A stretch of DNA of 54,167 bases from Metasolibacillus sp. (GTDB lineage Bacteria > Bacillota > Bacilli > Bacillales_A > Planococcaceae). Every line of letters starts with the position of its first letter. Positions within the stretch are counted from its first letter, which is position 1. The stretch is taken from the NCBI RefSeq assembly GCF_025291715.1, contig NZ_JAMBIZ010000026.1, forward strand, positions 1 through 54,167, given 5' to 3'. The translations under genes and the position numbers were made by a program. The notes under the pieces are model-generated. The model ran no database searches. It saw nothing but the letters and a program-made list of their open reading frames with translations, and was not told the DNA's origin. This document shows positions 1 to 54,167 of the stretch, piece by piece.

Positions 1-1
1 A

Positions 2-52
2 TTAGAGATTGATTTATGGGCGAACGAGTGTGAAGGCATGTGTGGGCTGTAG
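2..52 (+). CDS. C-terminal end of an unidentified prophage gene
   Basis: An open frame enters from the left edge and stops with TAG at 50-52, giving the tail LEIDLWANECEGMCGL. It runs in the same direction as the MazG-like gene 57 bases downstream, as expected for the end of an early phage gene. The cysteine pair in ECEGMC may bind metal, but the fragment is too short to name a family. Confidence 0.4.
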   Translation, partial: LEIDLWANECEGMCGL

Positions 53-108
53 TTAAGAAGCACAATGACCAAAATGAATAGTAAATAAAATGAAAAGAGG
101 AAAAGAAA

Positions 109-423
109 ATGAACGAATTAATCAAACAAGTAGAACAATGGTCAATCAACAAAGGATTGGATAAGGCAGAATCTAGTAAACAATTTTTGAAAGTGGTAGA
201 GGAAGTTGGTGAGGTAGCTGCTGCGTTAGCTCGTAATGACATGGAAGCTTTACAAGATGGCATCGGGGATGTAGTAGTGACACTTATTATATTAGCTCAG
301 CAACATGAAATGTATTTGCATGAATGCTTACAATGCGCCTATGACGAAATTAAAGGACGCACAGGGAAAATGGTTGATGGTGTATTCATTAAATCTAGTG
401 ACTTATCTGTGGAGGGCAAATAA
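109..423 (+). CDS. MazG-like nucleotide pyrophosphohydrolase
   Basis: This 104-residue protein looks like a single-domain member of the all-alpha MazG/NTP pyrophosphohydrolase superfamily. It has the paired acidic motif of the Mg-binding site: EEVGE near residues 31-35 and D50/D54 in the following helix. The family cleaves (d)NTPs to monophosphates and PPi, and phages use such enzymes to shape the nucleotide pool. The start follows a GAGGAAAAG ribosome site. Its stop overlaps the start of thyX (TAATG), so the two are probably coupled in a nucleotide-metabolism pair. Its last codons carry the first copy of the prophage's 11-bp word, which also supplies the GGAGG for thyX. The substrate cannot be read from sequence. 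Confidence 0.85.
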   Translation: MNELIKQVEQWSINKGLDKAESSKQFLKVVEEVGEVAAALARNDMEALQDGIGDVVVTLIILAQQHEMYLHECLQCAYDEIKGRTGKMVDGVFIKSSDLSVEGK

Positions 424-1175
424 TGAATATTACGTTATTAGCGCATACAAAATTGTCAACAGATATGTACCTGAAATTATCAGAAAACAATTTTATTACA
501 TTAGTAGGAAATAACATCGTTGACGGGCAGGTAGTGGCATTAGCCGCTATCCGCCAATGTTACTCACATAAAACAGCCTTAGAAGTGCTTGAAACTGAAT
601 CAGAAAAGTATTTTGGTGATAAAGGCAAAGAAGGCAAACGTTTATTTGACCATATTATGAAATCAAAGCACACGTCGACAATGGAACATATCCATTTTAC
701 TTTCGCTGCGGAAGGCGTATCGCGTGCCTTACTTGCTCAATTAACACGCCATCGACAATTATCATTCAGTGTGCAATCTCAACGTTATAACAAGTTTAGT
801 AGCGATTCGCGTTCGGGTGGGTTTGATTATGTAACACCAAAAACAATTGAAGAATCAGGTAAGGTTGTATATGACGAACGACATAACACAGGTGGTGCTA
901 TCCAAACTTTTTATAAGCAATGCATGAGTGATATTCAAAAGATGTATGACCAAATGATAGAGTTTGGAATACCACAGGAAGATGCGCGTTCAGTATTACC
1001 GAATGCTACTGCTTGTAATCTGGTTGTCAGTGGCAACTTGCGAGCATGGCTTGAATTTTATAGTAAGCGCAAAAAGGGTAATGGTGCGCAGGTTGAAATT
1101 GCAGAATTTGCAGAGGGAATCAAAAACGCAATTATCGAAGTTGAACCATGGACAAGTGATTATTTTGAGGGGTGA
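423..1175 (+). CDS. thyX: Flavin-dependent thymidylate synthase ThyX
   Basis: Makes dTMP from dUMP with methylenetetrahydrofolate and NADPH through FAD. The signature RHRx7SxR is present as RHR at residues 109-111 followed by S119 and R121, and the upstream HTSTMEH segment (residues 83-89) matches the flavin-binding region. At 250 residues the length is normal for the family. It lies directly behind the MazG-like gene, so together they probably favour thymidine synthesis during phage replication. The ribosome site GGAGG at 411-415 belongs to the repeated 11-bp word. A ThyX in a host likely to have its own thymidylate synthase is a common phage acquisition. Confidence 0.95.
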   Translation: MNITLLAHTKLSTDMYLKLSENNFITLVGNNIVDGQVVALAAIRQCYSHKTALEVLETESEKYFGDKGKEGKRLFDHIMKSKHTSTMEHIHFTFAAEGVSRALLAQLTRHRQLSFSVQSQRYNKFSSDSRSGGFDYVTPKTIEESGKVVYDERHNTGGAIQTFYKQCMSDIQKMYDQMIEFGIPQEDARSVLPNATACNLVVSGNLRAWLEFYSKRKKGNGAQVEIAEFAEGIKNAIIEVEPWTSDYFEG

Positions 1176-1180
1176 GGTAA

Positions 1181-1789
1181 ATGCCTAATCGTCAAAAACG
1201 TATGGAAATATTAGACCGTATTAATACACTTTTAAAATTATGCGATTGTATGTCGGCGATTGAATATGCAAAATGCGAAGTATGTAAAGAGTTACAAAAA
1301 TGCGGATTGGAATTACTTTCGCTTACTAAAGAGAAAACAAAAACGACATTTACGAAAGATAAAATTATTACAAAATCATTTGTGGTAACTAAAAGTGACT
1401 ATATCGAGTTTTTACGAAAAGGAAGGACAAGGAAATCATTAGCCATTGAATTTAATACAACAATTGAAAAATTGCGCACGTGGGAAAGGAAGAATGGAAT
1501 TAAAAACCTACAATCCTACAGAAATAATCTTGATGTACCAAATTTTTTGAGATTAAAAGCACAAAAATTAACAGATAAGAAAATTGCCAAAATGTATAAC
1601 ATTCCATTGTATGAAGTTTTAAATATAAAAAAAGCTTGTGGTTACAATGAACGCAAACAGGCGCATATCACAATTGAACAATACAAAACATATCAAGATG
1701 AAAAAATGTCTGATAAGGCGATTGCGAAAAAGCATGGAATTAGTGTTGCTACACTTTGGCGATGGAAAAAAGAAAATCTAGTGAGGTAA
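1181..1789 (+). CDS. Phage protein with Cys motif and repeated helix-turn-helix segments
   Basis: This 202-residue basic protein starts with a cysteine-rich segment (C22, C24, then a CxxC and another Cys before residue 41), which looks like a small zinc-binding knob. It is followed by three similar helix-turn-helix-like units near residues 65-100, 105-145 and 150-200. Each has the pattern of a short helix, an AIAKKHGIS-type turn and a WRWKKEN-type recognition helix. This suggests sequence-specific DNA binding. It sits between thyX and the RinA-like regulator, where phages keep middle/late control genes. A regulatory role is inference and the target is unknown. Confidence 0.65.
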   Translation: MPNRQKRMEILDRINTLLKLCDCMSAIEYAKCEVCKELQKCGLELLSLTKEKTKTTFTKDKIITKSFVVTKSDYIEFLRKGRTRKSLAIEFNTTIEKLRTWERKNGIKNLQSYRNNLDVPNFLRLKAQKLTDKKIAKMYNIPLYEVLNIKKACGYNERKQAHITIEQYKTYQDEKMSDKAIAKKHGISVATLWRWKKENLVR

Positions 1790-1793
1790 TAGC

Positions 1794-2213
1794 ATGAGCA
1801 AATTATCGACAGTACAAAATAAAGCAATTGAAGAATATTGGCTCAATATTGACCAATATCGCAAGGACTTAAAATTTCGTGAATGGGAACTGCTCGAAAA
1901 TAAAAAGCAAGATGAAAATATCGGTGGGGGAAAGTCAAATAGAATCAGTGATACGACAGCTAATAAAGCTATGATTCTTACAAATGACGAGCGCTACCAA
2001 CATCTAAAAAAGATTATTCAAGCTGTGGAAGGCACATATCACAGCCTTGACGATGACCAAAAAACAATAGTCCATATGCGTTATTGGGATAAGGGTAACA
2101 ACTGTTATGAGTGGTCGCACGTAGCAGACGAACTATATATGAGTGTGCAACGTGTACTACGCAAACGCAATGCATTGATTGACGAAACAGCTAAAAGATT
2201 GGGGTGGGTGTGA
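1794..2213 (+). CDS. RinA/ArpU-type late transcription regulator
   Basis: This 139-residue protein matches the ArpU/RinA class of late-operon activators found just before the terminase genes of many Gram-positive prophages. The C-terminal half (from about residue 85) reads like a sigma-70 region-4 helix-turn-helix: a DDDQKTIVHMRYWDK helix, a turn at WSHVADELYMS and a basic recognition helix VQRVLRKRN. The N-terminal half is charged and helical. The stop overlaps the next start (TGATG). Its job is probably to switch on the packaging and structural genes that begin beyond the terminator at 2519. That target is inferred from position, not from a visible site. Confidence 0.75.
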   Translation: MSKLSTVQNKAIEEYWLNIDQYRKDLKFREWELLENKKQDENIGGGKSNRISDTTANKAMILTNDERYQHLKKIIQAVEGTYHSLDDDQKTIVHMRYWDKGNNCYEWSHVADELYMSVQRVLRKRNALIDETAKRLGWV

Positions 2214-2434
2214 TGAATATCTTTCGAGCAATTGAAGAAAAGCAAAAATTATATTATAAATTGCAAAAAGAATTACAGATTTTAATTGGAGAAGCAGACG
2301 GCACAACAGTACGTTACAAAAATAAACGAGGTATTTTGAAAAGAATTTATACAGACAGTACAGCAGATGTTATATTTGAAGATGAAAATGGAGAACAATA
2401 CGAGCAGATGGTGAAATTATCAGATTTATATTGA
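2213..2434 (+). CDS. Small phage protein, function unknown
   Basis: A 73-residue charged protein beginning MNIFRAIEEKQ. I chose the ATG at 2213, which overlaps the upstream stop and sits behind GGGGTGGGTG, over the in-frame GTG at 2204. The C-terminal half, with alternating residues around VRYKNKRGILKRIYTDSTADVIF, looks like a small beta fold, possibly SH3-like. It is the last gene before a terminator. No family is recognised. Confidence 0.6.
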   Translation: MNIFRAIEEKQKLYYKLQKELQILIGEADGTTVRYKNKRGILKRIYTDSTADVIFEDENGEQYEQMVKLSDLY

Positions 2435-2518
2435 TAACAATATAAAATCGTAATTGTGCCAACTAGCGAATTACGCAAAAAAACAATGTAAATTGATAAC
2501 ATCGAATAATTTATACAA

Positions 2519-2547
2519 AGTCGTGAGCGATTGCTTGCGGCTTTTTA
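2519..2547 (+). terminator. Rho-independent terminator before the packaging module
   Basis: A 10-bp stem (AGTCGTGAGC with GCTTGCGGCT, including G-U pairs) with loop GATT is followed by TTTTTATT. It separates the early/middle genes from the packaging genes and so marks a plausible control point for late transcription. Confidence 0.75.
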
Positions 2548-2583
2548 TTATGCAATTAACTATGAATTGTGGAGGGCAAAACG

Positions 2584-2736
2584 ATGATTAAACCAATATT
2601 AAAACGAATGTTAGGAATTAAAAGTCCATCAGCTTACTTCGCACAATCAGACATTGAAAGCGACAGAATTGTAAGGTCATGGACAGCGAAAGAAAGACCA
2701 CCAGCAAATATTAAACTACCATTTGCTAAAAATTAA
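2584..2736 (+). CDS. Small basic phage protein, unknown
   Basis: A 50-residue frame beginning MIKPILKRMLGIKSPSAYF. Its strong ribosome site GGAGG at 2571-2575 is part of a copy of the repeated 11-bp word. The protein is basic at its N-terminus, with a short hydrophobic helix and a proline-containing tail. It lies between a terminator and the HNH gene, where many phages carry tiny late genes. No homology is recognised; coding is supported by the ribosome site and tight packing (10 bases to the next start). Confidence 0.55.
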   Translation: MIKPILKRMLGIKSPSAYFAQSDIESDRIVRSWTAKERPPANIKLPFAKN

Positions 2737-2745
2737 GGAGGGGTA

Positions 2746-2946
2746 ATGATGTTTGAAATACCTAGAACACTTGTTGTCCGACACATCATAAATGCTTTCG
2801 ATGAACGTATAGCACGAACTGAGATGGCGTTGTCTATATGCAAACACACTAAGCGCAGACATCAATTGAATAAATTTCTAACAGCAATACAGAAAGCAAG
2901 AGAACGATACAACAATGAATTGATTGAGCTTGAAGGTGATACTTAA
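2746..2946 (+). CDS. Small helical phage protein, unknown
   Basis: A 66-residue, highly charged, probably all-helical protein with many Arg and Glu residues. It follows AAGGAGGGG. Either the ATG at 2746 or the one at 2749 could start it, and the second has better spacing. The stop overlaps the ATG of the HNH gene (TAATG), so the two are coupled. The position suggests a late or packaging-associated role, which is inference only. Confidence 0.55.
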   Translation: MMFEIPRTLVVRHIINAFDERIARTEMALSICKHTKRRHQLNKFLTAIQKARERYNNELIELEGDT

Positions 2947-3245
2947 TGCAATACAAAACAAAGCAAGAACAAATTGCATTTTATAAATCATCCGCTTGGC
3001 AATCATTACGATTGGAAGCACTCGAACGAGATAACCATGAATGTGTATGGTGTGCCGAGGAAGGCAAAGTTACAACTAAACATGACGCTGTACTGGAAGT
3101 TGACCACATAAAGGAAATAGAACATCATCCAGAGCTTGCACTTGAATTAGATAACCTACGAACACTATGCAAGCCATGTCATAACAAGCGACATAACAGG
3201 TTTGATGGCAAAAAAAATAAATGGTTTGATGATGAAAAGTGGTAA
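2946..3245 (+). CDS. HNH endonuclease of the packaging module
   Basis: This 99-residue protein has a complete HNH/zinc architecture: C33xxC36, the metal-site D53-H54 in LEVDHI, N70, then C75xxC78-H79 and H83. In many cos-type phages (for example HK97) a small HNH protein encoded next to the terminase stimulates specific cleavage at cos. Its position immediately before terS fits that role exactly. Catalytic residues look intact. A selfish homing nuclease is the alternative, but the fixed place beside terS and the small size favour the packaging role. Confidence 0.85.
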   Translation: MQYKTKQEQIAFYKSSAWQSLRLEALERDNHECVWCAEEGKVTTKHDAVLEVDHIKEIEHHPELALELDNLRTLCKPCHNKRHNRFDGKKNKWFDDEKW

Positions 3246-3261
3246 AAAGTAAAAATATAAT

Positions 3262-3330
3262 ACCCCCCATTCGTAGGATGAGCGACTTTTGAAACCCTAC
3301 GGACCGGGGAGGCAGTCGTTTGTCTAAAAA
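3262..3330 (+). other. Candidate cos (packaging) site
   Basis: The gap between the HNH gene and terS holds a GC-rich, non-coding stretch with a C6 tract at 3263-3268 and, about 35 bases on, GGACCGGGGAGG, in otherwise AT-rich DNA. Phages with an HNH-TerS-TerL cluster commonly carry cos here. No overhang position can be assigned by eye, so this is a candidate only. Confidence 0.4.
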
Positions 3331-3371
3331 TAAATCCTAAAAATATCACATTTGGAGGGAGGAGGGTATAT

Positions 3372-3698
3372 GTGGAAAAAGGTATAAAGAAAATTGAAAA
3401 AGATTTATTAGCACGTCACGCTGATGACCCAATAAAATTATCGAAAGTCCATCGCTATATAAGATTTTTAAAGATTGATTTAAGTTGCGACACTGATATT
3501 GATAAAGATGGAACGACTATAAGGATTGAAAACGGTACGCAAAACTTTTTGAAACAGCATCCAGCGATTGCGACAAAGTTATCAATTTCCAAAGAGATTG
3601 AAAAATTAGAAGATGCACTCGGAATAAAAATTGAAAGTGAGCCTGCTGCCACTGCCCCCTCAACTGTGGAGGACAAAGGTAGGACGAGCTTAATTTGA
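3372..3698 (+). CDS. terS: Terminase small subunit, P27 family
   Basis: This 108-residue protein lies directly before the large terminase and has the look of the P27-family small subunit: a basic helical N-terminus (KGIKKIEKDLLARH), a central helical region and a coiled segment near KEIEKLEDALGIKIE. TerS binds phage DNA and recruits TerL to start packaging. GTG at 3372 is the start, behind GGAGGGAGGAGGG; the ATG two bases earlier is out of frame and stops quickly. The C-terminal tail PSTVEDKG is encoded by a copy of the prophage's repeated word, apparently placed in a dispensable end. The stop overlaps the TTG start of terL. Confidence 0.8.
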   Translation: MEKGIKKIEKDLLARHADDPIKLSKVHRYIRFLKIDLSCDTDIDKDGTTIRIENGTQNFLKQHPAIATKLSISKEIEKLEDALGIKIESEPAATAPSTVEDKGRTSLI

Positions 3699-5407
3699 TT
3701 AGTCATAAGTACATTGATGAATATATTAAGCTATGGCGTGACGGCAAAATAATTTTAAATAAACGGCGTATTAAATTAATTGAGTTGATAGAGCGTGATA
3801 TTTTAACAGCGAATGATATGTATTTTGATAATGAACAAATCGAAAACTATATTACATTTACTGAAAAGTATTACTTCACACTCACGTTGACACAAAAATT
3901 TAAGACGTGTTTTATTTTTTTATATTATAATGATGGCTCTTTGGTGTTTGATGAACATTTGGACTATGAAGGACGTGGCGGCGGTAAAACGGGGCGTATA
4001 TCGACATTAGCAAATTACTTTATCAGCGATTTACACGGCATTGATAATTATAATGTATCAGTCGTAGCAAATAGTGAAAAGCAAGCGAAAATGTCGTTTA
4101 CAGAGGTCTACAACACCATTGATAAAGACGACACGTTGAAAGAGCATTTTGTTAATAAAAAAGCATTAATTGAATCACGTAGCACGAAATCAGTATTTCA
4201 ATATCATACTTCCAACGCATCAACGAAAGATGGTTTGCGTGATGGCTGTGTAATTTTTGAGGAAATTCACCAATATGAAAACTCATCCACTGTAAACGTA
4301 TTTACATCGGGGCTTGGTAAAGTGCCGAATCCTCGGATATTTTATGTTGGCTCGGATGGCTATGTACGTGAAGGGTTTTCAGACAAATTAATTGAGCGAG
4401 CAGATAATATTTTAGATGGCCATGTCAGCATACGCGATGATGGTCTTTTTGCGTTTATGTGTAATTTAGATGATGAAGCAGAAATGCATAATTCTGAAAT
4501 GTGGCAAAAGGCAAATTCGCAATTTCACCCGCCATTAACGACATATGCAAAAACGTTGTTTAAAACGGTTATGAAGCAATATAACAAGTTGGAACATGAC
4601 CCCGATGGCTATGAGGAATTTATAACAAAGCGTATGAATTTACCGAAAGTTGACTTAGAAAAATCAGTGACAAGTTGGGAGAAAATCAAGGCTACAGACC
4701 AAGCTTACAATTTGGATGAATTGAAAAAACGCGAATGTATTGGCTGCTTAGACTATGCTGCTGTTCGAGATTTTGTTGCAATGGGATTGTTATTTTTAAA
4801 GAGTGACAATTTTATCGTGCCAAAGGAATTAACACACTCATACGTATGTAAACCATTTGCAGACAAACATTACGCTTATAGTAAGAAGAAAGCTGAAAAC
4901 AACAATAAGAAGGACCATCGAAAATTTGCTCCAATTCGCGAATGGGAAAACGATGGTCTTTTAAGTGTCCTGGACATTGAAACTATGGACCCGCATTTAG
5001 TTGTCAAGTGGTTTGTTGATAGGCGCGATGAAGGCTGGAACATTAAAAAAATCATCGGTGATAACTTCAAAATGGATATTCTCAAACCGTTGTTCGAAGC
5101 GGCGGACTTTGAAGTTGAAGTTATACGAAATCCTGATGCGGCAAGCGGATTGTTAGCACCAAGAATTGAAATTGCTTTTGAAAACGAGCAAGTAATATTC
5201 GGGAACAATCCACTAATGCGTTGGTACACGAATAACGTGCTTGTTAAGCGGCTACCTAACGGAAATAAGGTATATCGCAAAAAAGAGGAAACAAAACGTA
5301 AAACAGATGGTTTTATGATGTTTTTATACGGCGTGTGGGGTTCGCGCGATTTAGAGGACACCGATGTGGACGGCGTACTTGATTTCTTAGACAGCATCAC
5401 ATTTTAG
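3695..5407 (+). CDS. terL: Terminase large subunit (ATPase-nuclease)
   Basis: The 570-residue motor that pumps DNA into the prohead and cuts it. The ATPase domain has Walker A GRGGGKTG (residues 93-100) and Walker B CVIFEE (185-190). The C-terminal RNase H-like nuclease begins at GCLDYAAVRDF, with D353 as the likely first metal ligand. TTG at 3695 overlaps the terS stop, indicating coupling. The length is normal for HK97-type TerL. With the portal, ClpP-like protease and HK97-fold capsid that follow, it makes a standard packaging/head cluster. Confidence 0.93.
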   Translation: MISHKYIDEYIKLWRDGKIILNKRRIKLIELIERDILTANDMYFDNEQIENYITFTEKYYFTLTLTQKFKTCFIFLYYNDGSLVFDEHLDYEGRGGGKTGRISTLANYFISDLHGIDNYNVSVVANSEKQAKMSFTEVYNTIDKDDTLKEHFVNKKALIESRSTKSVFQYHTSNASTKDGLRDGCVIFEEIHQYENSSTVNVFTSGLGKVPNPRIFYVGSDGYVREGFSDKLIERADNILDGHVSIRDDGLFAFMCNLDDEAEMHNSEMWQKANSQFHPPLTTYAKTLFKTVMKQYNKLEHDPDGYEEFITKRMNLPKVDLEKSVTSWEKIKATDQAYNLDELKKRECIGCLDYAAVRDFVAMGLLFLKSDNFIVPKELTHSYVCKPFADKHYAYSKKKAENNNKKDHRKFAPIREWENDGLLSVLDIETMDPHLVVKWFVDRRDEGWNIKKIIGDNFKMDILKPLFEAADFEVEVIRNPDAASGLLAPRIEIAFENEQVIFGNNPLMRWYTNNVLVKRLPNGNKVYRKKEETKRKTDGFMMFLYGVWGSRDLEDTDVDGVLDFLDSITF

Positions 5408-5422
5408 TAAAGGGGGTGAGGT

Positions 5423-6580
5423 ATTGGGGTAATTTTAGATGCTATTTTTCGCAATAGAGAAATCGGAAAAGAAGCTGCTGAAATGTGGGATTTTGATATT
5501 TTCGGTATTGACATTGAACAGCGTGCTTATTTAAAGAAAACAGCAATTGAAACATGTATCAATTTTATAGGGCGAACCATTTCTTTGGCTGAATTTCGTT
5601 TTACTAAAGATGGAAAAAAAGCTAAAAGCGATTGGGACTACTTACTTAATGTGCGTCCGAATACAGACCAAAGCGCAGCGGATTTTTGGCAAGATTTTGT
5701 TTATAAATTATTGCATGAAAATGAAGTGCTTGTGATTTTGAGTGACAATAATGACTTGCTAATTGCCGATAGTTTTAATCGTGTGGAGTACGCTGTATAT
5801 CCTGACATTTTTAAAAATGTTGTTGTAAAAGGATATGAGTTTAAAAAATCATTTGAAATGAGCGAAGTTATTCATATTTCATACAATAACGAAAAATTCA
5901 CACGCTTTTTAGATGGCATGTTTAAAGATTACACTGAATTATTTAGCCGAATGATTGAAACGAATATGTATGCAAATCAAATCCGTGCGATTGCTGGTGT
6001 TGATGGAAATACATCATTGGATGATAAAAAGCGAAATCAATTAGAAGGCTTTATTGATAAAATGTTTAATGCTTTCCGAAAAAAAGCATTTGCAATCGTT
6101 CCACAAATTAAAGGTTTCAATTATGAGGAAATTACAAAAGGTGTAAAAAATGAAGGTCGCTCGGTAGAAGAATTAGGGAAGCTTAAAAAGGATTTGACAA
6201 GCCATGTAGCAAATATTTTAGGCATTCCAGCAACTTTAATACATGGTGACATGGCAGAATACGAAACGGCTGTAAAAGCTTATATCAAGTTTTGTATCGA
6301 GCCATTGATTAAAAAAATTAGGGATGAGCTTAACGCAAAATTAATCGACCGTGACGACTACATGAACGGCGAGCGAATCGGTATACATGGCGTGACTGAA
6401 TTAAGTCCATTGGAGCTTGCTACAGCGATTGACAAGCTTGTTGCTAGTATGGTGTACACGCCGAATGAAGTACGTGTAATGTTAGGTGATGAGCCATCCA
6501 CAGATGAGCGATTGAACAAGCATTACTTTACAAAAAACTATCAAGAATTAGATTCCGTTGAAGGAGGTGAGAAAGAATAA
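5423..6580 (+). CDS. Phage portal protein, possible AUU start
   Basis: HK97-family portal, the dodecameric channel at the capsid vertex through which DNA enters and leaves. The first ATG in frame (5483) would remove the usual N-terminal segment. The frame is open from 5420 and reads ATT-GGG-GTA at 5423, giving a (M)GVILDAIFRNREIG start as in family members, with AGGGGGTGA six bases upstream. I therefore extend it to an ATT initiator (385 residues). A sequencing error or use of 5483 (365 residues) are the alternatives. The stop overlaps the start of the protease gene (TAATG). Confidence 0.88.
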   Translation: MGVILDAIFRNREIGKEAAEMWDFDIFGIDIEQRAYLKKTAIETCINFIGRTISLAEFRFTKDGKKAKSDWDYLLNVRPNTDQSAADFWQDFVYKLLHENEVLVILSDNNDLLIADSFNRVEYAVYPDIFKNVVVKGYEFKKSFEMSEVIHISYNNEKFTRFLDGMFKDYTELFSRMIETNMYANQIRAIAGVDGNTSLDDKKRNQLEGFIDKMFNAFRKKAFAIVPQIKGFNYEEITKGVKNEGRSVEELGKLKKDLTSHVANILGIPATLIHGDMAEYETAVKAYIKFCIEPLIKKIRDELNAKLIDRDDYMNGERIGIHGVTELSPLELATAIDKLVASMVYTPNEVRVMLGDEPSTDERLNKHYFTKNYQELDSVEGGEKE

Positions 6581-7284
6581 TGAAGCATAAAATCAAAGGC
6601 GACATAACTTCATGGAATGGCACAATTTACGATTTTAATTACAAAATGCGCAATATTAAAGAGGACGAGGATATTACACTCGAAATCAATTCATACGGTG
6701 GCGATGTCTTTATGGGAATTGACATCATGAATACATTGCGAGCGCATAAAGGCACGGTAACAGTTATTATTACAGGTATTGCGGCGAGCGCAGCATCAAT
6801 CATAGCGATGGGTGCCGATGTAGTAAAAATGTATTCCAATACTCAATTAATGGTACATCATGCTTGGACTTATGCGGCAGGCAATGCAAAAAAATTGCGT
6901 AAAATTGCTGACGATTTAGAGAGCATTGGCGAATCGGTTTTAGCGTCATATACACATCGTGTAGAAGAAGAAACAGTGAAACAACTGCTCGATGAAGAAA
7001 AATATATGTCAGCAAAAACCGCTAAGGAATATGGCTTTATTGATGAAATTATTGACGGCAAGGCAGAGGAAGTTGAATCGGAAATTTTCTCGAATAAAGC
7101 ACAAGAATTTAATAATGCGCTCGCTACCACTTCTTCAACTGTGGAGGGCAACGAGGAATTAATGCAAGAGATTAATAACTTGAAATCGCAAGTTACAAGC
7201 TTACAAACACAATTAAATCAATCAAAAGAAGAACCTGTTGAACAGCCGAAAGTAGCGGCTAAACGTAAAGGGTTCTTTTTTTAA
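6580..7284 (+). CDS. ClpP-like prohead maturation protease
   Basis: This 234-residue protein belongs to the S14 (ClpP-like) prohead proteases, which process capsid or scaffold and are then lost. The catalytic serine is S70 in GIAASAAS and the histidine is in MVHHA (H93). The protease domain ends near residue 165. A charged linker follows, containing the repeated word (SSTVEGN), and then a coiled coil of NNLKSQVTSLQTQLNQ type to residue 220, probably a scaffold-like extension. It sits between portal and capsid as in other HK97-type phages. Confidence 0.9.
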   Translation: MKHKIKGDITSWNGTIYDFNYKMRNIKEDEDITLEINSYGGDVFMGIDIMNTLRAHKGTVTVIITGIAASAASIIAMGADVVKMYSNTQLMVHHAWTYAAGNAKKLRKIADDLESIGESVLASYTHRVEEETVKQLLDEEKYMSAKTAKEYGFIDEIIDGKAEEVESEIFSNKAQEFNNALATTSSTVEGNEELMQEINNLKSQVTSLQTQLNQSKEEPVEQPKVAAKRKGFFF

Positions 7285-7309
7285 TACTTAAAATCGGAGG
7301 TAATCATTA

Positions 7310-8470
7310 ATGGTTATGAAACTAAAAGGTAAAATGGAAAATTTTAATGCAAAAAAACAAGCTTATATGGATTTAGTGAAAGCGGAAAATTCAACTCCCG
7401 AAGAATTAGAAGTTGCATTTAATGAAATGTTTGCTGCTTTGCAAACTGATTTAACAGAACAAATTGCAAATGAAGCTAGAAATGAAGTTCACGATGCTCA
7501 AATTTTATCTGCACGTGGGCAAAACGTATTAACATCCGAAGAGCGTAAATTCTTCAATGCAGTCGTGCTTGAAGGTGGATTTAAGGAAGATACAATTTTA
7601 CCAATTACAACACAAGAACGTGTATTTGAAGATTTAGTTACAGAACATCCGTTACTTACTGTAATTGGGTTACAAGACTTAGGGGCTATTACACGTTTTA
7701 TTTATTCTGACCCAACAAAGACATACGCATGGGGTGCTTTGTTCGGTGAAATTAAAGGTCAAGTTAACGCAGCATTCCGCGAAGAGCAAATTGGTCAATT
7801 AAAACTTACAGCTTTTGCAGCTATTCCAAAAGATATGTTGGAGCTTGGGCCAGAATATGTTGAACGTTATGTACGCGAACTATTAGTTGAATCGTATTCG
7901 GTGGGCTTAGAATATGGTTTAGTCAATGGTCGTGGTCCAGCACAAAATGAACCAATTGGTTTAATGAAAAATGTTGATTCTTCAACAGGTGCGGTTACTG
8001 ATAAAACTCCATCGGGTACATTAACTTTTGCGCCATCTGAATTTGGCGAAGTTGTTTCTGGTGAATTACATGATGTAATTAAAGCATTGTCAACAGATGA
8101 AAAAGGTAAAGCTCGAAAAGTTTTAAATAAAGTAGTGATGTTAGTAAATCCAATTGACGCAATTTCAGTTCAAGCTAGAAATACAATTCAAACTTCCAAC
8201 GGTCAATGGGTAACTGCTTTACCTTACAACATCCAAGTGGTTGAATCCGAAGAAATTCCAGAAAAGAAAGCACTGTTCTTTGTCAAAGGCGCTTATTTAG
8301 CTGCTATTGCTGGTGGCTACAAATTGAATAAATTTGATCAAACATTAGCTATCGAAGATGCAATGCTTTATACAATCAAGCAATTCGCTAATGGTAAGCC
8401 AAAGGACAACAAAACAGCTTTGCTTTATGACTTAGATATTCAATTCAATACGTCTACGCCAACACCTTAA
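7310..8470 (+). CDS. Major capsid protein, HK97 fold
   Basis: This 386-residue protein has the features of an HK97-type coat protein. A charged helical N-terminal delta domain (about residues 1-75) is followed by the coat core, with a family-typical EERKFFNAV opening, a P-domain segment around AAIPKDMLELGPEYVERYV and LVNGRGPAQNEPIGLM. GGAGG at 7296-7300 lies nine bases before the ATG. A terminator begins within its last codons, which would raise capsid mRNA relative to downstream genes. The delta domain probably supplies scaffolding and is removed by the preceding protease; the cleavage site is not obvious. Confidence 0.92.
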   Translation: MVMKLKGKMENFNAKKQAYMDLVKAENSTPEELEVAFNEMFAALQTDLTEQIANEARNEVHDAQILSARGQNVLTSEERKFFNAVVLEGGFKEDTILPITTQERVFEDLVTEHPLLTVIGLQDLGAITRFIYSDPTKTYAWGALFGEIKGQVNAAFREEQIGQLKLTAFAAIPKDMLELGPEYVERYVRELLVESYSVGLEYGLVNGRGPAQNEPIGLMKNVDSSTGAVTDKTPSGTLTFAPSEFGEVVSGELHDVIKALSTDEKGKARKVLNKVVMLVNPIDAISVQARNTIQTSNGQWVTALPYNIQVVESEEIPEKKALFFVKGAYLAAIAGGYKLNKFDQTLAIEDAMLYTIKQFANGKPKDNKTALLYDLDIQFNTSTPTP

Positions 8471-8491
8471 TTTTGGGTGTTAGGCGTTTTT
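8457..8491 (+). terminator. Terminator after the capsid gene
   Basis: CGCCAACACC pairs with GGTGTTAGGCG across an A/T loop and is followed by TTTTT. The stem starts inside the last capsid codons. Probably a partial terminator that sets the capsid to connector ratio. Confidence 0.75.
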
Positions 8492-8514
8492 AATTTGAAA
8501 GGAGGTAATAGATA

Positions 8515-8712
8515 GTGGCAGAGAAATATAAGGTCGTACAGCGCTTTAAAGAGGTGAAACACGGCGGACATATTTATGAAGTCAATGACTATTATCCTGT
8601 GGAGGGCAAACGAGCGACAAAAGCACGCTTGAATGAACTGTCTACAACGGAAAATAAATATAATTCAATTTTCATCGTTGCTGAAACGAGTGATGATAAT
8701 GATACAGATTAG
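8515..8712 (+). CDS. Small head-associated protein, unknown
   Basis: A 65-residue protein with a GTG start behind AAAGGAGGT. It is beta-rich (KYKVVQRFKEVKHGGHIYEVNDYYPVEG) with an acidic tail DDNDTD. It lies between the major capsid and the head-tail connector, a slot often filled by a small head or neck protein. The repeated word encodes YPVEGK here. No family can be named with certainty. Confidence 0.6.
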   Translation: MAEKYKVVQRFKEVKHGGHIYEVNDYYPVEGKRATKARLNELSTTENKYNSIFIVAETSDDNDTD

Positions 8713-8980
8713 CAATGAAATTTTAATCGAATTTAAAGAGCGCATGAAGCTTGGTGATGATGAGGACGATAATTTAATTCGCATCTTAAAAGCGTCCACA
8801 GAGGACTTACAAGCCGTTTGCGGTGATTATGATATAAACACTAGTGAACGCTTTAAAGAGCTTGTATTCGAGCGCTCGCGCTATGTTTACAACGATGTAC
8901 TAGAGCATTTTTCCGATAATTTTTTAACGCAAATTGTAAATCTATCAATTGAAAAGGCGATGGAGGAAAAAGAAGAATGA
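8699..8980 (+). CDS. Head-tail connector, gp6-like
   Basis: About 93 residues, helical (ILKASTEDLQAVCGDY, then LVFERSRYVYNDVLEHFSDNFLTQIVNLS), matching the small gp6/Phage_connect_1 type that rings the portal and joins head to tail. I use the ATG at 8699, or 8693 just before it, inside the end of the preceding gene; a start at 8633 would overlap that gene by 80 bases. The last codon overlaps the next start. Its place directly before the head-closure gene supports the call. Confidence 0.75.
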   Translation: MIQISNEILIEFKERMKLGDDEDDNLIRILKASTEDLQAVCGDYDINTSERFKELVFERSRYVYNDVLEHFSDNFLTQIVNLSIEKAMEEKEE

Positions 8981-9336
8981 AACGTATTCCGAAGCCGATT
9001 GTTGAACAGCAGAAATTAAACAGTGGAGAAATGCGAAATAGAATCGAAGTACAAGAGTTTGTCGAAACGGTCAATGATAACGGCTATCCTGTAGAGGATT
9101 GGCAAACAAAATGTAAACTGTGGGCAAAAATCAAAACGGTTAAAGGCTCGGAAGTCATTAAAGCGGCAGCGGAAGTTAATACAGAAACTTATCGCTTTAT
9201 AGTGCGCTATGTAGACGGCTTGAATGCTAAACAGCGAATCTTATTCAAATCGCGTATTTACGATATACAAGCCGTTTTAAACGATGATGAAATGCAAAAT
9301 ACATTGACCATTATTGCAGTTGTAAGAAAGCCTTAG
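8977..9336 (+). CDS. Head closure protein
   Basis: A 119-residue beta-rich protein of the head-closure (SPP1 gp16 / HK97 gp7-like) type. It reads as GEMRNRIEVQEFVETVNDNGYPVEDW, LWAKIKTVKGSEVIKAAAEVN, YRFIVRYVDGLNAKQRILF and YDIQAVLNDDEMQNTLTIIA, the usual order of strands in this family. It plugs the connector after packaging and forms the tail docking face. It overlaps the previous gene by four bases. Confidence 0.85.
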   Translation: MKRIPKPIVEQQKLNSGEMRNRIEVQEFVETVNDNGYPVEDWQTKCKLWAKIKTVKGSEVIKAAAEVNTETYRFIVRYVDGLNAKQRILFKSRIYDIQAVLNDDEMQNTLTIIAVVRKP

Positions 9337-9346
9337 AGGTGATGGT

Positions 9347-9727
9347 ATGAGAGTTGATTTTACAGGCTTAGAAGAGCTACAAAGGGCATTACAACAGCGA
9401 CTAGATTCTGATAGTATACAAGAGCCTGTTTTACAAAAAGGCGCTGAATACCTAAAAGAAAAGTTAGAAGAAAATGTGTACAATTACGGTTTCAAAAGGC
9501 GTTCGGGTAAGTCGGAAAAATCAATAGTAATTGATAGTAAGATTGTGGACGGCTCACTTGCGGTCGGTTTGAGTAATCAAAATAACGATGCCTTTTATCT
9601 CTATTTCCACGAGTATGGGACTTCAAAGATGCGCGCTCGACCGTGGTTTCGCCCAACTTTTGAAAACGAAATGAATCGAATCATAGAAATTATGAAACAA
9701 GAATTACAAAGGAGGATGCGCTTATGA
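9347..9727 (+). CDS. HK97 gp10-like neck/tail completion protein
   Basis: A 126-residue member of the HK97-gp10 family. Recognisable parts are the N-terminal VDFTGLEELQRALQQ helix, the central RRSGKSEKSIVIDS segment and the conserved YFHEYGTSKMRARPWFRPTFE motif near the C-terminus, almost diagnostic of the family. It is thought to act at the head-tail joint or in tail completion. It overlaps the next gene by four bases (ATGA). Confidence 0.85.
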   Translation: MRVDFTGLEELQRALQQRLDSDSIQEPVLQKGAEYLKEKLEENVYNYGFKRRSGKSEKSIVIDSKIVDGSLAVGLSNQNNDAFYLYFHEYGTSKMRARPWFRPTFENEMNRIIEIMKQELQRRMRL

Positions 9728-10056
9728 GCATTAACAAAACCATACGTGACGCATTACTACCTTTGGGCGTGCCTGTCATGTATATGGTTTACACAGGCAC
9801 AGAACAAACATATATAACATTTTTTCGCTATAACGAGCGAGGGACAATTTTAGCTGATGATTCGGAACAGGTTACAAGGCACAGCGTACAAGTGGACGTT
9901 TGGGGCAAAGGTGACATTGAATCATTGGCAGAGCAAGTAAAAACAAAATTACAAGCGGTAGGCTTTATACGTCATTCCTTTTTCGAGAATTTCGAACAGG
10001 ACACAAAGACGTATCACAAAGCCTATCGCTTTTATTATGACAAGGAGGCTATTTAA
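9724..10056 (+). CDS. Tail terminator-like protein
   Basis: A 110-residue protein placed between the gp10-like gene and the major tail protein, where siphophages encode the tail terminator ring that caps the tail tube. It shows a terminator-like layout: an N-terminal helix (NKTIRDALLPLGVPV), strands TYITFFRYNERGT and HSVQVDVWGKGD, a helix SLAEQVKTKLQAVGF and a final strand around KAYRFYY. The function is assigned from order and this pattern, not from a diagnostic motif. Confidence 0.7.
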   Translation: MSINKTIRDALLPLGVPVMYMVYTGTEQTYITFFRYNERGTILADDSEQVTRHSVQVDVWGKGDIESLAEQVKTKLQAVGFIRHSFFENFEQDTKTYHKAYRFYYDKEAI

Positions 10057-10058
10057 TT

Positions 10059-10673
10059 ATGGCAGGAGTATTAATCGGTTTATCGGATATTCATTATACA
10101 ATCATTGCGCCAAATGCTACAGATGTAGAAACGGCGTTTACAAATCCAATTAAAAAATTAGCAAAAGCAATTGAGGCGACTGTTACACCAAACACTTCTA
10201 ACGCTGTTTTATATGCAGATGATGGAGCGGCAGAATCAGCATCGGCGGAAGGCGAAACAGAAATTTCCTTTACTGTGGACGCTATCGCTAATGCAATTTA
10301 TGCAGATTTATTAGGCAAAGAAACCAATGCAGACGGTGTTGTAGTTGATTCTACAGGCGACGTTGCACCAAACGTAGCATTAGCGTTTCGCTCGCTAAAA
10401 TCAAACGGCAAGTACCGTTATTTTTGGTTTTTAAAAGGCACGTTCCAGTTGCCAGAAGAATCATACCAAACAAAAGGCGAATCTATTGAGTACAACACAC
10501 CATCTATCACAGGCGTATTCGTCCACAGTGACATTGTTAAAAATGCACAAGGTAACGGTATCAAGCGTATGTTTGTTGATGAGGACGATGAGGGCGTAAA
10601 TGCAGACGTTATTGCAAATTGGTTTACAAAGGTTTATACAGGTGCAGAGGCAGAGGTAACACCAGAGCCTTAA
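10059..10673 (+). CDS. Major tail (tube) protein
   Basis: This 204-residue protein resembles the phi13-type/siphophage major tail protein. It has an N-terminal GLSDIHYTIIAPN strand region, a strand-rich middle with the conserved segment KYRYFWFLKGTFQLPEESYQTKGESIEYNTPSITG, and an acidic, alanine-rich end. It polymerises into the tail tube. A terminator follows, as after the capsid gene, so the two most abundant virion proteins are each followed by a transcriptional brake. Confidence 0.88.
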   Translation: MAGVLIGLSDIHYTIIAPNATDVETAFTNPIKKLAKAIEATVTPNTSNAVLYADDGAAESASAEGETEISFTVDAIANAIYADLLGKETNADGVVVDSTGDVAPNVALAFRSLKSNGKYRYFWFLKGTFQLPEESYQTKGESIEYNTPSITGVFVHSDIVKNAQGNGIKRMFVDEDDEGVNADVIANWFTKVYTGAEAEVTPEP

Positions 10674-10685
10674 AAATTAATTGTA

Positions 10686-10713
10686 AGAGGGTGATTTATT
10701 CACTCTCTTTTTT
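10686..10713 (+). terminator. Terminator after the major tail gene
   Basis: AGAGGGTGA and TCACTCTCT form a stem around TTTAT, followed by T6. It lies between the major tail gene and the assembly chaperone, which would lower expression of the chaperone and tape measure relative to the tube protein. Confidence 0.8.
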
Positions 10714-10744
10714 GTTTGTATTTTTATAAAAAGGAGCGATTTAA

Positions 10745-11074
10745 ATGGCTAGCAAAGCAACAATTATGAGAGATGAAGGCGTAAAAATCAAATTAAAAGA
10801 AAAGGAATTCGAGGTCAAATTTGATTTAAACGCGCTGTGTGATTTACAAGAAAAATTCGGTGATTTTGATACAGCATTTAATAACTTAGATAAGGACTTT
10901 TCTAAAATTCGCACGCTATTACATATTGCGCTTGCGAATGGCGAAAACGAAAAAATGACTGAACGTGAAATTGGTGCACTCATTGATATGCAAAATTTAT
11001 TTATGATTACAGAGGCATTAGAGAAAGCATTTAACAATGCTATGCCCTCCACAGATGAGGTAGAGGGAAAGTAA
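10745..11074 (+). CDS. Tail assembly chaperone, G-like
   Basis: This 109-residue helical acidic protein precedes the tape measure and corresponds to lambda gpG: LNALCDLQEKFGDFDTAFNNL, FSKIRTLLHIALANGE, IGALIDMQNLFMITEALEKAFNNA. It coats the tape measure protein before tube assembly. Its last sense codons form GGGAAAG at 11065-11071, a slippery heptamer directly before the stop, which leads to the longer fusion listed next. The reverse-strand copy of the repeated word at 11044 falls in its C-terminal codons (PSTDEV). Confidence 0.88.
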   Translation: MASKATIMRDEGVKIKLKEKEFEVKFDLNALCDLQEKFGDFDTAFNNLDKDFSKIRTLLHIALANGENEKMTEREIGALIDMQNLFMITEALEKAFNNAMPSTDEVEGK

Positions 11075-11277
11075 ACAGTCCGCAAGGCAACAGTGAGTGG
11101 CCAGCGGATTTTTTTATATACATCGGAACTGTGCATTTACGCATGCAGGAATCAACAGTGTGGAGGACAACACCACGCAAGCTATTAGCACTTTGGGATA
11201 GACATTGCATTTTCAATCGTTGGAAGAAAGAGAAAAAGCAAGCTAGCAAAGTGTTTATAGACCAAATCCAGTTGTAG
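10745..11277 (+). CDS. Tail assembly chaperone G-T fusion by -1 frameshift
   Basis: A minority of ribosomes should slip back one base on G GGA AAG (11065-11071), the same heptamer lambda uses for gpG-gpT. After slipping they read GTA AAC AGT onward to TAG at 11275-11277, giving about 177 residues. The 68-residue extension has the flavour of the T part: WPADFFIYIGTVHLRMQ, then VWRTTPRKLLALWDRH and a basic KKEKKQ tail. It has no start or ribosome site of its own and sits exactly between G and the tape measure, so the fusion is well supported. The T part is thought to bind the tube protein. Confidence 0.85.
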
Positions 11278-11294
11278 AAAGATGGTGAAATAAA

Positions 11295-14200
11295 ATGGCT
11301 GAGGTAGGTAATTTATCCGTCAAGTTGAGTTTAGATAATGCGCAATTCGAGCGGTCGGTAGCGTCAATGAATCGCACATTGCAAGCGATAGGACAAGAGA
11401 TACGTGGCTTACAAAACAAAGGCAAAGAGTGGGGCGCGTCTATAGACGCTTTAAAACAAAAACAAGACGCTTACAGTCGATTGCTTGAAGGGCAAGCTAC
11501 AAAGGTTAAAAAGCTTTCGCAGGCTTATGAAGATGCGAAAACAAAGTATGGTGAGAACTCAACGCAAGCTGAAAAACTAGCAGTACAGCTTAATAAAGCA
11601 AATGCGGAAATGCAGCGTACAGAACGTGAATTGTCAGAAGTGACAACAGAGTTAAAGCGTCAAGAAGATGCTTTAGCACGCTCACAATCATCATGGAATA
11701 AGCTTGGCGAAACAATGAAGTCGGCGGGCGATAAATTAAAAGCTGTTGGCGACAAAATGTCAAGCATTGGTAAAGATTTATCAATGAAAGTTACAGCGCC
11801 AATTGTTGCACTAGGAGCAGGAGCATTTAAAGCAGCAGTTGATTTTGAATCAGCTTTCGCAGGCGTACGCAAAACGGTTGACGCTACAGAAGAAGAATTC
11901 CAAGCATTATCGGATGGTATTCGTGATATGGCAAAACGTATGCCAACCGCTGCTACAGAAATAGCGGCAGTAGGTGAAGCGGCTGGGCAATTAGGCATTC
12001 AAAAAGAAAATATTCTTAGCTTTACCGAAACGATGGTAAAGCTTGGCACAGCTACTAATATGGGTAGCGATGAAGCAGCGACCGCATTAGCACGATTGGC
12101 AAATATCACGAAAATGAATCAAGCTGATTTTGATAAATTAGGTTCGTCCATCGTTGCGCTAGGGAACAACTTTGCTACGACAGAATCCGAAATTACTGAA
12201 ATGGCTTTACGTTTAGCCGGTGCCGGTGCGCAAGTCGGATTAAGTGAAGCGGATATTTTAGGTTTGTCCGCTGCATTAACATCGGTTGGTATTCAAGCAG
12301 AAATGGGCGGTAGTGCCTTTTCGCGTGTCATGGTTAACATGCAAATGGCAACGTCTAGTACGGATAAATTAAAAGCGATTATGGATTCCACAGGGCTATC
12401 TTTACGCGATCTGCAAATGATGGCATCGCACAGTGGGAAAGCATTCGGTAACCTTGCAGAAGATTTAGGCATGACTAAACAAGAGTTTTCTCAATTAGTT
12501 TCATCGGGGGCGGATTTAGAAAACTTCGCTAAAATTGCCGGAATGACAGGGCAAGAATTTAAAAAAGCATTTGAGACTGACGCTGTAGGGGCAATTGGCG
12601 CGTTCGTTAATGGTTTAGGTAACGCAGAAGAAGCAGGTACAACAGCTATTAACATGCTTCAAGAAATGGGTATTACGGAAATCCAATTACGAGATGCTTT
12701 ATTACGAGCCGGTGGAGCTGCTGAATTATTTGCAGATGCAGTTGAAACATCTAATGTCGGTTGGGAAGAAAATAATGCCTTGAATAAAGAAGCTGAAGAA
12801 CGTTATAAAACGACAGCTTCACAAATGACAATCATGTGGAACAAAGTTAAAGATTTAGGTATAACAATCGGAGGAATTTTAATTCCAGTAGTTATATCTT
12901 TAATGGACGCTATTTCACCATTGATAGATAAGTTCGCAAAAATGGAAGAAAGCACACAAAAAATGTTATTAATCATAGCAGGAATTGCAGCGGCTATTGG
13001 TCCTGTACTTGTTGTTATTGGAACATTAATTTCCTCCGTTGGTACAATAGTTACCACATTTGGCGCTATGTCTACAGCAATTGCGAACGCAGGTGGATTA
13101 TTGGCGGTGCTCAAAATGGCGTTTGCGGCTTTAACAGGTCCTATTGGGTTGGCTATTGCGGCTGTTGTAGGTATTGGTACTGCAATGGTGGCAGCTTATC
13201 AACATTTTGAAGGGTTTAGAAATGTAGTTGATAATGTATTAAGTGCTGCTATGGATATTATTCAAAATGTCATGACAACAATAAAGGATTTTGTATTAAA
13301 TATATGGGAACAAATCACGCAATTTTGGAATGAAAATGGCGAGCAAATAAAGCAAGCCACATTAAATGTGTGGACGGCAATAAAGGCTGTAATTGACGCT
13401 GTAATGCCTGTTATTAGCGCAGTAATCAAAACGGCTATGATTGTTATTCAAACTGTTATTGAGCAAATTTGGAATGCTATAAAGGGAACAATTCAAGGTG
13501 TTTTAGATGTAATACTTGGACTTGTTAAAATGTTTGCTAGTGCATTTACTGGAGATTGGAGTGGACTTTGGGAAGGTGTAAAACAATTCCTTTCGGGCGC
13601 TGTACAAGCTATTTGGAACATTGCTCAATTGATGTTCTTTGGTAAATTGTTAAGTGGTTTAAAGACATTTGCAGCAAGTTTCAGCGGTCTATTCACATCA
13701 CTGTGGACGACAATTAAAAATTTATTTACCTCCTCTACAGGTGCTATTTCTAAAGTTACTACCACAGCGTTTAATGCAATAAAAAATGTAATAAACTTAA
13801 ATATGAATACAATAAAAACCGTCGTTACGACAGTTTGGAATGTAATTAAAACAATATTTACTACGACAGTAAATGCAATTAAAACAGTTGTAACAAATGG
13901 ATTTAATATCATATTAAACACAATCAAAAATATTATGACTAGCGTTGTTAATGTTGTAAAAAGCACAACAACTAAAATGTTTAATGCCGGGAAAGATTTA
14001 ATAAAAGGTCTTATCAATGGAATTAAGGAAATGACTGTCGGTGCAATTGAAGCCGTAACAGGTGTCGTAGATGGAGTGATTAATAAAGCAAAATCATTAT
14101 TAAAGATTAAATCACCATCACGAGTTTTTAGGGATGAAGTGGGTAAACAAATCGGCGCAGGTATGGCTATTGGTGTAGCAAGTACAAAACAACAAAACGA

Positions 14201-15689
14201 AAAAGCCATCAAAGATGTAACAGCAGTTATGACGAATGCGGCTAAAGCCAATGCGGCAGAAGTTGCAAAAATTGCTGATAAAGCGGAAGCTGACCGTACA
14301 AAAATACAACAGTCATATGCTAAAAAACGTAGCAATATGAAAAAAGCAAATGGTAAAAAAATCGCTGAACTCGAAAAGGAAATGCATGGAAAGCTTACGG
14401 AAATCAACAATAAAGCATGGGCTAGTATGGTTGAAAAAGAAAAAGAACTCAACAAACAAAAGCTTGAAGCGGTCAAGAAGTTTGTGGACGACAAAAAGAA
14501 AGCCAACGAGTTGAGCTTGATTGACGAAGCGCAATATTGGCGTGCGGCATATCAGCAATTTAAGACTGGCTCTGCTGAAAATGTTGAGTTACGTAAGCAA
14601 TATCAAGACAATGTAAAACGCATTAATGATGCAATTACAAGTGTGAATAATGATTTCTTAAATCGCTCTCAAAAAATTAATGATGATTTAATTCAAAATG
14701 AGCAGCGTTTAAATAAAGAATATAACGATGCTGTAGAAAGTCGTTATCAAGATATTGTTAAGTCGTTTGGTCTTTTCGAAGAAGTGAAGCAACGTGAAGC
14801 TGTAACGTCCGAAACGCTATCTAAAAACTTAAATGACCAAGTACAAGCTTTACGAGAGTGGACGAATCAACTCAATCAATTAGAGCGCAGGAAAGTTACT
14901 AAAACGCTTCTTGACGAATTGAAGGCTATGGGTCCGTCAGCAATTGAGGAATTAAAAGCTTTAAATTCCATGACTGATAGCGAATTAAAAAATTACCAAC
15001 AAAACTATCAAGAAAAATCAAAACTTGCACGTGAGCAAGCTATTAAAGAAATGGAGCCACTGAAACAGCAAACACAACAGCAAATTAGTGAAATGCGTAA
15101 TGCTGCTAACAAGGAGCTTGAAACACTAAATGTAGAGTGGCAGAACGCCATTAAAAAAGTTGTTGGTGGAACTGACGAGGAATTAAAGACATTACACCAA
15201 GTCGGCAAGAATGCAGGACAAGGCTTATTAGATGGACTTAAATCAATGGACGGTGCTTTGCAAAAGCAAGCGGAAACTATGGCAAAGACTATTAAAAACA
15301 CTATTCAAAAGTCACTTGATATTCATTCGCCATCAAGATGGATGCGTGATTTTGTAGCTGGCAACCTAGCCAAAGGTTTTGAGATTGGTGTTAATGATAA
15401 GTTGCGTAATGTAATGACTGCTGGACAAAAATTAGCAACAGCTATTACAAGTCCTGTAGAGGTCGCTACAATGCCTACAGGTGGTAATTTTAATAGCTTA
15501 TATGGCAGTACATTAAATAATATTGCAAGTGCTTTAAACGCTCAATCAAACATTAGTATGCCTTCCACAATTGTGGTACAAAGCGTGTTAGATGGACGTG
15601 TAGTAGCAGAGGTTGTAACGCCGTTCGTGTCTAGTAATCAATACGGAAATGCCAATGTGAGAGCAATGACGAGAGGGGTGAAGGTGTGA
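11295..15689 (+). CDS. Tape measure protein
   Basis: At 1464 residues this is the largest gene. The tape measure sets tail length (at about 1.5 angstrom per residue, roughly 200 nm) and passes out ahead of the DNA. Visible parts are a coiled-coil N-terminus (about 20-150), the conserved TP901-type core (AFKAAVDFESAFAGVRKTVDATEEEFQALS near 190-220), hydrophobic alpha-helical segments (about 545-690) probably used in membrane penetration, and repeated W-N-x-I-K-T hydrophobic repeats (about 690-900). A second long charged coiled coil (about 960-1330) follows. Two IKSPSRVFRDE / IHSPSRWMRDF motifs (near 940 and 1340) are typical of the family. There is no lytic domain. Confidence 0.93.
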   Translation: MAEVGNLSVKLSLDNAQFERSVASMNRTLQAIGQEIRGLQNKGKEWGASIDALKQKQDAYSRLLEGQATKVKKLSQAYEDAKTKYGENSTQAEKLAVQLNKANAEMQRTERELSEVTTELKRQEDALARSQSSWNKLGETMKSAGDKLKAVGDKMSSIGKDLSMKVTAPIVALGAGAFKAAVDFESAFAGVRKTVDATEEEFQALSDGIRDMAKRMPTAATEIAAVGEAAGQLGIQKENILSFTETMVKLGTATNMGSDEAATALARLANITKMNQADFDKLGSSIVALGNNFATTESEITEMALRLAGAGAQVGLSEADILGLSAALTSVGIQAEMGGSAFSRVMVNMQMATSSTDKLKAIMDSTGLSLRDLQMMASHSGKAFGNLAEDLGMTKQEFSQLVSSGADLENFAKIAGMTGQEFKKAFETDAVGAIGAFVNGLGNAEEAGTTAINMLQEMGITEIQLRDALLRAGGAAELFADAVETSNVGWEENNALNKEAEERYKTTASQMTIMWNKVKDLGITIGGILIPVVISLMDAISPLIDKFAKMEESTQKMLLIIAGIAAAIGPVLVVIGTLISSVGTIVTTFGAMSTAIANAGGLLAVLKMAFAALTGPIGLAIAAVVGIGTAMVAAYQHFEGFRNVVDNVLSAAMDIIQNVMTTIKDFVLNIWEQITQFWNENGEQIKQATLNVWTAIKAVIDAVMPVISAVIKTAMIVIQTVIEQIWNAIKGTIQGVLDVILGLVKMFASAFTGDWSGLWEGVKQFLSGAVQAIWNIAQLMFFGKLLSGLKTFAASFSGLFTSLWTTIKNLFTSSTGAISKVTTTAFNAIKNVINLNMNTIKTVVTTVWNVIKTIFTTTVNAIKTVVTNGFNIILNTIKNIMTSVVNVVKSTTTKMFNAGKDLIKGLINGIKEMTVGAIEAVTGVVDGVINKAKSLLKIKSPSRVFRDEVGKQIGAGMAIGVASTKQQNEKAIKDVTAVMTNAAKANAAEVAKIADKAEADRTKIQQSYAKKRSNMKKANGKKIAELEKEMHGKLTEINNKAWASMVEKEKELNKQKLEAVKKFVDDKKKANELSLIDEAQYWRAAYQQFKTGSAENVELRKQYQDNVKRINDAITSVNNDFLNRSQKINDDLIQNEQRLNKEYNDAVESRYQDIVKSFGLFEEVKQREAVTSETLSKNLNDQVQALREWTNQLNQLERRKVTKTLLDELKAMGPSAIEELKALNSMTDSELKNYQQNYQEKSKLAREQAIKEMEPLKQQTQQQISEMRNAANKELETLNVEWQNAIKKVVGGTDEELKTLHQVGKNAGQGLLDGLKSMDGALQKQAETMAKTIKNTIQKSLDIHSPSRWMRDFVAGNLAKGFEIGVNDKLRNVMTAGQKLATAITSPVEVATMPTGGNFNSLYGSTLNNIASALNAQSNISMPSTIVVQSVLDGRVVAEVVTPFVSSNQYGNANVRAMTRGVKV

Positions 15690-16507
15690 TAATTGAATTT
15701 TTAAATGGTCAACAAATTGATTTAGAAAAGCAATATAATTGCAAATTATTAAAGCCGTTTGTGCCGTCAGTATCACGCTCTCCCTCCTTTCAATCTGTGG
15801 ACGGCAGAGCGCCGATATTGACAAGTGTCGATAAAAAAGAACGTTCGTTACGCGCTGATTTTATGATTAAAACGTATGATGTGATTGATTTTTATTTGTT
15901 ACGTGATGAATTGAATGAATTGTTTTTCCGTGAAGAAACTTTCTATATTATCAATAAAAAATTGCCATTTAAACGATGGCTCGTAACAATGGCTGATAAC
16001 ATTGATATTGTCGGTGAGTATGCACGATTAAATAAGTTTTCAATTAATTTTATATGCGTAAACGAATATGCAGAATCAATCGGCACATCTTTAGCCCTCC
16101 ACAGTAATAAAGAATGGGACGTTGATTTATGGGGTTGGGGCATGGGCTTAGATTGGGATAAAGATTATAAGTATATCCATAGTGCCAATAATTTTATTAT
16201 CAACAATATAGGCAACATACCAATCGATCCAAGAGTGCATGAGATCGAAATTACAATCAAGGCAACAGCAGCATCGTATTTGCAAATAAAAAACAATACA
16301 ACAGGTGATGTATACCGATACAATGGCGCATTAACAGCGATTGACACACTCGTTATAAACGGTATACGTACACTTAAAAACGGTGTATCAGTATTTAAAG
16401 ACACAAATAAAAGGCTAATCACTTTAGCAAAAGGTGAAAACAATATAACTGTGGAGGGCGGTACTTTAACGAGTATCGCTTTTGATTTTAAGTTTTTATA
16501 CATGTAA
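15686..16507 (+). CDS. Distal tail protein (Dit)
   Basis: A 273-residue siphophage tail-family protein that forms the hub ring joining tail tube and baseplate. The N-terminal half reads MIIEFLNGQQIDLEKQYN, with strands and the DVIDFYLLRDELNELFF segment typical of Dit; the C-terminal half is a beta sandwich. It overlaps the tape measure stop (GTGTGATAAT) and uses ATG at 15686. Three copies of the repeated word fall inside it (15795, 16094, 16449), encoding SVDG, ALHS and TVEG, all in what look like loops. Confidence 0.85.
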   Translation: MIIEFLNGQQIDLEKQYNCKLLKPFVPSVSRSPSFQSVDGRAPILTSVDKKERSLRADFMIKTYDVIDFYLLRDELNELFFREETFYIINKKLPFKRWLVTMADNIDIVGEYARLNKFSINFICVNEYAESIGTSLALHSNKEWDVDLWGWGMGLDWDKDYKYIHSANNFIINNIGNIPIDPRVHEIEITIKATAASYLQIKNNTTGDVYRYNGALTAIDTLVINGIRTLKNGVSVFKDTNKRLITLAKGENNITVEGGTLTSIAFDFKFLYM

Positions 16508-16523
16508 GAAAGGAGTTTGAAGC

Positions 16524-17777
16524 ATGACTTTATATAATACTCAATCGCCAATAACAAGGGAAGAACGTAACAATATCAATGCAACATGGCAGGATATTTT
16601 AAATCGTTTTAATAACTTACAACGTCAAATAAATATCCTAGCAGGCGATAATGATGTAGATGAGTTAATACAACGTATCACTGATACGGTAAATAATGCA
16701 GATGCAACATTAGCAGATTTACAAACAGCATTAAGTGACGCAACACAATTAATTGACGATATGGTTGCCGCCACCACGTCCGCTACCGAAGCGGCAAACG
16801 CGGCTAATCAAGCAACAGCAGACGCTACGCAATTAATCAGTGATATGACAGCGTTGCAAGGTGATTTAGAGCAATTGCAAACGTCACTAGAGCAAAGTAT
16901 TACAGATGCGACACAAGCAACCACAGGAGCAATTAATGCTACTACAAACGCTAATCAAGCAGCACAAGACGCCCAGCAAGCGAAAGCAGACGCAGACAAT
17001 GCAGCACAAAGAGCAGAGAGTGCAGCAGATGCTATTGCTGGCTGGGGACAAGCTGTGCCATACGAAAGCGGTACAATTTACAATCGTAATAATTTTGTAA
17101 CGCATGAGGGTAGCACATACCAGGCTAAACACGATGGAGTAACATCTATACCAACCACAACCACAGACTGGATTTTAATTGCTCGCAGGGGGTTAGATGG
17201 TCAAGGGGCAGTACAAACCGTTAATGATCAATTGCCTGACCAAAACGGCAATGTCGATGTAGGTATCGCTAATATTAATGGTCTACAAGGCGCATTAGAT
17301 GCAAAAGCAAACAATGCAGATTTGACATCGTTAGAGGATGTAGTTAATACACATTTGGACAATACTAAGATGTTTGCAACCGCAAAGTTGCCTGCGAATC
17401 AAAGTAGTGTAAACAACAGTGAAACTTATTTGGCGCTATCATCATTAAGTTTGAGTAATGGAGCCGATTTTTTAGTTTGGGATGGCACAAATAATAAACT
17501 TAAAATTACTAAAAGCGGTATTTATGAAATCCTGTTAAATGTACACTTTAGTCCAAATGCGACAGGATTTAGATATGTACAACCCCACAGTGCGTCATTT
17601 TCCGTCACTGTTAATGCTACTGGAGGGGCTTCACCTACTCGCCTACAAGCAAAATTCAAAGGAACATTAACTACAAATACGTTATTAGAGCTGGTGGCTA
17701 TCCAATCGAGTGGCAGCGCATTAGATATACTAAGTATTAGTAATGTCGTAATTACGAAGGTGGCGGATTTATCATGA
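16524..17777 (+). CDS. Tail fibre / receptor-binding protein with coiled coil and carbohydrate module
   Basis: A 417-residue modular surface protein. Residues 1-55 form an N-terminal attachment helix, and 55-170 a long Ala/Thr/Gln-rich heptad coiled coil (AANAANQATADATQL type). Residues about 172-220 form a small aromatic module (WGQAVPYESGTIYNRNNFVTH, YQAKHDG, TDWILIARRG) like chitin/carbohydrate-binding type 5/12 domains. After a GLDGQGAVQTVNDQLPDQNG linker comes a C-terminal jelly-roll-like domain (about 290-417) reminiscent of TNF/C1q or BclA heads. Host cell-surface recognition is the likely role. It lies between dit and tal, an unusual place for the receptor-binding gene. Confidence 0.75.
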   Translation: MTLYNTQSPITREERNNINATWQDILNRFNNLQRQINILAGDNDVDELIQRITDTVNNADATLADLQTALSDATQLIDDMVAATTSATEAANAANQATADATQLISDMTALQGDLEQLQTSLEQSITDATQATTGAINATTNANQAAQDAQQAKADADNAAQRAESAADAIAGWGQAVPYESGTIYNRNNFVTHEGSTYQAKHDGVTSIPTTTTDWILIARRGLDGQGAVQTVNDQLPDQNGNVDVGIANINGLQGALDAKANNADLTSLEDVVNTHLDNTKMFATAKLPANQSSVNNSETYLALSSLSLSNGADFLVWDGTNNKLKITKSGIYEILLNVHFSPNATGFRYVQPHSASFSVTVNATGGASPTRLQAKFKGTLTTNTLLELVAIQSSGSALDILSISNVVITKVADLS

Positions 17778-18088
17778 GGATAAACGGAGTAAATGTTGGT
17801 GTATTGCATACAGAGTTAAATTATAATGGCATTTATCCATACCCCGTTTTTAATTATGGGGATTATGGTGATTTTACTTTTGCGGATGATACAGATATGG
17901 ATTTAGTGCAACAAATCATCGATGCACACGATCCGACACCAATTTTACCAACACCAACTGCTGAGGAACGAATGACACAGTTAGAGCAAGAAAACAAATT
18001 ATTAAAAGCGCAAAATGCAGCACTAGTAGAACAAACGGAATTTCACGAGGAAGTATTGACAGAAATTATTCTGACGATTAACTCATGA
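17774..18088 (+). CDS. XkdW-like small tail protein with C-terminal coiled coil
   Basis: A 104-residue protein in the place of xkdW in PBSX-like prophages. The N-terminal half (INGVNVGVLHTELNYNGIYPY, YGDFTFADDTDMDLVQQII) looks like a small beta unit. A Pro/Thr linker (DPTPILPTPT) leads to a clear leucine-zipper-like coiled coil (ERMTQLEQENKLLKAQNAALVEQ). It overlaps the fibre gene by four bases and probably associates with it; that link is inference. Confidence 0.6.
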   Translation: MRINGVNVGVLHTELNYNGIYPYPVFNYGDYGDFTFADDTDMDLVQQIIDAHDPTPILPTPTAEERMTQLEQENKLLKAQNAALVEQTEFHEEVLTEIILTINS

Positions 18089-18141
18089 TGTTCCGTTTTT
18101 TATTACAAAAAATATTAATAAAACTAATAGGAGATGATTTT

Positions 18142-18294
18142 ATGATGGCATTATTACTAGCACAACGAGTTATTTTAATGAAATTGGAGTTTGAGGCAGT
18201 ACCAAGCACGCTAAAACCACAAGTGTATGAGCATTTAGCGGACAGCGGTGTCGAGTTTCTAGCTGGTGATTATCAGCCACCAACTACACCATAG
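18142..18294 (+). CDS. XkdX-like small phage protein
   Basis: A 50-residue protein, MMALLLAQRVILMKLEFEAVP..., with a hydrophobic N-terminal helix and a C-terminal GVEFL motif of the small proteins encoded after xkdW-like genes. I use ATG at 18142, seven bases after AGGAG; the frame could open at 18085, but no ribosome site is seen there. Its role is unknown. Confidence 0.6.
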   Translation: MMALLLAQRVILMKLEFEAVPSTLKPQVYEHLADSGVEFLAGDYQPPTTP

Positions 18295-18344
18295 TCCAAT
18301 TATGTGTAGTAAACAAATTAACAACTTAATATCAAATATTTATC

Positions 18345-18380
18345 AGCCTTCTACATTGGTATTGTGGGAGGCTATTTCAT
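18345..18380 (+). terminator. Terminator with repeat-derived stem
   Basis: AGCCTTCTACA pairs along its length with TGTGGGAGGCT (two G-U pairs, loop TTGGTAT), followed by ATTTCATTT. The arms are diverged versions of the prophage's 11-bp word facing each other, as in the terminators at 20327 and 23608. The T-run is weak. Confidence 0.6.
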
Positions 18381-18398
18381 TTGAAGGGCGGTGATAAA

Positions 18399-20108
18399 TT
18401 GTTTTATGTTACTAGTTTAGATAACTCGCAAGTTGAGCCTTTAATAAATATAGGTACAGATTTTAAAATGGAGCAGGACGTAGAAGGCACTTATACAGTG
18501 TCTTTTACTACATTTCCACATGACAATCCTGCTTATGATATTTTGCAGTCAGAGAGTGTCATAACTGTGGACGGCAACGATTTTAGAATTAAAGTATTTA
18601 ATGACAATGCGCATAGCAAAACAGTCACAGCGTTAAGTATTTTTTATGACCATTTAAAGACTTTTAAGCATGGCACATTTGAGGGTAGCCACACATTAAA
18701 TAATCATCTGAATTTTGCGTTAGGTGGTACAGGATGGACGTTTACAGTAGATGCAGCTATAGCAAACGTCACAAATTATATACGCTCATTTGGCAATGAT
18801 AATGTGGTTAGGTTAGTGCAAAAAATATGCAAGGCGCATGAGGTTGAGTTTGAAATTTTGCCAAATAAAAAACTGCATTTTGCTAAAGAAATTGGCGGCA
18901 ACAACGACTATCAATACCGTTATAAACACAATATATCATCAATTGTTTTACAAGAGGACACAACTAACTTGGCAACGTATATAAAAGGCTTTGGTAAGGA
19001 CGGCTTAACGGTCGAGTATACGTCCCCTAACTCATCAATTTTCGGAGTGAGGGAAGAAGAACCTGTAAAAGACGAACGTTTTACAGACGCTACAGCTTTA
19101 TTAAATTATATTAAAAGCAAGCTACAGGACGAGCCACAATTGGCAATCGAAACAACCATACCCGAATTAGTATCAAGGGCAAACGGCGAGCGTGTATGGC
19201 TGATTTATGAGCCGTTAGGTGTCGAGATGTCCACGCGCATATTAAAGCAAACAAAAGTTTTAATTGATGGCGAATTGATTACATCAAGCGTAGTATTTGG
19301 TAACTCTTTGCCCAAATCGTCAGAGGATATTTTGGCAGACCATGAAGAAAAAATCGGTGATACCAATGAATACATTGATGAAACAAAAGAAGAACTCAAT
19401 GAAAAAATAGAGGAAGCAGAAGGGGAATTTAGAAGCTCAATCACTCAAACAAATGAACGTATTACACTTGAAGTTGAGCAATTAAATACATCTATTGCTA
19501 CAGTTGATATTAAAGCAGATAACATAAATTTATCTGTAAACAATCGCATCACAAATGAAGTAGCTGCTATCAATGTGCGTGCAAATGCAATTGAATTATC
19601 AGTATCAAATTTAGAACAAAATACTAATGCAAGTATTAGTGTCATGCAGTCTAGTATTAATTTAAAAGTTGATAAAGGCGGAAGTATAACGGACATTAAC
19701 TTGACACCGGGTGTTGCTACAATCAATGCCGACAAAATCAATCTAAATGGCGCAGTCATGGTCAATGGCGATATCAGTGGTGCGACAAATATTAATGTAA
19801 ATCGTGATGTACTAATCGGTAATAATTTATACTTACGAGGCAGTGGTAATAGGGCGATTGTATTTGGACAGAATCAAATACAAGAGCTTGATGGCGGGGA
19901 GTTGTACATTGGTAGCAGAACCTCAATTGGTGCTTTCACTCGCTTTCATGGACAAGTCGATTTTTCAGCAGCATATACAGTGGGACTATCAGTTGACAAT
20001 GCTAATAGTGTTAATGGTTACACAATGTCTTATAGTACGAGTGGTGGTAAAAAATATATGACTTTTAGACAAAACGGAAGCTATTTAGGGCAAGTAGAAA
20101 TTAATTAA
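18399..20108 (+). CDS. Tail-associated hub/spike protein (Tal-like)
   Basis: About 569 residues, matching the phage minor structural/tail endopeptidase (Tal) family: an N-terminal hub domain beginning FYVTSLDNSQVEPL (about 1-330) with family-typical VEGTYTVSFTTFPHDNP and VQKICKAHEVEFEILPN. A coiled coil follows (330-420, EDILADHEEKIGDTNEYIDETKEELNEKIEEAEG), then a beta-solenoid/fibre end (INADKINLNGAVMVNGDISG and on to SVDNANSVNGYTMSY). No peptidase motif was found, so wall degradation is unproven. I prefer the TTG at 18399 behind AAGGGCGGTGATAAA over TTG at 18381. Confidence 0.82.
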   Translation: MFYVTSLDNSQVEPLINIGTDFKMEQDVEGTYTVSFTTFPHDNPAYDILQSESVITVDGNDFRIKVFNDNAHSKTVTALSIFYDHLKTFKHGTFEGSHTLNNHLNFALGGTGWTFTVDAAIANVTNYIRSFGNDNVVRLVQKICKAHEVEFEILPNKKLHFAKEIGGNNDYQYRYKHNISSIVLQEDTTNLATYIKGFGKDGLTVEYTSPNSSIFGVREEEPVKDERFTDATALLNYIKSKLQDEPQLAIETTIPELVSRANGERVWLIYEPLGVEMSTRILKQTKVLIDGELITSSVVFGNSLPKSSEDILADHEEKIGDTNEYIDETKEELNEKIEEAEGEFRSSITQTNERITLEVEQLNTSIATVDIKADNINLSVNNRITNEVAAINVRANAIELSVSNLEQNTNASISVMQSSINLKVDKGGSITDINLTPGVATINADKINLNGAVMVNGDISGATNINVNRDVLIGNNLYLRGSGNRAIVFGQNQIQELDGGELYIGSRTSIGAFTRFHGQVDFSAAYTVGLSVDNANSVNGYTMSYSTSGGKKYMTFRQNGSYLGQVEIN

Positions 20109-20124
20109 AAGGAGCATGAGAAAC

Positions 20125-20313
20125 GTGGATTATCAAGTACAGCTAAACAATGGGCAGGTAATTAATTTAACAAATGCAGAGTTTGACGCTGATGTTTTTA
20201 CAGCGACATTAAATAATCAAAGTATAACTTTTGTCAATATTGGCGGAGCAATCATCAACAAGCATATTATTGTTAGTGTGCTGCCAACAACAGCAACGCA
20301 GTCAAATGACTAG
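20125..20313 (+). CDS. Small phage protein between Tal and holin, unknown
   Basis: A 62-65-residue beta-rich protein (VDYQVQLNNGQVINLTNAE, then NQSITFVNIGGAIINKHIIVSV). AAGGAG at 20109-20114 is too close to the ATG at 20116, so GTG at 20125 is the better start. It is followed by a terminator that closes the structural operon. No family recognised. Confidence 0.55.
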   Translation: MDYQVQLNNGQVINLTNAEFDADVFTATLNNQSITFVNIGGAIINKHIIVSVLPTTATQSND

Positions 20314-20326
20314 CGTTATTTTTATT

Positions 20327-20362
20327 GCCTTCCACAACTATTCTGTGGAGGGCTTTTATTAT
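20327..20362 (+). terminator. Terminator built from two facing 11-bp repeat copies
   Basis: GCCTTCCACAA at 20327 and CTGTGGAGGGC at 20343 form a stem with a small loop, followed by TTTTATTATT. The right arm is an exact copy of the prophage's repeated word and the left arm is a close inverted copy. It separates the structural from the lysis genes. Confidence 0.8.
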
Positions 20363-20390
20363 TAAAAATACAAATTGAAGGGTGAGGTTT

Positions 20391-20783
20391 ATGGATATGA
20401 TTGAGTATTTGCAACGTTTTTTGGAATCTGATGATACAAAACTAATCTATATTTTAGCGCTTATTTTAAGTGCAAATTTAATAGATTTTACAATTGGCTG
20501 GCTTAATGCCAAGTTTAATAAAAAAGTAGATTTTAGCAGCGCTAAAGCGATATTCGGAATTGCTCGCAAGCTTATTTTATTTATCGTACTTGTATATGCA
20601 ATTCCAGTGGCTTTATTAATGCCTGAGCCGTTGGGGATTAGTGCATTATATGTGTTATACATCGGTTACTTATTAAGTGAGATTAATTCGATTTTAAATC
20701 ATTTCAAGTTAGCTGATGACGATAAAAGCATGGACCCATTTATTGAGTTTTTCAAAGGTTTAATGCGTAAGGGGGATAAATAA
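20391..20783 (+). CDS. Phage holin
   Basis: A 130-residue membrane protein with three or so transmembrane segments: residues about 15-37 (IYILALILSANLIDFTIGWL), 52-75 (AKAIFGIARKLILFIVLVY) and 80-105. It ends in a charged tail (DDDKSMDPF, MRKGDK), like toxin-secretion/phage-lysis holins of the phi LC3/Cp-1 type. It forms the membrane lesion that lets the amidase reach the wall. ATG at 20391 follows GAAGGGTGAGG. Its stop overlaps the amidase ATG (TAATG), a classic holin-endolysin pair. Confidence 0.85.
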   Translation: MDMIEYLQRFLESDDTKLIYILALILSANLIDFTIGWLNAKFNKKVDFSSAKAIFGIARKLILFIVLVYAIPVALLMPEPLGISALYVLYIGYLLSEINSILNHFKLADDDKSMDPFIEFFKGLMRKGDK

Positions 20784-21532
20784 TGATTACAATTTCACCT
20801 GGTCACTGGACAGTCGGAACAGGCGCAAGGGACATTATAGACGAGGTAACAGAGGCTCGTAAAGTCGCGAAGCGTGTAGTAGCTATATTGCGTGAGGGCG
20901 GTGTGCAAGCTAATTACATTGAGGATAATGTTTCAAAAAATCAACAGCAAAATTTAACGTATCTAGTTAATGAGCATAAAAAAACTTCTCGCAAGCTCGA
21001 TGTGAGTGTGCATTTTAACGCATCTACTGGACGTCAACAGCGAGCAATCGGCACAGAGGTGTTATACAAAGGTGGAGCGTTAAAAGCCCTGTCAAGCAAG
21101 CTTAGCGGCGTCATGGCTAATGCTATGGACGTTCCCAATCGCGGTGCTAAATATCGTGATAATCTTTATTTTTTAAATAGCCTTCCACAGTCCATTTTAT
21201 TGGAAGTTTGTTTTGTGAATAGCGTAAGCGATGTAGTTGGATATAACGAACATTTTGAAGCGTTATGCCAAGCAATTGCAACGGAATTAGCATTACATGT
21301 TGGTGTAAAATTAAATGAAAAGAAGGTGCGTACAATGGAATTTAGTAGTCCAGCATTAAAAAATGAAACAGAAACTACACTAGCAAGCGCAGCACGCAGG
21401 AAGATGATTGTTGAAGCCGCTATTGAAGCAGGAGCAAATAAAGAAGTGTGGATGGCAAAACTAGAAAATAAAACAATTACAAATGATGATTTATTAGGTT
21501 TAGCAGCTAAAGCGATTGTTGACAGTAAATAA
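20783..21532 (+). CDS. Endolysin: N-acetylmuramoyl-L-alanine amidase (Amidase_3)
   Basis: The 249-residue lytic enzyme cuts the bond between MurNAc and L-Ala. The catalytic domain (1-175) has the zinc ligands of the amidase_3 family: H8 in SPGHW, the glutamate in DEVTEA (E21 or E24) and H77 in SVHFNA, plus the catalytic E141 in LLEVCFV. A short linker (KLNEKKVRT) leads to a C-terminal helical domain (185-249) that is presumably wall-binding. An in-frame ATG at codon 185 has its own ribosome site (see 21321), so the binding domain may also be made alone. There is no signal peptide, consistent with holin-dependent release. Confidence 0.9.
   Translation: MITISPGHWTVGTGARDIIDEVTEARKVAKRVVAILREGGVQANYIEDNVSKNQQQNLTYLVNEHKKTSRKLDVSVHFNASTGRQQRAIGTEVLYKGGALKALSSKLSGVMANAMDVPNRGAKYRDNLYFLNSLPQSILLEVCFVNSVSDVVGYNEHFEALCQAIATELALHVGVKLNEKKVRTMEFSSPALKNETETTLASAARRKMIVEAAIEAGANKEVWMAKLENKTITNDDLLGLAAKAIVDSK
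21321..21337 (+). promoter_or_regulatory. Internal ribosome site and start in the endolysin gene
   Basis: AGAAGGTG at 21321-21328 lies six bases before an in-frame ATG at 21335, exactly at the domain boundary. Translation from here would yield a 65-residue C-terminal domain beginning MEFSSPALK. Known precedents (clostridial CD27L/CTP1L, enterococcal Lys170) make such a domain to assemble with the full enzyme. Confidence 0.5.
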
Positions 21533-21539
21533 ATTTAAA

Positions 21540-21578
21540 CCCGCCTTTCCGTTGTGGAGGGCGGGGTTATTTGTTTTT
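21540..21578 (+). terminator. Terminator after the lysis genes
   Basis: CCCGCCTTTCC pairs with GGAGGGCGGG around GTTGT and is followed by TTATTTGTTTTTT. The right arm includes the repeated word (TTGTGGAGGGC at 21552). It lies between convergent genes and may serve both strands. Confidence 0.8.
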
Positions 21579-21595
21579 TAAGTCTATTTATTAAA

Positions 21596-21802
21596 TCAAT
21601 TTTTCGATATTTGTTCCATAAACTCTGTAGATAGTATCCACGTTTTAGAGGATAAACGAATAAGACCTTCTGAAACCCAACCGTCGATTTTCTCTTGACC
21701 AACAACAGAAGGCTTGAATTTATTTTTTAATGTTTGTGGATTTATATTATACCGTTCGGCAGCTTCAACAATCGTCATAAAATCATTTATTGTCTTTGTC
21801 AT
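21596..21802 (-). CDS. Small helix-turn-helix DNA-binding protein
   Basis: A 68-residue protein with a helix-turn-helix of the excisionase/MerR-like or antitoxin-like kind near residues 8-33 (MTIVEAAERYNINPQTLKNKF), then a VSEGLIRLSSKTWILS segment. It overlaps the upstream homing-repeat gene by four bases, so it is the last gene of a three-gene reverse-strand operon. It could autoregulate that operon through the twin palindromes at 23447 and 23469; that is inference. Confidence 0.65.
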   Translation of the reverse strand: MTKTINDFMTIVEAAERYNINPQTLKNKFKPSVVGQEKIDGWVSEGLIRLSSKTWILSTEFMEQISKN

Positions 21803-22932
21803 TTTGCTTTTCCTCCATTTTTTTCATGAATTTCATTCCAAACATCTTCCATATTAGTTTTATTAAACTTGCGGAAAATTGTTGTAACAGGATACTCGCT
21901 AAGGTTTTCTAATTCTTTATATGTCACTTTTCCAAATTTCTTATAAATACGTTTTAACTCCTCTTCGACTTCCTTTTTTGTTATTAAAGACAGTCGCGTT
22001 TTTTTGATTTTTGGAACATTTGCCAAATCTCTCAAACGATTCATCGTACCAAAGCGTACTATGAAAACATCGGAATTATAAATATCTGATGAATGGTCTA
22101 AGTCGTCAGTTGTTGGAATACGCCCGATTTTTTTATAAAAATCATGATAAAGTTCCAGCAATTCTTCGTTATTATGAACCACCGTAGTAGGTGTGAGAAA
22201 CGGTGGATCTATATTTAATTCTTTACACATATTTGTGTAATTTTTAAAATATTTTTTGCAACAAGAATAAAAAAAGGAATGGTTTTTGATTAAATAAGTC
22301 GAAGATGGTATAGTTTCTAATTTGTTTATTTCTGTTAGAAACCATTCGACAAAATCTTCTTTAGAAAGATATTTCTTATTTGCTTTCAGGTTAAGTGATT
22401 CTAATAATTCAGACCAATTACACCTGAACCGTGATAGTATATAGCGCGAAGCTGGAAATCCTTTTTTTCTTTTTTTATCAAATGTACGTAAATGATTGGA
22501 CTTAATTCGATTTAGTTCTTTCGAAATTTCGTCTAAAAAGGCTTCATCATCCATTTTTAGATACTGTTTATCAACCAAACGTATTTGATTTACACTGTAT
22601 CCTAAAGATTCCGCATATTTCAGGTACGAAAACCCAAAGTAAGACTTGAAATTCTCGTAAGAAAAAAGTGTATTGTCACTTAATATTTCTTGTCTTGTAA
22701 ATGGACGACCATTAAGTGCAATTTGTTCATCTATCAATTTAATAATTTCTTCTTTTGTCCAATTTTTGCGGGTGGGTTTAAACCCCGCGAGTTCAATAGC
22801 ATTATTCCAAGAACCAAACCGCTTTGAAATTGCTTGGTTCTCTCTGATGTCCCTTTTTCTTGGGATTTTCCCATAAATTCTGTGGTATTCTCTTATTTTA
22901 TTCAATAAATCCTCGTTAGTATATTTGTACAT
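21799..22932 (-). CDS. Protein of six homing-endonuclease-associated DNA-binding repeats
   Basis: About 378 residues consisting of roughly six units of 55-60 residues. Each has the pattern of the homing-endonuclease-associated repeat, clearest in the first (TNEDLLNKIREYHRIYGKIPRKRD...FGSWNNAIELAGF), the second (WTKEEIIKLIDEQ...GRPFTRQE) and the fifth (NEELLELYHDFYKKIGRIPTTDDL). Such repeats bind DNA in HNH or LAGLIDADG homing nucleases. No HNH, GIY-YIG or LAGLIDADG catalytic motif is visible. The start is ATG at 22932 behind AGGTGA, not the longer frame to 23109, which would overlap the upstream gene. Strand, AT-richness and position mark it as prophage cargo. Confidence 0.7.
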   Translation of the reverse strand: MYKYTNEDLLNKIREYHRIYGKIPRKRDIRENQAISKRFGSWNNAIELAGFKPTRKNWTKEEIIKLIDEQIALNGRPFTRQEILSDNTLFSYENFKSYFGFSYLKYAESLGYSVNQIRLVDKQYLKMDDEAFLDEISKELNRIKSNHLRTFDKKRKKGFPASRYILSRFRCNWSELLESLNLKANKKYLSKEDFVEWFLTEINKLETIPSSTYLIKNHSFFYSCCKKYFKNYTNMCKELNIDPPFLTPTTVVHNNEELLELYHDFYKKIGRIPTTDDLDHSSDIYNSDVFIVRFGTMNRLRDLANVPKIKKTRLSLITKKEVEEELKRIYKKFGKVTYKELENLSEYPVTTIFRKFNKTNMEDVWNEIHEKNGGKAK

Positions 22933-22945
22933 ATATTTCACCTGC

Positions 22946-23407
22946 CTATATCTGTGTTGGTAAGTGTTTTTGTATAATAGAGAATATTTCTTCTGCATTT
23001 TCCTTGATATATTCTTTTCCGAATGACGCTTCTGTTTGCATATCATCTTCCCATCGTTGTTCAATTTCTCTCCATTTGACATAAAGTTCCTTCGCGTCAA
23101 ATTGAACAATAGTTTTGTGGCAAATAGCTAAATCTTCTCCATTCATTCCTGAACTATTCAACATTTCGCCTTCGAAAATAGTTACTTGTATATTGCAACG
23201 TTCGATATCATTTACGTTAAGTGACGCATAATTAATCCAATAATCATATAAATCAGCCATCGCCTCTAGTCTATATAATTCTTTAAGAGAGTAACAACTA
23301 ACACCCTCTTCCCAAAAACCTTCTTCTGCAACCCCTTGAATACTAGAACGGTGGTCAGCACCTCTCCAATGCCCATCCATATCCAATCTTATAAATAATT
23401 CTTGCAT
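22946..23407 (-). CDS. Unknown acidic protein, first gene of the cargo operon
   Basis: A 153-residue acidic protein, MQELFIRLDMDGHWRGADHRSS..., with no recognised motif. It has mixed strands at the N-terminus and a long charged helical C-terminus (LYVKWREIEQRWEDDM, KEYIKENAEEIFSIIQKHL). It is cytoplasmic by composition. GGAGGAAATTATT precedes the ATG, and a near-consensus promoter with two palindromic operators lies upstream. It is co-transcribed with the homing-repeat and helix-turn-helix genes. An immunity or host-modifying role would fit a regulated cargo operon but is not shown. Confidence 0.65.
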   Translation of the reverse strand: MQELFIRLDMDGHWRGADHRSSIQGVAEEGFWEEGVSCYSLKELYRLEAMADLYDYWINYASLNVNDIERCNIQVTIFEGEMLNSSGMNGEDLAICHKTIVQFDAKELYVKWREIEQRWEDDMQTEASFGKEYIKENAEEIFSIIQKHLPTQI

Positions 23408-23439
23408 AAATAATTTCCTCCTGTCACCCTTTGTTAATT

Positions 23440-23484
23440 CTATTATAACCTATATAGGTTAATTTGTAAACCTTTTTAGGTTAA
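23440..23484 (-). promoter_or_regulatory. Promoter with two palindromic operators
   Basis: On the reverse strand, -35 TTTACA (23465-23470), a 17-base spacer and a perfect -10 TATAAT (23442-23447). Two palindromes of the form AACCTnnnnAGGTT overlap it, at 23447-23460 (AACCTATATAGGTT, a perfect palindrome) and 23469-23482. Their centres are 22 bases apart, two helical turns, so a repressor could bind both on one face and block the polymerase. Confidence 0.8.
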
Positions 23485-23574
23485 TATTTTTAAATTAAAA
23501 TTATATATGTTGAATAACCTGTGAATACATAAATTACCTGTCATTAAATAAGAGTGTTCGTTCTGTGATTAAAA

Positions 23575-23631
23575 TAAAAAAGCCACTCATTGAGTGACCT
23601 TTGGTGTGCCTTCCACAGACTATTGTGGGGG
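23575..23631 (-). terminator. Tandem hairpins ending the lipoprotein gene
   Basis: Reading the reverse strand, GCCCCCACA/TGTGGAAGGC forms a first hairpin from facing repeat copies (23608 and 23623). A second stem GTCACTCA/TGAGTGGC is followed by TTTTTTATTTT, a standard terminator. Confidence 0.75.
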
Positions 23632-24201
23632 CTACTCTGTATATAAATTGCTTTCTAATTCTTTAAAAGCCGCTACAGCTTTTTGTACAAATTCATCTGA
23701 CCATTGAATTTTCTCATTCATTTCATTTAACTTCGCTGAGCTATTTGTTTCTAAAACTTCCATAGCAATTTTGGCAGCTTCTTGACGGTTTACAGAAGCA
23801 TAACTTAAATTTTCAGCAACCTCTTTGGCTAACTTTTTATTTTCTTTACTTAATTGTTTTACTGGAACATCATCATCCATACTCATTTCACGGTAAATGT
23901 CATGTACTTTTTGTATTTGAGTATATGCATCTTGTGTAGATATATCATTTTTCTCTGCACGGTCCATTACAATAACCCAAATATTATTCCAAGTAGAATC
24001 GAATTTTTTTACGTATTCATCAATGAAAATCTTTGTTTCGGCTTCATAATAAGTCAATTCTTTATTTTCTTTTGGTTTCTCTTCCTTTGCTACTTCCTCA
24101 ACTTCTTCCTTGTCCTCTACAGATTTTTGTACCTCTTCCTGATCATCGCCACAAGCGCCTAATAATAAAGCTAACGAGCTAATTAAAAATAATTTTTTCA
24201 T
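23632..24201 (-). CDS. Prophage-encoded lipoprotein, possible exclusion factor
   Basis: A 189-residue lipoprotein: MKKLF, a hydrophobic run and lipobox LLGAC with the lipidated cysteine at about residue 17. An acidic, low-complexity linker follows (EEVQKSVEDKEEVEEVAKEEKPKENKE split by no domain) and then a mostly helical domain of about 140 residues with no recognised fold. I use ATG at 24201, behind AAAGGAG, rather than TTG at 24210. It sits as a separate unit with its own terminator in the cargo region. Lipoproteins in this position (for example Ltp of phage TP-J34) can block DNA entry of other phages; that role here is a hypothesis. Confidence 0.7.
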   Translation of the reverse strand: MKKLFLISSLALLLGACGDDQEEVQKSVEDKEEVEEVAKEEKPKENKELTYYEAETKIFIDEYVKKFDSTWNNIWVIVMDRAEKNDISTQDAYTQIQKVHDIYREMSMDDDVPVKQLSKENKKLAKEVAENLSYASVNRQEAAKIAMEVLETNSSAKLNEMNEKIQWSDEFVQKAVAAFKELESNLYTE

Positions 24202-24219
24202 TATATGCAACTCCTTTCA

Positions 24220-24237
24220 ATTACCATTTTAGGTAAT
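24220..24237 (-). promoter_or_regulatory. Inverted repeat in the lipoprotein leader
   Basis: ATTACC-6-GGTAAT, a perfect 6-6-6 inverted repeat directly upstream of the lipoprotein ribosome site. It could be an operator or a small RNA hairpin masking initiation. No regulator is assigned. Confidence 0.35.
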
Positions 24238-24260
24238 ACATAAAGAAAAGTACATAACAA

Positions 24261-24293
24261 AAAACAGACAACTTTAAATTAGTTATCTGTTTT
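24261..24293 (-). terminator. Terminator overlapping the end of the XRE gene
   Basis: On the reverse strand AAACAGATAACT pairs with AGTTGTCTGTTT and T6 follows. The left arm is within the last codons of the upstream gene. Confidence 0.7.
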
Positions 24294-24501
24294 TTACATG
24301 ACCATTATCTTTTGCTATGAAATTAATTTCTAATTTAACTCCTAGCTCCTCTGTAATTTTCTCCAAGTCAGCAACGCTATAAGTTCCGTTTTTCATTTTC
24401 AAAGACAAATTAGATTGTGACATACCGATTTTTTCGGCAAGCTGTGTAGCTGTCATGTTTCTATCTACAAGTAATTTTTTTATTTCTTTTGTTAAATCCA
24501 T
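24283..24501 (-). CDS. XRE/Cro-type repressor
   Basis: A 72-residue single-domain helix-turn-helix protein. MTATQLAEKIGMSQSNLSLKMKN carries the classic Xre/Cro turn near residues 18-42, followed by YSVADLEKITEELGVKLEINFI. It has no CI-type C-terminal domain. I use ATG at 24501, nine bases from AAGGAG; the ATG at 24510 abuts the ribosome site. It is transcribed away from the small gene at 24627, with a palindrome-rich region between them, as expected for a local two-way switch rather than the main phage repressor. Confidence 0.8.
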   Translation of the reverse strand: MDLTKEIKKLLVDRNMTATQLAEKIGMSQSNLSLKMKNGTYSVADLEKITEELGVKLEINFIAKDNGHVKNR

Positions 24502-24549
24502 TTTTATCATCTCCTTAAATAGATAGTAATATAAATTATTAATTTAATC

Positions 24550-24609
24550 AATAATTTATTTGACAAATTAATTAAATAGATATATTATTTGTTTAACAAA
24601 TAAATTATT
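24550..24609 (+). promoter_or_regulatory. Rightward promoter inside a 13-bp inverted repeat
   Basis: TTGACA (24560-24565), a 17-base spacer and TATTAT (24583-24588) form a strong promoter. AATAATTTATTTG (24550-24562) and its exact reverse complement CAAATAAATTATT (24597-24609) flank it, overlapping both the -35 and the start region. This is a likely operator for the divergent XRE protein. Confidence 0.7.
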
Positions 24610-24626
24610 AAAGGGAGCTGGAAAAT

Positions 24627-24797
24627 ATGAAACGTTCAGAAAAAATTGCAAAGTTACAGCGTATTGTTGATAAATATACAGCGCAATTGGAATCAAAAGA
24701 AAATGGTCGTTTCGGTCGTACTGTACGATTGTTGGGACTGACACTAGCAATAGCGGATTTACAAATGGAATTGTTCGCATACGGTGAGGATGAATAA
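24627..24797 (+). CDS. Small basic helical protein, unknown
   Basis: A 56-residue frame, MKRSEKIAKLQRIVDKY..., with AAGGGAG nine bases before the ATG. It is amphipathic and helical throughout with an acidic end (YGEDE). It is the first gene from the promoter at 24560, with the winged-helix gene 37 bases downstream. Function unknown; a partner of the next protein is possible. Confidence 0.6.
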   Translation: MKRSEKIAKLQRIVDKYTAQLESKENGRFGRTVRLLGLTLAIADLQMELFAYGEDE

Positions 24798-24834
24798 ATA
24801 ATTATTTTTAATGTAGGAAAGTGAGGTGAGAACA

Positions 24835-25698
24835 ATGGCAGTGTTTGATTATTTAGAGCAATATGCAACATTTCAATCTGTGGAGGACATGGACAAGTCT
24901 GTGGAGGGCCACATGGCAGAACATTACTTTAATCTAACGGAAAGCGAACGTGCCATTGTTTTCATGCTCGCTAGCCGTTCTTTAGCTTATCCTGGAGCGT
25001 GCCACCTTAAAGCTGATACGATTGCTACTAAATTAAATATTAGCGCTAAAACGGTGTATAGAGCAGTTAAAAAATTAAATGAGCTAGGCATCATTAAAAA
25101 GGTAACAACAATTCGCGATAAAAATGGCGGTCAAGGCGCTAATGTATATGTAATTTTACCTTATGTCCCACCGCAAATGTCCGAGCGTGAGAATGCTAAT
25201 ACAAGCGATAATAACGCAGTTTGTGAGCCTTCCACAGAAAATCAACCATCTATTTCTTTTAATCTTAAAAATAATTTATTAAATAATACGTATGCTACGC
25301 AGGCGTCCGCTCAAAAATCTGTGGACGACAATAAGCCTTTAAAGACAAAAGAGCAAACACCATATCAGCAACTTAAATCATTAGTTATGAGCGTGCTTGG
25401 TGATAGTAAATTAGCAAGTAAAATGTATGGTATCTATTTAGCGCAAAATAAAAACGCTATTATACCAACTTCATTTGAAAATGTGATTGAAGCAGCCAAA
25501 CACACGCTAAACGCATATAAACGCAAATACAATAGCGCCAATCCTGTGGACAGCATAACAGGGTACTTTAATAATACTTTGCGTAATATCGCTTGTAAGG
25601 CATCGGAAATGGCTTGTAAGGAGCTTTTGAATAGTAGTTGGTTGGATAGTTTGGACAAGGCTTACGAGGACCACGAAATGAGTTATTATGAGTTGTAA
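24835..25698 (+). CDS. Winged-helix, replication-initiator-like phage protein
   Basis: A 287-residue protein with a clear winged helix-turn-helix at about residues 40-105 (LTESERAIVFMLASR, LKADTIATKLNISAKTVYRAVKKL, GIIKKV, then a wing GGQGANVYVIL). A low-complexity linker with Asn/Ser runs over residues about 120-180, and a helical C-terminal domain (QLKSLVMSVLG, FENVIEAAKHTLNAYKRKYN, GYFNNTLRNIACKAS) resembles the ends of phage/plasmid replication or DnaD-like proteins. Five copies of the repeated word lie inside the gene (24878, 24899, 25227, 25319, 25544). It is the last prophage gene before the attachment tRNA. ATG at 24835 follows GTGAGGTGAG. The exact function is unproven. Confidence 0.6.
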   Translation: MAVFDYLEQYATFQSVEDMDKSVEGHMAEHYFNLTESERAIVFMLASRSLAYPGACHLKADTIATKLNISAKTVYRAVKKLNELGIIKKVTTIRDKNGGQGANVYVILPYVPPQMSERENANTSDNNAVCEPSTENQPSISFNLKNNLLNNTYATQASAQKSVDDNKPLKTKEQTPYQQLKSLVMSVLGDSKLASKMYGIYLAQNKNAIIPTSFENVIEAAKHTLNAYKRKYNSANPVDSITGYFNNTLRNIACKASEMACKELLNSSWLDSLDKAYEDHEMSYYEL

Positions 25699-25725
25699 AA
25701 AGACCACCCGTAATTGAGTGGTCTT
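25697..25725. terminator. Hairpin at the end of the prophage
   Basis: AAGACCAC and GTGGTCTT pair over a 10-base loop just after the stop. The T-run lies on the reverse-strand side (TTTTTAC), so it reads best as a terminator for leftward transcripts, though it may also work rightward. Confidence 0.5.
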
Positions 25726-25890
25726 GAAAGATAATTGTTGTGTATAATGTGTAAAAAATGTGTAAAATAATAAAAAAAACTTGGATAAGGTTTGATAAGT
25801 CTGTTATTAATAAATCATCAAAAATCCTTATGCACCAACGCTTTTAAGCCTTTATTCATTTTTTAAAAATATTGTTTATAGACCTCAAAA

Positions 25891-25962
25891 CGCCCTCGGA
25901 GGGAATCGAACCCCCAGCGGAAGAACCGGAATCTTCAGTGTTATCCATTACACCACGAGGAC
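25891..25962 (-). tRNA. tRNA-Arg(CCG), prophage attachment site
   Basis: The reverse strand folds as a full cloverleaf of 72 bases without encoded CCA. The acceptor GTCCTCG pairs with CGAGGGC (one G-U pair) with G as discriminator. A GAAGA/TCTTC anticodon stem encloses TTCCGGT with anticodon CCG, and the T arm carries GGTTCGATTCC. The 3' end faces the prophage, the usual arrangement for a tyrosine integrase that uses a tRNA 3' end as attB. The second att copy is beyond the left edge. Confidence 0.93.
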
Positions 25963-26083
25963 AAGTGCAAAAATTGTGCAAAGCTCTGAATGGTGATAAA
26001 ATTGTCGTATGTGCAAAAATTAACGACTTTCCCATTATACAAATGTCAGACGAATATTTCAACATAAATTTATAGAGTTTATA

Positions 26084-26114
26084 TTTGACCTTTCTTGACT
26101 ATAATGTGTATGAT
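26084..26114 (+). promoter_or_regulatory. clpP promoter with CtsR operator
   Basis: -35 TTGACC (26085-26090), 18 bases, -10 TATGAT (26109-26114). TTTGACC-TTT-CTTGACT (26084-26100) is, on the other strand, the tandem heptamer of CtsR (RGTCAAA, three bases, RGTCAAA-like). It overlaps the -35, so CtsR would repress clpP until heat or protein stress. Confidence 0.8.
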
Positions 26115-26190
26115 AAGGATACAGTTGAAGAAGCTTAACTTTTCAACAATTTAGTATATGAATTTACCTTTTATAAAGGAGGATTTTTCA

Positions 26191-26781
26191 ATGAATTTAA
26201 TTCCTACAGTTATTGAACAAACAAACCGAGGTGAGCGTGCTTACGATATTTATTCACGCTTGCTAAAAGATCGCATCATTTTATTAGGGAGCGCAATTGA
26301 TGACAATGTAGCGAACTCTATCGTAGCACAGCTATTATTTTTAGAGGCAGAGGACCCAGATAAGGATATTTCCTTATACATCAACTCTCCTGGTGGTTCC
26401 ATTACGGCTGGCATGGCAATTTACGATACAATGAACTTCATTAAGCCAAAAGTGCAAACAATTTGTATCGGCATGGCTGCATCAATGGGTGCCTTTTTAT
26501 TAACAGCTGGTGAGCCAGGCAAACGCTTTGCTTTACCGAATGCTGAAGTGATGATTCACCAACCACTTGGTGGTGCACAAGGGCAAGCGACTGAAATTGA
26601 AATCGCTGCAAAACGCATTTTACACTTACGCGAAAAATTAAACACAATCATGGCTGAAAAAACTGGTCAAGATTATGCAACAATTTCTCGCGACACAGAC
26701 CGCGATAACTTCATGACAGCTGAACAAGCAAAAGCTTACGGCTTAATCGATGAAATTATTGATCGCAATCAAGTAAAATAA
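26191..26781 (+). CDS. clpP: ATP-dependent Clp protease proteolytic subunit
   Basis: This 196-residue ClpP forms the tetradecameric protease barrel that works with ClpC/ClpX/ClpE in protein quality control, sporulation and competence. The catalytic triad is S98 in GMAASMG, H123 in MIHQP and an Asp near 172 in the RDTDRDNFM helix. GGAGG before the ATG at 26191 and the typical start [20 protein letters not shown] fix the start; the longer frame to 26158 is not used. It is a single-gene unit with a CtsR-controlled promoter and a strong terminator. Confidence 0.97.
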
Positions 26782-26790
26782 TATGTATAT

Positions 26791-26829
26791 AAAAAGCTGC
26801 CTGAAAACGCGTTTTCAGGCAGCTTTTTT
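26791..26829 (+). terminator. Strong terminator of clpP
   Basis: A perfect stem, AAAAGCTGCCTGAAAA with its exact complement over CGCG, followed by T6. It is symmetrical enough to act in both directions. Confidence 0.9.
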
Positions 26830-26830
26830 G

Positions 26831-26936
26831 GGGAATCGCAGATAAACTATAAAAATTCGCAGATATTTCAGTGAATTCCGCAGATAACTTAAGAAAAATC
26901 GCAGATAAGTTAGGGAAAGTCGCTGATATAGTAAAA
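26831..26936. repeat. Five ~21-bp CGCAGATA tandem repeats
   Basis: CGCAGATAAA, CGCAGATATT, CGCAGATAAC, CGCAGATAAG and CGCTGATATA occur at about 21-base intervals. On the other strand they keep an open frame with the seven-residue pattern FxxLSAx, but no ribosome site supports a gene. No function is known to me. Confidence 0.7.
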
Positions 26937-26944
26937 AAGAGCAT

Positions 26945-26969
26945 CCCTCATACGGGGGATGCTTGTTTT
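26945..26969 (-). terminator. Terminator of the spore coat gene
   Basis: On the reverse strand AGCATCCCCC and GGGATGCT pair and CTTTTTAC follows, directly after the stop of the coat gene. Confidence 0.8.
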
Positions 26970-27587
26970 TTAGTTCGGCATGTTTTTGGCCATTTGACCC
27001 TGCCCATACATATTGAGCATTGCCTGCATATCGGCTGGCGCTAATTGTGGCACCTGATAGTTGCCTTTTTTGTTTTGGTAAATGGAGATTTCGTAAGCCA
27101 TCTCAATACAGTTTTTGATGGAATCTTGTAGCACGCGACGCAATACAGGGTTACACGTTTCAAGTGCTGCTGTTGTTTTGCCTGTAGCGCTAACTTTATG
27201 TGCGCCTAAAATGCAGCCTGCAATAATTGCATCATCTAGCTCACTCGCCATCTGCATTGGCTTTTTCGGCTCACTAGGTGTGAGACCGTATTTGAAATCG
27301 TTACCTGTTTGCATATTGTATGTGCGAGTAGGATGCTGTGGATCATGACCTGTTTTATATGCTTCGACTGTAATATTGTATTCATCGAGCATAAATGCAT
27401 ATTGTTTGTCCATAATGGACAGTAACTCTGGGTCCTGTACATGGTCACGTAACAAGACAAATTGATTTAAGCCGCCAATTGCTGCACTTAGCACCTCATG
27501 TACATCAAAAAGCTCATGTCCGCCATGGTTTGTAGAAAGTGGTCCCATTGATTGCTGTTGTTGCTCTTGTTGGAAATCGCCTGTCAT
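26970..27587 (-). CDS. CotF-like spore coat protein
   Basis: A 205-residue protein of the coat F family. A Gln-rich N-terminus leads to the conserved helix pair around ELFDVHEVLSAAIGGLNQFVLLRDHVQDPELLSIMDKQ and the second half NPVLRRVLQDSIKNCIEMAYEISIYQNKKGNYQVPQL. Members are found in the spore coat of Bacillus and relatives. AGGAGGAAAAA precedes the ATG. It implies that the host forms endospores; expression under a mother-cell sigma factor is expected, though I could not assign a convincing SigE/SigK promoter. Confidence 0.88.
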   Translation of the reverse strand: MTGDFQQEQQQQSMGPLSTNHGGHELFDVHEVLSAAIGGLNQFVLLRDHVQDPELLSIMDKQYAFMLDEYNITVEAYKTGHDPQHPTRTYNMQTGNDFKYGLTPSEPKKPMQMASELDDAIIAGCILGAHKVSATGKTTAALETCNPVLRRVLQDSIKNCIEMAYEISIYQNKKGNYQVPQLAPADMQAMLNMYGQGQMAKNMPN

Positions 27588-27665
27588 TTATTTTTCCTCC
27601 TATCAAAATGTCGTACATTTTATAGGTTGGCTAATTTATGTTATTTTATACATGGAGGGATGTTC

Positions 27666-27899
27666 ATGAAAATCGTTAATTTTTATTCAAGACCTCATTG
27701 CCATTTATGCGAAGAAGGCTTGCTAACGTTGAAGCTTGTACAAGAGGATTGTTCATTTGATATAAATATAATGAATATAGAGGAAGATGATGCATTGCAT
27801 GAAAAGTATATGCTGATGATTCCAGTTGTTACTTATGATGAGGAAGTTATACAATATGGTATACTGGATTATGCAACATTGCTTGAAGCACTGCAATAG
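27666..27899 (+). CDS. Glutaredoxin-like thioredoxin-fold protein
   Basis: A 77-residue small protein with a thioredoxin fold: strand KIVNFYSRPHC, active-site motif C-H-L-C near residues 12-15, a helix, strands SFDINIMNIE and cis-proline MIPVVTYD (YMLMIPVV). It belongs to the glutaredoxin/DUF836 kind and probably reduces disulfides or mixed thiols. ATG at 27666 follows GGAGG at the proper distance; the frame open upstream is not coding. It stands just upstream of cggR as a single gene, convergent with nothing. Confidence 0.8.
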   Translation: MKIVNFYSRPHCHLCEEGLLTLKLVQEDCSFDINIMNIEEDDALHEKYMLMIPVVTYDEEVIQYGILDYATLLEALQ

Positions 27900-27932
27900 T
27901 AAGTAGTGCTTTAAAGTTTTTAGACAAAAGAA

Positions 27933-27961
27933 TTGCCAAAATTTATATACGTGTATATAAT
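27933..27961 (+). promoter_or_regulatory. Promoter of the glycolytic operon
   Basis: TTGCCA (27933-27938), 17 bases, TATAAT (27956-27961). Transcription would begin near 27968, upstream of the CggR operator. Confidence 0.75.
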
Positions 27962-27992
27962 GGATATAGGAAGTAAATTTTTTTTACCTCTA

Positions 27993-28029
27993 GTGGGACA
28001 ATTTTTAAAGTGCGGGACAAAAAATGTCC
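27993..28029 (+). promoter_or_regulatory. CggR operator
   Basis: GTGGGACA, then after 15 bases CGGGACAAAAAATGTCC. The repeated GGGACA and final TGTCC match the B. subtilis CggR operator. It lies about 25 bases downstream of the start point, so CggR would act as a roadblock that is relieved by fructose-1,6-bisphosphate. Confidence 0.85.
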
Positions 28030-28053
28030 ATACTTTTGTAGAAGGTGATGTTG

Positions 28054-29085
28054 TTGAACAGTAACTCTATATATGAAGTACAGCGCAAGCTTCTACCAGA
28101 AATGGATGAGTTGCTTAAAAAGCGCTATCGCTTATTGCAAACAATCGCATTGCAAAGCCCCATCGGAAGAAGAGCTTTAGCTGATATTTTACAGCTAACA
28201 GAGCGTGATGTTCGCAAGGAGACACAGGTTTTAAGCGATCAGCAATTGATCCATATTCAAGCAAAAGGCATGGTTTGCACAGAATTTGGGTATACCGTTT
28301 TAGAGCAATTAAAAACATTGTTTCATGAACTTACAGGTATTTCTAAAAAAGAGCAGCAGTTAAAGGCTGCACTCAATATTAACAAAGTCATTATCGTACA
28401 TGGCGACATTGAGCAAGATGTGAGCACATATTCCTTAATCGGAAAAGAAGCAGCGTCAGTTATTATGCAAAACGCAAAGCCAAACTGCAAAATAGCGGTT
28501 ACTGGTGGTACGTCAGTTGGTTCAATTGGAGCGTATTTACAGCCTCATAAAGCTTTGCAACATGCACAATTTATTGCAGCTCGTGGCGGTATAGGTGATG
28601 AAATAACAATGCAGGCAAATACGCTCGTAGCGCAATTTGCTGAGCAATGCCATGCAACATATCGCACGTTATTTTTACCAGAGCATTTAAGCGAGCAAGC
28701 ATATAGCGCCATGAAGGATGAGCCAATTGTGAAAGAAATGATTGAGCTTTATGACAATATTAATATTGTTATCCACGGTATTGGTGAAGCGATGGAAATG
28801 GCAGATCGCAGGCAAAGCAGTGAGGACGATAAGCGATTATTGCGTGAAAAAGGCGCAATAGCTGAAGCATTTGGTTACTATTTTGATGAGCAAGGTCAAA
28901 TTGTTCATCATATTCGTACAATTGGCATTCAGTTAGAGCAAGTTCAGCAAAGCGATTGTATTATCGCCATTGCGGCTGGTGCGAGCAAGGCAAAATCAGT
29001 ACAAGCTTATTTTAAAAATCCAGTAAAAAATACAATTTTTATTACGGATGAAAGTGCAGCAAATGCAATTTTAAAAAATCTATAA
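28054..29085 (+). CDS. cggR: Central glycolytic genes regulator
   Basis: A 343-residue SorC/DeoR-class repressor. An N-terminal winged helix (about 15-85: YRLLQTIALQSPIGRRALADILQLTERDVRKETQVL) is followed by a phosphosugar-binding domain with the GGTSVGSIGAYL anion loop and the IGTIGIQLE / AAGASKAKSVQAYF C-terminal motifs. It represses its own operon and responds to fructose-1,6-bisphosphate. TTG at 28054 behind AGAAGGTGATG is the likely start, giving NSNSIYEVQRKLLPEMDELLKKRY as in relatives; ATG at 28048 is too close to the ribosome site. A small GAGC/GCTC hairpin follows it, at the place where the cggR-gapA mRNA is processed in B. subtilis. Confidence 0.93.
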   Translation: MNSNSIYEVQRKLLPEMDELLKKRYRLLQTIALQSPIGRRALADILQLTERDVRKETQVLSDQQLIHIQAKGMVCTEFGYTVLEQLKTLFHELTGISKKEQQLKAALNINKVIIVHGDIEQDVSTYSLIGKEAASVIMQNAKPNCKIAVTGGTSVGSIGAYLQPHKALQHAQFIAARGGIGDEITMQANTLVAQFAEQCHATYRTLFLPEHLSEQAYSAMKDEPIVKEMIELYDNINIVIHGIGEAMEMADRRQSSEDDKRLLREKGAIAEAFGYYFDEQGQIVHHIRTIGIQLEQVQQSDCIIAIAAGASKAKSVQAYFKNPVKNTIFITDESAANAILKNL

Positions 29086-29129
29086 CGAGCAACAACGCTC
29101 TTATAAATAAAATTTTGGAGGAATTTCAA

Positions 29130-30143
29130 ATGACAGTAAAATTAGCAATTAACGGATTCGGACGTATTGGACGCAAAGTATTTCGTGAAGCAATGAATAA
29201 TAGTGAAGTAGAAGTAGTTGCAATTAACGACTTAACAGATGCAGGTCAACTTGCACACCTATTAAAGTATGACTCAGTACACGGTATCTATGATGCTGAT
29301 GTGCAAGCAGGCGAAAATTCTTTCACTGTGAACGGTAAAGAAATTAAAGTATATGCAGAAAAAGACCCAACGCAATTACCATGGGGCGAGCTAGGTGTAG
29401 ATATCGTTCTTGAGTGTACAGGTATTTTCAACAATAAAGAAAAATTAAGCTATCACTTACAAGCAGGTGCGAAAAAAGCGATTCTTTCAGCGCCAGCAAA
29501 AGGTGATGTGCCAACATACGTAATGGGTGTAAACCATGAAGACTACAATCCAGAAACAGATGATGTATTATCAAATGCTTCTTGTACAACAAACTGTCTT
29601 GCACCATTAGCAAAAGTGTTAGATGAAAAATTCGGTATCGAGCGTGGTTTAATGACAACAATCCACTCTTATACAAATGACCAACGCATTCTTGACTTAC
29701 CACATGCAGACTTACGTCGTGCGCGTGCTGGTGCGTTATCAATGATTCCAACAACTACAGGTGCAGCAGTAGCCGTATCAAAAGTATTACCTCAATTAAA
29801 AGGTAAATTAGATGGCTTCTCTATGCGTGTACCAACACCAAACGTATCATGTGTAGACTTAGTTGCAACATTGAAAAAAGACGTAACAGTTGAAGAAGTA
29901 AATGCGGCATTAAAAGAAGCAGCAGAAGGCGATCTAAAAGGTATTTTAGATTACAACGAGCTACCATTAGTATCATCTGATTACAATGGTAACGTAAGCT
30001 CTTCAACAATCGATGGACTTTCTACTATGGTACTAGAAAACAAATTAGTAAAAGTTATTTCATGGTACGATAACGAAAGCGGCTACTCTGCACGTTTATT
30101 AGACCTTGCATTATATGTAGCAAGCAAAGGATTCAACAAATAA
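29130..30143 (+). CDS. gapA: Glyceraldehyde-3-phosphate dehydrogenase (glycolytic)
   Basis: This 337-residue enzyme oxidises glyceraldehyde-3-phosphate with NAD and phosphate to 1,3-bisphosphoglycerate. It shows GFGRIGR at residues 9-15, the adenosine-binding AIND, catalytic C152 in SNASCTTNC and the histidine in the TTIHSYTNDQRILD region. Its place behind cggR marks it as the catabolic GapA rather than the gluconeogenic GapB. GGAGGAATTTCAA precedes ATG at 29130. The codon choice is the even, optimised pattern of a highly expressed gene. Confidence 0.97.
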   Translation: MTVKLAINGFGRIGRKVFREAMNNSEVEVVAINDLTDAGQLAHLLKYDSVHGIYDADVQAGENSFTVNGKEIKVYAEKDPTQLPWGELGVDIVLECTGIFNNKEKLSYHLQAGAKKAILSAPAKGDVPTYVMGVNHEDYNPETDDVLSNASCTTNCLAPLAKVLDEKFGIERGLMTTIHSYTNDQRILDLPHADLRRARAGALSMIPTTTGAAVAVSKVLPQLKGKLDGFSMRVPTPNVSCVDLVATLKKDVTVEEVNAALKEAAEGDLKGILDYNELPLVSSDYNGNVSSSTIDGLSTMVLENKLVKVISWYDNESGYSARLLDLALYVASKGFNK

Positions 30144-30162
30144 TATAGCCTGACTAAAAGGG

Positions 30163-30200
30163 AATGGAGGAAGGGATTTTTCCCTTGCTCCATTTTTATT
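30163..30200 (+). terminator. Hairpin between gapA and pgk
   Basis: AATGGAG-GA-AGGGA pairs with TCCCT-TG-CTCCATT and TTTATT follows. In the middle of an operon it would act as a partial terminator or mRNA 3' stabiliser, giving extra gapA message. Confidence 0.75.
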
Positions 30201-30290
30201 AGAAATGGCAAGACATTAGATGTGACTTTTGCTACTATAAAACTAAGCGCGCCAAACAGCGTGACCAATAATGTTGAAGGGAGCTTTTTT

Positions 30291-31475
30291 ATGTTAAATA
30301 AAAAGACGATGAAGGATATCGATGTCAAAGGGAAGCGCGTATTTGTACGTGTAGACTTCAATGTGCCAATGGAAGAGGGGCATATTACAGATGACACACG
30401 CATTCGTGCAGCATTGCCAACGATTCAATATTTAGTTGACGCAGGGGCAAAGGTAATTTTAGCATCCCATTTAGGTCGTCCTAAAGGTGAAGCAAATGAA
30501 GAAATGCGTCTAACAGCAGTAGGAACACGCTTAGCTGAATTAATCGAGCGCCCTGTAACGAAATTGGATGAATCAATTGGTGAAACTGTAGAAGCAGCGA
30601 TTGCAGCAATGCAAGATGGCGATATCGTATTATTAGAAAATGTTCGCTTCCATAAAGGCGAGGAGAAAAATGACCCAGCACTAGCAGAAAGCTTTGCAAA
30701 ATTAGCGGATGTTTATGTAAATGACGCATTTGGCGCAGCGCATCGTGCGCATGCAACAACGGAGGGCGTTGCAAAGTTCATTCCGGCTGTATCAGGCTTC
30801 TTAATGCAAAAGGAATTAGATGTTCTAGGAAAAGCTTTATCAAATCCTGAGCGTCCATTCACAGCCATTATTGGTGGCGCAAAAGTAAAAGATAAAATCG
30901 GCGTAATCGAAAACTTATTAGAAAAAGTAGACCACTTAATTATCGGTGGCGGCTTATCATATACATTTGTTAAAGCTTTAGGGCACGATGTTGGTAACTC
31001 TTTATTAGAGGAAGATAAAATCGAGCTAGCAAAAAGCTTTATTGACAAAGCGAAGGAAAAAGGCGTGCAATTACATATGCCTGTTGACGCTGTCATCGCA
31101 GATGAATTTTCAAAGGATGCTGCGACACAAGTAGTAGACATTGACGCAATTCCAGCAGACTGGATGGGTCTTGATATTGGACCGAAAACAGCAGCTAACT
31201 ATGCTGATGTTATTGCAAAGTCCAAGCTTATTATTTGGAACGGGCCGATGGGCGTATTCGAAATGGAGAAATTCGCAAACGGTACGAAAACAGTTGCGGA
31301 TGCAATGGCAGCAACAGAAGGCTACACGATTATCGGTGGCGGCGATTCAGCAGCAGCGGTTGAAAAGTTCGAAGTAGCAAGCAAAATGAGTCATATCTCA
31401 ACAGGTGGCGGCGCAAGCTTAGAGCTAATGGAAGGCAAGGAGCTACCAGGCATTATAGCATTAAACGATAAGTGA
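30291..31475 (+). CDS. pgk: Phosphoglycerate kinase
   Basis: A 394-residue glycolytic kinase that makes ATP from 1,3-bisphosphoglycerate. The N-terminal substrate-binding RVDFNVP and SHLGRPKG motifs, the hinge and the C-terminal nucleotide-binding GGGDSAAA region are all present at normal spacing. ATG at 30291 follows GAAGGGAG. Second enzyme of the operon after the hairpin at 30163. Confidence 0.97.
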
Positions 31476-31545
31476 GTGGCTGATTGTTAAGCTAAAAACT
31501 TCATAGTCAGTGCTTATGAGACAAATAATCATTGGAGGCAAAAAC

Positions 31546-32299
31546 ATGCGTAAACCAATTATTGCAGGAAACTGGAAAATGTATAAAACATTTGATGAGG
31601 CTGTAGAGTTTGTAGAAGCAGTGCAAGATAAAATTCTAGCAAATGATAAAGTAGATGCAGTCATTTGTGCACCAGCACTTTATTTACCAATCCTTGTACA
31701 AATTCAGGCTGATTCAGAGCTAGCAATCGGTGCACAAAATATGCACTTTGAAAATGAGGGGGCATTTACAGGTGAAGTAAGCCCATCACAGCTAGCAAGC
31801 GTAGGTGTGGACTATGTTGTTTTAGGCCACTCAGAGCGCCGTGAAATGTTTAACGAAACGGATGAGGCAGTAAATAAAAAGGTACGTGCAGCTTTAAATC
31901 ATGATATCGTGCCAATTATTTGCTGTGGCGAAACATTAGAAGAGCGTGAAGCTGGTCAAACGACAGCGAAAGTATCAGGTCAAATACGTGCAGCGCTAGA
32001 AGGCTTCACAGGCGAAGAAGTAACACATATGGTTATCGCCTATGAGCCAATTTGGGCAATCGGCACAGGCAAAACAGCGACTGCTGATGACGCTAACGAA
32101 ACATGTGGCGCGATTCGCGCAGTAGTGAATGAGCTATACGGTAGCGAGGTAGCAGAAGCGGTGCGCATTCAATATGGCGGCTCTGTAAAACCAGAAAATA
32201 TCGTTGAATTATTATCAAAAGAGCATATTGATGGCGCATTAGTTGGCGGTGCAAGCTTACAGCCAGAATCATATTTAAAATTATTGGAGGCGGGGGCAA

Positions 32300-32307
<8 letters not shown>
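31546..32307 (+). CDS. tpiA: Triosephosphate isomerase
   Basis: A 253-residue TIM barrel interconverting dihydroxyacetone phosphate and glyceraldehyde-3-phosphate. Catalytic residues are N9 and K11 in GNWKM, H95 in LGHSERR and E167 in [11 protein letters not shown]; the phosphate loop GGSVK is also present. GGAGG precedes ATG at 31546. The stop overlaps the gpmI start by eight bases, so the two are translationally coupled. Confidence 0.97.
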
Positions 32308-35156
<2,849 letters not shown>

Positions 35157-35237
35157 GATGAAAAACAATTTGAAATCACCAAAAATACAATTGAATTTAG
35201 TTGTATGATTCGATATTTTAAATTGTAATTAATGTTA

Positions 35238-35290
35238 AACAACTTCTAATTTGTAGATTAAATTCTACGGATTGGAGGTTGTTTTTTTGT
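35238..35290 (+). terminator. Terminator of the glycolytic operon
   Basis: AACAACTTCTAAT pairs with ATTGGAGGTTGTT (G-U pairs included), with a second small stem GTAGA/TCTAC in the loop, and T7 follows. The conserved core region ends here. Confidence 0.85.
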
Positions 35291-35475
35291 TGCTTGAAGA
35301 TTTATTAAAAGAGTTTTTAATGGACTTAAAATTGTAGAATTATTCACAGCGGACAATTGATACTTACTCTTATAATATTTCTGCTTTTTAGAATTTGGAA
35401 AAGAAAATTTCGAATCACTTAATGTAAAAAACGTATCGTCTGTGCATTTTAAAATGTTTATCAAGTGGATGTAAT
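35287..35475 (+). pseudogene. Relic of a tyrosine recombinase N-terminus
   Basis: From the TTG at 35287 the frame reads LLLEDLLKEFLMDLKL, an in-frame stop (TAG at 35335-35337), then NYSQRTIDTYSYNISAF, another stop, and EFGKENFESLN...HFKMFIKWM before TAA. This is the pattern of the SAM-like core-binding domain of XerC/phage-type integrases (LKLRNYSxRTIxTY). No catalytic domain follows. It starts at the foot of the eno terminator and probably marks the edge of an old integrated element. Confidence 0.6.
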
Positions 35476-35509
35476 ATAGAGTCATGGACATACTCACGCT
35501 AAGTTAGTA

Positions 35510-35863
35510 AAATAACCTATATGAGAGGACGTGTCCGACATGAGTCAAAAAAAATATAATCAAGCGTTCAAACAAACTGTGGTGGAGCTTTATCGCTCTG
35601 GCACACTGGTCAATCAACTATCCAGCGAATATGGTGTATCAGAAGTCACAATTTATAAATGGATTAAACTCCATTCTCCGATTGAAGGAACAAATGAGTT
35701 AACGGCAGCTGAAGTGGCTGCGATTCAAAAGGAAAATCTACGTTTGAAACAAGAGGTAGACATTCTAAAAAAGGCTATGACCATATTCGCGCAAAAATAG
35801 ACGACCAAGAACTCATCAATCACATTGAAAAAGAAAGCGAGCATCAACCTGTTCAGTTGACAT
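35510..35863 (+). mobile_element. Truncated IS3-family element
   Basis: The OrfA gene is followed by a remnant of OrfB. After OrfA stops at 35800, the -1 frame reads AKIDDQELINHIEKESEHQPVQLT and ends at 35863, where the typical C-x-x-L-x-V-S-R-S-G continuation should be. The rest of OrfB and the right inverted repeat are missing. DNA from here to the nos promoter (35864-36049) holds no gene that I can see. Confidence 0.7.
35540..35800 (+). CDS. IS3-family transposase OrfA
   Basis: An 86-residue helix-turn-helix OrfA: KKYNQAFKQTVVELYRSGTLVNQLSSEYGVSEVTIYKWIK forms the DNA-binding domain, and ENLRLKQEVDILKKAMTIFAQK is the leucine zipper. It still has an A6G tract (AAAAAAG) in the zipper, of the type used for OrfAB frameshifting. 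ATG at 35540 is preferred over GTG at 35531. With OrfB truncated it cannot support transposition by itself. Confidence 0.85.
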   Translation: MSQKKYNQAFKQTVVELYRSGTLVNQLSSEYGVSEVTIYKWIKLHSPIEGTNELTAAEVAAIQKENLRLKQEVDILKKAMTIFAQK

Positions 35864-36049
35864 AGATCCAATAGTTATGTATTAATATGTGTTTGTAAGA
35901 TTGGGAGAAAGGATGATAATTGTGAATATATCTTGTTAAGTGATTTATGATTATATGGTTGTTATTAAAGTAATATTTAACTTTTGATTCAGCTAAAGCG
36001 TATATTATAGTTCCCTCCCAGATTCCAGCTATTTTTATTTCACACAATG

Positions 36050-36117
36050 TCACAATTATTGTCACCTATATTTTGATTTTCTTTCACATTTTTATAGTAG
36101 AGTATATTATGTATAAT
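36050..36117 (+). promoter_or_regulatory. nos cluster promoter and 7-1-7 palindrome
   Basis: TTTCAC (36082-36087), 17 bases, TATTAT (36105-36110), with a second TATAAT at 36112. Upstream lies TCACAAT-T-ATTGTCA (36050-36064), a 7-1-7 near-palindrome of the shape bound by Fur-family regulators (Fur, PerR, Zur). Which regulator, if any, cannot be told. Confidence 0.5.
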
Positions 36118-36143
36118 GAAAAAATAATCTTGGAGGGAAGGCA

Positions 36144-36797
36144 ATGAAGAAAATATTTTTTGTTGTTCCATTTATACTGGCACTTTATGCATGTGGTGAT
36201 AATAGTACAGTAGGAACAGACAAAGCATCTGAACCAGAAGAGGTTGTATCAGAGGAACAACCAAAAAATGAGGTTACATATTTAGCATCCACGGCTGAAT
36301 GGGAAATTGACAATCGTTTACAGGAACCAGCCGAGGATACGATTTGTGAAATTTGTAATATGAAAGTATACACAAGAGACCATGAGTTAGGTGTATTTTC
36401 TGCGCAAGCTGTAAAAGCAGATGGAACAATTGCATTTTACGATGACATCGGTTGTTTATTAAGTGCAGAAAAAGCTGAACATCAATCTATCGAAAAGTTT
36501 GTGCGAGATTATATTACACTAAACTGGATTGATATTGAAGAAGCGACAGTAGTCAAAACAGATATGAAATCACCGATGAATTGGGGCTATATATTCTTTG
36601 CTTATGAGGAAGATGCAAATACATATATCTCAGAAAATCCAACAGCAAAGATTGAAGAATTAGCAGTAGTGAAACAAGCAGCACAAGAGCGCCATGAAAA
36701 AATGATGCAGGAACATGGAGGCAGTCATGGTGAAGGTGAAGACCATGAGCATAATAATGAGAATCAAGATGAATCGGAAGAGCATAATGGTCACTAA
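36144..36797 (+). CDS. nosL: NosL-family copper lipoprotein with His-rich tail
   Basis: A 217-residue lipoprotein. The signal peptide ends LALYAC with the lipidated C17, an acidic linker follows, and then the NosL domain (about 60-180) with the copper-binding motif C68-E-I-C71-N-M73 and the conserved FYDDIGCLL and MNWGYIFFA segments. NosL delivers Cu(I) to nitrous oxide reductase in denitrifiers. A tail of about 35 residues rich in His/Glu (HEHNNENQDESEEHNGH) is an extra likely metal-binding arm. GGAGG precedes the ATG. It heads an operon with nosD one base downstream. Confidence 0.88.
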   Translation: MKKIFFVVPFILALYACGDNSTVGTDKASEPEEVVSEEQPKNEVTYLASTAEWEIDNRLQEPAEDTICEICNMKVYTRDHELGVFSAQAVKADGTIAFYDDIGCLLSAEKAEHQSIEKFVRDYITLNWIDIEEATVVKTDMKSPMNWGYIFFAYEEDANTYISENPTAKIEELAVVKQAAQERHEKMMQEHGGSHGEGEDHEHNNENQDESEEHNGH

Positions 36798-36798
36798 T

Positions 36799-38034
36799 AT
36801 GAAAAAGGGCATTTTACTTGCCCTTTTTTTCTGTATGGTTGGATTTGCGACCCCCGTATATGCACAGAGCCTACAGCAACAGATTAATCAACTCCCGTCA
36901 GGTAGTATTTTAGAGTTAGCACCAGGGCAATATTCTGAAGACCTCATTCTCGATAAAGCGATTCATATTAATGGGAATCACAAGGTCAAGCTCTTTGGCA
37001 AGGTAACTATCATCTCTGATGATGTTGAGGTTAATGGTATGCAATTTCTTGGCGAACAAGGCATTGTCGCAAAGAAAGTGAAAAATATTAAGATAACTGA
37101 AAGCTCTTTTCAAACGAAGCGATTTCCTATTTATTTTGATAGTGTCATAAATAGCGAGATTATGGAAGTAGAGATTAGTGGTGAAGAAGGTCATTACTCC
37201 AAAAAAAGTCATGGTATTTCTCTTTATAAGTCAAAGGATATTTATGTAAAAAACAATAGGATTAAACAAATGCAAGATGGCATTTATTTAGAAGATAGCG
37301 TACGTGTGACGATTGAAGGAAATACGATTACACATGGACGCTATGGAACACACATTATGTATGGTGAGAATATCCAATTATTACATAATACCTATGCTCA
37401 CCATATAACGGGCATTATGGCAATGATGGTCGATGATTTAACTATAGAAAATAATTCAGTTAAACATCAAAATGCCTTAAATAGTTCAGGTCTAACACTG
37501 TATCAAACAACCAAAGTGAATATTGTTCATAATGCGATTCGTGAAAATTCGATTGCTGTTCAATTTCAACAGGCAGAATCAGTAAATATGTCTGACAATA
37601 TCATCGCAAGTAATTTACTTGTGCTAAAAAATATACAGCCAAAAGATATACTGGTTACAAATAATAAGTTCTATGGCAATGTATTAGTCGCTTCAAGTGG
37701 GTCTAAGGGAATTACATTATTAGCTAATAGTTATGATGATTATGATGGTGAGGATTTTGATGGAGACGGTTATGGTGATAGCGTATACACTGTCACTTCT
37801 ACTTTTGGTCAATGGGTCTTAAAAAATGAATATTATCAATATTTTATTGGAAATACAGCGACAGGGTTGTTATCGAGGATGGATACAAACATATCGGAAG
37901 CAAATGCTCTGGTCGATGTGAAGCCTGTGATTCAAGAGGGGCAGGTATGGCAATTATCCTTCTCAGGGAAGCACTTTATTATGGGCATCGCTTTATTTAT
38001 TCTATTAGTTTTTAGTTGGAGGAGATTGAAATGA
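36799..38034 (+). CDS. nosD: NosD-like copper-maturation protein
   Basis: A 411-residue exported protein: signal peptide to about residue 22 (PVYAQ), then a parallel beta-helix built of CASH/PbH1 repeats (GISLYKSKDIYVKNNRIKQMQDGIYLEDSVRVTIEGNTI pattern repeats to residue 330). An acidic Ca-binding-like YDDYDGEDFDGDGYGDSVY follows, typical of NosD, and one C-terminal transmembrane helix (FIMGIALFILLVFSW) plus RRLK. With NosF and NosY it makes the ABC complex needed to build the copper sites of nitrous oxide reductase. ATG at 36799 is coupled to nosL; the stop overlaps the second nosL (ATGA). Confidence 0.9.
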   Translation: MKKGILLALFFCMVGFATPVYAQSLQQQINQLPSGSILELAPGQYSEDLILDKAIHINGNHKVKLFGKVTIISDDVEVNGMQFLGEQGIVAKKVKNIKITESSFQTKRFPIYFDSVINSEIMEVEISGEEGHYSKKSHGISLYKSKDIYVKNNRIKQMQDGIYLEDSVRVTIEGNTITHGRYGTHIMYGENIQLLHNTYAHHITGIMAMMVDDLTIENNSVKHQNALNSSGLTLYQTTKVNIVHNAIRENSIAVQFQQAESVNMSDNIIASNLLVLKNIQPKDILVTNNKFYGNVLVASSGSKGITLLANSYDDYDGEDFDGDGYGDSVYTVTSTFGQWVLKNEYYQYFIGNTATGLLSRMDTNISEANALVDVKPVIQEGQVWQLSFSGKHFIMGIALFILLVFSWRRLK

Positions 38035-38483
38035 AAAAAATTATTTTATTATTCATTATGGGACTTTTGCTAATTGGTTGCTCAGAACAATCAGTTGAAC
38101 CACGAAAAATCGACCCAGAAACGGATATTTGTCTTGTATGCAATATGGGGATTACACATTCAGATTATGCAGGACAAGTGATTTTTAAAAACAATGATTA
38201 CTTAGTATTTGATGATTTAGGCTGTTTAATTGAATATTTAAGAGAGCCAGAGCAAGAAGTCGCAGTAGCGTACATTCAATCAAATGATAAGCATGAGTGG
38301 ATAGATGTAAAAAAGGCTGCCTATATATACAATGAAGATTATTGGACACCAATGAATTATGGTGTACTTGCTTTTGCATCAGTCGGGGATGCAACTATTT
38401 ACGAGCAGGAGAATGGGGCAGGGAAGGCTCTTACTTATGATGAGCTAGTAACGTCATTTAATTGGGGTGTGCATGAGCATTGA
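38031..38483 (+). CDS. nosL: Second NosL-family copper lipoprotein
   Basis: A 150-residue lipoprotein with lipobox LLIGC (C17), the C-L-V-C-N-M copper motif near residues 34-39, DDLGCLIEYL and the MNYGVLAFA segment. It is clearly related to the first NosL but shorter, without the His-rich tail. GGAGGAGATTGAA precedes ATG at 38031. The overlapping ends with nosD and nosY place it inside one operon. Two NosL paralogues in one cluster suggest successive steps of copper handover, which is inference. Confidence 0.88.
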   Translation: MKKIILLFIMGLLLIGCSEQSVEPRKIDPETDICLVCNMGITHSDYAGQVIFKNNDYLVFDDLGCLIEYLREPEQEVAVAYIQSNDKHEWIDVKKAAYIYNEDYWTPMNYGVLAFASVGDATIYEQENGAGKALTYDELVTSFNWGVHEH

Positions 38484-39277
38484 TTAAATCGGAAATAAAG
38501 CAGCTTTTCCGGAGCAAATGGATTTATATGTTGCTTTGTATTTTTATTGTGTTATTTGTTTCTATTTTAATGCTACAGCAATTAAATGTGGACGCAGGTG
38601 GATTTGACCGTTTTCAAGCCTCGATATTAAATTTATTACTTTTTTTGTTTCCTTTATTTATCCTGACAATTGGAGCGATGAGCATTGCTGCTGATATTGA
38701 ATCAGGTTGGTATCAATTAATTCGCTCCTATCCAGTCAATATCATACATTATTTAACTGCTAAGTATGTTGCATTGGTTACTATATTCTTATTTGCCCTG
38801 TTTACTACAGAGGCAGTGATATTACTTATGGGGGCTTTCTTTGGTGGTGTCCATATAGATAGGTATTTTCTTATACTAACAATCGTTATTATCGCTGTTT
38901 TTAGTGCAATGAGCGTAATGATTGGTGCTATTTCTATACATCGCTTACAAGCGCTAGGTTTTAGTTTAGGGGTATGGGCACTTTTCACATTATTAAGTAA
39001 TTATATTGTGATGGCGGTTGGCACAATCATCCCTAAGCAAATGTATGAAAATGTAATTTATGCCCATGTTCATCTAAATATTATCGAGTGGTTACGTTAT
39101 ATTTATTTAATTCAAATTGAACAAACCGGCATTTTAGGTAAGTCGTTTTATTACTTAACACAGTTTTATGAAACGAAAATCGGTTTTTTCCTCATGATAG
39201 GTATTACTGCATTATGGTGGTTTATGCCACTTTGTCTTGCCTATTTTAAGCTAAAACGTAAGGAGAACTCTAAATGA
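38480..39277 (+). CDS. nosY: NosY-like ABC transporter permease
   Basis: A 265-residue membrane protein of the ABC-2 type with about six transmembrane helices (residues 14-33, 50-72, 95-120, 130-155, 165-185, 232-255). It starts with the usual cytoplasmic MIKSEIKQLFRSKWIY. It pairs with the next ATPase as NosY in the NosDFY complex. TTG at 38480 overlaps the nosL stop and the end overlaps nosF by four bases. Confidence 0.85.
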   Translation: MIKSEIKQLFRSKWIYMLLCIFIVLFVSILMLQQLNVDAGGFDRFQASILNLLLFLFPLFILTIGAMSIAADIESGWYQLIRSYPVNIIHYLTAKYVALVTIFLFALFTTEAVILLMGAFFGGVHIDRYFLILTIVIIAVFSAMSVMIGAISIHRLQALGFSLGVWALFTLLSNYIVMAVGTIIPKQMYENVIYAHVHLNIIEWLRYIYLIQIEQTGILGKSFYYLTQFYETKIGFFLMIGITALWWFMPLCLAYFKLKRKENSK

Positions 39278-39960
39278 TTGAGCTACAAGAAGTAGTAGTA
39301 ACATATCGTAAAGGACGACAAATCGGACCTGTTACCTACCAAATGACAAGTGGAAAAATTATCGCATTAGTCGGGGAGAATGGTGCTGGAAAAAGCACTA
39401 TCATGAAATTGATTATGGGGCAATTACCTGTAGATAGCGGCACGATAACGGGAATTCCTAAAGGGAAGGTACGCTATATGCCTGACGATTTGAACTTTCC
39501 TACTACATTAAAAGTGGGTGAAATTATTGAACTGCTAGGAAAATTAAAAGGAATTACAAAAGAAAGTCAAAAGGAGATTTTAAAGCGAGCTGATTTATTT
39601 GACCATATCAATAGTTTTGTTAGTGAGCTATCTAAAGGAATGCGACAGCGCTTAAACTTTGCGCAAAGCTTGTTAGGGGAATGTGATGTCTATATTTTAG
39701 ATGAACCCACTAACGGGCTAGACCCGTATTGGATTAACAGGGTGAAATCCATTTTAAAGGAAGAGAAAGATAAAGGTCAATTAATCTTATACTCTACTCA
39801 CTTGCTATCAATGGTTGAAGAGATGGCAGATGAAGTCATTTTTATTCATAAAGGTCAAGTTCTTGCCTCTGGTAATATCTCAAATCTAAAACTTCAATAC
39901 GCTGAGAATTCATTAGAAGCCTTATGGATGAAATTGTATTTAAAGGAGGAAACGTCTTGA
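39274..39960 (+). CDS. nosF: NosF-like ABC transporter ATPase
   Basis: A 228-residue ATPase with Walker A GENGAGKST (34-42), signature LSKGMRQ (119-125), Walker B ILDEPTNGLDP (141-151) and H-loop at STHLL. The sequence is of the NosF/Nod-like ABC-2 ATPase kind. It energises the NosDY complex, which in denitrifiers delivers a factor for the copper-sulfur centre of NosZ. Its stop overlaps the TTG of the TlpA-like gene. No nosZ is found beside it. Confidence 0.9.
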   Translation: MIELQEVVVTYRKGRQIGPVTYQMTSGKIIALVGENGAGKSTIMKLIMGQLPVDSGTITGIPKGKVRYMPDDLNFPTTLKVGEIIELLGKLKGITKESQKEILKRADLFDHINSFVSELSKGMRQRLNFAQSLLGECDVYILDEPTNGLDPYWINRVKSILKEEKDKGQLILYSTHLLSMVEEMADEVIFIHKGQVLASGNISNLKLQYAENSLEALWMKLYLKEETS

Positions 39961-40490
39961 AGAATTTGCTTTCCGGTGGCGTTATTTTTATCTTAGTAGC
40001 GCTTATAGTAGTTAATTATTTAGCACCAGATAAAAAAGAGACTGTAAAAGAAGAGGCTAACACAAAAGATGTAGAGCTTTCTGACAGAGCTGTACAAAAT
40101 TTTGAATTGCCAAATATTTTGGGTGAAAAAGCAACATTATACGATTATTTAGGTAAACCTGTTGTCCTTACATTTTGGGCAACGTGGTGTGGTCCTTGTA
40201 ATGAAGAAATGCCGCGATTACAAAAATATTATGAGACAAAGCAAGATGCACATATTGTAGCAGTCAACGCAACTGATATGGAGGCAAGTATAGCAGCCGT
40301 CACTAAATATGCTGCTAATAAGGGATGGAGTTTACCTATCTTATTTGATGAAACGGGAGAAATCCGAAAGAGGTTTGGCGGCTTTACCATACCAACGACT
40401 GTATTTTTGAGCGCAAATGGCGAAATCGTTCATGAAGTTTATGGAGCTATTGATGAGGCATATATAGATAATATTTTGGAGCAATTATAA
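39957..40490 (+). CDS. TlpA/ResA-like membrane thiol-disulfide reductase
   Basis: A 177-residue protein with an N-terminal membrane anchor (residues 5-22) and an extracytoplasmic thioredoxin fold of the TlpA/ResA kind. The active site is W-C78-G-P-C81 and the cis-proline is in GFTIPTTVF. It probably keeps cysteines of the copper chaperones, or of a target cuproprotein or cytochrome, reduced. TTG at 39957 is behind AAAGGAGGAAACG and overlaps the nosF stop, so it is the last gene of the operon; a terminator follows. Confidence 0.85.
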   Translation: MKNLLSGGVIFILVALIVVNYLAPDKKETVKEEANTKDVELSDRAVQNFELPNILGEKATLYDYLGKPVVLTFWATWCGPCNEEMPRLQKYYETKQDAHIVAVNATDMEASIAAVTKYAANKGWSLPILFDETGEIRKRFGGFTIPTTVFLSANGEIVHEVYGAIDEAYIDNILEQL

Positions 40491-40493
40491 ATA

Positions 40494-40529
40494 AAATCAG
40501 GCGCCAAAGTAATTGGTGCCTGATTTTTA
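40494..40529. terminator. Bidirectional terminator between convergent genes
   Basis: AAATCAGGCGCCAA pairs with TTGGTGCCTGATTT over AGTAA, with T5 on one side and A4 on the other. It ends the nos operon and also the reverse-strand PepSY gene. Confidence 0.85.
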
Positions 40530-40535
40530 AATTCA

Positions 40536-41894
40536 TTAGCTCTCTTTGAGTGTTGTTTGTTGTCTTTTCGTAAAATAGAGAACCAGCTCAATGAAAACAA
40601 CGAGAATCAGTGAGATACCGAAGAGTGGCATTATAATACCCAATACAACGACAAAAATATAAAAAGGAATAGAGATTTCTTTTGCTATAGGTGGTGCAGA
40701 AATCATCCCCTTTTGCCTGCGCAATAGCCATGTTTTGAATCCAAGGTAAATCAAATATAAGAAGGCTAGACAGACAAATAAATTGATAATTTTATTTGCC
40801 CAACCAAATAAATGCCCTTCGTGAAGAGGGATGCCCCATGTGAACCATTTCCCTAAAATTCCATATTCATCGTAACCAACAGAAGAAATAAATGTCCCAC
40901 TATATTGGTCAAAATAAATTGTGATTTCTTCATCTGGACTGACATCTAGCCCTGTAACACCTGTACCTGAGCCTTTAGCAACTGTAAAAACACCTTCTTC
41001 AGAGCTAGGTAAAATAATAGAGTAAGGCTTTGGAATATTTTCATTTTCAATATGTCCGATTAATTCCTCGACAGATAATGCATATTCATTTGAGTAATCT
41101 GCAGCGCCTGTATGTCCTCCATGACCTGAATGATCCTGAGCATTAGATGTTGGCGTTTCATTTTTACGTGTAATCCACGGAATCTCATTTACTTCAGATG
41201 TTGGCGGATTTTGCTGCAACTCAGGAATACCGATGGATGGATTTTCTTGTGCAGCCGTATAGATAAAATGTCCCATCAATGCTGACCATGGTAACCCTGT
41301 AAAAATAATAGCCACCATAGGAATCGTAATCATCACACCTAATAGAGCATGCCATCTTCGAGAACGAATGCGTGTTGTTTCTGTCTGTGCTTTTTTCCAC
41401 AACTTCTTTCTAACAGTCATATAGAGACCTGAAAGTAATAAGAAAATAGCCCAACATGCAGCTAACTCCACTAAATAATTAACGAATGTTCCACCTATGA
41501 ACAAGGAGCTGTGTAGATTTCTTAGGACATTGGAAAATGTATAATTGGCATCCTGACTGCCTACAATTTGATAGTTATCATCTAAAAATACATACTTTTG
41601 CTCGCCCGCACTGTTAGTCATGGTTAATCGAGTATTATATGGCTCGTCCAATATAATGATTTTACTAAGGGAATAGTCGTTAAACGCTTCCTTTGCTTGC
41701 TCAACTCCTTCATCAATTGTAAGCTTTGTTTTTTGGTCACTATCGCCAAAGAAGGAATCCGCATATAGTTTATTTTCCACTTCGGGGTAGAATAAGTAGC
41801 CTATACCACTGATTGTTAATGTAAGTAACAATGGGGTAATGAATAATGCAGCGAAAAAGTGCCATCGCCAAAAACGATTGTAGAAGTTCTTCAT
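40536..41894 (-). CDS. PepSY-domain membrane protein
   Basis: A 452-residue PepSY-associated membrane protein: a WRWHFFAALFITPLLLTLTISGIGYLF helix near 10-32, then a PepSY-like extracellular domain (about 45-130), further helices near 135-160 and 185-210, a second PepSY-like stretch, and helices near 375-395 and 410-440. A Gly/His-rich loop (DHSGHGGHTG, about 247-256) lies outside and could hold copper or another metal. GGAGGC precedes the ATG. It is convergent with the nos operon and shares its terminator. Related proteins act in iron/siderophore reduction or metal uptake; the substrate here is not known. Confidence 0.8.
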   Translation of the reverse strand: MKNFYNRFWRWHFFAALFITPLLLTLTISGIGYLFYPEVENKLYADSFFGDSDQKTKLTIDEGVEQAKEAFNDYSLSKIIILDEPYNTRLTMTNSAGEQKYVFLDDNYQIVGSQDANYTFSNVLRNLHSSLFIGGTFVNYLVELAACWAIFLLLSGLYMTVRKKLWKKAQTETTRIRSRRWHALLGVMITIPMVAIIFTGLPWSALMGHFIYTAAQENPSIGIPELQQNPPTSEVNEIPWITRKNETPTSNAQDHSGHGGHTGAADYSNEYALSVEELIGHIENENIPKPYSIILPSSEEGVFTVAKGSGTGVTGLDVSPDEEITIYFDQYSGTFISSVGYDEYGILGKWFTWGIPLHEGHLFGWANKIINLFVCLAFLYLIYLGFKTWLLRRQKGMISAPPIAKEISIPFYIFVVVLGIIMPLFGISLILVVFIELVLYFTKRQQTTLKES

Positions 41895-41989
41895 AAAGCC
41901 TCCTGTAGTGTATAATTCTTTTTACATGAATAATATACATAATAAGTGTGAAATTTGAATGATATTTTTAGGGGAAATTTAAGGTTAAT

Positions 41990-42469
41990 AGAAAAATTTT
42001 ATTTAAATGATAGCGAAAAACACACAGATTATCAATATAAAAATCAGCTTGCTACGACAATTAATTTTAAGAATCATTTTTTAAAGAATTAACAACATTA
42101 GCAGCGAGTAGCGTTGAACAAGATAACCCGATCAAAGGATTAATTATATTAGCCTCTAAACGCCATATTAAATGCTTTGATGAATTAACAGAGGAAGAAA
42201 AGTTAGATTATATTACAGTTTTATCAAAAATTAGAGCTGTACAAAGAAAGGCTTTAGGGATAGAGCATGTCTATTATTTTTACAATGAGGATACAACACA
42301 TCATTTTCATACTTGGCTAGTCCCACGCTATGACTGGATGTATCAATTTGGGCGCTCGGTAGAATCTGTAAGACCTGTTTTGTTGCATGCTAGAAACCAT
42401 ATGAATAGTGAGGGAAATATCAATACAGTGATGGAGGCGATTCAGCAGCTAACAAAAGAGTTGAATTAA
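41990..42469 (+). pseudogene. Broken HIT-family (nucleotide hydrolase) gene
   Basis: From about 42090 to TAA at 42469 the frame reads ELTTLAASSVEQDNP to QQLTKELN and includes the HIT signature HHFHTWLVPR. There is no start codon, because TAA closes the frame just upstream. In another frame 42021-42085 reads HTDYQYKNQLATTINFKNHFLK, which joins smoothly to ELTTLAAS, so one base was lost or gained near 42085. The N-terminus is also missing. HIT proteins hydrolyse nucleoside phosphoramidates or dinucleoside polyphosphates; this copy should be inactive. Confidence 0.75.
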
Positions 42470-42470
42470 C

Positions 42471-42505
42471 AAGAGCTGTTCGAAAAGCACGCTTTTCGAA
42501 CAGCT
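42471..42505 (-). terminator. Terminator of the multi-PepSY gene
   Basis: GAGCTGTTCGAAAAGC with its exact complement over CA makes a 16-bp perfect stem between the HIT pseudogene and the reverse-strand PepSY gene. The T-run is weak on both sides. Confidence 0.65.
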
Positions 42506-42516
42506 CAAAATGACAA

Positions 42517-43482
42517 CTAGTCATCAATGCTATATTCTAAAACTTCTCCAGTTTGTGCATCAATTTCAAATTCGTGTTCAATTTTGCCATCTTTAATTTC
42601 AACTTCATAAATATAGCGGCCATCATCTTCGTCAAGCTTAGCTTTTTTCACTTTACCAGTGACTTGCTTTTGGGCAATCGCAATCGCTTGCTGTGACGAA
42701 ATCAAGTTGCTTGGCTTGTTAGATACATTTGAAGTGGCATTGTCATTATGGGAATTTTTATTGTCCCAATTATCATGACTTAAAACAGCCCCCGTTTTTG
42801 CATCAATATCAAATGTGTTGACGATGCTGCGGTCACGCACGATGATTTCATAAATCTCTTTGTTATTTTTAGAAGTTAGCTTAGCCTTTGTTACTTGACC
42901 AGAAGCCTGTTTTAACGCAATATCCATCGCCTGTTGCTTTGTAATAAGATTTTGTGTATTAACAGGTTGCTTAGCTGTATTTAAAGTCTTACGCTCAACG
43001 ATCGTTACTGCACCTGTTTGTGCATCCACTTCAAGCTCTATTTTTTCTGTCGCTGTTTTTATTTCGATTTCATAATGTGGAATATTGTCATCGCCATCGT
43101 AATCAAAATCAATGATTTGCCCTGCAAATTGCTTTAAGGCAATATCTGTTGCTTGTTGCTCTGTAATTGAGTTTGCCGTTTGTTTTGTTGCATTCAATGC
43201 TTCACGTTCAACAACTGTTACTGCGCCAGTTTTCGCATTCACTTCAAGCTCTAGCTTTTCCGTTGCAGTTTTTACGTCAATTTCATAATGTGGAATTCTG
43301 TCATCACCATCATAATCAAAATCAATGATTTGTCCTTCAAATTGCTTTAATGCCAGTTCTTTTGCTTGCTGAGCTGTAATCGTTGCCGCTTTTTCCGCTG
43401 AGCCAGATAAGTCATTTTGTGCGAAAATATAACCACCAATCATGCCGACAAGTACCGTAGGAATAATCCAATATTTTTTCAT
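42517..43482 (-). CDS. Exported protein with four PepSY repeats
   Basis: A 321-residue protein with an N-terminal signal anchor (residues 4-20) and four PepSY domains (about 33-98, 105-170, 183-245, 258-320). Each has the ITxQQAxxIALKQ helix followed by [23 protein letters not shown] strands. Repeats 1 and 2 are almost identical even at DNA level (both include [11 protein letters not shown]), a recent tandem duplication; 3 and 4 have diverged. GAAGGAG precedes the ATG. PepSY domains inhibit peptidases or sense envelope state. It lies beside a PepSY/two-component group, as YkoI does beside YkoGH in B. subtilis. Confidence 0.85.
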
Positions 43483-43572
43483 TTCTCATACACTCCTTCT
43501 GTTGCTTATAGCCTCATTATAAAAAATGAAAATGAGATGACTGTGAGAGCAACATTAGAATTTAATGAGAAT

Positions 43573-44220
43573 TTAATCATCGAATTCTACAGTTATAATT
43601 TTCCCTGTAATAGCATGGATAACAAACTTTGTTTCATAGTCGCCATGCTCTATTTCAATTTCATATGTGCCGCCATCATCCGTTTTCTTAAATTTTGCCT
43701 TATCAACAATGCCAGGCTGCTCCTTTAGCGCAATTTGAATTGCCTGCTCTTGAGAGATTTTATAGCTTTTATTTTCTGGAGTAGGCTGCTTTGTTTGTGG
43801 CTTAGTGGCTTGCTCATTCGTCTTAGGCTGTTCCACTGGCTTTTGTACTGTATCATTTTTTTGTTCTACTTGTTTTGTATTTTCTTGCACTACATCACTT
43901 TTGGAATTGTCTTTTGTAACAACTTCTTTCTTTTCATCTATCTGTGCTACAAATTGATGGACAAGTGTTAAATTGGAAGGATGCCTATTTTCTAAATCAA
44001 CATTGACCTGGTAAATACCCTCTGCTGTGGCAAAGGATACTATAGCGATATCATCCTCCATCGCAATTGACTTGACTTCACCTGCATATAAATTTTCAAT
44101 ATGCTGTTGCACATCGGCCTCACTTAGCGGCTGCTTTTGCATAATGTTATTCAATCCAGAAAAGAGGAAATAGCTAACGATACATGTTGCAATCAACAAT
44201 AAAATGACCTTTCTATTCAT
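43573..44220 (-). CDS. Membrane-anchored PepSY protein coupled to the sensor kinase
   Basis: A 215-residue protein: signal anchor (residues 5-22, VILLLIATCIVSYFLFSG), an extracytoplasmic domain (about 30-95) with EADVQQHIENLYAGEVKSIAM, a long Lys/Gln/Pro/Thr linker (95-150) and one C-terminal PepSY domain (about 152-215: ISQEQAIQIALKEQPGIVDKAKF...YEIEIEHGDYETKFVIHAITGKII). The start overlaps the kinase gene by eight bases, so it is co-expressed and may modulate or report to the kinase. Confidence 0.82.
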   Translation of the reverse strand: MNRKVILLLIATCIVSYFLFSGLNNIMQKQPLSEADVQQHIENLYAGEVKSIAMEDDIAIVSFATAEGIYQVNVDLENRHPSNLTLVHQFVAQIDEKKEVVTKDNSKSDVVQENTKQVEQKNDTVQKPVEQPKTNEQATKPQTKQPTPENKSYKISQEQAIQIALKEQPGIVDKAKFKKTDDGGTYEIEIEHGDYETKFVIHAITGKIITVEFDD

Positions 44221-45553
44221 GTATCATCACATCCTTACTCGAAATTGTCACAGTTGTACCAACACCGACAGCACTGCTAATTTGTATCGTTAAATGCAGT
44301 AAATCAGCTAGCTCCTTAGCAATTGCCAAACCAAGCCCAGTGCCACCTGTTTTACGATTACGCGCTTTATCAACACGATAAAAGCGCTCAAATAAATGTG
44401 GTAAATCCTTTTCAGGTATACCGATACCTGTATCCTCAATAATAATTTGCTTATCTGTCATTGTTACTGTAATGGGCTGATCGCTATATTTACGCGCATT
44501 ATCAATAAAAATAAAGAGCAGCTGCTTTAATTTCGCAGCATCTGTCATCAACATAAAGCTATTGCCTTCTATGCGAACTTCACGCGCATAGGCCTGCTGC
44601 ATTGTCATGGCAATTTCCTGCAATAACGGCTCAATATTTGTCTGAGCTGAAGCAATTTCAACATTTTCGTTGACAGAGGCAAGCTGTAGCATTTGTGTAA
44701 TCATATCCTGCATATTTGCTGTTTCCTTCGTAATGGCTGTCAGCGCCTCGTAAGCGACCTGCTCATTTTGAAAGCCACGACGCTGCAAAAGCTTGGCATA
44801 GCTTTCGATAACAGTGAGCGGCGTTTTCAGCTCATGTGAGGCATTGCCAACAAATTGCTGCTGCTTCAAATAATTGTCCTCTAAACGATGCATTAGCGCA
44901 TTATAGGTCGTTGTCATCTCCGCAATTTCATCTTTTTTATTTTGCTGTAAAGGTAACTGCTCATAGCGATTTGTTGTAATGTTTTGCTGCATTGTCGTTG
45001 TCAGCTGTTGAATTGGCTTTGCGATAATACCTGCTAAAATCGAGCTCGCTAAATAAATTGGAATAATTGCAACTAATGCCATAGCAATTAAAATCCATTT
45101 TAAAAGGGCAATGTTTTGCGCAATATTAGGCAATGGCTCAATCAATTGTAATGTAACAACTTCACCTGTTGACCAAATAAGCGGATAGTTGGTTGCGATG
45201 ATAGGCATATCTTTCCAATAAGAAATTGTATAATCAGCATTTTCCTCTAATATGAAAGGGATGCGCTCAACAGTTGCCGTCGCCTGCATATTCATTAGCT
45301 GTTCACCCTTCTCGTCTACGATACGCAAAGCACCATTTGACGGAATATACGCACGCAAAAAGGAGCTAATATTCATGTTGGCATCTACCTTGCTCATCCC
45401 ACTCATTAATTCACCTGCACGATTTTGCAGCTGTGTATATTCATTTTGAAAGGCGAGCTTTTGATAAATCAGAAATATACCTGTAAAGCTTGTCGTAATA
45501 ATAAATAATGTAAGCAATGTCGAAAATAAATTAATCTTCGTTTTAAGCTTCAT
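44213..45553 (-). CDS. Sensor histidine kinase (YkoH-like)
   Basis: A 446-residue OmpR-type kinase. The first transmembrane helix is at about 10-30, an extracellular sensor spans about 35-150, the second helix is at 151-174, and HAMP is at about 175-228. The dimerisation domain has the phosphorylated H240 in FVGNASHELKTPLT. The ATPase domain has N- and G-boxes: LLFIFIDNARKYS, DTGIGIPEKDLPHLFERFYRVDKARNRKTGGTGLGLAIAK. The overlapping starts and stops with the regulator and PepSY genes indicate one operon. The signal is unknown; the PepSY neighbours suggest an envelope cue. Confidence 0.92.
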   Translation of the reverse strand: MKLKTKINLFSTLLTLFIITTSFTGIFLIYQKLAFQNEYTQLQNRAGELMSGMSKVDANMNISSFLRAYIPSNGALRIVDEKGEQLMNMQATATVERIPFILEENADYTISYWKDMPIIATNYPLIWSTGEVVTLQLIEPLPNIAQNIALLKWILIAMALVAIIPIYLASSILAGIIAKPIQQLTTTMQQNITTNRYEQLPLQQNKKDEIAEMTTTYNALMHRLEDNYLKQQQFVGNASHELKTPLTVIESYAKLLQRRGFQNEQVAYEALTAITKETANMQDMITQMLQLASVNENVEIASAQTNIEPLLQEIAMTMQQAYAREVRIEGNSFMLMTDAAKLKQLLFIFIDNARKYSDQPITVTMTDKQIIIEDTGIGIPEKDLPHLFERFYRVDKARNRKTGGTGLGLAIAKELADLLHLTIQISSAVGVGTTVTISSKDVMIHE

Positions 45554-46223
45554 CGTTCGCTACCTTCAAGACATAACCAACACCGCGTACTGTATGAAGC
45601 AGGGGAGTACCTACTGCATCAATTTTTTGACGCAAATAACGAACATAGACATCAACAACGTTCGTATCGCCAAAATAATCATAGCCCCAAACGGTCGTTA
45701 AAATTTGCTCTCGACTTTGCACATGCTGTGGATGCTTTAAAAAATGAACGAGTAAATCATATTCGCGTGGCGTTAAATGAATTGCTTGTCCTGCACGCAT
45801 CACCTCGCGTGTCTGCTCATTTAAAAATAAATCCGCAAACCTCAATTGTTCCTCGCGCTGTACAGTTCTTGTGCGCAAAGCAGCGCGAATACGGGCGAGC
45901 AATTCCTCAAAATCAAAGGGTTTTGTGACATAATCATTTGCTCCTAAATCCAGTCCCGTTACTTTATCTTCAACGAGCCCCTTTGCTGTTAGCAAAATTA
46001 CAGGTGTATCATCCTTTTTCCGAATGCGCTGCAATACTTCAAAGCCGTTCATCTCAGGCAGCATCACATCGAGCAATACGAGGTCCCACTGCTCCTCGCG
46101 ATAGGCAATTAATCCTTCTGCTCCTGTATGTGCTACTTTTGTTGCGTAGTTTTCAAATTCAAGCTCCAATTGCAAAACACGCGCAATTTGTGGCTCATCC
46201 TCTATAATTAAAATTTTTTGCAT
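45543..46223 (-). CDS. OmpR-family response regulator (YkoG-like)
   Basis: A 226-residue regulator. The receiver domain has acidic E9/D10 pocket residues, phosphorylated D52 in LLDVMLPEMNG, the T/S in ILLTAKG and the lysine in DYVTKPF. The C-terminal winged helix (about 125-224) ends in the typical TVRGVGYVL. The start is MQKILIIEDEPQ at 46223 behind GGAGG; the open frame continues upstream without a ribosome site. It is first gene of the regulator-kinase-PepSY operon. A possible promoter lies just upstream on this strand (TTGCAT, 17 bases, TAGGAT). Confidence 0.93.
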   Translation of the reverse strand: MQKILIIEDEPQIARVLQLELEFENYATKVAHTGAEGLIAYREEQWDLVLLDVMLPEMNGFEVLQRIRKKDDTPVILLTAKGLVEDKVTGLDLGANDYVTKPFDFEELLARIRAALRTRTVQREEQLRFADLFLNEQTREVMRAGQAIHLTPREYDLLVHFLKHPQHVQSREQILTTVWGYDYFGDTNVVDVYVRYLRQKIDAVGTPLLHTVRGVGYVLKVANDEA

Positions 46224-46297
46224 AGCTAGGACCTCCAATCTTATATTTATCCTAGATGATAAGAATAGGAGATGCAAGTGACTTGAAATATTTCGCA

Positions 46298-46326
46298 TTG
46301 TCATATAGAAGGGCATTTGGTATAAT
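46298..46326 (+). promoter_or_regulatory. secG promoter
   Basis: TTGTCA (46298-46303), 17 bases, and a perfect TATAAT (46321-46326), 40 bases before the secG start. Confidence 0.75.
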
Positions 46327-46365
46327 GAATCTTGTTGCAATGTTTGGGATGCAGGAGGTGGACGT

Positions 46366-46593
46366 ATGCATACGTTATTAATGACTTTACTTATTATCGT
46401 TTCGATTGCTTTAATTGTTACTGTATTATTACAATCAGGTAAAAGTGCAGGTTTATCAGGGGCCATCTCTGGTGGAGCGGAGCAACTATTCGGTAAACAA
46501 AAAGCGCGCGGTATGGATTTAATTTTACACCGCACAACAATCGTATTAGCGGTAATTTTCTTTATTTTAACACTTGCTATTACAAAAATTTAA
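46366..46593 (+). CDS. secG: SecG translocase subunit
   Basis: A 75-residue protein with two transmembrane helices (residues 3-22 and 54-73) joined by the conserved cytoplasmic [31 protein letters not shown] loop, all typical of SecG. It assists SecYE/SecA in protein export. GGAGG precedes the ATG. In relatives secG is followed by an esterase, rnr, smpB and ssrA as here, and eno is often not far upstream. Confidence 0.95.
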
Positions 46594-46605
46594 TTAAAGT
46601 GAGAC

Positions 46606-46646
46606 AAGCTGTCCATAAGTGAAAACTTATGTGGCGGCTTTTTGTT
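46606..46646 (+). terminator. Terminator after secG
   Basis: AAGCTGTCCATAAGT pairs with ACTTATGTGGCGGCTT (with G-U pairs) over GAAA; TTTTG follows. Confidence 0.8.
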
Positions 46647-46672
46647 TAAACATTTTTTCGAGGGGGGAATAG

Positions 46673-46909
46673 ATGGTGACGAGATGGAATAGGGAGGATA
46701 TTATATTTGACAGCTTACATGAAGCAGATGTGTGGGCTGACTCAATAGCTAATGAAATTTACGCTCGACTTTATGATGGCTATGATACGCCAGATTATAA
46801 AATAGCCTATTCTTTAGCTTTTAGGCTTGCGGGGATAAAAGAATTGAAAGTAATGACAGAATCAACAGCTGCCCGATATAAAGTTTGGGTAGTAGATGAT
46901 AAATCCTAA
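46673..46909 (+). CDS. Small conserved-looking protein, unknown
   Basis: A 78-residue soluble protein, MVTRWNREDIIFDSLHEADVWADSI..., helical in the first two thirds with a short strand at YKVWVVDDKS. GAGGGGGGAATAG precedes the ATG. It lies between secG and the esterase on the same strand, but with terminators and a likely promoter around it, so it may be a separate unit. No family recognised. Confidence 0.6.
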   Translation: MVTRWNREDIIFDSLHEADVWADSIANEIYARLYDGYDTPDYKIAYSLAFRLAGIKELKVMTESTAARYKVWVVDDKS

Positions 46910-47000
46910 AAGAAAAGCTCGATTTTTCGCCATCATTGGTTGTTTTACTTTATAATGTAAATTAGACGGGCAATTGTTGAAAAGTATGGAGGACAAAACA

Positions 47001-47750
47001 ATGAAACTAACACAGCCAAAACCATTTTTCTTTCAAGCGGGGAAGCGAGCTGTACTGCTATTGCATGGCTTTACAGGTACCTCTGCCGATGTGCGCATGC
47101 TTGGACGTTTTTTAGAGAAGAAGGGCTACACTTCTCATGCGCCACATTATAAAGGGCATGGTGTACCACCAGAGGAGCTACTCGTGACGAATCCGAGTCA
47201 GTGGTGGCAGGATGTGCAGAATGGCTACCAATTTTTAAAGGAACAAGGCTATGAGGAAATTGCGGTTGCGGGATTATCCCTTGGTGGTGTTTTTTCATTA
47301 AAGCTGGCAATGAACTTTCCAGTGAAGGGCATCGTGACAATGTGTTCACCGATGACGATGCGCACATTAGATATTATGTTTGACGGTGTGCTAGACTATG
47401 CAAAGCAATATAAAAAATATGAAGGAAAAACTGACGAGCAAATCGAACTAGAATTGCAAGCGATTCGTCAGCAAGGTATGCCGTCCTTAAAGGATTTGCA
47501 AAAGCTTGTTGACGATGTATACCGCGAAATTGATATGATTTATGCACCGATTTTCGTCGTGCAGGCAACAAAAGATGACGTAATTAATCCAGATTCCGCG
47601 AATATGATTTACGAAGGTGTGGAATCCTTAAAGAAATCGATGAAATGGTATGACAATTCAGGACATGTCATTACACTAGATAAAGAAAAGGAACAGCTAC
47701 ATGAGGATGTGTATGCCTTTTTAGAAGCACTTGATTGGCATGTCGATTAA
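47001..47750 (+). CDS. Carboxylesterase (Est30/YvaK-like)
   Basis: A 249-residue alpha/beta hydrolase with the oxyanion HGFTG near residue 22, nucleophile S93 in GLSLGG, an Asp in ATKDDVINP (about 195) and the histidine in NSGHVI (about 225). It matches the thermostable carboxylesterase family encoded between secG and rnr in Bacillus (yvaK). It hydrolyses short-chain esters; its physiological substrate is not known. ATG at 47001 follows GGAGG at nine bases; the frame could begin at 46974 but lacks a good site. Confidence 0.92.
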
Positions 47751-47788
47751 TTGGAAATAGAGATGTTTGTTAGTAAGGAGGGACAATA

Positions 47789-50179
47789 ATGACGCAAAAA
47801 AATGATTTACAGCAGCGCTTGCTAGAGCTGATGAAAAGTCAAGAGTACAAGCCAATGACCGTTTCAGAAATTGAAGATGTCTTTGGCATGATTGAAGCAG
47901 AGGAATTTAAAGAGCTTGTCAAAACCTTAGTAAAGATGGAAGCACAAGGCTATGTTGTACGCTCACGTGCCAATCGCTATGGCTTACCAGAGCGCATGAA
48001 TTTATTGCGCGGACGCTTTATCGGCCATGCAAAAGGCTTTGGTTTCGTCGCACCTGAGGAAGACGGGATGGATGATATTTTCATCCCACCACATGAAATT
48101 AATGGTGCACTAAATGGCGATACGGTATTAATTCGTGTACTAAACGAATCATCAGGCGATCGCCGTGAAGGAACGATTACGAAAATTGTTGAGCGTAGCA
48201 AAACGACTTTCGTCGGTACATACCAAGCAAATCGTGGCTTTGGTTTTGTAATACCTGATGATAAAAAATTAAATATGGACATTTATGTAGCCAAAGAGGA
48301 TACACTCGGCGCAGTAGATGGACATAAGGTCGTTGTCGAAGTAACTGCATGGCCAGATGAAATTAAATCGGCTTCGGGTATGGTGACAAAAATATTAGGG
48401 CATAAAAATGACCCTGGTGTCGATATTTTATCCATTCTTTATAAATATGATATCCCACCTGAATTCCCGCAAGAGGTTGTCGATGCGGCAGGGCAAGTAT
48501 CTGATGAAGTGTCAGAGCAGGATTTAATCGGGCGTCGTGACCTACGCAATGAAGTCATTGTCACAATTGATGGCGCAGATGCCAAGGATTTAGATGATGC
48601 CGTAACCGTAACGAAAAATGCAGATGGCACATACAAGCTTGGTGTGCATATTGCGGATGTGAGCCATTATGTAGCAGAGGGCTCTGTATTAGACCAAGAA
48701 GCATATGAGCGTGCCACATCTGTTTATTTAACAGACCGCGTAATTCCAATGATTCCGCACCGCCTATCAAACGGTATTTGTTCATTGAATCCACAAGTAG
48801 ATCGCTTAACACTATCTTGTGAAATGACAATTGATGGTAGCGGGCAAGTTGTGCAGCACGAAATTTTCCAAAGTGTTATTAACACAACAGAGCGTATGAC
48901 CTATACAGATGTTTATAAAATTTTAGAGGAACCTGATGAGCATCCAGAGCTACTACAACGCTATGAGCAGCTTGTACCGATGTTTCAGCAAATGGCAGAG
49001 CTAGCCGCTATTTTACGCCAAAAACGTATGGCACGTGGGGCGATTGACTTTGATTTCAAGGAATCAAAGGTGCTAGTGAATGAAGAAGGCTGGCCAACTG
49101 ATATTGTGCTGCGTGAACGCACAGTAGCGGAGCGCTTAATCGAGGAATTTATGCTTGCTGCGAACGAAACGATTGCCGAGCATTTCCACTGGATGGAACT
49201 ACCATTCCTTTATCGTATACACGAAGACCCGAAACCAGAAAAGCTACAGCGCTTCTTTGAGTTTGTAACGAATTTCGGCTTAGTCATAAAAGGAACAGGT
49301 AACTCTGTCCATCCAAAAGCATTGCAGGAAATTATTCGCTCGATTGAAGGCATGCCTGAGGAGCCAGTGATTTCAACGATGCTACTGCGCTCATTACAGC
49401 AGGCAAAATACTATCCAGAATCGCTAGGGCATTTCGGCTTATCGACAGACTATTACACGCATTTCACATCGCCAATACGCCGTTACCCAGACTTAATCGT
49501 GCACCGCTTAATTCGCACATATTTAATTAATGGTGACACATCAAAGGAAACGGTATTCAAATGGCAGCAAGCGATGGATGAAATTGCTGACCATACATCA
49601 GAGCGCGAACGCCGTGCTGTAGAAGCAGAGCGCGACACAGACGCACTGAAAAAAGCACAATTTATGTTTGATAAAATTGGTGAAGAATTTGTCGGCATGG
49701 TATCATCCTTGACAAACTTCGGCATGTTTGTTGAGCTACCAAACACAGTAGAAGGCCTTGTCCATATTAGCAATATGACAGACGACTACTACCGCTTCGA
49801 TGACCGCCAAATGGTACTAATCGGCGAGCGCACAGGACGCCAATTCCATATCGGTGATGAAGTGACAGTACGCGTCGCAAACGTAGTCATCGAGGAATCA
49901 TCCATCGACTTTGAAGTTGTTGGCATGGTCACATCACATGGTGGACGCCCACGCAAAGCTGCACCAAAGGTTATTCACGCAGGACGCGCTGAAAAGAAAA
50001 GTGGCGAACGCTCAGAGCGCCGTGACAGAAGAAAGCGTGACGATGAACGCCCAGGACGCAAAAAAAGCAAAACAGCTGAACGTGACCCACGCGGACGCCG
50101 CAAAGACGGCAAAGCAAAGGATAAACCAAAATTCTACGAAGGCGTCGCTAAAAAAGGCAAAAAGAAAAAGAGAAAATAA
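47789..50179 (+). CDS. rnr: Ribonuclease R
   Basis: A 796-residue 3'-to-5' exoribonuclease. An N-terminal winged helix (about 1-70) is followed by two cold-shock domains ([15 protein letters not shown] near 75-140 and [18 protein letters not shown] near 150-215). The RNB catalytic domain has the acidic cluster [12 protein letters not shown] near 260-272, and the S1 domain ([26 protein letters not shown]) near 640. A Lys/Arg-rich tail of about 70 residues ends in KKGKKKKRK. It degrades structured RNA and, with SmpB-tmRNA, removes the mRNA of stalled ribosomes. The neighbouring genes smpB and ssrA form the same pathway. Confidence 0.97.
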
Positions 50180-50244
50180 AACAAGATATAATGAGAATAA
50201 GCTGCTCATACCAATCGTGAGCAGCTCGCTGTGAGGTGTAACAA

Positions 50245-50709
50245 ATGGCAAAAGGAACGGGCAAAGTACTAGCCCAAAACAAAAAGGCAGGACACGACTA
50301 CTTCATCGAAGAAACATACGAAGCAGGCCTCGTCCTAACAGGCACAGAAATCAAATCAATCCGTGCAGGCAAAGTCCAACTAAAGGACTCGCACATTCGC
50401 ATTCGCAACGGCGAAGCATGGGTCTACAACATGCACGTCAGCCCATTCGACCAAGGCAACCGCTTCAACCACGACCCACTGCGCAACCGCAAGCTCCTAC
50501 TACACAAACGACAAATCGGTCAGCTAGTAGGCGCAGTCAAACGCGATGGCTACACCATCGTGCCATTAAAAATGTATATCAAGGATGGTTATGCAAAGCT
50601 ATTAATCGGTCTAGGTAAAGGGAAGAAGGACCACGATAAACGTGATGATTTACGCAAAAAAGAAGCAAAGCGTGAAATGGAACGTGCTTTCAAGGACCGC
50701 CAACGCTAA
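50245..50709 (+). CDS. smpB: SsrA-binding protein SmpB
   Basis: A 154-residue OB-fold RNA-binding protein. It has the conserved [32 protein letters not shown] opening, the HVSPFD and [12 protein letters not shown]-like [15 protein letters not shown] motifs, and the basic C-terminal tail that enters the mRNA channel. It brings tmRNA to stalled ribosomes. The codon usage in the first half is unusually rich in C-ending codons compared with its neighbours. GTGAGGTG precedes the ATG. A hairpin follows the gene but without a T-run. Confidence 0.97.
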
Positions 50710-50775
50710 TGTTGAGCAGCACGCTATTATGGGCGTGCTACTCAAAAAAATGAAAAATTTAACAAGTAATATCAC

Positions 50776-50804
50776 TTGATGTTTGACTATCTTTGTCTTA
50801 TAAT
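50776..50804 (+). promoter_or_regulatory. ssrA promoter
   Basis: TTGATG (50776-50781), 17 bases and a perfect TATAAT (50799-50804), about 100 bases before the mature tmRNA 5' end, which leaves a processed leader. Confidence 0.7.
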
Positions 50805-50906
50805 AGTGACTATAATGCCAGCGAGCAGCTACTCATACGTTGCTCATTTTACAGCATGCATTAAGCAGTGCTGACCGTATACGGTTTACAAACCGGATTA
50901 TTATCC

Positions 50907-51260
50907 GGGGACGTTACGGATTCGACAGGGGTGGTTCAAGCTCTGGTCGCGCGTCGGAGGTCTCGGCTCCGTCATCAACGGAAGTTATATAATAACTGGC
51001 AAACAACAAAACTTAGCTTTCGCAGCGTAAGCTCGTAGGCGCTCTGCCTCTGCATCACCCATGTGCAGTACGTAGGGCTCAACTTTAAGTGGGATACGGT
51101 CGGTGGTGCCGCTTGAGTCACCGACAAGAGACTTCCAAGCTAGCGTGCAGGACGCCTGTCTGTCGGCATAATGCCACGTGAACTGCAAATAGACAAACTA
51201 CACGCGTAGAAGCCGGCGTATTGGAGCTTCTGGACGCGGGTTCGACTCCCGCCGTCTCCA
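50907..51260 (+). ncRNA. ssrA: Transfer-messenger RNA (tmRNA)
   Basis: The 5' end GGGGACGTTACGGATTCGACAGG and 3' end GGGTTCGACTCCCGCCGTCTCCA form the tRNA-like half (GGGGACG with CGTCTCC, T arm GGGTTCGACTCCC). The tag reading frame at 50998-51030 is GGC-AAA-CAA-CAA-AAC-TTA-GCT-TTC-GCA-GCG-TAA, giving AGKQQNLAFAA once the charged alanine is added; AA at the end is the usual ClpXP/FtsH-type degron. It tags stalled proteins and frees ribosomes, with SmpB and RNase R encoded upstream. Its 3' end is a frequent integration site for islands; the DNA beyond is IS debris. Confidence 0.96.
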
Positions 51261-51307
51261 TAATTTACCAGCCTATAAATGGCGGTATATCAACGATTTT
51301 CGAGGTT

Positions 51308-51356
51308 AGGGATATTGAACGGGAGTTGAACTCTTGTTGAATATCCCTATTTTCAT
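51308..51356 (+). terminator. Possible ssrA terminator
   Basis: AGGGATATT pairs with AATATCCCT across a long loop that contains the palindrome GAGTTGAACTC; ATTTTCAT follows. It lies about 48 bases past the tmRNA 3' end. Confidence 0.55.
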
Positions 51357-51399
51357 CCCTATGGAAAAATAACATATTTGAACGATTCTTAGACCTTCT

Positions 51400-51640
51400 A
51401 ATTAAAAAATTGGGAGGTGATATATTGCGAACCGAAAAGACCACCAGTGCGGAACTTTAAGCCACTCAATGCGGACAATTGTAAGCGCCAAATACAGCAC
51501 ACCTTCAACGAATTTCATGGCCATGAGACAATCATGAAAATGAATCAAGTTGGAGGTTTTTTTATGAAACGATCGGAACGCCAATTAATGTGGCAATCTC
51601 GTATTCGGTGTTTGTCAATATAGTTGTCGCATCGAGCTAT
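51400..51640 (+). mobile_element. Insertion-sequence remnant downstream of ssrA
   Basis: The stretch holds GCGGAAC...TTTAAGCCACTCAATGCGGACAATTGTAAGCGCCA, which looks like the repeated end of an IS21-type element. Then comes a ribosome site GGAGG before ATG at 51564, reading MKRSERQLMWQSRIRC and stopping after 19 codons, like the start of an IS accessory or transposase gene. No complete gene is present. From 51641 to 51717 I see nothing further. Confidence 0.4.
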
Positions 51641-51717
51641 TTTACTTTTCTACTAAACTCCTATTCGTTCCAATCAAATCCCCAATTCAATAGAAGCTAG
51701 CGCGCTGTGCTTGCTGT

Positions 51718-51768
51718 CCTGTTGATGTTCAATGGAAAGCGATTTTCTTTCCATTGAACATCAACAGG
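51718..51768. repeat. Perfect 22-bp inverted repeat
   Basis: CCTGTTGATGTTCAATGGAAAG and its exact complement are separated by CGATTTT. It lies 17 bases beyond the stop of the IS3 transposase, so it may be that element's terminator or end structure; no T-run is seen on the strand of that gene. Confidence 0.7.
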
Positions 51769-51784
51769 GAAAAGGGGGATTTTT

Positions 51785-52690
51785 TTATTCCTGAGCGACT
51801 TCTTTTATCGGATTCAGTGCTACTTGTTGTTGCGCTGACCAATTGCGTGTTTGCACAGCCCAACGCTCTGGATGCTTCTGTTTAGCTTCTTCATACACTT
51901 CTTTTCTTTTCTCTAAAATTTCCATATTTTTACCAGTATGGCACTGCACTGGCGTCACAAATTTCAAGGCGCTATGTAAATGCACTTCGTTGTACCAGCG
52001 GATAAATTTTAATGCCCAAGCACGTGCTTCCTCTACGGACTTAAACCCTTTTCGTGGGAAATCAGGACGGTATTTCAACGTCCGAAACATCGCTTCTGAA
52101 TAGGGATTATCGTTGCTGACACGTGGTCTTGAATACGAGCTTTGAATGCCCATTTTCTCCAGAAACCCTTGAAAAGTGGAGGCTTTCATCGGGCTGCCAT
52201 TGTCCGAATGAAGGACGAGTGGCGCACCTTGAATTTTTTCATTCAGTACCGCTTTTTGTACCAGTTGCTCCGCATAGTTTGCTTCTTCGGTTTCCCAAAC
52301 CTCCTAGCCGACAACCTTGCGACTAAATAAATCAATGATTAAATAAAGACGATAAAACATACCTTTCACAGGTCCTGCTAACCACGTAATGTCCCATGTC
52401 CATACTTGATTCGGTGCCACAGCGAGATGACTTTCTGGTATCCGTTTCGTCGGTTTTTGACTAAAGCCTCGGTGATTTTGCATCTTTTCTTCGCGTAATA
52501 CACGGTAAAATGTTGATTCTGAAGCGATGTACGTCCCTTGATCAGCTAACTTTGGGACAATTTGTGTTGGTGGTAAATCGGCATATTCATCTTGCTTCAC
52601 TACGGTTGAAATCTCTGTTCGTTCTTCTTCAGATAGCTTTGTAATACGACCATCTTCACGGAAACGATTGACGCTGCACCAGCTTATCAA
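51785..52690 (-). pseudogene. IS3-family transposase OrfB with amber codon
   Basis: One continuous frame of about 300 codons carries an rve-type DDE transposase. ESTFYRVLREEKMQNHRG, WTWDITWLAGPVKGMFYRLYLIIDLFSRKVVG (first Asp in WDIT), then LVLHSDNGSPMKA (second Asp), VSNDNPYSEAMFRTLKYRPDFP (Glu) and RWYNEVHLHSAL. A TAG at 52304-52306 falls where relatives have TGG in KVVGWEVWE, a one-base nonsense change. The 5' end stops abruptly at about 52676-52690 against ISL3 sequence, so OrfA and the N-terminus of OrfB are missing. Confidence 0.85.
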
Positions 52691-53942
52691 CGGAATACAG
52701 TTCGCGTGAATGAATGCTTACGTGAAATCGCTTTTCGAACAAATTGCGTACAAGCCGCTAAATTGAGTGAAAAGCTAGGGTTACCCGTGAGTCATGATAC
52801 GTTGCTTCGCTTGATTTATCAGACACCTCAGATTGCTGTGCCGTCTCCCTTTCCTTGCGATTGATGATTTTGCCTTTCGAAAAGGAGATCGTTACGGCAC
52901 CATTGTTTGTGATTTACGTACGAACAAGCCTCTTGCTTTATTGAATGGTCGCGATACAAAGACCGTAGAAGATTGGTTAAAAACACAAACAAAATTGTAC
53001 GTAGTCGCACGCGAGGGCTCTAACTCATATCGAGCAGCGATTACAACTGCTTCACCTGATATTGTCCACGTGAGCGATCGATTCCATCTTGTTCAAAATC
53101 TTTTTAAAACAGCGAAAGACGCATTGTCACGTCTCTTGCCTGCTTATATTGAACTGCCAGAAGAGCAGGCACACATGATTGAACCACCTATTCCAACGCC
53201 ATTAAAACCAAAAGAAGAGAGATGGGTATTGATACAAGAAATCAAACAGGCCTATCAAACAGGTCAATCCCAACGTGAAATCGCAAGGCAGTTTAATATG
53301 AGTCGAAATACGGTTAAAAAATATATCGAAATAAAAGAACCAATCTTGTATTATCGTGAATCAAAAATCTCTGCCTTAATACGACCATTTTATGAACTTG
53401 TCCAAGAACGAACCGAAAGTGGTGTGACAGTGCGAGCGATTTTAAAAGAAATCGAAGGCTTAGGGTTCAAAGGCAGCTACTCAACCGTCCGAAAAACGGT
53501 CGAGCGTTTAAAACCCACAAAAGAGCCATCTATCCCACTGTCCAAGAAGGTCAGTCGTAAAAAAATCATTCTAGGTTTTTGGCGCTTTTATGAACAATTA
53601 AAAGAAAAACAGCATCAAATGTTGCAAGTGACATTAAGTAATTATCCAGAAACACAACCGATTTACGCATTCGTCCAGCTAGTTAGAGTTGCCTATTCAA
53701 CAAGCGACCTACAAACATTCCTGCAACTTCTCCGTTATTTTGAGCGAGAAGAGACAAAAGAAATCAAACGATATGTAACGGCCATAAAAGAGGATTTAGA
53801 AGCTGTTAAAGCCTCCTTTATTTATACATTTAATACAAGCATTGTGGAAGGGCAGATTAATCGACTAAAGATGTTAAAACGTATGATGTACGGTCGCGCA
53901 AGTATTGAATTGCTTGAAAAACGTGTACGGTTTAACGGATGA
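52676..53942 (+). pseudogene. ISL3-family transposase, truncated and frameshifted
   Basis: The sequence begins within the transposase (YQRNTVRVNECLREIAFRTNC, LSEKLGLPVSHDTLLRLI) with the N-terminal zinc-finger domain missing. It reaches a stop near 52866 and continues in another frame from about 52850: FLAIDDFAFRKGDRYGTIVCDL (first Asp), VHVSDRFHLVQNLF (second Asp), a helix-turn-helix (TGQSQREIARQFNMSRNTVKKYIE) and the Glu-containing end SIVEGQINRLKMLKRMMYGRASIELLEKRV. The C-terminal 369 codons are an open frame from 52833. It is probably inactive. Confidence 0.85.
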
Positions 53943-54167
53943 TACTATATTGATAAAGTAATTTACAACACTACTACATATACCTAGCACTTTTCACTAA
54001 AAAAGCGTAAGAACCTTTTGGTTCGCAATATTCAATTTTCATTAAGTTCAGTATTGCAATATTTACAGTTATGCATAAAATCACCTTCACTTGAATCAAT
54101 TTCATAATTCGATTTTTTTAAGAGCTTAGACTGCTCCTGTGCCTGATTTTTAATTTTTTAAAATTAC
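53943..54167. other. End of ISL3 element and unassigned DNA
   Basis: AGCACTTTTCACTAAAAAAGCG at 53989-54010 resembles an ISL3 terminal repeat and probably marks the right end. Beyond it I see no gene. The reverse strand has a short open stretch ending at 54032 with the motif HNCKYCNTEL, which could be a zinc-ribbon relic. Confidence 0.35.

Follow-up and report, generated by a model that had tools for sequence, protein, structure and literature searches.

Results

A scattered word in a prophage split over two contigs

The window, a 54,167-nt stretch of Metasolibacillus sp. DNA (contig C18), carries part of a 38.7 kb prophage whose remainder lies on contig C5. This early half (C5:1-12900, L013) is outside the window and encodes a PrimPol-helicase, an ERCC4 nuclease, CI and an integrase. 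The replication module comprises the PrimPol-helicase (C5:2283-4637), DUF669 and the ERCC4 nuclease, together with a Sak4-like AAA protein. The PrimPol carries an NrS-1-type helix-bundle domain (PF22763, E 9e-28), and its nearest solved chains are 7ola (E 2e-52) and 6k9a of NrS-1 (E 1e-37). Just downstream of it lies g1558 (C5:1558-1983), a 141-aa gene with a confidently predicted fold (mean pLDDT 92.8).

In the first 25.6 kb of the window, the 11-mer CTGTGGAGGGC occurs in eight exact copies, as an earlier note on this DNA had counted, all within 407-24,909. The excess of one-mismatch copies reported in that note is also real, although they number 11 and not ten. Copies with at most one mismatch thus total 19, against 0.22 expected from dinucleotide shuffles; allowing two mismatches raises the count to 35, against 4.2. 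Of these 35, 32 lie before 25,555 and three in the host part, each with two mismatches. Across the 3.83 Mb genome the exact 11-mer is found 12 times: eight times in the window, three times in C5:390-7129, within the part of the prophage on the second contig, and once at C55:186324. Read backwards, it does not occur in the genome.

The functional word is looser than the 11-mer and is best written (Y)TGTGGANGRC, in which the seventh letter is free. It is present in 44 copies in the prophage, about one per kilobase, on both strands and along its whole length; 15 of them are in the early half. The host chromosome is not enriched: TGTGGANGGC is found 35 times in the prophage and 34 times in the remaining 3.79 Mb, so that the host does not match the prophage in density. 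The features in the window are collected in Table 1.

Table 1. Copies of the word and neighbouring features in the window.
Feature	Position	Strand	Context
Word, exact 11-mer	407..417	+	End of gene 109-423 (MazG-like in the earlier note)
Word TGTGGAAGGC	2024..2033	+	
Word TGTGGAGGGC	2568..2577	+	Intergenic or at very start of ORF 2569-2736
Word TGTGGAGGAC	3665..3674	+	End of putative TerS gene; word kept in both relatives compared
Word TGTGGACGGC	5365..5374	+	End of TerL gene; retained in G002, lost in G103
Word TGTGGATGGC	6493..6502	-	Antisense, putative portal gene
Word, exact	7139..7149	+	Putative ClpP-type protease gene
Word, exact	8597..8607	+	65-aa gene 8515-8712
Word TGTGGACGGC	9544..9553	+	
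Word, exact	11044..11054	-	Antisense, end of gene 10745-11074 (tail chaperone in the earlier note)
Word TGTGGAGGAC	11159..11168	+	
Word TGTGGACGGC	13369..13378	+	Tape-measure-like gene
Word TGTGGACGAC	13702..13711	+	Tape-measure-like gene
Word TGTGGACGAC	14483..14492	+	Tape-measure-like gene
Word TGTGGAAGGC	15560..15569	-	Antisense, near end of tape-measure-like gene
Word TGTGGACGGC	15796..15805	+	
Word, exact	16094..16104	-	
Word, exact	16449..16459	+	
Word TGTGGACGGC	18566..18575	+	
Inverted pair, TGTGGAAGGC on - and exact word on +	20327..20353	.	Intrinsic-terminator-like hairpin upstream of putative holin gene
Word TGTGGAAGGC	21180..21189	-	Antisense, putative amidase gene
Word TGTGGATGGC	21447..21456	+	Putative amidase gene
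Word TGTGGAGGGC	21553..21562	+	3' part of terminator-like hairpin past putative amidase gene
Word TGTGGAAGGC	23608..23617	-	
Word TGTGGAGGAC	24879..24888	+	HTH gene
Word, exact	24899..24909	+	HTH gene
Word TGTGGAAGGC	25227..25236	-	HTH gene
Word TGTGGACGAC	25320..25329	+	HTH gene
tRNA-Arg	25890..25963	-	Near prophage right end, adjoins clpP (named by reading)
Late half of prophage	1..25800	.	Right border approximate

The copies are spread fairly evenly over the prophage (spacing CV 0.69 vs 0.97 for random placement), which does not fit iterons in the sense of a local origin, one of the roles suggested before; other repeats (CGGGTTACTT) adjoin the primase gene. Listed genes cover ∼92% of the prophage and contain 37 of the 44 copies, 26 in sense and 11 in antisense orientation. 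Overall, orientation runs about 2:1 with transcription, and the 26:11 sense bias is no stronger than in synonymous shuffles (2.0:0.55). Only six of the 37 coding copies lie at most 50 nt from a stop codon, and hence they do not usually sit at protein tails as had been claimed. We counted 30 distinct inverted pairs of the word in the scanned sets, some of which had been selected for such pairs. The pair at 20327..20353 is predicted to form an RNA hairpin of -17.2 kcal/mol followed by UUUUAUU. Judging from sequence, some of the inverted pairs seem to form terminators, which is likely a secondary use of the word.

Selection acts on the DNA word

In the 35.7 kb of listed prophage genes TGTGGANGRC is observed 37 times. 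Synonymous-codon shuffles of the same genes gave a mean of 2.8 and a maximum of 8 in 300 shuffles, and codon-order shuffles a mean of 0.38 and a maximum of 3. The claim of selection on the DNA word and not on the peptide thus withstands a codon-preserving control, and it is strongly supported by these shuffles and by conservation among relatives. That the word arises from protein sequence (V-E/D-G linkers) or by chance is practically excluded: 22 of the 37 coding copies do translate in frame as V-(E/D)-(G/D), but the synonymous shuffles refute this explanation, some copies are antisense or non-coding, and the free letter changes among relatives while the rest of the word stays.

In alignments with 80-85% local DNA identity between phages that share the replication module, 286 of 348 cases retained the word; this set leaves out the duplicates L221/G103, L223/G102, L232/G038 and (in part) L302/G155 and takes in three prophages picked by gene. 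At the same local identity, word-poor relatives retained it in six of 17 cases. In the late half of two phages that are 85% identical, all 16 aligned copies were retained.

The word follows a replication module

To compare prophages of the host family, loci were collected by their genes, irrespective of the word, and the counts below refer to windows that take in some host DNA. All five prophages with the module are word-rich (27, 27 and 22 copies per 40 kb, 8 per 15 kb and 10 per 24 kb), and 14 of the 15 others are word-poor; the fifteenth has 10 of its 11 copies in the late half. RepO-matching prophages hold 4, 0, 3, 11, 0, 1, 2, 1, 3 and 1 copies per 40 kb, and those with an unrelated PrimPol 0, 0, 1, 0 and 1 (exact permutation P 6e-5 for word count vs module). 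Genome G187 contains both kinds of prophage, with 0 per 40 kb in the one of the other kind and 8 per 15 kb in the one with the module.

SDFMU_Pfc is chimeric. Its 5-15.8 kb pieces are 89-93% identical to the word-poor G125, and its 18.3-21.9 kb stretch is 93.8% identical to the PrimPol phage L300; the first 19 kb hold no site and the last 22 kb hold 19. Eight of its 80 terminase relatives are 96-99% identical, and each of the other 72, which are more distant, has 0-3 sites. Three of the eight have a PrimPol seen upstream, and these carry words on both sides. The five phages G138, G146, G126, SDFMU and Spoks lack the cognate PrimPol and retain words outside the replaced part. At 80-85% identity they did so in 50 of 58 aligned cases, compared with the 286 of 348 given above for module phages. 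Near-miss copies, taken as a sign of decay, are raised in G146 and Spoks but not in SDFMU and G126.

We also searched for other scattered words. In four word-poor relatives, no alternative word of the kind expected for heteroimmune stoperators rose above noise, and TGTCGTGTCTCT of G106 proved to be one local cluster. Seven other PrimPol phages (phi105, A9Y, PSA, B025, A2, SP15-1 and TMW) likewise had none above noise.

Taken together, we conclude that selection keeps the word as DNA, that it is strongly conserved and occurs phage-wide, and that in the host family it is tied to the PrimPol / DUF669 / ERCC4 module. It is rare in most sampled phages with other replication modules and rare in the host.

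Discussion

Which protein reads the word

The earlier observation is confirmed and its interpretation partly supported. Among the roles offered there, a signal for replication or recombination or an uptake-like tag may apply. We tentatively favor the word as a genome-wide recognition site for a component of the replication module, most likely as a priming or loading site of the PrimPol-helicase; both the location of the reader in the module and its identity are inferred. Phages would keep (Y)TGTGGANGRC genome-wide on both strands, about once per kilobase, and a module component would read it. The word would be a preferred priming or loading site of the PrimPol-helicase, possibly an assembly site, and the inverted terminator-like pairs would be a secondary use. 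In a more specific form, which we hold with even less confidence, the word would mark the phage's own DNA and be read on single strands by the PrimPol-helicase replisome, so that a long primase word shaped the whole phage genome and a few copies were reused as terminators. After a module exchange the incoming part would then lack the word, and the remainder should slowly lose it.

The helix-bundle domain of relatives is reported to read template GTG, and NrS-1 works best with GTGA and GTGG (PMC8718748, PMC8076596). TGTGGANGRC contains GTG, as GTGG, in line with this template motif. In five phages the word is distributed 84+/41- to the right of the PrimPol gene and 22+/22- to the left, a weak bias in phages that are not independent.

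Several results weigh against PrimPol itself as the reader. The five exchanged phages have retained their words no less than module phages, and a PrimPol reader therefore requires that the swaps were recent. Similarity of the helix bundle does not co-vary with the word: the phi105 type is 68% identical and word-poor, while G217 (53%) and G138 (43%) are word-rich. In L338 the PrimPol is close (89% to the best reference), yet there are only three sites in 15.8 kb. PrimPol phages from Listeria, lactobacilli and Staphylococcus, five in all, have no scattered word. Helix-bundle motifs known so far span 3-8 nt. The 8-nt site of NrS-1 is found just twice in its genome (PMC7102993). The top gene in two association tables is a head-closure gene and not a replication gene.

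The reader may instead be another early-module protein such as g1558, with the word acting in replication, recombination, repair or genome organisation and not in priming, which we consider rather unlikely. This gene has the best association among early genes, being present in 18 of 19 word-rich early modules, in nine of nine intermediate ones of Bacillaceae and in three of 23 poor ones, and it is also retained in G138, which has a different type of PrimPol. However, the word-rich G217 has no detectable copy, and g1558 matches no Pfam family and just one PHROG, which is unnamed; at the sequence level it has no convincing solved relative. The AP2-domain protein (C5:6831-7298), an attractive candidate, was rejected as a reader, having no BLAST relative in the rich G103, G124 and G136.

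To about the same degree we doubt a reader from outside the module, a late gene or the host, with the word serving genome upkeep and foreign modules lacking it only through recent arrival. Words retained elsewhere in the five exchanged phages would fit, as would a density that peaks in phages of Lysinibacillus and Metasolibacillus and drops in Bacillaceae phages with a similar PrimPol. The head-closure gene (8977-9336) occurs in 14 of 15 rich and none of 13 poor phages, but as a matter of judgement we gave it no weight, its family being a structural connector. Poor phages also carry the 65-aa gene (8515-8712), so that the two best-separating late genes either look structural or occur in poor phages. 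The lack of enrichment in the host chromosome also counts against an outside reader, as do the RepO-matching prophages of the same family, poor in nine of ten cases even in the same genome. In the association tables behind the CI, AP2, 65-aa and Sak4 comparisons, and in one of the two topped by the head-closure gene, the word counts of G106 and G119 are inflated by overlapping pieces.

It is improbable that the words silence the prophage as stoperators, which had been proposed earlier, or as master-repressor sites, on the model of mycobacteriophage L5 or the MrpR/SPBRE system of SPbeta. An asymmetric word of ∼10 bp in dozens of copies, ∼2:1 with transcription, would suit such a role. We disfavor it because the copies are mostly intragenic and in both orientations, have no sense bias beyond that of the shuffles, and are tracked neither by CI nor by the HTH protein at 24826. 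The CI family also occurs in the word-poor G120 and was not found in most rich phages; the HTH protein (24826-25698) and the small XRE protein (24283-24510) both have relatives in the word-poor G140. The set of words does not look like a usual set of repressor operators. Chi-like sites steering host AddAB or a phage recombinase are more improbable still: scatter on both strands, fairly even spacing and a module with a Sak4-like AAA protein and an ERCC4 nuclease would agree with them, but host DNA is not enriched and Sak4 is swapped for another AAA protein in the rich G103 and G136.

Short genome-scattered words often betray a DNA-handling machine, and here a word under very strong selection tracks a replication module through mosaic phages. 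If the PrimPol-helicase is the reader, the specificity of a primase would be seen to shape a phage genome as a whole, and priming start sites would become directly testable. If it is another protein, a widespread module has a new sequence-specific player. We found no report of the word in topic searches of the literature, and of 13 papers containing the 11-letter string the 12 listed are, by title, not on phages.

Comparison with known systems

Chi, KOPS and Noc-binding sites are chromosomal scattered words for DNA-processing machines. We know of no system of these types that reads TGTGGANGRC, and, unlike for Chi, the host chromosome is not enriched in the word. The DnaA box is the 9-mer TTATCCACA. 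The relation to it suggested in the earlier note does not extend to the full 9-mer, as only TGTGGA (TCCACA) is shared, the word having GYCN on its other side.

Stoperators of cluster A mycobacteriophages (L5, TipsytheTRex) are likewise short asymmetric words with many copies across a temperate phage genome. They lie in promoters and short intergenic spaces, their orientation follows transcription, and a two-domain repressor reads them (PMC9283540); here the word is mostly intragenic and in both orientations, and no tracking repressor was found among the candidates compared. SPBRE, read by MrpR of SPbeta, is a repeated element of a Bacillus-group temperate phage, described as a 15-bp motif whose binding profile has ten prominent peaks in promoter regions (PMC10516654), whereas the prophage has 44 copies that are mostly in genes. 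Neisserial DNA uptake sequences resemble the word in format, density and inverted terminator-like pairs (∼10 nt long, spaced on average 1.15-1.5 kb apart, with inverted pairs that serve as terminators; PMC2397512), but the word is enriched in the phage only and not in the host chromosome. The PrimPol template motifs (GTG for pRN1 ORF904; TTTGGTTA and GTGA/GTGG for NrS-1) share with it an encoded helix-bundle PrimPol and the GTGG in the word. They differ in extent, as the word has ∼9 specified letters and 44 copies, while the NrS-1 genome has its own 8-nt site only twice (PMC7102993).

Form and Distribution of the Word

The scattered 11-mer that the earlier note had picked out in the window is real, with 8 exact and 11 one-mismatch copies. 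Letter frequencies in 47 prophage contexts and 412 in relatives, with TGTGGANG held fixed, gave the looser consensus (Y)TGTGGANGRC (the word). In the draft assembly, 3.83 Mb in all, the window makes up contig C18, and the 38.7 kb prophage continues on another contig, C5. In total the prophage carries 44 copies on both strands, 29 in the window and 15 on C5, and its widest word-free gap is 2.2 kb. TGTGGANGGC occurs 69 times in the whole genome, 35 of these within the prophage. Word spacing was less variable than random in all seven related phages tested (P<0.05 in two).

The word also emerged when gapped words in 21 phages were scored for over-representation in an unbiased way. It scored 137 in the prophage, 65–72 in three relatives and 46 in SDFMU_Pfc; in Wrath and Spoks, where it took the form TGTGGANGA, the scores were 31 and 27. 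In the remaining 14 phages the top word of any kind scored at most 16.

Features of the prophage and of related loci
Feature	Position	Strand	Remarks
Temperate phage, late half	window 1 to ~25.8 kb		right end near tRNA-Arg
Inverted word pair	window 20327-20353		
436-aa gene	window 21596-23109	minus	repeated homing-endonuclease-like units, by reading; adjoined by a 68-aa excisionase-like gene (PHROG 2655); BLAST relatives absent among 28 other phages
tRNA-Arg	window 25890-25963		adjoins clpP (named by reading)
Temperate phage, early half	C5:1-12.9 kb		CI, integrase, replication genes
g1558	C5:1558-1983		141 aa; PHROG 9698 (function unassigned in PHROG)
Repeats CGGGTTACTT / CGTAACCC	L013 (C5:1-12900):2004-2339		directly downstream of the PrimPol gene, distinct from the word; perhaps replication-origin iterons
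AP2-like protein, 155 aa	C5:6831-7298 (L013)	minus	inside the replication module; AP2-like C-terminal stretch at residues 85-154 (PHROG 99, HNH endonuclease family); relatives in several word-rich phages
Repeats in host DNA	L014 (C5:20001-40000)		CGCAAATAA 14 times and several AAACCCGC; perhaps a repeat of the host, in tandem or dispersed
TGTCGTGTCTCT-like repeats	L104 (genome G106) 6787-6907		local cluster; perhaps operator or origin of the G106 phage
Module junction of SDFMU_Pfc	L285 (OQ884029.1) ~15.8-18.3 kb		RecT/RepO/DnaB early part, PrimPol-phage-like late part

Selection on the DNA

The word is selected as DNA. This had been proposed from the placement of copies in linkers and protein tails, and it was borne out by a codon-aware control, in which the listed genes held 37 copies against 2.8 after synonymous shuffles and 0.4 after codon-order shuffles. 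Near-words with one mismatch occur at host background level, with an excess of 0.7 against 44 perfect copies. When the late half was aligned with G002, which belongs to the same genus, none of the 16 aligned copies had been lost at 85% identity, although their free letter had changed; with G103 (77% identity), 8 of 14 were kept. After removal of duplicates, 17 phages or prophages that share the replication module of this prophage were compared. At 80–85% local identity, the word was kept in 286 of 348 aligned cases, which represent 184 distinct sites (pairs not independent); the corresponding figure for a set of eight word-poor phages was 6 of 17.

Association With the Replication Module

In BLAST gene tables of 29 and then 37 phages, a head-closure gene ranked first, being present in 13/13 word-rich and 0/12 word-poor phages. 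Next came early-module genes, including those for PrimPol-helicase, DUF669, ERCC4 nuclease and g1558. Because many of these phages had been picked by the word, the association was retested with prophages chosen by gene. Among 261 host-family genomes, 10 matched RepO of SDFMU; of 31 PrimPol matches, 10 were fetched. The full RecT/RepO/DnaB module was accompanied by 4 (G190), 0 (G187), 3 (G182), 11 (G242) and 1 (G017) sites per 40 kb, 10 of the 11 in G242 lying in the late half; five prophages matching RepO in part only had 0, 1, 2, 1 and 3. Of five prophages with the same PrimPol module as the prophage studied here, three had 27, 27 and 22 sites per 40 kb, one had 8 per 15 kb and one had 10 per 24 kb; five with unrelated PrimPols had 0, 0, 1, 0 and 1 per 40 kb. 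This comparison of word counts, made in windows that were partly host DNA, gave P = 6e-5. Both kinds are found in one genome, G187, where the RepO prophage is poor and the PrimPol prophage is rich.

IMG/VR scans and GTDB genomes place the word in Lysinibacillus and Metasolibacillus phages and in those of relatives. Sporosarcina, Psychrobacillus, Viridibacillus and Bacillaceae loci with a PrimPol at 71–77% identity have it in a sparser and looser form, and in phi105-type phages (PrimPol ~54%) it is near background. Five PrimPol phages of Listeria, lactobacillus and Staphylococcus showed no scattered word.

Exchange of the module leaves a mark on the word distribution. TGTGGANGR occurs 0 times in the first 19 kb of SDFMU_Pfc and 21 times in the rest, and these parts match a word-poor phage and a PrimPol phage, respectively. 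Spoks is likewise split (TGTGGANGRC 0 early and 8 late; TGTGGANGR 3 and 19). In five phages with an exchanged module, words outside the replaced part were kept in 50 of 58 aligned cases at 80–85% identity, a retention as good as that of module phages, and two of the five, G146 and Spoks, show signs of word decay or drift.

Candidate Readers

We consider it reasonably likely that the word is read by the replication module. That PrimPol itself is the reader is a more tentative proposal. PrimPol-helicase is the only family-named module member with relatives known to read template sequence; it carries the helix-bundle domain PF22763, of a type known to read GTG, and the word contains GTGG, which together with GTGA is the preference of NrS-1 according to extracts of PMC8718748 and PMC8076596. 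However, the word does not track helix-bundle similarity, and its retention in the exchanged phages, which are without a cognate PrimPol, also speaks against this proposal. Within the module favored here, the strongest association among early genes is that of g1558 (18/19 rich, 3/23 poor), which is confidently predicted to fold into a short hairpin and helices.

Inverted Pairs and Known Systems

The sets scanned contained 30 distinct inverted word pairs. In 22 of these, a share biased because one scan had fixed one of the arms, the arms are GCCTTCCACA and TGTGGAGGGC on either strand, often followed by T-rich DNA. Their T/G position corresponds to a U-G wobble, and the hairpin is therefore fully paired, and stronger, in one transcription direction only. 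The putative terminator role would be a minority use of the word.

Literature searches found no paper on the word. Systems considered for comparison, from extracts of the sources, were stoperators (PMC9283540), SPBRE/MrpR (PMC10516654) and NrS-1 (PMC7102993); PMC7581432 was also consulted. The terminator-like inverted pairs add to the likeness between the phage word and the neisserial uptake sequences described in PMC2397512.
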